From Oscillospiraceae bacterium (lineage in GTDB: Bacteria; Bacillota; Clostridia; Oscillospirales; Acutalibacteraceae), in contig JAQXZE010000027.1 of NCBI GenBank assembly GCA_029227055.1, forward strand, positions 1 to 37,643: a DNA stretch of 37,643 bases, in the 5' to 3' direction. Positions within the stretch are counted from its first letter, which is position 1. Every line of letters starts with the position of its first letter. Of this stretch, positions 1 to 37,643 are shown piece by piece. Below the pieces are notes generated by a model. It did no database searches. It saw nothing but the letters and a program-made list of their open reading frames with translations, and had not been told where the DNA came from. A program made the translations under genes and the position numbers.

Positions 1-1
1 A

Positions 2-163
2 ATTAAATATGCCATTTCCCTCTTTGAAAACGGTTTGGATTCCATAAAAAACGTTGCCCTGCTATCGGGATTTACCGACCCTTTATATTTTTCAACCGTC
101 TTTAAAAACAAAACGGGCTCTTCCCCTAAAACCTATATTAAAAATCTTTTTAAAAAACAATAA
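2..163 (+). CDS. AraC-family transcriptional regulator, C-terminal end (5' truncated by window edge)
   Basis: The open frame enters from the left edge and encodes 53 residues before a TAA. The peptide contains VALLSGFTDPLYFSTVFK followed by KTGSSPKTYIKN. This is the second helix-turn-helix and closing helix of AraC/XylS DNA-binding domains (family pattern: A-x-x-x-G-F-x-x-x-x-Y-F-S-x-x-F-K-x-x-x-G-x-S-P-x-x-Y). The N-terminal sensor part lies outside the window, so the effector cannot be inferred. A strong hairpin terminator follows directly, so this is the last gene of its unit. Such regulators often control carbohydrate genes, but a link to the large locus starting near 26 kb is only a guess. 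Confidence 0.85.
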   Translation: MKYAISLFENGLDSIKNVALLSGFTDPLYFSTVFKNKTGSSPKTYIKNLFKKQ

Positions 164-164
164 T

Positions 165-200
165 AAAAATGCGGAGTGGATTTTCCACCCCGCATTTTTG
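165..200 (+). terminator. Rho-independent terminator after the AraC-type gene
   Basis: A 16-bp stem (165-180 pairing with 184-199) encloses a 3-nt loop, with a GC-rich core and a run of A before and T after the core. It starts two bases after the TAA stop. The A/T flanks would let it work in both directions. Confidence 0.85.
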
Positions 201-225
201 CTATATGTTTATGATGTTTTGAACA

Positions 226-257
226 AATTGAATCCAATTAAAAACTGCTAAAAAACA
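226..257 (+). repeat. Imperfect direct repeat, copy 1 of 2 (other at 1329-1360)
   Basis: The bases share the core AAAAACTGCTAAAAA and the leading CAAATT with 1329-1360, roughly 26 of 32 positions by eye. Both copies lie at a similar distance behind a hairpin terminator, and together they bracket the SGNH hydrolase gene and the MITE-like element. Confidence 0.5.
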
Positions 258-364
258 GTGCTCATAAGGGCTTATCACGCTTGGTGTTATTATACCTCAT
301 TCATCTATTCTTCTAACTATTCCAGTAGCCTTCATAATATATTAACTCCTCTTGTCTAAAATTT

Positions 365-489
365 AATGAATAATGAAAAATGAATAATTAAGGTGTCGGC
401 AAAGCCGACATTATTTATATCGTGCCGAAGGCACACCGAAATTATTCATTATTCACTATTCATTATTAATTCGCAAGGCTCCGCCTTGC
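365..489. mobile_element. MITE-like palindromic element
   Basis: Terminal inverted repeats 365-389 and 440-464 match at 23 of 25 positions and are made of TGAATAAT-type units. Between them lie two smaller perfect hairpins (394-410, TGTCGGC/GCCGACA; 422-434, GTGCC/GGCAC), and a third hairpin follows at 473-489 (GCAAGGC/GCCTTGC). There is no coding capacity. The small size, nested palindromes and intergenic site fit a non-autonomous miniature element; a structured regulatory RNA is the alternative. I could not identify a target-site duplication. Confidence 0.55.
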
Positions 490-572
490 GTTCCTGTTGC
501 TTTCATATATATATATTTCTCCTTAAATTACAAATTGTGTTGTTATTATCTGTATTTTGAGGAGATTTATAC

Positions 573-601
573 TTGCAACGCATATTTAAAAGATGTATAA
601 T
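573..601 (+). promoter_or_regulatory. Sigma-A-type promoter for the SGNH hydrolase gene
   Basis: TTGCAA (573-578) and a perfect TATAAT (596-601) are separated by exactly 17 bp. The start codon is 33 bases downstream of the -10, leaving room for the ribosome site. Confidence 0.6.
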
Positions 602-633
602 TATAAAAGTTTTAAAAAGGTAGGTTAATTCTA

Positions 634-1275
634 ATGAAAAACAACACCTTAATTTTTGGAGACAGTTATTCAACGTTTAAAGGTTATGTTCCCCAAGGTT
701 ATGCAGTATATTACTCTGAAAATGAGCGTCCAGAAACAGACATAACAAAAGTGAATGAAACATGGTGGTATCAAGTCGTTGAAGAGAAAAACTTAAATCT
801 TGTTTTAAACAATAGTTGGTCGGGCTCAACTATTGGATATACTGGTTATAATAATGCGGATTGTTCAAAATCATCTTCTTTTATATATAGGCTAAAGCAA
901 CTTGTTGCAACTGATTTTTTTGTTAAAAATCAAATTGACAAGGTTTTTGTTTTTGGCGGAACAAATGATAGTTGGTCAAATGCTCCCCTAGGCGAAATTA
1001 AGTATAATAATTGGGAAGACAATGAATTATATTCCGTATTACCTGCAGTATGTTACTTTCTGAATTTTTTAAAGGAAACTTTACCGAAAGCAGATGTTTA
1101 CTGCCTAATTAACACCGACATCAAACCTGAAATTGCTTCTTGTATGAAAAATGCCTGTGAGAAGTACCACATAACACCTATTACTTTTAATAGTATCGAC
1201 AAAAAATGTGGTCATCCTACAATTCAAGGAATGAAAAATATTAAAGATAGCGTTTTGAAAGTTATGAATAAGTAA
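634..1275 (+). CDS. SGNH/GDSL-type hydrolase, small intracellular form
   Basis: The 213-residue protein shows the ordered blocks of SGNH hydrolases: GDSYS at residues 9-13 (nucleophile Ser), NSWSGSTIG around 59-67 (oxyanion Gly), GGTND at 108-112 (oxyanion Asn), and GHPTIQGM near 192-199 (catalytic His). The usual D-x-x-H Asp three residues before the His is replaced, so the enzyme may work with a Ser-His dyad or use the Asp five residues before it. There is no signal peptide or TM segment. The family removes acyl or acetyl groups from sugars, lipids or small esters; the substrate here is unknown. The ATG is preceded by AAAAAGGTAGG. The gene stands alone between its own promoter and a terminator. 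Confidence 0.8.
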   Translation: MKNNTLIFGDSYSTFKGYVPQGYAVYYSENERPETDITKVNETWWYQVVEEKNLNLVLNNSWSGSTIGYTGYNNADCSKSSSFIYRLKQLVATDFFVKNQIDKVFVFGGTNDSWSNAPLGEIKYNNWEDNELYSVLPAVCYFLNFLKETLPKADVYCLINTDIKPEIASCMKNACEKYHITPITFNSIDKKCGHPTIQGMKNIKDSVLKVMNK

Positions 1276-1310
1276 GTAAAAAGCGAGGTGAAATTCACCT
1301 CGCTTTTACT
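1275..1310. terminator. Bidirectional terminator between convergent genes
   Basis: An 11-bp GC-rich stem (1281-1291 with 1295-1305) is flanked by complementary A and T runs. It directly follows the hydrolase stop and lies downstream of the convergent surface-protein gene ending at 1482, so it can serve both. Confidence 0.75.
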
Positions 1311-1328
1311 ATGTACATATTATTTTGT

Positions 1329-1360
1329 GCAAATTAAGTTTAATCAAAAACTGCTAAAAA
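1329..1360 (+). repeat. Imperfect direct repeat, copy 2 of 2 (other at 226-257)
   Basis: It shares CAAATT and the 15-base core AAAAACTGCTAAAAA with 226-257, again just behind a terminator hairpin. Confidence 0.5.
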
Positions 1361-1481
1361 CCATAATTGCTACATCACCAACACCATAACAATACGGATT
1401 CCTAACTTGATTGATATAATTTATTATGCGAATAAGATATGGTTTTTTTGCTGTCGATCTTTTCGCTTTTTAAATTGTTCC

Positions 1482-3059
1482 CTAAACTTTATTATTTTTC
1501 TTTTTCAAAACAATAAATGTAATAGCGCCGCCTGCTACAAGCACAACTACTGCGGCAAGAATAATCCAAATAAGAGCGCCGTTTTTCTTGCCGTCTGTTT
1601 CCTTGTTATGCTCAGTTTTATCGTCGGTTTCGGCATCAGTTTTTTGAGAATCGTCTGTGTCGGTTTGGTTGCTGGAATCAGGTGTTTCGGGCGTGCTACT
1701 GTCGGGGGTTGGCTCCACCGGTGTGCTTGTGTCGTCACCTTTTTTGGGAATTGCATATTCGCAGACATCGCACTTATTATCTTTGTTCTGGTCTTTATGA
1801 GCCTCTTTGGCTACTGTGATAGTGCCACAGACGGTATCTGTGCATATCTTCCAGTGATTATTCTTGTCAGTTTTCCAGCCCGAGTCGGTATGCTTATGCT
1901 CTTTGCTAAGAGCGGTAAGTTTAACCGAAATATTGATACTGCCGTCGTCAAAACTTTCAACGGTTGCAGTTTTGCCGTTAAGCTTTGCGGATACATTTTT
2001 AGCAAATTTATATCCATCCTTTGGAGTTAATGCTATTTTAACGGTGTATTCGGTTCCGTCTTTAAAAGTCTCTGTGGTTCCGGGGCTTATGTAAGATGAT
2101 GTGGACTTATACCAAGCAATTCCGTTTTTATAAATTTTGGTAGAAATTCCGTTAATTCCGTTATCACTGTAATACTCGGTTCCGTCAATTTTTGTATAAT
2201 TTGGTTTTTCGCCTTCCTTAGGAGCAGTTACATAAATAGAAACAGAGGAAACCTCTTTTTTGCCGTCACCGGGAACGAGATCGGATAAAGATACCTTTGC
2301 GTGTGTCGCATCGGTTACGCTAACAGTTGCAGTAGCACCGTTTATAGCACCCTTTGTGTTGGAATCAAACTTATATCCGTCTTTGGCGGTCAGATAATAG
2401 GTCACCCTATATTTTGTTCCATCCTTAAAGGGATTGCTTACGGTGATATTTGTACCGCTACCTTGATTTGTCCAGGTAACACCGTTTGAGCAGTTAGAAA
2501 CTGTACCATATTTTTCACTAACATACTGTGTTGTATCTACCTTTGCAAAGGTTGGTGTTTTCCCGATAACGGGTTTTACAACAGTAAGGTCAACCTTGCT
2601 TATAGCTTTTTTATTATCAGCAGTAGAAGTAAGAGTAGCCGCTACCACAACGCTTCCGTCCGAATCACAGTGTTCAACCGTTGCAGTCTTGCCGTTGATC
2701 GTTGCCGTCATATTTGAAGCAAATTCAAAGTTACCCTTTGGTAACAGGTTGATTTTCACGATATAGGACTTATCGCCTTCAAAGGTTGCGGTCGTACCGG
2801 GGCTAAAATAAGATGAAGCACTTTTGTACCAAGCAATACCGTTTTTGTAAATTCGAGTGGAAACTCCATTTAGTCCGTTATCGCTATAGTAGCCACGACC
2901 ATCAATCTTATCGTATGCAGGTTTTTCACCTTCTTGTGGAGCTGTCACTGTCAAAGTCAGTTGATTGATGCTTTCTGCCTTCGCCGCAAAAACAACAGTG
3001 GTTGGAATTAGACACAACAGCAAAATTGTTACCAATACCAAAGCTAAACATTTTTTCAT
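1482..3059 (-). CDS. Secreted, C-terminally membrane-anchored surface protein with internal repeats
   Basis: The 525-residue protein has a signal peptide (KK, then a hydrophobic stretch, cleavage near VFA-AKA at 24-28). Three repeats of about 115 residues follow (around 33-145, 150-265 and 268-385). Repeats 1 and 3 are close copies sharing YYSDNG(L/I)NG(V/I)ST and KNGIAWYKS, and repeat 2 is divergent, giving an A-B-A order. Next is a His/Cys-rich segment (HTDSGWKTDKNNHWKIC, then CDVCEYAI) of a type seen in Firmicutes surface proteins, a Ser/Thr/Pro/Asp linker, one TM helix near 495-518 and a KKK tail. The ribosome site is AAAGGAGAGG. I do not recognise a function; adhesion or binding is likely. 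It is divergent from the LuxR-type gene at 3420. Confidence 0.8.
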   Translation of the reverse strand: MKKCLALVLVTILLLCLIPTTVVFAAKAESINQLTLTVTAPQEGEKPAYDKIDGRGYYSDNGLNGVSTRIYKNGIAWYKSASSYFSPGTTATFEGDKSYIVKINLLPKGNFEFASNMTATINGKTATVEHCDSDGSVVVAATLTSTADNKKAISKVDLTVVKPVIGKTPTFAKVDTTQYVSEKYGTVSNCSNGVTWTNQGSGTNITVSNPFKDGTKYRVTYYLTAKDGYKFDSNTKGAINGATATVSVTDATHAKVSLSDLVPGDGKKEVSSVSIYVTAPKEGEKPNYTKIDGTEYYSDNGINGISTKIYKNGIAWYKSTSSYISPGTTETFKDGTEYTVKIALTPKDGYKFAKNVSAKLNGKTATVESFDDGSINISVKLTALSKEHKHTDSGWKTDKNNHWKICTDTVCGTITVAKEAHKDQNKDNKCDVCEYAIPKKGDDTSTPVEPTPDSSTPETPDSSNQTDTDDSQKTDAETDDKTEHNKETDGKKNGALIWIILAAVVVLVAGGAITFIVLKKKNNKV

Positions 3060-3419
3060 AAAAACCTCTCCTTTTTGCCAAACCGTTCTTGACTTTTCGG
3101 TACAGAAATGGTTGCTTGCTTGACCGAATAAACCGTTTGTGATATAATAAAATAGATAAAGGCGGACTCTGTGTTCGTTGGTGCGTCAACAGAGTTTTTA
3201 GTTAGGGACTAACATTACTAACTAAAGGGGTCCCCCTTTAACTTTCTGCGAAAGGCAAGAGCATACCCTACTTTTCCACTCTTGCATTATAATTATAACT
3301 ATTTTCATCCCGTTTGTCCCCATACCAAAAGTATGGGATTGGGTGTTTTTTAAGAAATTATAGGATTTTTTGGGGTTGGACTGTGTTTTTACCATAGAAT
3401 ACAGTCGCGGGAGAATAAA
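3060..3419. promoter_or_regulatory. Divergent intergenic region with palindromes
   Basis: This 360-bp region separates the surface protein from the multi-TM LuxR gene and has no credible ORF. It holds GTTAGGGACTAAC (3201-3213), a near-perfect palindrome TAAAGGGGTCCCCCTTTA (3223-3240) and a TATAAT at 3288-3293 without a clear -35 partner. Confidence 0.4.
3379..3406 (+). promoter_or_regulatory. Inverted repeat upstream of the multi-TM LuxR gene (candidate operator)
   Basis: Arms GACTGTGTT (3379-3387) and AATACAGTC (3398-3406) match at 8 of 9 positions around a 10-base spacer. The element ends about 14 bases before the start codon, next to GGGAG. Its placement fits autoregulation by the adjacent HTH protein, which is an inference. 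Confidence 0.35.
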
Positions 3420-4538
3420 ATGAAGACGTTATTTGCAAGTATACCTATCTTGTCGTTTCTAATATTGTTTTTATCCGGATGTAATGCTGTTGGTGATAAA
3501 AATGCTAGCCTTTCCATTATTTACGGAGTTGCCGCCATATTGTCACTTTTGCTTTTGATCGGCTGTTGCCTGGTAGTACGCAAAAAGAAGATCTGGTTTA
3601 TTTTGTTGTTTTCATCGGTGCTTATAGTAAATATCGGCTATACCTTCTTAGCGATCTCCACCTCTCTTAAAATGGCTTTATGGGCAAACCTAGTAGCATA
3701 TCTCGGCTCGGTGTTTTTGCCGCTTGCAATGCTTATGATCGTCCTTGAAGTCACAAGTACGCCACATCCAAAATGGCTACACGGGGCGCTTGGTACACTA
3801 TCAATTATTGTATTTCTTATTGCGGCAAGTCCGGGAATATTGCCGATCTATTATAAAGAGGTTCGCCTTGAGGTGATGGATGGTGTATCCACGCTTGTGA
3901 AGGTGTATGGACCGCTTCATCCGATATATCTTATCTATCTGCTCGGTTATTTTGCCGCTATTGTTATGGTAATTATCAGGTCACATGTAAAGAAAGCTAT
4001 TGACAATGCCGCGCATGCCGTTATCCTTGCAATTGCCGTTTTTGTAAATATCGGTGTATGGTTTATTGAACAGCTTGTTGCTGTTGATTTTGAAATGCTC
4101 TCCATCTCCTATATTATCAGCGAATTGTTTTTGCTCGGAATTCACCTTGCTATGAATGAAAACCAGAGACTTCGTGCGATTGTAAAGCAGGTAGAAACAG
4201 TGCAACGCTACTCTACAAAGGACGCTGCCGCACCGGATATTATGCTTGAAAGACCGGTCGAGAACGAGGTTATTACTCCTGAACGCATTGAGTTCTTTAT
4301 GATTGGACTCAAAACACTGACACCGACAGAGAAGGTAATCTATGATGCGTATATTGCCAGAGTCACTACAAAGGAAATTATGGCAAGTATGGACATCAAG
4401 GAATCAACTCTGAAATACCACAACCGAAATCTTTATGGAAAATTAGGAGTTGCCTCCCGAAAGGAACTCCTAGAAGTACATAAACACTTAAAATCTGTTA
4501 ATACTTTACTTAAAGAAGTAAATGCCGGTGGCAAATAG
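3420..4538 (+). CDS. Membrane-embedded LuxR-type one-component regulator (multi-TM sensor + HTH)
   Basis: The first ~245 of 372 residues form seven or eight hydrophobic helices, resembling the 7TM sensor region found at the N-terminus of some histidine kinases. A short helical linker follows, then a LuxR/GerE HTH at about 300-355 (LTPTEKVIYDAYIARVTTKEI, then IKESTLKYHNRNLYGKLGV). There is no receiver, kinase or HAMP domain, so signal and DNA binding appear to sit in one membrane protein. The first helix ends in FLSGC, which could be a lipobox, but I read it as a TM helix. The ATG follows GGGAG. It is divergent from the anchored surface protein, its likeliest target. The ligand is unknown. Confidence 0.8.
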   Translation: MKTLFASIPILSFLILFLSGCNAVGDKNASLSIIYGVAAILSLLLLIGCCLVVRKKKIWFILLFSSVLIVNIGYTFLAISTSLKMALWANLVAYLGSVFLPLAMLMIVLEVTSTPHPKWLHGALGTLSIIVFLIAASPGILPIYYKEVRLEVMDGVSTLVKVYGPLHPIYLIYLLGYFAAIVMVIIRSHVKKAIDNAAHAVILAIAVFVNIGVWFIEQLVAVDFEMLSISYIISELFLLGIHLAMNENQRLRAIVKQVETVQRYSTKDAAAPDIMLERPVENEVITPERIEFFMIGLKTLTPTEKVIYDAYIARVTTKEIMASMDIKESTLKYHNRNLYGKLGVASRKELLEVHKHLKSVNTLLKEVNAGGK

Positions 4539-4639
4539 GTCTAATCAATTTACAAATAAAACATTTCTCCCCCGCTCTTTGAGCCCGTCACCTTTCTTTG
4601 GTTCACGATGGCGTGGAGATTTTATATAGGAATAAAAAA

Positions 4640-4691
4640 GTATAACGAAAAGCCGAATGAGTTCACAATTCTCATTCGGCTTTTCGTTATA
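4640..4691 (-). terminator. Strong terminator hairpin, minus-strand polarity
   Basis: A perfect 21-bp stem (4641-4661 with 4671-4691) has a 9-nt loop. Read on the minus strand it is followed by CTTTTTTATT; on the plus strand no T run follows. It therefore stops leftward transcripts, although it may also slow readthrough from the LuxR gene. Confidence 0.7.
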
Positions 4692-4727
4692 CAAAAATGA
4701 AAGGCAGTCCTGCTGGACTGCCTTTCA
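4692..4727 (-). terminator. Second tandem terminator hairpin, minus-strand polarity
   Basis: A perfect 13-bp stem (4698-4710 with 4715-4727) has a 4-nt loop. On the minus strand it is followed by TTTTTG. It lies just before the larger hairpin in the leftward direction, so a leftward transcript meets two terminators in a row. Confidence 0.7.
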
Positions 4728-5207
4728 ATATGCAAACAAAAATTTTCTGCGACGCAAATGTATCCGCCGCTAAGTAATGAAGGCTCTTCACCACCATTCC
4801 ATAGCACATTTGCTGAAATAATCCTAAACTGATTTTTCTGTCGCACTAAAGTCCGGTCAAGCTTTCCTTTGCAGGAGTTTAAATCACAAAGGATAACCTC
4901 TTCCAAACTTAAATCTTTAAGGAAGCTATTCTCACAAAACTCTATACCCTTTACTAACAAACCTTAACGGTTTTAATCCAAATCGGCACAAAGACTGCTC
5001 TGTAAAACATCTTTGCAAAAACTGCAAAGTCCCCTATTTTTACAAACCGCCCTTTTATTAACGAACCATAATAGAGCAATTACATTCGTTTGTGACAAAA
5101 AAGACTTCTTTTCAAAGGTGTATCGTCTTGTTAAAATATCTCCTTAAAGCAAACCTCTGTTTGCTAAAACAAACCGTATCATAATTCGGTTATTGTTTCT
5201 TCGGGTT
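4728..5207. other. Gene-poor stretch downstream of the polysaccharide locus
   Basis: I see no convincing gene. A minus-strand frame (4960-4622, TTG start) reads through both terminator hairpins and lacks a good ribosome site. Upstream of it, short frames without starts can be read on the minus strand, such as one containing KIGDFAVFAKMFYRAVF. AAGGAG on the minus strand near 5138-5143 has no start codon behind it. This could be a decayed gene or an intergenic repeat. Confidence 0.4.
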
Positions 5208-5245
5208 AAGGCATTCGGCAGTGGCAAAACCGCTACCGAATGCCT
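5208..5245 (-). terminator. Hairpin behind the last gene of the large locus
   Basis: Arms 5208-5224 and 5229-5245 pair over 17 positions, two of them as G-U pairs, around CAAAA. It lies 23 bases after the stop of the 840-aa gene. No T run follows on the minus strand, so it may be a 3'-end stabiliser or a weak terminator, with the U-tracted hairpins near 4700 as the final stop. Confidence 0.5.
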
Positions 5246-5268
5246 TGAATATTTTTAATGTCTAAAAT

Positions 5269-7791
5269 CTAAATTAAGCTGATTTTTTTTGTATATTTTT
5301 TGTTTTCGTCCTTTAAAATACCGCCTAAAGCAATACAGGAAACCAAAACAGATTTTAAAACACCGCTCTTTTCACCTGTTGCAGGAGACTGATTGTTAGA
5401 ACCGCCTACGCTACCCGAATTAGAAGAACCGTTATTTTCTGCATAAATTGCAAGTTCCTTTGCCCATTCCTCTGTAAAGCCGAAGAGAGCGAAGTCAACC
5501 GGAATTACTAAACCGTTAATTTCTGCTGTAGCCTTATCGGACTCTATATAAAGGCCTAAACCAGTCTTTAAGTTCGGAGCGTATCCGATAAAGTCGCAAT
5601 ACTTATTAGCGCAAAGCTGATCGTTTACAAAAATACCAAGTCGAACATCGTTCTTCTTGCCGTCGCCATCAATATCCAAAATTTCTGTGGAGAAACCAAG
5701 CTTATATTTCTCGCCGTAGAAGGACTCTACTGCGGACTTAGCAGCGGGTATTGAATAATATTCCCACTTACCTGATGGGTCTGTATAACCTGAAGCCTCA
5801 AAAACCTCAATATTATCGGCGTGAACAACAATTGATATACCGCCCCAACCTTCGCCCGCATAACGGAAATACATCTGCTTCTGCTCAGGGTTATCAAACT
5901 TAGCTTCCATTACAACATAGGTGTTATCGAGAGGCTTCATATTAGCACCCATAAACGAGAAGCCGTTATTTGCAAATGTATAAACGCCGTCCTGTACACC
6001 GAAATCAGTTAAGGTTATAAGTTTAAGTTCATCATTCGGGCTTTCAAGAATAAGCTCAGGAATAAGATCCTTAATTGTTCCAAGTTCAATGCTTGCACCA
6101 TCACTGTTAGCATAGAAGGAGAAGCCGTTGCCAAGCCAAGGAGTATAGTCGTTAACATATATGAATGTATCGTTATAAAGGTCTTCGTTGAAGTAAACGC
6201 CTATCTTAACATCGTCTTTTTCGCCGTCGTTATCGTTATCAAGAGCCTCAATGCTTATACCAAAACGGAAATTCCTATCTGAGAAGTTCTTAAGAGAGGT
6301 ATTCTCTGCTTTGAAGGAAGCAATAAGTGCCTGATTCTGTGTTAGAAGCTGAATTTCTGTATTAGAAACGGCTCTGATACGAGTACCCTGCCAACCGTCA
6401 GTTTCGATAAATCCGTAGATTATATCAGCAAATCCGCTCTTAACCGAAACCTTCATATCTGTAGAGAAGTACTTACCGATAACGCCATCCATTGCCTGCG
6501 TTCTTACTGCCAATCCGTTTCCGGCATAGGTGTAAACACCGTCTTGCATACCGAAATAGTCCAATGTGATTTTGTCAATATCTTTATCAGGCAAAGTAAC
6601 CTTAAGGTCTTCAATAGCGCCTAAGGTAATTGTTGAATTCTTTACATTACTGAATACGCCCATGGAATTACCGAAGGCTGTTACTGCATCGCCAAAGTAG
6701 ATAAAGTTATTTTCATAAAGAACATCATTAAACCATATACCAAGCTTTAAATCGTCTGCCTGAGTATCCTCGTCAGCATCAATATACTCAAAGCTGATGC
6801 CAAGCTTGAAGGGGGTATCTGCAAACTTAGCAAGACCGGCTTTTCCTGCCTCAAAGGTATACTCATAGGGAAGCACACCTGCAGCATCAGTAAGCACTAA
6901 TTTGCCGCCTTTAAGTGTAAAGGAAAGGCCTGAAAGACCGGGAGCAGACTTCATACCTGCATAGCGGAAAGCCGCACCCTCAGTAGCAGAGAAGGTAATA
7001 TTGGTTGTAAAATAAGAATTATTTACACCAACAAAACGAGTACCTGTTGCAGAGGGCTTTTGGTTGTTTGTACCGTATACACCGTCTTTAACATAGAAAT
7101 GCTCAATAGATATCCAATCTAAATTCTTGTTAGGAAGAACCTTTGCTCTTGAGTCAGATTTAACCTCTACAGATGCCGAAGTGTTACAAGCAATAGTAAC
7201 AGTCTTGTTGTTATCAAAATTAACTACCTTATTCTTTATTGTAAAGAAATTATCTTTATAAAGAACGCCGTTAATCCAAACGCCAAGCTTTAAATCGTTT
7301 TTAACACTATCTGCATCAGCAGCAACTACCTCAAAAGAGATACCTAAATTAAATTCAGTATTAATAAACGAAGTAATGGTATCTGTCGGCAGCTGAGTTC
7401 TTAAAATTGCATTACTGGTACCGTTAAACTTAACAGTTAAAATAGCAGCATTACTAGCATTTACGGTTAAGCCGTTTCCTTTGCCGTCATCTGCAAGTAA
7501 AATCTTGGCACCGCTACTCGAAAACTTAACATCTGCAGAAAAATACTTCTTATCAAATGTATCTTTAGAAGTAGCAGTAACAGGAGAGTTTGACGGAGCA
7601 GTAGTGCTATCATACACACCATCAGCAATCTCATAGTTTGAGAAAGAAATTACCTCAAAAGAGGGGTCCGGTTGTATGCCGGCAGAAGCATTAATCGGCT
7701 TCGGCACAATAAAAGCACCTGCCAAAAACAGAGTAATACTGCATATTACTGCTGTTATCAAATGAATGCTTTTCTTAAAGATTCTAGACAT
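5269..7791 (-). CDS. Modular secreted surface protein, four DGVY modules, sorting-signal-like C-terminus
   Basis: The 840-residue protein has a signal peptide (about 1-36) and four copies of a beta-rich module of roughly 180 residues, with DGVY near 57, 234, 416 and 600. Each copy has a D-x-D-x-D-x-x-x-D stretch that looks Ca-binding, then (D/N)(D/V)(V/L)(K/R)(L/I)G and a second set of aromatic strands. I take the module to be a LamG/concanavalin-like carbohydrate-binding fold, by inference. A Ser/Asn/Gly linker leads to SPATGE near 802, a hydrophobic stretch and a Lys-rich tail, resembling a degenerate LPXTG sorting signal. The hydrophobic part is short, so a C-terminal frameshift is possible. 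AAGGAG precedes the ATG. It is the last gene of the train. Confidence 0.75.
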   Translation of the reverse strand: MSRIFKKSIHLITAVICSITLFLAGAFIVPKPINASAGIQPDPSFEVISFSNYEIADGVYDSTTAPSNSPVTATSKDTFDKKYFSADVKFSSSGAKILLADDGKGNGLTVNASNAAILTVKFNGTSNAILRTQLPTDTITSFINTEFNLGISFEVVAADADSVKNDLKLGVWINGVLYKDNFFTIKNKVVNFDNNKTVTIACNTSASVEVKSDSRAKVLPNKNLDWISIEHFYVKDGVYGTNNQKPSATGTRFVGVNNSYFTTNITFSATEGAAFRYAGMKSAPGLSGLSFTLKGGKLVLTDAAGVLPYEYTFEAGKAGLAKFADTPFKLGISFEYIDADEDTQADDLKLGIWFNDVLYENNFIYFGDAVTAFGNSMGVFSNVKNSTITLGAIEDLKVTLPDKDIDKITLDYFGMQDGVYTYAGNGLAVRTQAMDGVIGKYFSTDMKVSVKSGFADIIYGFIETDGWQGTRIRAVSNTEIQLLTQNQALIASFKAENTSLKNFSDRNFRFGISIEALDNDNDGEKDDVKIGVYFNEDLYNDTFIYVNDYTPWLGNGFSFYANSDGASIELGTIKDLIPELILESPNDELKLITLTDFGVQDGVYTFANNGFSFMGANMKPLDNTYVVMEAKFDNPEQKQMYFRYAGEGWGGISIVVHADNIEVFEASGYTDPSGKWEYYSIPAAKSAVESFYGEKYKLGFSTEILDIDGDGKKNDVRLGIFVNDQLCANKYCDFIGYAPNLKTGLGLYIESDKATAEINGLVIPVDFALFGFTEEWAKELAIYAENNGSSNSGSVGGSNNQSPATGEKSGVLKSVLVSCIALGGILKDENKKYTKKISLI

Positions 7792-7827
7792 AATAAAACT
7801 CCTTATTTTATTTTTATTTAAAATAAA

Positions 7828-9174
7828 TTAATCTAACACAATTAGTATTGCGCCGCCTGCAACGAGCGTAGCTTCAAAGAAATCACCCTCGCCGCTAGTA
7901 TTTATATCAAGCGAAGACACCTTGTAGGATACCGTCGCATTGAAATTAAGTTTAATTTTCTGAAGGGCTGTTCTATCGTTATTAACAACATAAAGTGCTG
8001 TCTTTCCTTCATAATCAAAGCAACCGATTATAAGTCCCTTCTCTTCTGCCTCAACAGACTTTAACTCGCGGAAAGAATCAGTCTTAAAGAATTCGGGAAG
8101 TCCCTCAGTATCAATTTTGGCATCTCCCGTAACGATGAGTCCCTCGCTCTCGCATTTAAGGAGGACCTCGTCTACAATACCCACTTGTTCATTAGCAGTT
8201 TTAACAGGACCGTAGTAATGGTTGGGTTTACCGTCGGTACCGATTATTCCGCTGCGGTTGTTATCGGATGTACCGTCTGCCCTTATCGCAGTTAAGTGAT
8301 GTTGCACAAGTGTGAAATACTCTATACCCTTACATCCATATGCAAGACTCACATTAACAAGCCAAAGCAGTTCAGCAGGACTCGGATAGTACTCACAAGT
8401 AATATCCTGCTTGAATGCACCAAAGAAGCCGCCTGCCTGAATAAACGCCCAAATAGGCATATTATATTTTTTAGCATTCTTATAAACTATTGAAAAGTTT
8501 TCATAGAAGAACTTAAATGCTTCAGGTGTTCCGCCTTCATAGAAAACGCTGAAAGGATAATGGTCATAAGAAATGAATTTAGCGCCGTAGGTTTCGCAAT
8601 ATTCTTTTATGTATTCATCATAATCCTCTGCAGTAGCTTCCATCCAATGATATCTCGGTAAAAGATTTGAATATCCGATTAGATTATCGTAACTGTTAAC
8701 AAACTTTGAAAGAGGAGCGAAGTTATACATAAGTCTCTTTTCAATGTTCTGGTCAATTCCGTTGCTGAATTTCTGTGGGAAATTCTCACTGGAAGGCTCG
8801 TCGCAAACATAAATTCCTGCAAAAGATTTATAGTCGGAATATTCTCCGATACGGTCTTCAAATTCTTCGTATGTCATATCAGCATTAAGTTTGCTGTCTA
8901 TAACAAGCATCTTTATATTATGCTTTTCTGCAAGTGCTAACATTTCGTGATAAAGCTGTGGTTTTGCGTTATAATCTTCCTCATTATAAAGTATAAGGTT
9001 AAAGCCTGCATCCTCTATCATTTGATAATATTTATCTTCAATATAGCTTATCGACTTAAAGCCTTCAATATCTAATGCCGGACGCGGCCCGTAAAATCCC
9101 GCAATCGGCATTACGCCGTCAGAACCTAAAGGCTTAATCTCCCTATAAGTTCTTGTGAGTTTTTCTTTGCTCAT
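7828..9174 (-). CDS. TIM-barrel glycoside-hydrolase-like protein, cytoplasmic copy 2
   Basis: The 448-residue protein has no signal peptide. The N-terminal region (20-300) reads as a (beta/alpha)8 barrel with MPIAGFYGP at 22-30, CDEP at 124-127 (Glu126 a candidate acid/base), SYDHY at 202-206, AFIQAGG at 243-249 and SLAYGCKGIEYF at 276-287. The C-terminal ~100 residues (IGCFDYEGKTALYVVN onward) form a small beta domain like those that close clan GH-A enzymes such as GH42 or GH39. I cannot place it in a known family. It is closely similar over its length to the next gene upstream (9219-10565) and more distantly to the enzymes at 10598 and 17855. GAGGAGG precedes the ATG. It probably acts on imported oligosaccharides. 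Confidence 0.7.
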   Translation of the reverse strand: MSKEKLTRTYREIKPLGSDGVMPIAGFYGPRPALDIEGFKSISYIEDKYYQMIEDAGFNLILYNEEDYNAKPQLYHEMLALAEKHNIKMLVIDSKLNADMTYEEFEDRIGEYSDYKSFAGIYVCDEPSSENFPQKFSNGIDQNIEKRLMYNFAPLSKFVNSYDNLIGYSNLLPRYHWMEATAEDYDEYIKEYCETYGAKFISYDHYPFSVFYEGGTPEAFKFFYENFSIVYKNAKKYNMPIWAFIQAGGFFGAFKQDITCEYYPSPAELLWLVNVSLAYGCKGIEYFTLVQHHLTAIRADGTSDNNRSGIIGTDGKPNHYYGPVKTANEQVGIVDEVLLKCESEGLIVTGDAKIDTEGLPEFFKTDSFRELKSVEAEEKGLIIGCFDYEGKTALYVVNNDRTALQKIKLNFNATVSYKVSSLDINTSGEGDFFEATLVAGGAILIVLD

Positions 9175-9218
9175 GGGTTCCTCCTCAAAATATGGGGTAA
9201 TCTAAAATTTAATAAATA

Positions 9219-10565
9219 CTAATTTAAAACAACTAACACAGCGCCGCCGGCAGTGAGTGTAAATTCGCAAAAATCACCCTTACCGCTGAAGTTAACATCA
9301 AGCGAAGATGTTTTATATGATACTTCTCCGTTAAAGTTGAGTTTAACCTTTTGAAGCGCTGTCATATCGTCGTTAACGACATAGAGAGCAGTTTTTCCTT
9401 CATAATCGAAGCAACCGATTACTACACCCTTATCGCCAGCTTCTACGGACACTAATTCTTTATAAGAATCTGTTTTAAAGAATTCGGGCAATTCGGCGGT
9501 ATATTTTTTAGCGCCGCCTGTAGATATAAGTCCTTCACTTTCACATCTTAGCAGAACCTCATCTACAATACCTACCTGCTCGTTGGCAGTTTTAGCATAA
9601 CCGTAATAGCGGTTAGGAATACCGTCAGTGCCTATTATACCTGAACGGTTGTTATCGTAAGAGCCGTCTGCTCTGATAGCAATCGGCAAGTGGGTTACAA
9701 GGGTAAAATACTGCAGTCCCTTACAGCCGTAAGCAAGACTTATATTTACCGACCATAGCATCTCGGCAGCGCTCGGGAAATAATCGCAGGTAACATCCTT
9801 TTTGAATGCGCCGAAAAATCCGCCTGCCTGAATAAACGCCCATATAGGTAAATTATATTTCTTGGCGTTTTTATAAACTATTGAAAAGTTTTCATAGAAA
9901 TATTTAATAGCATCAGGAGTTTCTCCCTCGTATAAAACGCTGAAAGGATAATGGTCATAAGAGATAAACTTGGGGTCATAGGTTTCACAGTATTCTCTTA
10001 TGTACTCATCGTAATCCTCGTATGTAGCTTCCATCCAATGATACTTAGGTAAAAGATTTGTATAACCTACCAAATTATCATAGCTGTTAACAAGCCTTGA
10101 TAGCGGTGCGAAATTATACATTAATCTCTTTTCTAAGTTCTGGTCGATGCCGTTACTGAACTTTTGGGGGAAGTTCTCGCTTGAGGGTTCATCACAAATA
10201 TAAATTCCTGCAAAGGAATCATATCCCGAATACTCTTTAATGCGCTCTTCAAACATCTCATTTGTCATATCGGCATTAATTTTGCCGTCCATAACAAATA
10301 TTTTTATGTTGTGTTTTTCAGCTAAAGAGAGCATTTTGTGATAATCCTCTGTCTTTGAGCAATATTCATCGCCATTATAGGAGATAAGATTAAATCCTGC
10401 ATCCTCTACCATCTGAAAATACTTATCTTCAAGATAGTTTATCGACTTAAAACCCTCAAACTCCCTTTCGGAATGCGGACCTAAATATCCTGCAATCGGC
10501 ATTACGCCGTCTGCGCCTAAGGGTTTAAGGTTTTTATAAGATTTTTTTGGTTTTGTATTGCTCAT
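9219..10565 (-). CDS. TIM-barrel glycoside-hydrolase-like protein, cytoplasmic copy 1
   Basis: The protein is 448 residues, the same length as its tandem paralogue, if ATG at 10565 is used; that ATG has GGGGTG at good spacing. A GTG three codons upstream (10574) is the alternative. All family motifs are present: MPIAGYLGP, CDEPSS, SYDHYPF, AFIQAGG, SLAYGCKG(L)QYF and the C-terminal IGCFDYEGKTALYVVN. There is no export signal. The tandem pair must come from duplication, yet both keep every motif, so both are probably active with slightly different specificity. Differences concentrate in loops, for example TLVTHLPIAIRADGSYD against TLVQHHLTAIRADGTSD. It lies between the large secreted fusion and copy 2 with short gaps, so it is probably co-transcribed. 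Confidence 0.7.
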   Translation of the reverse strand: MSNTKPKKSYKNLKPLGADGVMPIAGYLGPHSEREFEGFKSINYLEDKYFQMVEDAGFNLISYNGDEYCSKTEDYHKMLSLAEKHNIKIFVMDGKINADMTNEMFEERIKEYSGYDSFAGIYICDEPSSENFPQKFSNGIDQNLEKRLMYNFAPLSRLVNSYDNLVGYTNLLPKYHWMEATYEDYDEYIREYCETYDPKFISYDHYPFSVLYEGETPDAIKYFYENFSIVYKNAKKYNLPIWAFIQAGGFFGAFKKDVTCDYFPSAAEMLWSVNISLAYGCKGLQYFTLVTHLPIAIRADGSYDNNRSGIIGTDGIPNRYYGYAKTANEQVGIVDEVLLRCESEGLISTGGAKKYTAELPEFFKTDSYKELVSVEAGDKGVVIGCFDYEGKTALYVVNDDMTALQKVKLNFNGEVSYKTSSLDVNFSGKGDFCEFTLTAGGAVLVVLN

Positions 10566-10597
10566 TGTTTGCACCCCAAAAATTTAAAGAAAACTAA

Positions 10598-13500
10598 TTA
10601 GTTAAGAATAACAAGAACTGCCTCACCTGCACCTAAAGTAGCTGAATATTTGCTAGCGGTAGAGGTAGTGTTTACAGTTGAAGATATCGCCTGTAAATTG
10701 TAAGTATTATCAAAATTTAATGTAATGGTACGAGAGCGGCTCATATCGTAGTTTACAGCGTAAAACGCCTGTTTACCCCTGTATTCAAAGCAACCTACAA
10801 TAGCGCCGTTTGTAGAGCTTGTTGACGAAACAGAGGTTAAAGCACCATAAGAAGAAAGTGTCTCTCCTGTATCTGCTGTAGCAGTTTTACCGTATACTAC
10901 AACTGCCTTTGAATCAGCCTTCATAAGATACTCGTCAACCGCTGCAATCTGTGCATTCGCCGCTTTAGCCATTGCGTGATAGCGGGTCTTTTCACCGTTA
11001 GCGCCTACAAGACCTATAGAGTCAAAATCGAAGTCGGTTTCACTGACAGCGGGTTCAAATGCTAAGAAGTAAGGCTGAACTACTGTAAAGTACTGCATAC
11101 CCTTTACGCCGTATGCAAGCTGAGTATTGACATTCCACTTAAGCTGCCCTTCGGTAATATGGTTTACTCCACCGCGTTTGCCATCAGGGTCGCCTGCCTG
11201 AACAAAGCCCCAAAAGGGAATATTGTATTTAGCAGCCGCCGCTTTAACAAGTCTTATGTTGTTGAAATAATAGTCATACTGTCCCGTCTGGAATACATAG
11301 TTATCCCAAGAAATCATTTTGGGACTGAAAGTCTCACAGTACTCTTCAAGATATTCGTTATAAATTGCATTCTCTTCCTCGAATACTGTACTACCTGAAA
11401 GAGTGTAATACAGCGGATAAAGATTTGTATAACCGAAAATATTAGTGTATTTATTTGCCATAACGGCTGCTGCCGCATTGCTTGTCATATTTTCGTCTGT
11501 CATATTAACAGGGAATTTTACAGTATGCGGTTCGTCTACAATGAAGAAGCCTTTAAAGGACTTAAAGTGAGCCACTGAGCCTACATACTTAGCAAAATTC
11601 TCATCGGTAACAGAGGTGTTTTTGTAGTTAACAGTTAAACCTACACCATATTTTTCAGCAAGCTCTAAATTCTTATAAAGGTTGCCGCCAAAACCGGAAT
11701 TTTCAATATAAGAAATCATATTTACGCCTGCATCTGCAATATATTCGTAAACCTTATCGGTTACAAGGTTGTTTGTAAGGTAGCTCTTATACGCGCCATT
11801 TACATTTTCAATATAATTATACTGTTGCTGCGGACCGTGGAAGCCTGCTATCGGCATTGTGTATTCGCCTAAAGGAGAATACTCGTCAAAATCAGTAAAT
11901 ACAGGGGTCGATGACAGACCTAATACCATACGCTTGATTTTGATTATATCGGAAGAAGTAACTTCACCGTCAAAATCGGTATCAGCACCCTTTGCCTTGT
12001 ATTCGGCATCGTCAAGACCTGCTATGTGTTTCTTTGCTGCAATAAAATCTAAAATATCGATGTTATTGTCTGCGTTTACATAGCCCGCCTTCCAAAGATG
12101 TACCTTTTGAACATATTCTTCACCCCTAAAATTGCGAACAATTACATATTCGCCGGGGGTTGATATCTTGTAGCCTGCCTCAAAACCGTCTACACGGTTT
12201 ATGACCGCTTTGCCGTGTGCATAGAGCATGAAGTTGCCCTCGTGGAGATTGTAAACATCGGGGGTAAGGCTATCTTCAGGTAAACGGTTGCCAACAACAA
12301 GATTCTTCTTTGTAAGCTTAAGACCTACTATTGAAGAAGTGCCGCTTAGAGCGTCTTTTATGAAGAAAACTCTATTATCTATTGGCTCGCCGTTGATGCA
12401 TACCATTACCGAAAGGTCATTTTCTGCATCGTTATCGAGGTTAACAATTTTTGTATAGATATCAAGCGCAAATTTGGAATTTGAGGAGATACTGTCAAGT
12501 GTTTTTGAGAACAGACCGCTTATAACGGGGTTTGTTCCGTTTGAAGTAATGTTAATAGACTGTATATCGTTGCCTACAGTACTAAATGGAAGATTTTCAG
12601 AACCAAAATCGGCAACATAGCTTTCAACTGCAATTCCGTTTGTAGAGGAATTAGAGCTTAAAGAAATATAATTTCCAAGACTAGAAGCTCCGTTTACAAT
12701 ATCAAACGAATTATAGTATACACCGTTAAACCATATGCCGAGCTTAACATCATCACTAGCTCCGTCAGAGTCGGTGTCGGTTACAAAGGTAGATAGTCCT
12801 AAAGTAAAGTTCACCGAATTAAAGCTTACAAGCCCTGCTTGTGCGGCGGTTATTTTTGTAACAGAATTGCCACTAGCATTCCTTATATTAAGACCGCTTG
12901 CATTTATACTGAACAATATACCCTTATCGGCAGCTGTTCCTGCAAAATAGAAGCTTGCTCCTGTAACAAATTTGAATTTACCGCTAAAGCACTTCTGATT
13001 TAATGTATCAGAAATACTTCCCGACACCTTGTTGGTAGAGGAATATGTACCCTTCTCTATACCAAAATCAGAAAATGTTAAGGGAGCGCCACTTTCGGCT
13101 AATGTAAAACCTAGTTGTGCGGATGTATCACTCAGCGTTATATCTGAAGAAAACACCTTACCGCCACTTAAATTGTATGTATCAAATGCGTTGTCTGAGG
13201 TGAATTTAAAATCATCAAATCCGTTTACTTCTGCTCTGTAAGAAATCTGCTTTTTATCAGATTTTACAGTAGCTTTGATATTAAACTTGTTTGTTATTTT
13301 TGCCTTGTAATCGTAAATTAAAACCGATCTCCAAAGCGTATCGTTAACATATATATCAGCATTAAGGTCTGCCTTGCTGTCGGTATTATAGTCCTTTGTA
13401 TTGGTAACAATCTCAAGGTTAAAGTTATCTTTAGCAGAAACGGAGTTGGAATTTTCGGTGCCAAAATCAAGGTCTACCGAAGCGGGCGCAAAGGCAACAG

Positions 13501-14893
13501 TTGATTCTGTGTCTTCAATATAGATATACCATGTATTTCCAAGCCTGCTTGCTGTATCGGGAATATATGCATACTCATTCTTTGCCAAATTGCCGTTAAT
13601 CCATATACCTACCTGAACATCGTTATTATCGTTGTCGCCGTCAAAATCACAGTAACGGATGCTAATACCATAGGTAAAGGTTTCATTAAAGCTTGAAAGT
13701 CCGTCAATATCGGAAATATCAATAGACAGATAAATTTTTCCGTCAAATGCTGAAATTAGAACTATCTTATCAGAACAAACATGAGTTATAAGGCTTTCCC
13801 AAGGGCTACCAACAGTTCCTGCCTGTCTAAAATCTAAATGATTTGGTGTAGTGGGATTATTATAAGGATCTAAATTAGAGGGAGTAATTTGTGCTGAAAA
13901 ACAAACACCGTTTAGCGTATCAGCGCCTGCATAAGCACCGCCTGCTGAAAAAGCAGGATGTTTTCCCACATATGTATCGGTTGCAATACCTATATCAGTT
14001 GTAGTAATTGCAGTTAAATCGGAAGTACTAGGACGAACAACATCACCGTCAAAGCTATCGTTTCCTGTAGCGTCAGAAAGGATTAACTCTCCGCTTTCAT
14101 TAGCAGAAAGCTTTAGTCCTGCAAAATCGAAGTAATCATCGGTATTTGGTAATGAAAGATTTGCAGATAAAAGCTTGTTTGCGATATCCATATTGATATC
14201 GGCAGAGCTATTAACAGAACCGTCGGCAAAACCGAAATCTGCGGGGGTTATATTAAGAACATCTACACCTATTTCCGTTTTGGGCGAATAAATTTCCCAA
14301 TATCCGAAATCTGTTCCGCCGTAGGGTCTTGTAATGGCGTTAATAGATGTACCAAGTAAATTTAAAATATCCGGTATATAAATATACTGATTGTTATAAA
14401 GCTTATAGTTAAAGAAAATGCCAACCTTTACATCGTCGGTTAAGCCGTCACTATCAGAGTTGCAAGGCTCAATGGATATTTGTAAACGGAAAAGCTCATC
14501 ACTGAACTTAACGCCCGCTATATCGGAAGAAAATGTAATCGGCGCGCCTACCTTTCCCCATGTGTCCATAAAAACCAGGGCGCCGTTATTAAAACCGAAA
14601 CGCAAGCCCTCCCAAGTGCTAGGCGCTGCATACATAAGCCAAATCTCTGCACCTGTATGCTTGATATCAGCAGTAAATACAGTATTTGCTAACGAACTGT
14701 AGCCGACGGCTGTAGATGTAACGGTATCTAACTTAACACCGTCTTCAATGCCAAAATCAGAGGGGTAAATCGCGGTAAGAGTTTCGCTATATGCAGCGGC
14801 AATAGCCCTAGTATTTGCACTAGGTACAAAGGTTGCAGCCAAAAGACATGCTACAGAACATAGCAGACTTATCAAAACTTTTGCCTTTCTCAT
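10598..14893 (-). CDS. Large secreted fusion: DGVY-type modules + dockerin-like domain + TIM-barrel enzyme
   Basis: The 1431-residue protein has a signal peptide (1-33), then DGVY-type modules starting near 45, 220, 300 and 610. Some are shortened: the one at 220-275 has only its first half, and the 470-600 region is degenerate. A small beta domain (about 880-935) leads into a dockerin type I-like region (936-1000). Its loop 1 lacks the first Asp (N-A-D-N-N-I-D-I-L-D) while loop 2 is complete (D-T-D-F-D-G-E-V-T-S-S-D). A full barrel enzyme follows (1010-1431) with MPIAGFHGP, VDEP, SWDNY, GFVQAGD and AYGVKGMQYF. The dockerin is internal, whereas it usually ends a protein. AAGGAG precedes the ATG. 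It is probably an extracellular, possibly scaffold-bound, depolymerase. Confidence 0.75.
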   Translation of the reverse strand: MRKAKVLISLLCSVACLLAATFVPSANTRAIAAAYSETLTAIYPSDFGIEDGVKLDTVTSTAVGYSSLANTVFTADIKHTGAEIWLMYAAPSTWEGLRFGFNNGALVFMDTWGKVGAPITFSSDIAGVKFSDELFRLQISIEPCNSDSDGLTDDVKVGIFFNYKLYNNQYIYIPDILNLLGTSINAITRPYGGTDFGYWEIYSPKTEIGVDVLNITPADFGFADGSVNSSADINMDIANKLLSANLSLPNTDDYFDFAGLKLSANESGELILSDATGNDSFDGDVVRPSTSDLTAITTTDIGIATDTYVGKHPAFSAGGAYAGADTLNGVCFSAQITPSNLDPYNNPTTPNHLDFRQAGTVGSPWESLITHVCSDKIVLISAFDGKIYLSIDISDIDGLSSFNETFTYGISIRYCDFDGDNDNNDVQVGIWINGNLAKNEYAYIPDTASRLGNTWYIYIEDTESTVAFAPASVDLDFGTENSNSVSAKDNFNLEIVTNTKDYNTDSKADLNADIYVNDTLWRSVLIYDYKAKITNKFNIKATVKSDKKQISYRAEVNGFDDFKFTSDNAFDTYNLSGGKVFSSDITLSDTSAQLGFTLAESGAPLTFSDFGIEKGTYSSTNKVSGSISDTLNQKCFSGKFKFVTGASFYFAGTAADKGILFSINASGLNIRNASGNSVTKITAAQAGLVSFNSVNFTLGLSTFVTDTDSDGASDDVKLGIWFNGVYYNSFDIVNGASSLGNYISLSSNSSTNGIAVESYVADFGSENLPFSTVGNDIQSINITSNGTNPVISGLFSKTLDSISSNSKFALDIYTKIVNLDNDAENDLSVMVCINGEPIDNRVFFIKDALSGTSSIVGLKLTKKNLVVGNRLPEDSLTPDVYNLHEGNFMLYAHGKAVINRVDGFEAGYKISTPGEYVIVRNFRGEEYVQKVHLWKAGYVNADNNIDILDFIAAKKHIAGLDDAEYKAKGADTDFDGEVTSSDIIKIKRMVLGLSSTPVFTDFDEYSPLGEYTMPIAGFHGPQQQYNYIENVNGAYKSYLTNNLVTDKVYEYIADAGVNMISYIENSGFGGNLYKNLELAEKYGVGLTVNYKNTSVTDENFAKYVGSVAHFKSFKGFFIVDEPHTVKFPVNMTDENMTSNAAAAVMANKYTNIFGYTNLYPLYYTLSGSTVFEEENAIYNEYLEEYCETFSPKMISWDNYVFQTGQYDYYFNNIRLVKAAAAKYNIPFWGFVQAGDPDGKRGGVNHITEGQLKWNVNTQLAYGVKGMQYFTVVQPYFLAFEPAVSETDFDFDSIGLVGANGEKTRYHAMAKAANAQIAAVDEYLMKADSKAVVVYGKTATADTGETLSSYGALTSVSSTSSTNGAIVGCFEYRGKQAFYAVNYDMSRSRTITLNFDNTYNLQAISSTVNTTSTASKYSATLGAGEAVLVILN

Positions 14894-14975
14894 CTGTTTA
14901 CTCCTTAATCTGAATTTTCGGGTGTTTTCCGTTTATTAACAATATCTAAATCTTTTAAATAGCATTAATAAGCGG

Positions 14976-15019
14976 AAATCCTCCGCAGAGGGTGGGTTTT
15001 CCCCACCCTCCGAGGATTT
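14976..15019 (-). promoter_or_regulatory. Intercistronic stem-loop between the 917-aa and 1431-aa genes
   Basis: Two stacked stems (AAATCCTC with GAGGATTT, and GAGGGTGGG with CCCACCCTC) enclose a short T-rich loop, with a small asymmetric bulge. No T run follows on the minus strand. It sits in a 159-bp gap, the largest inside the gene train. It fits an RNA-processing or 3'-protecting hairpin that gives the upstream genes more mRNA than the downstream ones; partial termination is the alternative. Confidence 0.6.
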
Positions 15020-15052
15020 AAGACAAATTCTGAATTTATCTATAGCTTATAA

Positions 15053-17806
15053 TTAACCAAAGAGAACTGCACGCTTGATAGCGATAAGCTCAGCAGGTGT
15101 GATAAGGTCAGCTTCACTTGTCTTTCCTGCAGCAGCAAGAGCTACCTTACTGTCGAGAGGACGAGTGCCGCCTGCGTTCTTCTTAGCGATGATGAAGTCG
15201 AGAATGTCAACAACGCTATCGCCGCTTAAATCCTTATCCTTGTAGATAACATATACCTTTTCGTTTGTATTTACGAAACCAGCAGTTGTAGTTACAGTGC
15301 TGATTACATATTCACCAATAGCGGTAAGTGTGGTTTCAGCAGCAACTGCCTCGCCGTTTACAGTAACCGTCTTGCCTTCAACAGGAGCAACAACAAAGCT
15401 GTTGTCTTCAGCTGCAACATCTTTATTTGTAACTGCGGGAGTACCAAGTTCGAAATCGTGACCTGCACCTGATCCCATAACATAGAAACCAACCTTGTGC
15501 ATACCGCCGGCACCGGAAGAATACTTGTTAGTACCCATACCGTAAACCGAGAAGGTTCCGTTATCAACGCCGTTAATCCAAATTCTGATATCTAAAGCAT
15601 CATTTACATACTTGTATGTAACATCAATCTGGTTAGCTTCTCCAACTACGAAGCCGGATAATGCTACTGCTTTATTAACGCCTACATAGGGCTGACCTGC
15701 GGGGTTGTCAGCTGCTTCGTTTACAACGAGCATGAGCCAACCTGCGTTGTTTATACGCATGCAGTAACCGCCAACATCACCTAAGAGTGATAAATACTGA
15801 GCTTCGTTAACACCATCGTTAACAAACTTAACGGTTGTGCTTAAGTGCTTGTTGTTGAGAGATGCACCAAGCTGAACCGGTACTGCAGATGAACCAAGAG
15901 CACCTGCTACAACATTTGTATATGTACCGTGAGCAATACCTAAGTCTTCTAAAGTAACCTTCTGGAAGCCTGCAAAAGGATCTGTCTCTACAGGAGCATC
16001 AACAGCAGCGGGCTTTGAGAACTCAACAGCGTTGTAGGTACCGAGAATTAAGTTATAAACATCAGTATAAGCGTTAGGATACTCGATAAACTTATAATTA
16101 TCGTTGATAAATATACCTAATACGATGTCGTTAGCAATGCCGTCATTATTAAAGTCAGCCTGCTGCCAAGAAAGCTTGATGTTGAATTTACCAGCCTGAC
16201 CGTAAGCAGTATAGTCATCATCTGCAATAATACCGCAAGATCTGCTAGGATCAACTAAGTCTGTGTAATTAACGCGGCCCCATGAAATTGAGAGCATACC
16301 AAGCTGCCATGTAAGAAGATTTAAGCCTTCATATGCGCCATGAGTATCAACATCTACACTGAAAAGAGTATTGGGCTTAAATACTCTGAACCAAGAAGCA
16401 CCTGTAGGTGTCTCGAAAGTTTCAGGTAATTTAGTTGCCCAATCGCCTGCATCACCTGTTGAACCGAAGGTAACAACGGGTAACTTCGGAATATTAGTGG
16501 GAAGGTTAACAGAAGCATTGATTGCAGAAACGATGTTTGCAGCGCCGTAATCTGTATTAAATACCTTCTCGCCGCCTACGAGCTCATACTCATAGGTTGT
16601 TACGCCTGTTTCAGCATTAACAACTGCTGTAGCAACAGTGCCTTCAGCCTGAGTACCGTTAAAGATTGTAGAATAAATTTCAACATTGTTAATGTAATAG
16701 GTAAGCTTAATATCATCCTTAATGCCTTCTGCAATAATAGTGCCTTCAGCGTCAACAAGATAGCCGCCGTCATCATTTACGTGCTCAAGAGCAACCTTAT
16801 AATTAAAGGTTTTGCCGTAGAATTCGGGATAACCAAACTCAGAAGCGGATTTTGTCACGATTGTGCCACCAGAGGGAAGAATTATACCAACATCATCGTT
16901 TAAGTATAATGTTTTACCGTCAGCACCAACAGCAAGAAGGATACCGCCCCATGTGGGGAATGTAGGATACTTAATGTAGCCGCCTACATCGAGCATTACA
17001 TCTGCTTCGAAAACTGCATCAAAGATAGAAGTCTGAGCATAGCCCCAGTCTGTTGCGGGATTAACAGCAACAGAAGCGTTGCCATAGCTATAGTGCTCAC
17101 CGGGAGCAAAGCCTGTGAAATCATCAAGAGTGATCTTCTTTAAGTGTGCGGTGGGGTCTGTAACATAATTGCTATCAGGGAATACATAGTCAGTGTCATA
17201 AACTACAACATTGCTAAGATTTAAGAAGTTTAAGTAGGGGAACATTCCTGTTTGCAAAACTCCGCCGACCGTATCTTGTACAGTATCAACAACGGTTGTC
17301 TCACGAATAATATCGTTTACCTGTAAAGTAATCTTGTAAGTCTTTGCTTGACCTTCGCCGGGATCTTCTACAACTACTGAAGTAAGGGTTAAATCAAAAA
17401 CATTACCCATAGGATTGATGTCATTAATTGCTAACGCGCTTACATCATAGCCAAGCTGGTTTGCAACTGTAATACCAGATGCAGTAAAGTTGATCTTAAA
17501 GCCGTCACCGTTAAGAGTGGGTAAGAAAGGATTGTTAAATCCGATATATGCCGGATAATTAAGGCCTGTGCCAACTACAACCTTTGCCTGAAGCTGTGCA
17601 TTAACTAAACCTTGAGGAGTTGATGCAGAGGAAGCACCGCCGGTAAAGAAATTACCCTGAACAACGCCAGTTTCCTGACCACCCATTGTAAGAGTGGAAG
17701 GCTTATATACTGTAAGAGCCGGGTCTTCAGCTGCAACTACAACGCCTGTGAATAGTGAGCAGAAAACTAATGCTACTGCACACAAAATTGCTAATAGTTT
17801 TTTCAT
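15053..17806 (-). CDS. Secreted modular protein with C-terminal dockerin-like domain
   Basis: The 917-residue protein has a signal peptide ending near VVA-AED (about 25). Four beta-rich modules begin near 30, 230, 440 and 620 and are related to the DGVY modules of its neighbours (FAPGEHY, IAHGTY; NNDGIANDIVLGIFINDNY). A short beta domain precedes a terminal dockerin-like region (855-917). Its first Ca loop is complete (D-L-S-G-D-S-V-V-D-I-L-D), but the second has lost its acidic ligands (AAAGKTSEADLITPAEL). There is no catalytic domain, so I read it as a binding protein, perhaps docking to a scaffold together with the 1431-aa enzyme. AGGAGG precedes the ATG. The gene lies between the lipoprotein enzyme and the intercistronic hairpin. 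Confidence 0.75.
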   Translation of the reverse strand: MKKLLAILCAVALVFCSLFTGVVVAAEDPALTVYKPSTLTMGGQETGVVQGNFFTGGASSASTPQGLVNAQLQAKVVVGTGLNYPAYIGFNNPFLPTLNGDGFKINFTASGITVANQLGYDVSALAINDINPMGNVFDLTLTSVVVEDPGEGQAKTYKITLQVNDIIRETTVVDTVQDTVGGVLQTGMFPYLNFLNLSNVVVYDTDYVFPDSNYVTDPTAHLKKITLDDFTGFAPGEHYSYGNASVAVNPATDWGYAQTSIFDAVFEADVMLDVGGYIKYPTFPTWGGILLAVGADGKTLYLNDDVGIILPSGGTIVTKSASEFGYPEFYGKTFNYKVALEHVNDDGGYLVDAEGTIIAEGIKDDIKLTYYINNVEIYSTIFNGTQAEGTVATAVVNAETGVTTYEYELVGGEKVFNTDYGAANIVSAINASVNLPTNIPKLPVVTFGSTGDAGDWATKLPETFETPTGASWFRVFKPNTLFSVDVDTHGAYEGLNLLTWQLGMLSISWGRVNYTDLVDPSRSCGIIADDDYTAYGQAGKFNIKLSWQQADFNNDGIANDIVLGIFINDNYKFIEYPNAYTDVYNLILGTYNAVEFSKPAAVDAPVETDPFAGFQKVTLEDLGIAHGTYTNVVAGALGSSAVPVQLGASLNNKHLSTTVKFVNDGVNEAQYLSLLGDVGGYCMRINNAGWLMLVVNEAADNPAGQPYVGVNKAVALSGFVVGEANQIDVTYKYVNDALDIRIWINGVDNGTFSVYGMGTNKYSSGAGGMHKVGFYVMGSGAGHDFELGTPAVTNKDVAAEDNSFVVAPVEGKTVTVNGEAVAAETTLTAIGEYVISTVTTTAGFVNTNEKVYVIYKDKDLSGDSVVDILDFIIAKKNAGGTRPLDSKVALAAAGKTSEADLITPAELIAIKRAVLFG

Positions 17807-17854
17807 TTTAAAATACCTCCTAAATTAGAAAATTTTAGAGTATACGCTAAGGAC

Positions 17855-19231
17855 TTATTCGATGACAACAAGTACCCCCTCTCCGGCTTTCATATCCAAC
17901 ATAAGCTTGTCGGTTTCAACTAAGGATTCCTTAGTCTGCTGGATAACGGAAAGTTTGTATGTGTCATGGAATTCGAGGTTAATTTTCTGAGCATACTCAA
18001 AGCTGTTGTTAACTACATAGAAGGCGGATTTTCCATTATAGTTGAAACAGCCAATCATAGTCTCACCGTCGAAATCCTTAAGCTCGCGCCAGGATTGACC
18101 ATCAATCACGTGCTCTGCATTAGCAAGGTATGCTTTACCTAGTGAACCGTTTGTAAGAACGCCCTTGTTTACAGAGTTCATGAGTACATGGTCAACAGCT
18201 TTGATTTGGTCGTTTACGGGCTTTGCATAGTACCAGAAACGAGTCTTTTTACCGAATGCGCCAACGATACCTACACGGTTTGCCGCTTCAGATAAATCTT
18301 TGCCACCATGGTTAACCAAAACGTCAGCTGTATTTTGAACAGCAAGGAAGTACTGAATACCCTTTGCGCCATAGGCTAAAGAGGTATTAATATTCCACGC
18401 CATTTCAAATTCATTAACATTTTCATAGCCTGTATTTGTCCAAGCCTGAATAAACTGCCACCACGGAATGTCATAACGCTCTGCAGCCGAACGGATTGCT
18501 GACATATTATAGAAATATGTAGCATAGTTTCTCTGCTCGAATACATAGTGGTCATACATTAAAACTTTTGGGTGACAAAGAGATAAGTAACGCTCTAAAT
18601 ACTCTTCGTAAGCCTGCTTCTGCTTAAAGTCATAAATCGGGAAAAGGTTACAGTAACCGAAATATCCGAGTTCATTTAAAACCTTGAAGTAAGGCTCACA
18701 GGTAACAGCGATTTCACGCTCGGGAGCAACGAAGTAGTTAGGACCCGAAGGCTCATCCATTACGTGAATAGCTGCGAAGGATTTATATTTTTTATAAGGC
18801 TTGATGCTTTCGTCTGCTGTTTTAACATCAGCGATAGGAGCCGTACCTAAAGCGATAGTACAAGCAATGCCGTACTTCTCGCCGAGCTTGAACAGTTTAT
18901 CTGTATACTGTTCAGCCTTAGCAGTACCAACCTGTGACCATTCCTGATATGTTAAGTAGTTAATACCACATTCTGCAAATGCAGAGAAAACCTCATCAGT
19001 AATAGTGCTCGGCTTTGTATTACCGTTTCTACTCCAAACCTCAGGTCCGGGACCGTGGAATCCACCGATAGGCATTACATCTGTACCACCGATAAAATCG
19101 AAGCTAAAGGTGTTAACCTTCTCGGGCTCCATAGGTTCAATTTTAACTTCTTCCTTAGAAAGTGAACAACCGCAGAAGCAAAGCACAATTGCCATGCAAA
19201 GAGCCAAAATTTTAACTATAAACTTACTCAT
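17855..19231 (-). CDS. Lipoprotein TIM-barrel glycoside-hydrolase-like enzyme
   Basis: The 458-residue protein begins with a lipoprotein signal (hydrophobic run, FCGC, lipidated Cys22) and a short linker. The barrel family motifs follow: MPIGGFHGP at 53-61, MDEP at 158-161, MYDHY, FIQAW, SLAYGAKGIQYF and the C-terminal MIGCFNYNGKSAFYVVN. It should sit on the outer face of the membrane, next to the ABC solute-binding lipoprotein, and could trim chains before uptake. Its ATG overlaps the end of the upstream gene by 8 bp, so translation is probably coupled. It is more divergent from the two cytoplasmic copies than they are from each other. The substrate is unknown. Confidence 0.75.
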   Translation of the reverse strand: MSKFIVKILALCMAIVLCFCGCSLSKEEVKIEPMEPEKVNTFSFDFIGGTDVMPIGGFHGPGPEVWSRNGNTKPSTITDEVFSAFAECGINYLTYQEWSQVGTAKAEQYTDKLFKLGEKYGIACTIALGTAPIADVKTADESIKPYKKYKSFAAIHVMDEPSGPNYFVAPEREIAVTCEPYFKVLNELGYFGYCNLFPIYDFKQKQAYEEYLERYLSLCHPKVLMYDHYVFEQRNYATYFYNMSAIRSAAERYDIPWWQFIQAWTNTGYENVNEFEMAWNINTSLAYGAKGIQYFLAVQNTADVLVNHGGKDLSEAANRVGIVGAFGKKTRFWYYAKPVNDQIKAVDHVLMNSVNKGVLTNGSLGKAYLANAEHVIDGQSWRELKDFDGETMIGCFNYNGKSAFYVVNNSFEYAQKINLEFHDTYKLSVIQQTKESLVETDKLMLDMKAGEGVLVVIE

Positions 19232-20798
19232 CTACGGTTTCACCTGCCTTCTTAATTCGTCTTTTACGAGCAATTACCGATACCAAAGTGGTAACGCCTA
19301 CTGCAATTACTGCAACACCTGCTGCGATAGCAGGGATAAGATAGAAGTTAAATCCTGCTTCTTCGGTATTGTTTTCAGGCATATAAACTACTTCCATAGG
19401 AGTATATTTATAATCCTCGGGGAAAGGCTCCTTATTTGTAAGGAAGTCAACCTCAACAATATTGGGGTCGAAGTCTAGATTCTTAACCTTAACATTATCA
19501 ATCATCATATTTGTATAATCGAGACCGATAATCTGAATGAAGCCTGTAGGTGTGGGTGCATCACTCTGGTCAACTGTGAAAACAGGGTCGCCAAAGCTCT
19601 TTTCATCCATCCACTTAGCATAGCCTGTGAATACGCCGTCCTTCATAACGAACTTAAGGCTATAGCCCTTATTAGAAGTATCTTCATCAAAGAAGTTGAA
19701 GCCTTCCTTTGTAAAGGTTCCGTCATGCTGAGAACCGCTATAAACAGTTAAATAGTTACCGTTACCCAAAACTATTTGTTTTGAATAAGCGGAGGGAGAC
19801 CAGTTGATAGCCTCCATCTCGTTAGACTCGCAGCCTGTACGAACATAGTAGTAAGGCATCGGTCTTGTAACGAGGTTGCCCTCATCATCTAAAACGGTGT
19901 GGTTCTGTTGATAAGGAACATCAAAACTGAATTCAAAGTTTGAATATGTATACTTTGTGGAAAGGTAAACGAAACGACCGTTCTGCCAAAGCATACCCTT
20001 ATGACCCTTATACTCCTGAATATCCGCACAACCGGGATAGTCAACAGCAGCAACCATTGTAGATGTAAAGTGATTTATATTCCACTCACTGTCGTTAAAA
20101 TCTTCAGAGAAGTTAACATTTTCGGGAGTGTCATAAGCATAGGACTTGAAGTTTACTGTGGAAATTTCAGCCACACAGCCGTCTGTCTGAATAAATCCTA
20201 TTCTGCCTTCACCCGTATGCTTGATGTTTGCATTTTTGCAAAGGCTTGTGCCGTTTATGGAAACCGTAATCTTATCATCAGTTGTGATGGTAAATGTAAC
20301 ATTAAGGTTTGCACCGACAGAGCCTACTCTTTTTGTGGATGAAATAGTAGTGGGGTTAGCGTCTGCATCATAGGAAACTACTGATGCATGAATGCCGCCC
20401 TTATTCTTGAACTGAAGCTCAAGGGTACTTGCACTACCGATTTCAGGCTCAATTGTTTTTAATGCAAACGCCAATGCAAAGGTCTCCCCTGCGGGCAATT
20501 TTGTAAGTTTAAATGTAGTACTACCTTCTACAAGCTTATCATAATACGCGGACTTCACTGTAGGGCTTTTCCAAACAAGCTTGGTGCCTGAAGAACTGTC
20601 CTTCGGAAAAACGATTTTTCCCTTTTTAACGATAATATCTTCGTTTGCGTTGTGCCAATCCTGTGTGGAAAGCTCATCGTTGGCGAAGCTGCTATTGTCA
20701 AGATTAACAATAGCAGAACCCGCCGAAGCTACAATTGAAAGACCTAATACAAGGATAATGCATATAAGAAGAGATACTATTTTCTTATATATCTTCAT
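19224..20798 (-). CDS. Secreted, C-terminally anchored lectin-like protein
   Basis: The 524-residue protein has a signal peptide (about 1-26) and two beta-rich regions (about 30-225 and 225-455). The segments WHNANEDIIVKKGKIVF, RIGFIQTDGC and INWSPSAYSKQIV suggest concanavalin-like (LamG/DUF1080-type) sandwiches, by pattern only. A TM helix at about 484-510 and a basic tail RKRRIKK anchor it. The ribosome site AGGGGT precedes the ATG. It follows the solute-binding protein gene by 19 bp and overlaps the lipoprotein enzyme gene by 8 bp. It is probably a cell-surface glycan binder that feeds the transporter. Confidence 0.65.
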   Translation of the reverse strand: MKIYKKIVSLLICIILVLGLSIVASAGSAIVNLDNSSFANDELSTQDWHNANEDIIVKKGKIVFPKDSSSGTKLVWKSPTVKSAYYDKLVEGSTTFKLTKLPAGETFALAFALKTIEPEIGSASTLELQFKNKGGIHASVVSYDADANPTTISSTKRVGSVGANLNVTFTITTDDKITVSINGTSLCKNANIKHTGEGRIGFIQTDGCVAEISTVNFKSYAYDTPENVNFSEDFNDSEWNINHFTSTMVAAVDYPGCADIQEYKGHKGMLWQNGRFVYLSTKYTYSNFEFSFDVPYQQNHTVLDDEGNLVTRPMPYYYVRTGCESNEMEAINWSPSAYSKQIVLGNGNYLTVYSGSQHDGTFTKEGFNFFDEDTSNKGYSLKFVMKDGVFTGYAKWMDEKSFGDPVFTVDQSDAPTPTGFIQIIGLDYTNMMIDNVKVKNLDFDPNIVEVDFLTNKEPFPEDYKYTPMEVVYMPENNTEEAGFNFYLIPAIAAGVAVIAVGVTTLVSVIARKRRIKKAGETVDE

Positions 20799-20817
20799 TA
20801 ACAGTTACCCCTATAAA

Positions 20818-22389
20818 TTAGCTATTGATATTTGCAAGCCATGTGATAAGGTATTTAGATTCAACGCTCTGAGTGAGGTTGTTCCAAGCCTGGTCAGCAG
20901 TCCACTTATCAGCTGCGTTGTTTGTCTGATAGTGAGAGATGAACTCGATATTAGCAAAGAGGTCAGCGCCGCCCTTGTTGAATATGTCGTGGTTAGAGAT
21001 GTTCTGGTCAGCAATACCGTTTGTATAGGTAGCCTCAAGCTCAAACATATTGCGTGAGAAAGGAGTCCACTCAGCTGTGTTAATCTTAACCTTGCTGTAG
21101 TCAACACCACCAACTGCATAGTGCTGCTGTTCAGCAATTGCCTTAACATTTTCTTCAGAAATCATATAAGCAATAAACTCTTTAGCGCCCTTAACAGCAG
21201 TTGAATACTTAGGAACGAAAGTACCACCAACGATAGGAGAACCGTATGCGATGCGACGAGCGCTGATGATATGATTCCAGTCAGCAGCGGAAATGGTTTT
21301 GCCTTCTACCTTGTAGCCGGAACCGGACTTATAGTCAGCTTCGGTCTTCTGACCATCAAGTACAGAGTCAACAGCAGAGATAAGCTTACGTAAATCAGAC
21401 TCAGACTTAACGGTTGAAAGCTTGTTGGTAATTGATGAAAGTAAGGGTAAGCGGAAGCAATCGAAGTTATCAAGGTTACCTGCAGATGCAGCCTCGTTCT
21501 CGAGCCAAGCACCGTTGTACATCATAGCGGCTTTACCCTGAACTAAGTATGTCTGAATAAGTGTATGAGATGTAGAGTTTGAACCCTGAAGAACATACTT
21601 GGAGTCTAACATACCCTCAAGAGCCTTCATGATTTCATATCTACCGTCTTTCTTAAGGAATACTGCCTTAGAGGGAGACTCGCCTGTTTCAGGATCCTTA
21701 CAACCGAAGTAGTTGTTTAATGCATAGTCGATACCTTCGTACTGTGCATACCATACGTAGCAAGCCTGTGCCCAGTAGCCTGCGCCCATGAAGGAGCAGA
21801 ATGCAGGGATGCCTTCAGCCAAAAGTGAGTCAGCTACAACGCTGGCTTCGTTTGTGGTACGGGGAGTTTTGAGGCTATACTTATCGAACATAGCCTTGTT
21901 GTAAATCATAGAATATCTGGAAGCACCGATAGCAGGTAATACATAGAGGTTGCCGTCGGGGAATCTACCTGCATCAAGCCATTCCTGCTGGAAGTGCTCG
22001 CCTACCTTTTTGGTAGCATTCTTGGGTGTCATTTCATAAACATCTGTAAGGGGCTCTAAGTACTGTCTGTACTGAGGAGGACAGTTAACGATATAAATAT
22101 CAGTATCGTCGATATCTTCCTGACCCATAGCTGCTAGGATAGAAGCGTTGGATGCAGACATCTGTAAATCAACTTTGTACTCGGGATACAACTTGTGGAA
22201 GCGCTCAACAGTCTTCTTAATCCATGCAGAGCCGAAACCGGAATTCCAATACTGAAGCTTAATGTCAGTCTCGGTATTACCCTCGCCGCCTGCAACGTTT
22301 CCTCTGTTATTAGAGCCGCAGCCTGCAAAGCATGTAACTAGCATAGCTACTGCTAAAACAAGAGCAAGAAGTTTAGTCATCTTTTTCAT
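20818..22389 (-). CDS. Carbohydrate ABC transporter solute-binding lipoprotein (extracellular family 1 type)
   Basis: The 523-residue protein has a lipoprotein signal with FAGC and lipidated Cys24. The mature part starts with IKLQYWNSGFGSAWIKKTVERF and continues with FHKLYPEYKVD, the usual opening of CUT1 sugar-binding proteins; VLPAIGASRYSMIYNKAMF and AAMMYNGAWLENEA are further family hallmarks. It is longer than typical maltose-binding-like proteins (about 400-430), which suits larger oligosaccharides. Asp/Asn-rich segments in the C-terminal third (DYSKVKINTAEWTPF) are unremarkable. AAGGAG precedes the ATG. It lies 75 bp after the MalG-like gene, a common order in CUT1 operons. Confidence 0.9.
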   Translation of the reverse strand: MKKMTKLLALVLAVAMLVTCFAGCGSNNRGNVAGGEGNTETDIKLQYWNSGFGSAWIKKTVERFHKLYPEYKVDLQMSASNASILAAMGQEDIDDTDIYIVNCPPQYRQYLEPLTDVYEMTPKNATKKVGEHFQQEWLDAGRFPDGNLYVLPAIGASRYSMIYNKAMFDKYSLKTPRTTNEASVVADSLLAEGIPAFCSFMGAGYWAQACYVWYAQYEGIDYALNNYFGCKDPETGESPSKAVFLKKDGRYEIMKALEGMLDSKYVLQGSNSTSHTLIQTYLVQGKAAMMYNGAWLENEAASAGNLDNFDCFRLPLLSSITNKLSTVKSESDLRKLISAVDSVLDGQKTEADYKSGSGYKVEGKTISAADWNHIISARRIAYGSPIVGGTFVPKYSTAVKGAKEFIAYMISEENVKAIAEQQHYAVGGVDYSKVKINTAEWTPFSRNMFELEATYTNGIADQNISNHDIFNKGGADLFANIEFISHYQTNNAADKWTADQAWNNLTQSVESKYLITWLANINS

Positions 22390-22464
22390 AATGTTTTCTC
22401 CTTATGTTTAATATTTTAATGCCACACGGCAATTTTTACATTAAATCGGTTCGAAAAATCGAAC

Positions 22465-23325
22465 TTATCCTTTAATACCGCCAAGTGATACGTTTGTAGT
22501 AATCGTTTTGTTAAATACGATAAATAGGATTATACAAGGAATACATACATAGAAGCAGGCTGCAAAGAGAATATCAAGTCTTGCTCTGTATGTCATTTCA
22601 AGGTTGAAGTTATAGATACCTACAGGCAATGTAGGAGTCTTGGGCTGGTTAATAAGAATGTATGTATAGTCATTCCACTGAGCAATCCAAGAAGTAATAC
22701 CCAAAGCTGTAAGTAGAGGCATTGCCTGAGGAAGCATTACTCTGAAGTATACCTGGAAATCGTTAGCGCCGTCGATTTGAGCCGCTTCTGCGTATGTCCA
22801 GGAAAGGTTTTTAAAGTAAGCATTGAAGTATAAGTAGGATGCTGAGAAACCGGAAATGTTCATAAACGCAGCCCACATATTATTGATAAGACCAAGTCTC
22901 CAACCAAGTCTATAGGAAGCACCGCCCGCACCGTAGATGGGAAGTGTCATAACAACTAAGATTATGAGGTACGGCCATGTACTTGTGGGGAACTTATACT
23001 TTGAACAGGTGTAAGAGAATGTACACTGAGTAAAGATTGAAAGAGTAACAGGGATGATTGACCACCACAAGCTGTTAAACAACATGTTCCAGAAGCCAAC
23101 GCCGTTAACTTCAAGCATACTCATAACATCTCTGTAGTTTTCCCAATGCCAAACGGTAGGAAGACCGAATGTATCAAGTGCTACCTCTGTATGTGTTTTA
23201 GCACCCGACATAAACATCCAGAAAAGGATGTAAACATAGGAAAATGCAACTGCTGCAAATATTAATGATACGAAACAGTAAAGAATCTTCTCGGGAAGAC
23301 TTTTTCTTTTTAAACTTTTGAACAT
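22465..23325 (-). CDS. Carbohydrate ABC transporter permease, MalG-like (CUT1)
   Basis: The 286-residue membrane protein has six predicted TM helices. The cytoplasmic EAA loop is clear: YAEAAQIDGANDFQVYFRV followed by LPQAMPLLTALG (about 180-210), which docks the ATPase. It ends with TTNVSLGGIKG, typical of MalG-type permeases. GGAG precedes the ATG, and the MalF-like gene ends 20 bp upstream. No ATPase gene is found in the window, so a shared MsmX/MsmK-type ATPase encoded elsewhere is expected. Confidence 0.9.
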   Translation of the reverse strand: MFKSLKRKSLPEKILYCFVSLIFAAVAFSYVYILFWMFMSGAKTHTEVALDTFGLPTVWHWENYRDVMSMLEVNGVGFWNMLFNSLWWSIIPVTLSIFTQCTFSYTCSKYKFPTSTWPYLIILVVMTLPIYGAGGASYRLGWRLGLINNMWAAFMNISGFSASYLYFNAYFKNLSWTYAEAAQIDGANDFQVYFRVMLPQAMPLLTALGITSWIAQWNDYTYILINQPKTPTLPVGIYNFNLEMTYRARLDILFAACFYVCIPCIILFIVFNKTITTNVSLGGIKG

Positions 23326-23345
23326 AACTTAAAATCTCCTTCCCG

Positions 23346-24278
23346 TTAAAATTCTGCGTCTGTAAACATTTTGTTTGTATACTTACGCATAAACATTGTT
23401 ATAGTAACGGCGATAACCGTCATTATAAGACCAACGGCAGACATGTAGTTGAATACCGGAGCATTCGGGTCGCCGGCACCGGCCAAGGTCTGCATATAGA
23501 GCCAAGTTGAAAGTGTCTGAGTACCGTAAGCACCGCCTGTTAAAAGGAAGTTTGCTGTTGATGCACCGAAGATACCGCAGAAGCTTAAGAGTAGCTGTAA
23601 TGCAACTGTAGGCCATACAAGCGGAACAACGATTTTGGTAAACTCACCAAGCCAGCTAACACCGTCAATCTGACCTGACTCTAAAACATCGGCAGGAATT
23701 CTTGCAAAGGTACCGCCCCAGATAATAAGGTCACCGGGGAAGCCGAGCCATAACATATGAGCCCAAAGTGTGTAATTAGCAAAGCGTGAGTCTGCAAGAA
23801 GCTCAGGGATATAGGAAAGTCCCATCCACTCACCGATTTGCTTAGCTATCGGTCCATACACACCAACAAACTGTGTAAATACCATCGCAATAGCAACACC
23901 GAATATCATTGCGGGCAAGAAGAATAGTATTCTGTAAACGCCCGAAAAAGGAACCTTCTTATAAAGGAAGTATGAAACTAAAACCTTAAAGGGATATGTA
24001 ACAAGTCCGATTGCGAAGGTAATAAGTGTGTTTTTGAGAGCTATTAAAAGCTCACCGTCAGGCGATGTGAATTCCTTAAAGGCTCGGACGAAGTGGTCAA
24101 CTGTCCAAGCGCCGTCGGAAGTTTGGAACGCCATAAAAATTGAGTCAATATTTACATAAACATAGAAAACTAAGAAGAATACCCAAGGAAGAAGTATTGA
24201 AAAAAGAATAAATGCTACTCTAATCCAATTTATAGGCTTCTTATTCTTCTTTTCTATAGGATTTTTTACTGCTGTCAC
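23346..24278 (-). CDS. Carbohydrate ABC transporter permease, MalF-like (CUT1)
   Basis: The 310-residue protein has six TM helices and an EAA loop (PADVLESGQIDGVSWLGEF, then KIVVPLVWP) near 213-240. The start is GTG at 24278, which overlaps the TGA of the upstream surface-protein gene in the sequence GTGA; AGGAGG lies 11 bases before it. This coupling places the anchored lectin-like protein in the same transcript. It pairs with the MalG-like protein at 22465 to form the membrane channel. Confidence 0.9.
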   Translation of the reverse strand: MTAVKNPIEKKNKKPINWIRVAFILFSILLPWVFFLVFYVYVNIDSIFMAFQTSDGAWTVDHFVRAFKEFTSPDGELLIALKNTLITFAIGLVTYPFKVLVSYFLYKKVPFSGVYRILFFLPAMIFGVAIAMVFTQFVGVYGPIAKQIGEWMGLSYIPELLADSRFANYTLWAHMLWLGFPGDLIIWGGTFARIPADVLESGQIDGVSWLGEFTKIVVPLVWPTVALQLLLSFCGIFGASTANFLLTGGAYGTQTLSTWLYMQTLAGAGDPNAPVFNYMSAVGLIMTVIAVTITMFMRKYTNKMFTDAEF

Positions 24279-26047
24279 TGTTTCTTGAACCTCCTAACAA
24301 CTATAATAGAGCCTGCAACAGCAACTGCTACAATTACTACCGCAAGACCGATAGCAATGAAGGGGGCTGCATCTACCTTACCGCCTTCGCCGTCTACTGC
24401 TACATAGGTTTTGCCTGCTCTATTCTTCCATTTAGCGTAAAGAGTTTTACTCGATGTCTGAATCTTATCAAAGTCAAACTCTTTACCGTCAACGGTTACC
24501 CAAGCCACAAACTCGTCACCGTCAACCTTCGGGTCAGCAGGTTTTTTAACCTTATATCCGTTCTCAGGAGAAAGAATCTGTGTTTTGATTGTTTTATCGG
24601 TACCGGTAACAAATGAAATCTTATATTCACCTAAAGCATCGTATCTGTTTCCGTCTGCATCTATTAAGTATGCAAGATAGAATTTATACTTTTGCTTTTC
24701 GCTACCGAAAACAGCTGTCATATCACCGGGAGTTGAATCCTGAACAGAGAATGTACCCTGCTTTGTAACTCCGTCTTTATTTGTAATTTCAATTGTTTTA
24801 TCGGGATATGTTGCTATATAAACGTCTTTTTCTGCGTTGTAGTATACGCTATCGCAGTTTTCATAGCTTATCATTTCGCCTTTGTGCTCGATTGTTCCGG
24901 GAACGGTAAGCTGAACACCGAGGTTCTTGTGATTTGCATCATATATACGTACGTCAGAAAGGGTAAATGTTGAATAGTGGTACGGACCTTCGCCGTAAAC
25001 TAGTGCTGAGTATCCGAAATTTTTAGTTGAGGGAGTAAAGAAGAAGTTGCTTGTAAACTTAAACCATTCGGTTTCTCCTTTATATGTACGCTGAATTAAA
25101 TAATCCCAACCCTCATCGGTGTGGGTATTATACATTTTAACCAAGTACTTGGCACCAGGGATAAGCATCTGGCTTATTTCGGTGGCTTCTACGTGCTGCG
25201 GGTCGTAAGTAACGTTAGTACAGGTGTACTGTGTACTACCACCGCCTGTGATGTGAGCCATATTAAGCCACAAGCCTGACTGATAATTCTTAGACTTAGA
25301 GGACTTAACAGTATATTCAATATACATTTCGTCGGTAGTGTTCTTGATTTTGTTACCAAGTCTTACATTGTACTGCTTTTCTACAGAAACGGTATATGTA
25401 TGGTTAACATCGGTAGCGCTGGGTGTGGGCTTTTTGTTTGCTTCCATAGCCGCAATACCTGTGCTTCCGCTAACACCTAAATCGTTACCATTCTTATCAT
25501 AGATATGAACATTGGTAAGCTCAACCTTGGAAGGACCGCCGTCAAACCAAAGGCCTAAAAACTTCATCTTGGTAGTATAGGTATCTCTCCAAACAGAAGG
25601 AAGAGCATAGTATGAAGACTCATTACCTTTGGCAATAGCCATAGTATACTCAAAGCCATCCTTGGTTGTAACAAACTTGATGAAGTATGTATAACCTTTC
25701 TTGAACATATTGGTGGGGTCACCGTTCTTGTAGCACATAAGACCGCCATTAGTGTAGAGATACACACGGTCAGACTTGCTATCCGAACCAACAAGACCCT
25801 GCTGATGAGCAGTAACCTCGCCAACCTTAGAAACTGTATAGGTCATATACATCTCTTCGCCGACTTTACCGCTTAAGGGTTTTGTGTTAGAAACGAAACC
25901 TAGAGGGGTATCAATGTTAACATTGTAAGCTGTTTCGCTTACCTTTACCTTAGGCTGTGCGGCAGATACAGCCATCGGAATAGTTGTAAGCACTAATACA
26001 ACTGCAACCAACAACGGTATCAATCTTTTTGAAAAACTTCTTTTCAT
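24275..26047 (-). CDS. Secreted, anchored lectin-like surface protein; first gene of the locus
   Basis: I choose ATG at 26047 (590 residues), preceded by AAAGGGAT and starting a proper signal peptide (MKRSFSKRLIPLLVAVVLVL). The frame is open 16 codons further up, to 26095, but that extension has no ribosome site and would bury the signal. Two related beta-rich domains (about 32-200 and 215-385) share VxLxNVxIYDxNxxxLGV-type ends. A segment at about 475-545 with Flg_new/InlB B-repeat features (GYKVKKPADPKVDGDEFVAW, then KTLYAKWKN) follows, then a TM helix near 560-583 and a basic tail. It is probably a glycan-binding protein at the cell surface. Its stop overlaps the MalF-like start. Confidence 0.75.
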   Translation of the reverse strand: MKRSFSKRLIPLLVAVVLVLTTIPMAVSAAQPKVKVSETAYNVNIDTPLGFVSNTKPLSGKVGEEMYMTYTVSKVGEVTAHQQGLVGSDSKSDRVYLYTNGGLMCYKNGDPTNMFKKGYTYFIKFVTTKDGFEYTMAIAKGNESSYYALPSVWRDTYTTKMKFLGLWFDGGPSKVELTNVHIYDKNGNDLGVSGSTGIAAMEANKKPTPSATDVNHTYTVSVEKQYNVRLGNKIKNTTDEMYIEYTVKSSKSKNYQSGLWLNMAHITGGGSTQYTCTNVTYDPQHVEATEISQMLIPGAKYLVKMYNTHTDEGWDYLIQRTYKGETEWFKFTSNFFFTPSTKNFGYSALVYGEGPYHYSTFTLSDVRIYDANHKNLGVQLTVPGTIEHKGEMISYENCDSVYYNAEKDVYIATYPDKTIEITNKDGVTKQGTFSVQDSTPGDMTAVFGSEKQKYKFYLAYLIDADGNRYDALGEYKISFVTGTDKTIKTQILSPENGYKVKKPADPKVDGDEFVAWVTVDGKEFDFDKIQTSSKTLYAKWKNRAGKTYVAVDGEGGKVDAAPFIAIGLAVVIVAVAVAGSIIVVRRFKKQ

Positions 26048-26068
26048 ATTACATCCCTTTCTGCACAA

Positions 26069-26074
26069 ATTATA
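26069..26074 (-). promoter_or_regulatory. Possible proximal -10 of the locus
   Basis: A perfect TATAAT on the minus strand lies 21 bases before the start codon. The best -35 candidate (TTGGGT) is 19 bp upstream, so this is a weaker candidate than the extended -10 at 26230-26238. Confidence 0.3.
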
Positions 26075-26141
26075 GAAAATATTACCTTGCAACACCCAAT
26101 CTGATTTTTATCTCTCTAATTTTCATCACACAATATGTTGT

Positions 26142-26155
26142 TGAAAACGCTAACA
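26142..26155 (-). promoter_or_regulatory. Catabolite response element (cre) for CcpA
   Basis: TGAAAACGCTAACA matches the 14-base cre consensus TGWAANCGNTNWCA at every position. It lies 95-108 bases before the first gene of the locus, inside the leader if transcription starts near 26223. A cre inside the transcribed region usually means CcpA roadblock repression, so the locus should be off when preferred sugars are present. Confidence 0.75.
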
Positions 26156-26229
26156 AAAAGGCATAAAAGCAACAACAAAAACGACAAAATGTTGAAAATA
26201 AGCAAAAGTTGCGAAAGTATTGCGCTTAC

Positions 26230-26238
26230 AGTATATCA
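26230..26238 (-). promoter_or_regulatory. Candidate extended -10 promoter of the polysaccharide locus
   Basis: On the minus strand TGATATACT provides a TGn extension and a -10 with 5 of 6 matches. The -35 position at 17-bp spacing is poor (TGGTGT), as expected for an activator-dependent promoter. Transcription would begin near 26223 and give a leader of about 175 bases holding the cre site. Confidence 0.45.
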
Positions 26239-26264
26239 TATTGATAAAAAAAACACCATAGCGA

Positions 26265-26299
26265 TTTGTGACTTTTTTATGTGGTTTTGTGACTTTTTT
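26265..26299. promoter_or_regulatory. Two-turn direct repeat, candidate activator site
   Basis: TTTGTGACTTTTTT occurs at 26265-26278 and again at 26286-26299, exactly 21 bp apart. Relative to a start near 26223 it covers about -42 to -76, next to the weak -35. Direct repeats two helical turns apart are typical of AraC-type and some response-regulator sites. Confidence 0.5.
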
Positions 26300-26312
26300 G
26301 TATTTTTATTCC

Positions 26313-26330
26313 ATTGTAATTTTTTACAAT
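26313..26330. promoter_or_regulatory. Inverted repeat upstream of the locus promoter
   Basis: ATTGTAA (26313-26319) and TTACAAT (26324-26330) are perfect arms around four T residues. It may be a further regulator site; its A/T content makes a chance origin possible. Confidence 0.3.
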
Positions 26331-26544
26331 TTTTCGTTTATTTGCCATATCCGAAAATCTCTTTTAAAAAACTAAAAACCACCTTTTGAATTTAATAAAA
26401 ATTTTTTCTGTTTTCACCACTTTTACAGATGACAACGAAATGGAATATTCCCGTATTATAATATATATATTGATAATTAGCCACCCAATTTCAGCACATT
26501 TTGTTTACAAAAAATATTGCCCTTTTTCATTCGGTTTTTAACAT

Positions 26545-26576
26545 AAAAAAGAGGGACGGTAAAAAACCGTTCCCTC
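26545..26576 (-). terminator. Rho-independent terminator for leftward transcripts
   Basis: GAGGGACGGT (26551-26560) pairs with 26566-26576, leaving one bulged base, around five A residues. On the minus strand it is followed by six T (26545-26550). It would end the three-gene transcript whose last stop is at 26996, leaving an unusually long trailer of about 420 bases. Confidence 0.75.
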
Positions 26577-26793
26577 ATATAAAATCGATTTATATTTTTT
26601 ACAGTAAATTTAGAAACCAGATTTATTGTCAAATGTTGTTTTTTTCAAAAAACGACTGCAAAAAATCCCCTTTTTAGAAAAATTTTTTCATCCTTATTTT
26701 CGACATTTTACGATATTTTTCAAACAATTTTTACATCATTTTAATTTACATAATATTTTATTCAACCAATATTCATAAAAAGCGATTTTCCAC

Positions 26794-26884
26794 TTTTCCA
26801 CCGAGTTATCCACTGTTTTTTAGGTTCAAAAGGGCATATTTACCGATTTTTACCATATTTTTTGTTCATATCTCGGTGGATAAC
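26794..26884. repeat. Dyad with paired DnaA-box-like motifs
   Basis: TTTTCCACCGAG (26794-26805) and CTCGGTGGATAA (26872-26883) are 12-base arms with one mismatch and a 66-base spacer. Overlapping this, GTTATCCAC (26805-26813) and GTGGATAAC (26876-26884) form a second inverted pair. The TTATCCACT and GGTGGATAA sequences are each one base off the DnaA-box consensus TTATNCACA, on opposite strands. Confidence 0.45.
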
Positions 26885-26995
26885 TTGAATAACTTTTTGG
26901 GTTATTTCGGTTTACATAATACTTTTTTATTGCAAAAATAGTTAAAATTTTGTAACTTGATTTTTTAAAATTACCCGTTCTAAAATTCAATCCTT

Positions 26996-27376
26996 TTAGA
27001 AGAGGATATAAAGAAGCGCCAATAATAGCTTTCGGTCTGCCTTTTCGTTAAAAAGCAACAAAAGCAGTCCTAATATAAGGGTTATATCCTTGTCTGTTTT
27101 AAGAAAATTAAAGGGTAAATTTAAAGTGTTTTGATTTGAAGAGCGTTTGGTGTTAGGTTTTATTTTTTCTATATTTTTTTCTAAGGTTTCTTTTAGAGGT
27201 TCAGGTTGCTCTGAAACCTCCTCTTTTTGCCTCTTATCTCGTTGCAATTTAATAAAATCGGGTGTTGGCGGCATTGAATGACGCCCATTATAAAGCCCTG
27301 AGCGGCGCTGCATCTCGTTCATACGCTCAATCGCTGCTTGTTGTTGCCTTATAAACTCATCGTCGATTTGGCTCAA
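26996..27376 (-). CDS. Small protein with C-terminal hydrophobic hairpin, unknown function
   Basis: The 126-residue protein starts at TTG (27376), behind GAGGGGGG. The first ~90 residues are charged and probably disordered or coiled (QQQAAIERMNEMQRR, then a K/E/P-rich run). The last ~30 (ITLILGLLLLLFNEKADRKLLLALLYILF) form two short hydrophobic helices joined by a charged turn, as in some small membrane-associated clostridial proteins. I do not recognise a family. It is the third gene of a leftward set, 17 bp behind the second. Confidence 0.6.
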   Translation of the reverse strand: MSQIDDEFIRQQQAAIERMNEMQRRSGLYNGRHSMPPTPDFIKLQRDKRQKEEVSEQPEPLKETLEKNIEKIKPNTKRSSNQNTLNLPFNFLKTDKDITLILGLLLLLFNEKADRKLLLALLYILF

Positions 27377-27393
27377 GGCTATCCCCCCTCTTC

Positions 27394-27747
27394 TTAAAAG
27401 TTTATAAGTCCGCTATCCTTGATAAGCGGCCATAATTCAAGTATTTTTAAAATTTTAACGGCAGAATCCACCTTTTTCTTCTTTTCATCGCTGAGATGCG
27501 GCTTTAAAGCCAATAATAACTCCGAACGGCTGTCTTTCTCGGCAGAGTTAAGCCTTGAAAAAATTTTTATCAGCCTTTGCATATCGTCAGCCTCGATACC
27601 CTCTACCGCACTTAAAAGACCTGTTTGCTCCCCGCCTTGCTTTTTCTCCTCAGGACCTGACAAAAGACTTTCCGCCATCGCCCGTACTCTGTTCATACTC
27701 TCAGGGTCACTGAGTATTTCTGAAAGTTTTTCGCTTAGTTCATCCAT
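27394..27747 (-). CDS. Small charged helical protein, unknown function
   Basis: The 117-residue protein is almost entirely helical and charged (MDELSEKLSEILSDPE; RLIKIFSRLNSAEKDSRSEL; LKPHLSDEKKKKVDSAVKI). It has no signal peptide, TM segment or Cys. Its ATG overlaps the stop of the upstream gene by 8 bp and has no ribosome site of its own, so it is probably translated by coupling. This points to a joint role for the first two proteins. Confidence 0.65.
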   Translation of the reverse strand: MDELSEKLSEILSDPESMNRVRAMAESLLSGPEEKKQGGEQTGLLSAVEGIEADDMQRLIKIFSRLNSAEKDSRSELLLALKPHLSDEKKKKVDSAVKILKILELWPLIKDSGLINF

Positions 27748-27982
27748 TACCGAAAAGTTTTGCTAAAAGCTCCTTTGCAGCAGAGCTTGAAAGCATCTCC
27801 TTTGCTTTATTTTTATCGCTAAGAGCCGCCGACAGTTTTTGTCGGTCCTCTTCCCCCAAAGCCGAAAACAACTCTGACATATTACCTTTTGCCGCATTTT
27901 CAAGTGCTGATTTGCCGAGTTTTCCCCCTGAGGACGCGATAATCGTATTAATAAATCTTTCCTTATCAATGTTATTAGCCAT
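27740..27982 (-). CDS. Small helical protein, unknown function, first of three
   Basis: The 80-residue protein is soluble, helical and Ala/Lys/Ser-rich (ERFINTIIASSGGKLGKSAL; EEDRQKLSAALSDKNKAKEM; AAKELLAKLFGNG). GGAGGGG lies at good spacing before the ATG, and a TATAAT lies about 20 bases further up. The three genes are arranged like a small co-regulated cluster, divergent from the phosphoesterase. I cannot assign a family. Confidence 0.65.
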   Translation of the reverse strand: MANNIDKERFINTIIASSGGKLGKSALENAAKGNMSELFSALGEEDRQKLSAALSDKNKAKEMLSSSAAKELLAKLFGNG

Positions 27983-28000
27983 TGAAATCCCCTCCGTTTT

Positions 28001-28028
28001 ATTATATAATGTAAGATAATCTTCAAAA
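28001..28028 (-). promoter_or_regulatory. Candidate promoter of the three small genes
   Basis: On the minus strand TTTTGA (28023-28028) and TATAAT (28001-28006) are 16 bp apart, about 20 bases before the first start codon. Confidence 0.35.
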
Positions 28029-28081
28029 CTAATTCTTATACCATATATTATGTAAACAATATGCTTTATATGAGGTAAAAA

Positions 28082-28561
28082 ATGCGAATTGTTGTAATTT
28101 CAGACTCTCATAAAAACTATCGTATAGTAGAAAAAATTATAAAAGAGCAAAGTAGCGCAAAGCACATATTTTTCCTAGGGGATAATGTGGCGGATATTGA
28201 AGATTTTGCTTTTGAATACACCGATAGAACCTTTCATATCGTATCAGGAAACTGCGATTTCTTTTCCACCTACCCTGTTTGCGACCTTGCTAAAATCGGT
28301 GATACAAGCATTCTTTTTTCACACGGTCACACCTTTGGTGTAAAGGGCAGCACCTCGCACATTTTATCGGCTGCCACCACGCGTAACTGCAAAATAGCAC
28401 TGTTCGGTCACACACATATCCCACATATATCTTATGAAAACGGAGTATATATTGTTAATCCCGGCTCCTGCTCGGTGTCCCGTCAAGGACCTAACACCTA
28501 TGCGGTTATTGATATTGAGAAAAACGGAATTATGCCGATAATTATGGAAGCAAAATTTTAA
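28082..28561 (+). CDS. YfcE/MJ0936-family metallophosphoesterase
   Basis: The 159-residue protein matches the small calcineurin-like phosphodiesterase family in length and in all metal-binding motifs: D8-S-H10, G33-D-N35, G56-N57-C-D59, H81-G-H83, G109-H110-T-H112 and N126-P-G-S129. It uses two divalent metals (often Mn) to split phosphodiesters; the physiological substrate of the family is not settled. Many Firmicutes relatives sit next to nucleotide-salvage genes, but here the next gene is a cation exporter, only 17 bp downstream, suggesting co-expression and perhaps a metal link. GAGG precedes the ATG. Confidence 0.9.
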   Translation: MRIVVISDSHKNYRIVEKIIKEQSSAKHIFFLGDNVADIEDFAFEYTDRTFHIVSGNCDFFSTYPVCDLAKIGDTSILFSHGHTFGVKGSTSHILSAATTRNCKIALFGHTHIPHISYENGVYIVNPGSCSVSRQGPNTYAVIDIEKNGIMPIIMEAKF

Positions 28562-28578
28562 AGGTTGAGGTGATTTAT

Positions 28579-29745
28579 ATGACAAATCTATTACTTAAGC
28601 TAGCCCTTAAAAACAAGGGCGGTGCCGAAACTTCTTCGGGCAGAGCCGCTGTAGGCAGTCTTTCGGGTGCGGTTGGCATAACATTAAACCTTATTTTATG
28701 CCTTGCAAAGCTTATTATAGGAAATATTTCGGGCTCGATATCCATTACTGCCGACGCTCTTAATAATTTATCCGATGCATCAGGCTCCATCGTCACCCTT
28801 TTAGGCTTCAAATTAGCCGAAAAGCCCGCCGACCTCGATCACCCCTACGGTCACGCAAGATTTGAGTATTTATCAGGTCTTGCCGTTTCTGCTATGATAA
28901 TTTTAATCGGCTTTGAGTTGCTTCGAAGCTCGGTAGAAAAAATTATCAATCCCTCATCTGTCGCCTTTTCTGTTCCGCTCGGATTAGTTTTAGGTATTTC
29001 AATTCTCGCTAAATTATGGCTTGCCATATTTAATAAAAAGCTTGCCCGTCTTATAAATTCTTCAGCTCTTGCTGCCACCTCGTCGGACAGCCGAAACGAT
29101 GTTTTAGCCACCTCCGCGGTTTTATTTGCAGTAATTATAGAAGCTATCACAGGCTTTAAGGTAGACGGATATGTCGGTCTTTGTGTTTCTGTATTTATCC
29201 TCTATAGTGGAATTATGCTTGCTAAAGAAACAATCAGTCCGCTTTTAGGCGAAAACGCTTCCCCCGAGCTTTGTAAAAATATTATTGAAGTGGTAAATTC
29301 TCACGAATTAGTGCTAGGATACCACGATTTAATGGTGCACGACTACGGCCCCGGTCAACGATTTGCAAGCTTACATGTTGAAATGGATGTAATGGAAGAC
29401 CCTATGGTCTGCCACGGCGTAATTGACGAGCTTGAACGAGAGTGTTTAAAGAAGCTAGGCGTTCACCTTGTTATCCATTATGACCCCATTATAACAGGCG
29501 ATAAAGAGCTTGACACCGCTAAAAAAATGGTTTTGGATATACTTTCTTCATTTGATAGCCGTCTTTCGATACACGATTTCAGGATGGTTAGCGGCGCCGA
29601 ATACACTAATCTTATCTTTGATATCGCTATCCCCTATGAGCTTTCTGAAAATGATGTAAAATCCTATCTTGACAGCAAGCTTAATGAGCGAGGTGACAAA
29701 AAATATTACACCGTTATAACCTTCGACTGCGAGGGCTTTAATTAA
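28579..29745 (+). CDS. Cation diffusion facilitator (CDF) family efflux transporter
   Basis: I choose ATG at 28579 (388 residues), since GAGGTGAT sits at correct spacing; a GTG three codons earlier lies inside that ribosome site. The N-terminal ~200 residues hold six TM helices. The TM2 site is DALNNLSDASGS, followed by the conserved loop DHPYGHARFEY, and TM5 carries SDSRNDVL. The C-terminal ~170 residues are the cytoplasmic dimerisation domain (HDLMVHDYGPG; SLHVEMDV) plus an extra segment, making it longer than FieF-type CDFs (about 300). It should export Mn, Zn, Fe or Co against protons. The Asn in the TM2 site differs from D-x-x-x-D and would affect metal choice. It is probably co-transcribed with the phosphoesterase. 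Confidence 0.9.
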   Translation: MTNLLLKLALKNKGGAETSSGRAAVGSLSGAVGITLNLILCLAKLIIGNISGSISITADALNNLSDASGSIVTLLGFKLAEKPADLDHPYGHARFEYLSGLAVSAMIILIGFELLRSSVEKIINPSSVAFSVPLGLVLGISILAKLWLAIFNKKLARLINSSALAATSSDSRNDVLATSAVLFAVIIEAITGFKVDGYVGLCVSVFILYSGIMLAKETISPLLGENASPELCKNIIEVVNSHELVLGYHDLMVHDYGPGQRFASLHVEMDVMEDPMVCHGVIDELERECLKKLGVHLVIHYDPIITGDKELDTAKKMVLDILSSFDSRLSIHDFRMVSGAEYTNLIFDIAIPYELSENDVKSYLDSKLNERGDKKYYTVITFDCEGFN

Positions 29746-29751
29746 GTATAT

Positions 29752-29800
29752 AAAAAAAGAAAGCTGCCGCGGTTTAACGCCACGGCAGCTAATTTTATAT
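29752..29800. terminator. Bidirectional terminator (CDF gene / orphan minus-strand RNA)
   Basis: AGCTGCCG (29762-29769) and CGGCAGCT (29783-29790) form a strong GC-rich stem. On the minus strand it is followed by TTCTTTTTTTA and on the plus strand by AATTTTATAT. It ends both the CDF transcript and the rightward-starting minus-strand RNA. Confidence 0.8.
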
Positions 29801-30059
29801 ATTTATTTTTTAATACTCATCAAAGGAACTTTAACTAAAATTTTTAACTGTACATTGGTACCACCCGAAACTCAAATTTTTGTATCCATTTTAACTCTAA
29901 TCATAACATCACCGAGTTATCTATATAAATTTCCTTTTTCGGATTAAATTAAATTTTATAAAGTTTGCTGAGAGTAGTTACTATTTCATTGGAATCACCA
30001 AATTCAAAAATTTTTTGAGTTTGGCTTTCTTACTTCATTGGACTCACCTCTTTCTCTTT

Positions 30060-30107
30060 TTATTTAGCTTTCTGTGCAGGTGGGGTTTCCATCTTCACTG
30101 TCCTCAC
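30060..30107 (-). other. Module A short frame of the orphan RNA
   Basis: Read from GTG at 30107 it encodes MRTVKMETPPAQKAK. The ribosome site AAAGGAAGG fits the later GTG at 30098 (VKMETPPAQKAK) better. It has no resemblance to anything I know and may be a real micropeptide or a relic. Confidence 0.3.
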
Positions 30108-30133
30108 CTTCCTTTCTCTCTTTCTCTGGCTTT

Positions 30134-30162
30134 ATTATACCGTACAATTTCACAAATGTCAA
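30134..30162 (-). promoter_or_regulatory. Perfect consensus sigma-A promoter of the orphan RNA
   Basis: On the minus strand TTGACA (30157-30162) and TATAAT (30134-30139) are 17 bp apart, matching the consensus at all 12 positions. It points into the stretch without genes, which is why a functional RNA is likely. Confidence 0.8.
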
Positions 30163-30213
30163 GTGTTTTGTTGATAACTTTTATGTAAAATTACAAATTT
30201 TCTTCAAAAAACT

Positions 30214-30266
30214 AAAAAAACAGCCCGTTTTACCGCCTTTTAAAGCCGATTTCGGACTGTTTTTTA
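30214..30266 (-). terminator. Terminator after the Stealth-type gene
   Basis: Arms around 30214-30227 and 30253-30266 pair on AACAG(C/T)CCG-type sequence, and the minus strand ends in a T run. It directly follows the stop at 30271, separating this gene pair from the orphan RNA promoter. Confidence 0.65.
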
Positions 30267-30270
30267 TTAT

Positions 30271-31266
30271 TTATAATTCAAATTTTGATTTGTTAGGGAA
30301 GCGTTTTTCTAGAATTTCTTTTAAAAATTTCTTCTCTTTTTCAAAATCTATATCAACATTATCGTCGCTGAAACACGCCATTGGAATTTTTTTAGAAATT
30401 ACAGCGCTTTTGATTTTTTCGTCGTCCTCACCGATGATATAAAACTCGCCTCGTTTATAATTCGCAGGAGAGAACTTGCCCTTTACCATCTGCCTGTACC
30501 TTATGAGCCAATGATTGATATCGCTGCTGTCCCTGAGTTTATTGTGGCAAATTTTATCGAGCGCCTCTCCGCTCTCATTCCATAAAACCTCCCACTCGCT
30601 TTTGAGATAACTAAAGGGGATATGTGGGTCGTCAAAGCCTGTAAAATTCGAAAACGGCAGTAAATAAAGATTGTAAAGAGACTTAAAACCGTATTTTAAA
30701 TTAAACCACTTTGAAAAGTTCTTAAACATAACCGACCTTTTGTTATACTTTTTATTAAGCCACTCAAGGTCGTTAGCCATTATATGACCGATACCGCCGC
30801 TTTTATGAAACTGCAAAACATTCTGAAGAGCCGCATCGCACGGAAGTCCCTTTTTAAAGAAAAAGTCCTCATTTACTTTCTTTAAAAAGAAAAAGTCGTC
30901 ATTAGCGAGTATAAAACGCTCGGATAAATCCTCAATTCTATGAAGATTTAACTCTATAACATTAGAATTAAAGGTGGGTAAATATTCACTCGGTATATAA
31001 TCGGTATGCTTTATGATGTTTAGTTTTTCGTGATTTACATTTAAAAACTCGGGCAAATGACCCCAAGTTATAAAATGAATACGGTTTATAAAGGGCAGGC
31101 ATTCCTCAACCCCCCTAAACCAATACTTCATAATATCCCAATCACGATAGCGGATAATTCTGTCGTCACCATTTGTTATACCGAGTGCCTCTGCCTTCTC
31201 TCTTTGCCACTCTTTGTCGTTTCCGTCAACCCAAGTGACAACCAAGTCTATCGGATACTTCTCCAA
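30271..31266 (-). CDS. Stealth-family sugar-phosphate transferase (capsule/phosphoglycan synthesis)
   Basis: The 331-residue protein opens with IDLVVTWVDGNDKEW (6-20), the Stealth CR1 signature. CR2 follows (about 40-130: YWFRGVEECLPFINRIHFIT; NSNVIELNLHRIEDLSERFI; ANDDFFF), and a CR3-like block around DDPHIPFSYLKSEWEVLWNE. Stealth proteins join hexose-1-phosphate units through phosphodiester bonds in capsules and teichoic-like polymers. No signal peptide or TM segment is seen, so it is cytoplasmic. The start is TTG at 31266, behind AAAGGGAGGG; no better in-frame ATG exists. It lies 14 bp after a glycosyltransferase gene, so both probably act on one surface phosphoglycan. Confidence 0.88.
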   Translation of the reverse strand: MEKYPIDLVVTWVDGNDKEWQREKAEALGITNGDDRIIRYRDWDIMKYWFRGVEECLPFINRIHFITWGHLPEFLNVNHEKLNIIKHTDYIPSEYLPTFNSNVIELNLHRIEDLSERFILANDDFFFLKKVNEDFFFKKGLPCDAALQNVLQFHKSGGIGHIMANDLEWLNKKYNKRSVMFKNFSKWFNLKYGFKSLYNLYLLPFSNFTGFDDPHIPFSYLKSEWEVLWNESGEALDKICHNKLRDSSDINHWLIRYRQMVKGKFSPANYKRGEFYIIGEDDEKIKSAVISKKIPMACFSDDNVDIDFEKEKKFLKEILEKRFPNKSKFEL

Positions 31267-31280
31267 AATTATCCCTCCCT

Positions 31281-32351
31281 TTAGATTAGAGTTTTTAAAA
31301 TAAGCTCGTCACTTTTTTCTGAATGGTTAACATCGTAGCCGGCATCTATAATTTTTTCTCTTAAAATTTTGCGTTCACATTTTGAGAGCTCTAAGAGTTT
31401 TTCTGCCCAAAGATTATGCGGTAAATCGAGGCTCATAAACTCTACTCTGCCTGTTATATCGGTCTCTTTTGTTATGGCATCACTTAAAAGGCAGAAAAGA
31501 CCCGATGCTTGCGCCTCAATCGCTACAATGGGTAGTCCCTCATAAAAAGAGGGCAAGAAAAATACATCTGCCGCCGCTAAAAGCTCGGGTATATCGGCTC
31601 TTTTTCCTAAGAAAAGCACATTTTTTTCTACCCCGATTTTTTTAGCGTAATCTATAACCTCGGCTTCCATTTCGCCCGTTCCTACCGACATAAACAAAGC
31701 ATCAGGCTCGAGCTTTAAAAGGGAGGCGAAAATATCGAGCATACCAAAAGGGTTTTTTTGGTTTGAAAGTCTGCCTATATGGCAGATAAGAGGTACATTA
31801 CCAACGCCTAGCTCTGCCCTTTTTTCTTCGCGGCAGCTATCAGATAAAATAAATTTTTCGGTATCGATAGCGTTAGGTATGATACCAACACCGCTATCAC
31901 TTCCAAACATATAATTAGCCGCCGTCTTAGAGCAGGCAAGTTTTTTATTTGTAAACAGTTTTAAAAAAGGCTTGCAAACCTTATGAAGAGTAACCTTGTC
32001 GGTATCGGAATTGTGAGAATGGGTGACGATTTTGCGACCTAGCATAAAGGGTACAATCTGAGTTACGGCAGCGCCTGCATCGAGAATATTAAAATAAACG
32101 GTTTTATACTCGGGATGAGCTTTTAAAATACGCCAAAATCCGCTTAAATGCGAAAAAAGCTTTTTGCCCTTAGGGGCTATAAAATAGATTTCAGAGCCTA
32201 AAGCCTCTATCACTTCTCTATGGGCGATATCGGGAAAATCAGTAACAAAATCAAAGGCTACCCTATCCTTTAGCCGCTTTGCAACATTTATTAAATACGT
32301 TTCTATTCCGCCGGGATTATCGGTCATACCGTAAACCAAAACTCGTTCCAT
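31281..32351 (-). CDS. Group 1 (GT4-type) glycosyltransferase
   Basis: I choose ATG at 32351 (356 residues, MERVLVYGMTDNPGGIETYL), because the TTG start four codons earlier lies inside the GAGG ribosome site. The protein has the GT-B fold pattern: N-terminal GGIETY loop, the middle strand PLICHIGRLSNQKNP (phosphate-binding Arg/Lys region near 200-215), LFLGKRADIPELLAAADVFF and the E-x7-E motif EGLPIVAIE (about 280). It transfers a sugar from a nucleotide donor to a growing glycan at the cytoplasmic face. Together with the Stealth gene it forms a two-gene cluster for capsule or wall phosphoglycan. Confidence 0.88.
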   Translation of the reverse strand: MERVLVYGMTDNPGGIETYLINVAKRLKDRVAFDFVTDFPDIAHREVIEALGSEIYFIAPKGKKLFSHLSGFWRILKAHPEYKTVYFNILDAGAAVTQIVPFMLGRKIVTHSHNSDTDKVTLHKVCKPFLKLFTNKKLACSKTAANYMFGSDSGVGIIPNAIDTEKFILSDSCREEKRAELGVGNVPLICHIGRLSNQKNPFGMLDIFASLLKLEPDALFMSVGTGEMEAEVIDYAKKIGVEKNVLFLGKRADIPELLAAADVFFLPSFYEGLPIVAIEAQASGLFCLLSDAITKETDITGRVEFMSLDLPHNLWAEKLLELSKCERKILREKIIDAGYDVNHSEKSDELILKTLI

Positions 32352-32416
32352 ACCGTACCTCAAGTATATATTAATAGTAATATTATTTTTAATACTACAC
32401 TAGACTTAACCATACA

Positions 32417-32638
32417 ATGATTATAATGGTTTTTTCGAAGCAGTTCCTCTGCTTCGAATAGCCGATTTATCGGCGTTACAAAACGCAGTTGTGTTTTGTA
32501 AAATAACTATTTCAATGATTGTTTTGCAAATTCCAACCTTAATGCAATCATAAGTTGCTTGTCAATGACAATTGACAAGCAGTAAATCAATTTACTGAGA
32601 AACAATTACAATTGTTTCTCAACTACTTATGATTATAA
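32417..32638. mobile_element. Multi-hairpin repeat element, possibly MITE-like
   Basis: Six perfect hairpins stand in a row: 32435-32457 (stem TCGAAGCAG), 32461-32474 (GCCGAT), 32476-32501 (TTACAAAAC), 32557-32580 (GCTTGTCA), 32581-32596 (AGTAAAT) and 32597-32620 (GAGAAACAATT). The set is bounded by a 10-bp direct repeat, ATGATTATAA at 32417-32426 and 32629-32638, that could be a target duplication. It has no coding capacity and separates the glycosyltransferase gene from the citrate synthase operon. Confidence 0.55.
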
Positions 32639-32697
32639 CAAAGCAAAATATTAAAGTCAACAGAATGTGTTTTGGCCTATTTTACGGCATTTTTCTG

Positions 32698-32726
32698 TTG
32701 ACAAAATACTTGGATAATAGTATAAT
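32698..32726 (+). promoter_or_regulatory. Perfect consensus promoter of the citrate synthase operon
   Basis: TTGACA (32698-32703) and TATAAT (32721-32726) are spaced by 17 bp, matching the consensus at all 12 positions. Transcription would start near 32733, inside the operator, about 27 bases before the GTG start. Confidence 0.85.
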
Positions 32727-32741
32727 TGTATACAATTATAC
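32720..32741. promoter_or_regulatory. GntR-type operator: 22-bp perfect palindrome over the -10
   Basis: The 20-base core TATAATTGTATACAATTATA is a perfect palindrome, with one more G-C pair outside it. Its centre, TTGTATACAA, fits the TnGTnnACnA pattern of FadR-subfamily GntR operators. It contains the -10 hexamer and the likely start point, so binding would exclude RNA polymerase. The operon's second gene encodes an FCD-type GntR protein, so it is the obvious ligand. Confidence 0.75.
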
Positions 32742-32759
32742 AAAGGACGGTGAGTACTC

Positions 32760-34133
32760 GTGCTTGAAATTTCAAAAAAGACAAATTTATTGGAACAATC
32801 AATGTATAAATACTCTCTACAGGATGTAGCAGAGCCTAATCTCTACAGGGATTTATACAGCTATGACGACATCCCGAAGGTTGCCTTCAACCACAGACGA
32901 GTTCCTATGAGTATGCCAAAGGAAATCTGGATTACCGACACCTCTCTTCGTGACGGTCAGCAGTCGGTAGAGCCCTATACAGTAGATCAGATAGTTCAGC
33001 TTTATAAATATATGTCAAAGCTCGGCGGTCCTTTTGGAATTATCAGACAAACCGAGTTTTTCGTTTACAGTAAAAAAGACAGAGAAGCACTTTTAAAATG
33101 TCAGGAATTAGGTCTTAAATTCCCCGAAATTACTACTTGGATCAGAGCCAACAAGGAAGACTTCAAATTGGTTCGCGATTTAGGTATCAGGGAGACGGGA
33201 ATTTTGGTTTCCTGCAGTGACTATCACATATTTAAAAAGCTTAAAATGACAAGGCGTCAGGCTTTGGATACATATCTTGCCGCAGTCTCAGAGGCTTTTG
33301 AGGCGGGTGTTATGCCAAGATGTCACCTTGAAGATATAACCCGTGCCGACTTCTACGGCTTTGTTGTGCCTTTTGTAAACGAGCTTATGAATATGTCAAA
33401 GGAAGCAGGCATTCCCGTTAGAATTCGCGCTTGTGACACTATGGGATACGGTGTTCCCTACAGTGAGGTAGCCCTACCTAGAAGTGTACCGGGCATTATC
33501 TACGGTCTTCAGCACTATTCCGATGTTCCGAGCGAGATGCTCGAATGGCACGGTCATAATGACTTTTATAAGTCGGTTGCAAACGCCTCTACCGCTTGGC
33601 TTTACGGTGCATCTGCCGTTAACTGCTCATTGCTCGGTATCGGAGAGCGTACAGGTAACATTCCGCTTGAAGCAATGGTTATGGAATATGCATCTCTTCG
33701 CGGCTCCTTTGACGGAATGGACCCCACAGTAATCACAGAAATTGCAGAATTTTTCAAAAAGGATATGGGATACACAATTCCGCCGATGACTCCCTTTGTA
33801 GGCAGAAACTTTAATGTAACAAGAGCAGGTATCCATGCAGACGGTCTTTTAAAGGACGAAGAAATCTACAATATTTTTAATACCGATAAAATACTTAACC
33901 GTCCCGTTTCGGTACTTCTCGGCAAAGCATCAGGTCTTGCAGGTATTGCATATTGGATTAACCAGAACTATAACCTCAAGGGCGATAATACCGTTGATAA
34001 GAGAAGCGAACTTGTAATAAAGCTTAAAGAATGGATAGACAAAGAGTACGAGGACGGCAGACAGACTACCCTTTCTAATGACGAGCTTGAAGAAAAGATT
34101 GCCGAGCTTTCAAACGGCAAATTAGGAGGATAA
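32760..34133 (+). CDS. Re-type citrate synthase (isopropylmalate/homocitrate synthase superfamily)
   Basis: The 457-residue protein shows the DRE-TIM superfamily signature TDTSLRDGQQ (Asp60, Arg64, Asp65), catalytic metal ligands in EWHGHND (His264, His266) and the closing AGIHADGLLKDEEIYNIF. Unlike leucine-pathway enzymes it has no C-terminal LeuA regulatory domain. The length and the following aconitase and isocitrate dehydrogenase genes fit Re-citrate synthase of Clostridium kluyveri type, which makes citrate from oxaloacetate and acetyl-CoA. Homocitrate synthase is the alternative. The start is GTG at 32760, with GGACGGTGAG upstream; a later ATG (32802) has no ribosome site. Confidence 0.8.
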   Translation: MLEISKKTNLLEQSMYKYSLQDVAEPNLYRDLYSYDDIPKVAFNHRRVPMSMPKEIWITDTSLRDGQQSVEPYTVDQIVQLYKYMSKLGGPFGIIRQTEFFVYSKKDREALLKCQELGLKFPEITTWIRANKEDFKLVRDLGIRETGILVSCSDYHIFKKLKMTRRQALDTYLAAVSEAFEAGVMPRCHLEDITRADFYGFVVPFVNELMNMSKEAGIPVRIRACDTMGYGVPYSEVALPRSVPGIIYGLQHYSDVPSEMLEWHGHNDFYKSVANASTAWLYGASAVNCSLLGIGERTGNIPLEAMVMEYASLRGSFDGMDPTVITEIAEFFKKDMGYTIPPMTPFVGRNFNVTRAGIHADGLLKDEEIYNIFNTDKILNRPVSVLLGKASGLAGIAYWINQNYNLKGDNTVDKRSELVIKLKEWIDKEYEDGRQTTLSNDELEEKIAELSNGKLGG

Positions 34134-34134
34134 T

Positions 34135-34779
34135 ATGATAGAGCATAAAACCTTATCGTTAGCCGACCAGGTTTTTGAACACCTAGAAACCGATATTTTA
34201 AGCGGTAAATATCCTCGCGGCGAGGTTTTAACCGAAGCTCACCTATCAGCAGAGCTAGGTGTTAGCCGCACCCCCGTAAGAGAGGCGCTTAGGCGTCTTG
34301 CCCAAGAGCATCTTATTGAGGAGACACCAAAGGGCAATATTGTTATAGGTATCTCTGAAAAGGACCTTGAGGATATTTTCGTTATAAGAGAGCACATTGA
34401 GGGCTTGGCTGCCGCAGCTGCTGCTAAAAACCGAACCGATGAGCAGCTCAAAGAATTGCTTAAAACAATCGAACTTCAGGAATTTTATGTTTCAAAGCAG
34501 GACTGTGACGAAATAAAGCTTATGGATACCGAGTTTCATAGGCTTGTATATTCTGCTAGCGGCGGAATTACCTTTTTTGACACTTTAGAGCCTTTACATA
34601 AAAAGATACAAAAATACCGTCGTGCCGCTGTTTCAGACCATAGCCGCGCAACCCACTCTGTTGAAGAGCACAGAAAAATTTACGAGGCTATTGCGGCAAA
34701 AGACAGCGCTACTGCAAAGGCTGTTACCGTTGAGCATATTAAGAATGCCCACATTCACATTGTAAAGAAAGGAAACTAA
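34135..34779 (+). CDS. GntR-family (FadR subfamily, FCD domain) transcriptional regulator
   Basis: The 214-residue protein has a winged HTH at about 8-72 (ILSGKYPRGEVLTEAHLSAE; GVSRTPVREALRRLAQEHLI) and a helical FCD effector domain at about 80-205. The FCD domain carries the likely metal/acid ligands (D-x-x-x-H in LMDTEFHRLV; EEHRKIYEAI; EHIKNAHIH). FCD regulators often sense carboxylic acids, and citrate or a similar acid would suit this operon. It starts 1 bp after the citrate synthase stop, with GGAGG inside the preceding gene. It should bind the palindrome at 32720-32741. Confidence 0.88.
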   Translation: MIEHKTLSLADQVFEHLETDILSGKYPRGEVLTEAHLSAELGVSRTPVREALRRLAQEHLIEETPKGNIVIGISEKDLEDIFVIREHIEGLAAAAAAKNRTDEQLKELLKTIELQEFYVSKQDCDEIKLMDTEFHRLVYSASGGITFFDTLEPLHKKIQKYRRAAVSDHSRATHSVEEHRKIYEAIAAKDSATAKAVTVEHIKNAHIHIVKKGN

Positions 34780-34783
34780 AAAA

Positions 34784-36709
34784 ATGGGATATACAATAGC
34801 ACAAAAGATTATCCGCGAGCATTTAGTAAGCGGAGAAATGAAGGTCGGAGAGGAAATTTCAATTAAAATCGACCAAACCTTAACACAGGATGCTACAGGT
34901 ACAATGGCTTACCTCGAGTTTGAGACTATGGGTCTTGACAGGGTAAAAACCGAGAAAAGCGTTGCTTATATCGACCATAATACACTTCAGTCAGGCTTTG
35001 AGAATGCCGATGACCACCGCTATATTCAAAGTGTTGCGGCAAAGCATGGTATTTACTTCTCCCGTCCCGGAAACGGTATCTGCCATCAGGTACACCTAGA
35101 GCGCTTCGGCAAGCCAGGTAAAACCCTTATTGGTTCCGACAGCCATACCCCCACAGGCGGCGGTATCGGTATGCTCGCAATGGGAGCCGGCGGTCTTGAT
35201 GTTGCGGTTGCTATGGGCGGCGGCGCATACTATATTACAATGCCTAAAATGTACAAGGTCAATTTAACAGGTAAACTTCGTCCTTTTGTAAGCGCAAAGG
35301 ATATAAGCCTTGAAATTCTGCGTATTTTGTCAGTAAAAGGCGGTGTTGGCGCTATTATCGAATGGGGCGGCGAGGGTATTAAAAACCTATCTGTTCCTGA
35401 GCGTGCTACCATTACAAATATGGGTACCGAGCTTGGCGCTACTACCTCTATCTTCCCCTCTGACGAAGTTACAAAGGCTTTCTTAGAGGCAGAGGGCAGG
35501 GGCGAGGATTATATTCCGCTCCAAAGCGATGCTGATGCGGTTTACGACCGTATAATCGACATTAATCTTGACGAATTAAAGCCGCTTATTGCTTGTCCGC
35601 ATAGCCCTGATAATGTAGTTACTGTTGAATCTTTAAAGGGCACCAAGGTTGATCAGGTTTGCATCGGCTCTTGTACAAACTCTTCACTTTTAGATATGCT
35701 AAAGGTTGCCGCTCTCTTAAAGGGCAAAACCATAAAGCCGTCGGTTAGCCTTTCAATTTCTCCGGGCTCTCGTCAGGTGCTTACAATGCTTGCCGACTGC
35801 GGTGCATTAAGCGATATTTTAGCATCGGGTGCGCGTCTTTTAGAGTGTGCTTGCGGTCCTTGTATCGGAATGGGCTTCTCCCCAAATTCCGCAGGTGTGT
35901 CACTTCGTACCTTCAACCGCAATTTTGAGGGCAGAAGCGGTACTGCTGATGCAGGTGTTTACCTCGTTTCCCCCGAAACTGCAGTTGCGGCAGCCCTTAC
36001 AGGCGAAATCACCTGTCCTACCCTTTTAGGCGAGATGCCAAAGGTTACTATGCCCGAAGGCTTTAAGGTAGACGACTCGGCAGTTTTAGCCCCTGCATCC
36101 TTAGAAATTGCAAAGGACCTAGAGGTGCTCAGAGGCCCCAACATAAAGCCCTTCCCTGAGGCTCGTCCCCAAGCGGACAACCTTACAGCCCGCCTCGTTT
36201 TAAAGGTTGGCGATAATATCACAACCGACCATATTATGCCGGCAGGTGCAAAAATTTTACCCTACCGCTCAAATATCCCACATCTATCACAGTTCTGCTT
36301 CGGCGTTTGCGATAAAACTTTCCCTGAGCGTGCGAAGGCGCTTGGTCAAAGCATTGTTGTTGGTGGCAGCAACTACGGTCAGGGCTCGTCCCGTGAACAC
36401 GCAGCCTTAGTTCCTATGTATTTAGGCGTTAGAGTAGTTATTGCAAAGAGCTTTGCCCGTATTCATGCGGCAAATCTTATCAATGCAGGTATTATGCCGC
36501 TGACATTTGCTAATCCCGACGATTACGATAAGCTAAACGAGGGCGATTCTTTAAATCTATCAGATGTTTTTGTAGGTATGGACAAGGGTAAAATCACCCT
36601 TAAAAATACCGACACAGGCGAGGAATTTATACTCGACTGTTCATTTACAGACCGTCAGAAAGCCATCCTCAAAGCAGGCGGACTTTTACAGTATACAAAA
36701 GAGAACTAA
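34784..36709 (+). CDS. Aconitate hydratase, short clostridial form
   Basis: The 641-residue protein is shorter than bacterial AcnA (about 890) but carries both the catalytic core and the swivel domain. The 4Fe-4S ligands are Cys297 (CIGSCTNSS) and Cys357/Cys360 (ACGPCIGMG). Other motifs are DSHTPTGGGIGMLAMGAGG, GDNITTDHIMPAG and the swivel GGSNYGQGSSREHAAL. It converts citrate to isocitrate. AAAGGAAAC precedes the ATG, 4 bp after the regulator stop. The oxygen-labile cluster suits an anaerobe. Confidence 0.92.
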   Translation: MGYTIAQKIIREHLVSGEMKVGEEISIKIDQTLTQDATGTMAYLEFETMGLDRVKTEKSVAYIDHNTLQSGFENADDHRYIQSVAAKHGIYFSRPGNGICHQVHLERFGKPGKTLIGSDSHTPTGGGIGMLAMGAGGLDVAVAMGGGAYYITMPKMYKVNLTGKLRPFVSAKDISLEILRILSVKGGVGAIIEWGGEGIKNLSVPERATITNMGTELGATTSIFPSDEVTKAFLEAEGRGEDYIPLQSDADAVYDRIIDINLDELKPLIACPHSPDNVVTVESLKGTKVDQVCIGSCTNSSLLDMLKVAALLKGKTIKPSVSLSISPGSRQVLTMLADCGALSDILASGARLLECACGPCIGMGFSPNSAGVSLRTFNRNFEGRSGTADAGVYLVSPETAVAAALTGEITCPTLLGEMPKVTMPEGFKVDDSAVLAPASLEIAKDLEVLRGPNIKPFPEARPQADNLTARLVLKVGDNITTDHIMPAGAKILPYRSNIPHLSQFCFGVCDKTFPERAKALGQSIVVGGSNYGQGSSREHAALVPMYLGVRVVIAKSFARIHAANLINAGIMPLTFANPDDYDKLNEGDSLNLSDVFVGMDKGKITLKNTDTGEEFILDCSFTDRQKAILKAGGLLQYTKEN

Positions 36710-36728
36710 ACTCTGGGAGGCATAAAAA

Positions 36729-37643
36729 TTGAGCGACAAGAAATATGTTGATGCAGCTGTTGAGCAATTCCGCACAATTTTAGAAGAGCAGATTGCCCGT
36801 CAGCGCAAAATGGAAAGTGAACAAAAATATACCGACTACAAAAATCTCGATAAAATCATCATCGGCGTTTGCAGCGGTGACGGTATAGGCCCGATTATTT
36901 CGGCAGAATCTGAGCGTCTTCTTTCCTTTATTTTAAAGGATGAAATTGCATCGGGCAAGGTAGAGCTTCGCAAAATCGAAGGTCTTACCATAGAAAACCG
37001 AATTGCAAAAAACAAGGCTATTCCTGACGATGTTTTGGCAGAAATCAAGGCCTGTAATGTAATTCTCAAAGGCCCCACAACAACCCTTAAGGGCGGCGCT
37101 TTAGAAAGCGCTAATGTTGCAATGCGAAGAGAGCTTGACCTGTATGCCAATGTACGCCCCGTAGCTATTCCCGAAGAGAATATCGACTGGACCTTCTTCC
37201 GCGAGAATACTGAGGGCGAGTATGTTTTAGGTTCAAAAGGCGTTGAAATTCCCGACACATTAGCCTGTGACTTTAAGGTTACCACGAATGCGGGTACAAG
37301 AAGAATTGCAAGGGCTGCATTTGAATATGCAAGAAACAACGGTAAAACAAATGTTGCCATTGTTACAAAGGCAAATATTATGAAAAAGACCGATGGTAAG
37401 TTCTCTGAAATCTGCCACGATGTTGCAAAGGATTACCCCGAGATTACCGCAGAGGATTGGTACATTGATATTATGACCGCAAATCTTGTGAACCCTGCAA
37501 TACGCTCTAAGTTTGAGGTTTTCGTGCTTCCTAATCTTTACGGTGATATCATTACCGACGAGGCAGCTCAGCTTCAGGGCGGCGTAGGCACCGCAGGAAG
37601 TGCAAACTTAGGTGATGTTTATTCGATGTTCGAGGCAATTCAC
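36729..37643 (+). CDS. Isocitrate dehydrogenase (isocitrate/isopropylmalate dehydrogenase family), 3' truncated by window edge
   Basis: The frame starts at TTG (36729), with GGGAGG at good spacing, and is open to the edge (305 residues). A helical extension of about 45 residues (EEQIARQRKMESEQ) precedes the Rossmann-like core GVCSGDGIGP. Substrate and catalytic motifs include ANVRPV, R158-ENTEGEY, TKANIMKKTDGKF and LPNLYGDIITDEAAQLQGG. The coenzyme loop beyond GSANLGD is cut off, so NAD or NADP use cannot be read. Given the citrate synthase and aconitase genes before it, isocitrate rather than isopropylmalate is the substrate, producing 2-oxoglutarate for glutamate. Confidence 0.88.
   Translation, partial: MSDKKYVDAAVEQFRTILEEQIARQRKMESEQKYTDYKNLDKIIIGVCSGDGIGPIISAESERLLSFILKDEIASGKVELRKIEGLTIENRIAKNKAIPDDVLAEIKACNVILKGPTTTLKGGALESANVAMRRELDLYANVRPVAIPEENIDWTFFRENTEGEYVLGSKGVEIPDTLACDFKVTTNAGTRRIARAAFEYARNNGKTNVAIVTKANIMKKTDGKFSEICHDVAKDYPEITAEDWYIDIMTANLVNPAIRSKFEVFVLPNLYGDIITDEAAQLQGGVGTAGSANLGDVYSMFEAIH

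Follow-up and report, generated by a model that had tools for sequence, protein, structure and literature searches.

The stretch of DNA analyzed here (the window, 37,643 nucleotides of an Oscillospiraceae bacterium with named relatives among the gut Clostridia) was found to carry 11 open reading frames, all on the minus strand, between positions 5269 and 26095. An in-frame ATG at 26047, 16 codons inside the first reading frame, offers a plausible start codon followed by a signal peptide. The 11 genes are separated by −4, 20, 75, 19, −8, 48, 159, 23, 44, and 36 bp, and the co-directional unit with short gaps or overlaps that had been described in an earlier note on this DNA was thus borne out (gaps of −8 to 159 bp across 5269–26047). 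A second copy of the unit, without the permeases, is present on contig C29 of the same genome, where both the gene order and the 159-bp gap are identical, and the order is also kept in loci fetched from related MAGs (in the class and phylum searches, no more than four candidates were scored in each genome). It could be that the genes are unrelated transcription units lying together by chance, especially as the 159-bp gap holds a weak terminator-like hairpin, terminator-like sites number 23 against 15.7 expected (sd 3.9), and promoter-like sites occur about as often as chance predicts (56 against 52.5 expected). However, the same order and the same gap in the C29 unit, together with the order kept in other genomes, make this very improbable. 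Rfam and tRNA scans returned no matches. A LuxR-like membrane protein, labeled by reading, is encoded at 3420–4538 on the strand opposite to the unit, and no BLAST homologue of it was detected among reading frames of at least 150 aa in the fetched loci.

The first gene of the unit (24275–26047, minus strand, as for all features below) encodes S606, a putatively exported protein with a C-terminal membrane helix and a List_Bact_rpt domain (PF09479, 1.1e-6), and its homologues likewise stand first in C29 and in the fetched loci L077, L024, and L025. This is followed by ABC permease F (23346–24278), for which PF00528 scored just below its cut-off (E 1.3e-5, 25.4 bits against 26.4), and ABC permease G (22465–23325), which NCBIfam models of sugar permeases matched only with scores below their cut-offs; the two are 57% and 62% identical, respectively, to the copies in L077. 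The sugar-binding lipoprotein (20818–22389) matched PF01547 (3.2e-16) and, at 89 bits, fell below the cut-off of 299 for TIGR03850. Its nearest PDB entry was 9h0n (E 2.6e-9). It resembles, in a weak match, a binder of lacto-N-biose, lacks the Asp that reads galactose, and has structural relatives that also include an arabinoxylan binder (PMC12345172). The importer encoded in the window unit therefore comprises two permeases and a binding protein, without an ATPase gene. S524 (19224–20798), a putatively exported protein with a C-terminal membrane helix and a basic tail, is encoded directly before the lipoprotein barrel described below; of the 22 fetched loci, eight have a homologue of it directly before a barrel, as do C29 and L077.

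Three putatively exported proteins of 917, 1431, and 840 aa are built from an unannotated repeat of ~157 residues, which gave no meaningful Pfam or PDB match (best Pfam E 0.011, in 1 of 14 members). The 917-aa secreted protein (15053–17806) has four repeats, some of them partial, as judged by sequence comparison, and a degenerate dockerin-like tail. The 840-aa surface protein (5269–7791) also has four, and ends in what reads as a sorting-signal-like tail (SPATGE, a hydrophobic stretch, and a basic end). The 1431-aa secreted protein (10598–14893), with a predicted signal peptide, combines the repeats with a C-terminal barrel (10601–11917, delimited by sequence comparison) and a type I dockerin (11921–12079; Pfam 28.9 bits, cut-off 22.9). 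The genome also contains two cohesin matches, as would suit a cellulosome component. BLASTP relates the tail of the 917-aa protein to the part of the 1431-aa protein that carries the dockerin, but Pfam gave no dockerin match in that tail, and so the 'dockerin proteins' claimed earlier are reduced to one clear case.

The remaining members of the barrel family in the window are a 458-aa lipoprotein (17855–19231; placed by its lipobox, paralogy, and the tree) and two proteins without a signal, of 451 aa (9219–10574) and 448 aa (7828–9174), whose genes are neighbors. The four barrels are paralogous (BLASTP E 0 to 1e-54); the last two are 75% identical, and the other pairs are 32–35% identical. Compartments were assigned from motifs only, by reading and a regular expression, with some labels given by hand. 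By this prediction one barrel is secreted with a dockerin, one is a lipoprotein, and two are cytoplasmic, in agreement with the earlier proposal of one enzyme family in three compartments. A tree (83 rows kept, with a score of at least 60 and at least 300 columns) indicated that the compartment forms are lineages that had separated before the unit was duplicated in this genome, with only the two cytoplasmic copies being recent duplicates. The earlier idea of a path built by duplicating one fold needs to be qualified in this respect.

The barrels are the only recognizable enzymes among the proteins of the unit (10 of the 11 scanned with Pfam and 10 of the 11 with NCBIfam), and no Pfam or NCBIfam model matched any of the four, in line with the claim that no familiar CAZyme is found among them. 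The GH42 model PF02449 matched none of the four window barrels at an E limit of 1. In a search of 33 family members with a limit of 0.1 it matched 11, the strongest at 6.6e-6. A phmmer search of one barrel against the PDB gave nothing useful, the viral-contig scan returned nothing for the barrels, and nothing in the open-licence PMC literature was recognized as describing the family, for no member of which, to our knowledge, is an activity known. An AlphaFold2 model of the 448-aa barrel (pLDDT 88, pTM 0.91) contained a barrel fold of the GH42 kind, and the predicted model and a profile alignment together indicated that the family adjoins the GH42 β-galactosidases, with a GH42/GH164-like fold. 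Of the checks that the earlier note had proposed, the Pfam search gave no match in the window and the predicted structure pointed to a fold that is not new. The 50 structure matches listed included no GH112, GH20, GH84, GH123, or GH18 entry, although families beyond these may still match; nor was a model for the GH20-type substrate-assisted families found among the Pfam and NCBIfam matches of the barrels. The 14 GH42-type comparison proteins were chosen because they matched the barrel family, and one of them (L074) was checked with Pfam. Under a stricter posterior cut just 84 columns, around strands 7–8, remain aligned with these proteins, and the pairing of strand 4 with GH42 is for that reason less sure.

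Active-site positions were counted over 90 domain rows from 88 frames of the fetched loci, a sample that includes fragments and leans to the best matches, and that leaves out loci repeating the same DNA as well as L072, L074, and L075. In the model, strand 4 spans residues 118–125, with D125-E126 at the strand end. E126 was invariant (87/87 rows with a letter), and the preceding residue was Asp in 86 of 87 rows, where GH42 has Asn. After strand 6 an Asp-x-Tyr (D204/Y206) is kept as in GH42, with D204 present in 84 of 89 rows. Strand 7 spans 241–246 and ends in Q246. Its register differs by method: the profile alignment placed the GH42 Glu at 245, and the match to L072 placed its Glu at 246. 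Glu was found in 0 of 88 rows at position 245 and in 2 of 88 at position 246. All four window barrels have I-Q or V-Q at the nucleophile place, which was Gln or Leu in 80 of 88 rows; Leu at 246 was considered as a marker of a tandem-array clade and discarded, the 18 Leu rows being scattered. The C29 lipoprotein barrel has Gly there, and the position thus varies even among the genome's own copies. What unites clan GH-A is a pair of catalytic Glu residues, one at strand 4 and the other at strand 7. The best reading of these data is that the barrels have left this double-Glu mechanism and, lacking the cutting residue of the galactosidases, probably act by another.

The neighborhoods of other family members were also inspected. 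Some members have no importer beside them (fetched loci L032–L034, L037, and L039), and the known glycosidases nearby were mixed (GH36, rhamnosidase-type, GH20C, GH29, and GH38), such that no single sugar is indicated. The possibility that the GH5-like barrels of contig C37 represent this layout built on a different enzyme was set aside: the lipoprotein, the only one examined, keeps the N-E-P and T-E-C-G motifs, and comparison of two neighbors with S524 and the 840-aa protein showed no significant similarity (E 0.37 and 0.50).

One interpretation of the missing nucleophile is that the barrels are pseudo-glycosidases, binding glycans without cutting them while other enzymes of the cell hydrolyze. 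Gln or Leu at the nucleophile place resembles a natural knock-out, the variation there extends to the Gly in C29, and binding-type repeats abound in the locus. However, the strand-4 Glu is invariant even though, in alignment A3 (33 rows: the four window barrels and 29 of 30 domain matches, L044:13895-15493 being omitted), all but one of the 32 remaining rows share just 20–35% identity with the first. Moreover, two cytoplasmic copies have no obvious use as binders and the scans recognized no other enzyme in the unit, and this reading is considered unlikely. Marginally less doubtful would be an inverting hydrolase or phosphorylase with E126 as the acid, in which water or phosphate attacks from the vacated nucleophile space. 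The importer's binding protein is similar to a protein that binds lacto-N-biose, the sugar split by GH112, and GH112 itself is described as an inverting, GH42-like family in which phosphate lies close to where GH42 has its nucleophile (PMC8106489). Set against this, two of the four window copies are predicted to be exported, where phosphorolysis makes little sense, the GH112 Pfam model matched none of 33 family members at E 0.1, and no conserved phosphate site was identified.

It could also be that the barrels are ordinary retaining glycosidases with another nucleophile, most likely D204 on strand 6. The conservation of D204 would suit such a role and it pairs with an Asp in the GH42-type proteins too, but those aligned proteins carry this Asp beside their own nucleophile, implying a different role there, and five rows lack it; this is judged the least likely of the catalytic alternatives. 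In GH20 enzymes the 2-acetamido group of the substrate acts as the nucleophile. The leading mechanism, which is put forward tentatively from conserved residues, is that D125 and the strand-6 Tyr may hold such a group, with the substrate providing the nucleophile and an N-acetylhexosaminide being cleaved. The loss of D204 in five rows and of D125 in one argues against it. Furthermore, this D-E-P also occurs alongside a strand-7 Glu in L072, a separate barrel that matches GH42 weakly, and an Asp before the Glu therefore need not mean N-acetyl participation.

Taken as a whole, the locus is probably a Gram-positive-type glycan-utilization operon with GH42-like barrels that lack the strand-7 nucleophile. 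Of the staged degradation path proposed earlier, a conserved co-directional unit of glycan type stands; since the usual nucleophile is absent, degradation by the barrels is something we infer. In such a path the repeat proteins and the dockerin-bearing enzyme, if exported and acting in this order, would bind the polysaccharide and make the first cut outside the cell, the lipoprotein barrel would trim fragments at the membrane, the ABC importer would take up oligosaccharides, and the two cytoplasmic barrels, if catalytic, would complete the breakdown, with E126, the strand-4 Glu, as the putative acid. It is possible, though far from assured, that a GH42-like lineage dropped the GH-A nucleophile, rebuilt its site on the Asp-Glu pair and the strand-6 Asp-x-Tyr, became independently substrate-assisted or otherwise non-classical, and alone furnished whole loci in three compartments. 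If true, this would show a glycosidase scaffold that has changed its mechanism in nature, the Glu being kept on one strand and dropped on the other in nearly all members examined while the remainder of the site is retained. The family is a large one in the gut, and the finding would name a glycan-use system unrecognized by the curated libraries searched.

A gpPUL is defined by a polysaccharide-degrading enzyme, carbohydrate transport, and a transcriptional regulator (PMC5320581). As in the gpPULs of Roseburia and E. rectale covered there, the enzyme genes in the window adjoin a sugar importer; the unit differs in having a single unclassified enzyme family, several compartments, a dockerin, and no regulator tied to it. 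The transport system, made up of the two permeases and their binding protein but lacking an ATPase gene, fits the label of a Gram-positive PUL. The putative enzymes have a glycosidase-type fold with an acid Glu and no nucleophile, and the regulator considered was the LuxR-like membrane protein on the opposite strand. With GH20 N-acetylhexosaminidases (PMC4752478) the barrels share an Asp-Glu pair after strand 4; there is no sequence match, and the likeness is one of arrangement only. The GH164 β-mannosidase Bs164 (6t6g) has Glu-160 as acid and Glu-297 as nucleophile (PMC7105311), and no GH164 entry was among 14 PDB sequence matches at E up to 10. For the GH42 structure 5e9a the same paper gives Glu-157 as acid and Glu-314 as nucleophile. 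GH112, for which an evolutionary connection with GH42 has been proposed, is a phosphorylase whose Pfam model matched none of 33 family members, and it offers a GH42-related barrel that acts without a retaining nucleophile (PMC8106489). Compared with the GH42 β-galactosidases (8ibt, 5e9a, and 4uoq), the window barrels have no trimerization domain between barrel and sandwich (448 against ~690 aa), Asp in place of Asn before the acid, no strand-7 nucleophile Glu, and no Pfam match; what they share with these enzymes is the barrel followed by a C-terminal β-sandwich, the strand-4 acid Glu, and the D-x-Y of strand 6.

The source genome is a 1.5-Mb draft in 70 contigs, with bases 1–37643 of contig C27 making up the window. 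The unit runs on the minus strand from 26047 down to 5269, and its intergenic gaps of −8 to 159 bp bore out the earlier note's claim of eleven co-directional genes with short gaps or overlaps. In order, the genes encode an exported, membrane-tailed protein (S606), two sugar-type permeases (PermF and PermG), a binding lipoprotein (SBP), a further membrane-tailed protein (S524), a lipoprotein barrel (17855–19231), a 917-aa secreted protein (15053–17806), a 1431-aa secreted protein carrying a dockerin and a barrel (10598–14893), two cytoplasmic barrels (9219–10574 and 7828–9174) and an 840-aa surface protein (5269–7791), with export assigned from sequence motifs. Comparison of the four barrels confirmed that they are paralogues, as had been proposed. 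Elsewhere in the window, three consecutive genes (32760–36709) have translations that read as a citrate/isopropylmalate-synthase-like protein, a GntR-type regulator and an aconitase-like protein.

A second, paralogous unit was found on contig C29 of the same genome (1–16667), with the window's gene order but lacking permeases and having a single cytoplasmic barrel. Identities between the units were 51–70%, except for the counterpart of the 917-aa protein (36–39%), and the contig stops inside the homologue of the 840-aa protein. The C29 unit may borrow the window's permeases. The order S606-PermF-PermG-SBP-S524-barrel was kept in a same-genus genome (L077) and on two MAG contigs (L024 and L025). 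Among the 22 loci from a species-genome scan, several of which end too early to tell, importer homologues were present in 11 and an S524 homologue lay directly before the barrel in 8. Given the C29 copy, the retained order and these counts, the genes of the unit belong together. The barrel family is also used outside such units, since barrels stand without an importer in the stretch examined in L032–L034, L037 and L039. Few sugar-related Pfam families, with one to three members each, were found among 61 other neighbour proteins hand-picked from the 22 loci and L077; those among the first 25 of 69 families were acetylesterase, GH36, rhamnosidase-type, GH20C, GH29, GH38 and AraC-type regulators.

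In a tree of 83 barrel rows, the lipoprotein and secreted barrels of the window each paired with their C29 counterparts (both 100/100), and the cytoplasmic copies grouped with that of C29 (100/100). Because each compartment form pairs in this way, the staging predates duplication of the unit in this genome. The secreted pair was joined next by L077 (99/89) and then L026 (96/82), and the lipoprotein pair by L077, L025, L024 and L017 at 91/82, which is not strong support. Over 35 hand-labelled rows, the barrels must have switched between exported and cytoplasmic forms five times or more; lipoprotein and signal-less copies are neighbours in L030, L035 and L038 and share one locus in L027.

The 840-aa and 917-aa proteins each contain four copies of a repeat of ~157 residues and the 1431-aa protein about five, with partial copies among them; proteins of C29, L077, L026 and L024 also carry the repeat. 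Comparison with Pfam and PDB found no meaningful relative, and the repeat is probably a glycan-binding module. With nine dockerin and two cohesin matches in the genome, docking of the secreted enzyme on a small scaffold is possible.

Barrel matches were detected in 8 of 39 relatives (own genome not counted), in 44 of 390 genomes of the class, where a good part were partial matches to long proteins (the one checked was GH42), and in 12 of 397 genomes of the phylum, one near full length. All 22 named loci come from uncultured bacteria; Clostridia or Clostridiales appears in 17 of their titles, and a deer, sheep, goat or 'Lapin' sample in 11. A scan of viral contigs confirmed no relatives. Three same-genus genomes (L078, L079 and L080) carry five or six distant barrel paralogues in tandem. 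Two 'Lapin' MAGs (L033 and L034) encode barrels whose translations read as having collagen-like N-terminal stretches, and collagen-like NCBIfam models matched one family member.

Active-site residues were counted over 90 family rows, with rows bearing a letter at each position as denominators and the 448-aa cytoplasmic barrel (7828–9174) as reference. E126 was present in 87/87 rows, D125 and P127 each in 86/87, Y206 in 89/89 and D204 in 84/89. In the alignment, E126 falls on the GH42 acid/base and D125 on the Asn preceding it; this strand-4 pairing is less certain, as a stricter cut leaves only 84 columns, around strands 7–8. The clan nucleophile is located on strand 7 (PMC7105311), and this strand ends at Q246 in the predicted model. 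Position 246 held Gln in 62 of 88 rows and Leu in 18, and the rest had Ser (3), Glu (2), Ala (2) or Gly (1); none of 88 rows had Glu at position 245. Under either register, the nucleophile Glu is missing from nearly all rows. The two with Glu at 246 (L025:9836–11275 and L036:9785–11221) are natural comparison enzymes. All seven barrel copies of the window genome keep D-E and D-x-Y, with Gln at 246 in six and Gly in the C29 lipoprotein. In a DUF4082 protein (L072:1–2583), the barrel has a weak GH42 match, D-E-P and a strand-7 Glu, and is perhaps an intermediate type.

The invariant acid, in a family whose other rows are mostly 20–35% identical to the first, argues for the barrels being catalytic. 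With the nucleophile missing, either the substrate would assist, water or phosphate would attack, or a different carboxylate would take over. Substrate-assisted cleavage is tentatively placed first, as a possibility rather than an expectation, because a GH20-like Asp-Glu pair and hints from the binding protein agree. In GH20, Asp-Glu after strand 4 is the catalytic pair, and the Asp stabilizes the intermediate that arises through the acetamido group (PMC4752478). The nearest solved relative of the binding protein binds lacto-N-biose and galacto-N-biose (PMC12345172); by hand count on the alignment, the window protein retains the residues at the N-acetyl sugar (Gly, Trp and Glu) and the next site's Tyr, and the galactose-reading Asp is absent. 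Against substrate assistance, the L072 barrel has D-E-P yet also the strand-7 Glu, and the same source places an arabinoxylan binder among the structural kin of the binding protein. It could be instead that water or phosphate attacks, or that another carboxylate is the nucleophile. Matches to nagA and nagB in the window genome say little on mechanism, because 7/14 and 4/14 control genomes, respectively, also match above the cut-off.

In contrast to the barrels, a GH5-like lipoprotein of the same genome retains N-E-P and a T-E-C-G motif. On contig C37 (1022–7349), this lipoprotein adjoins a secreted GH5-like dockerin protein, a pair that repeats the compartment layout of the barrels in a different enzyme family. 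The earlier note, which had read the unit as a candidate new polysaccharide-utilization locus, was sound in its observations and right only in part in this interpretation. The unit is a conserved glycan-utilization-type operon bearing an unnamed GH42-like family with an altered active site; the family-wide loss of the nucleophile is the point of interest and is directly testable at the bench, while the operon itself is ordinary and of a known broad kind.
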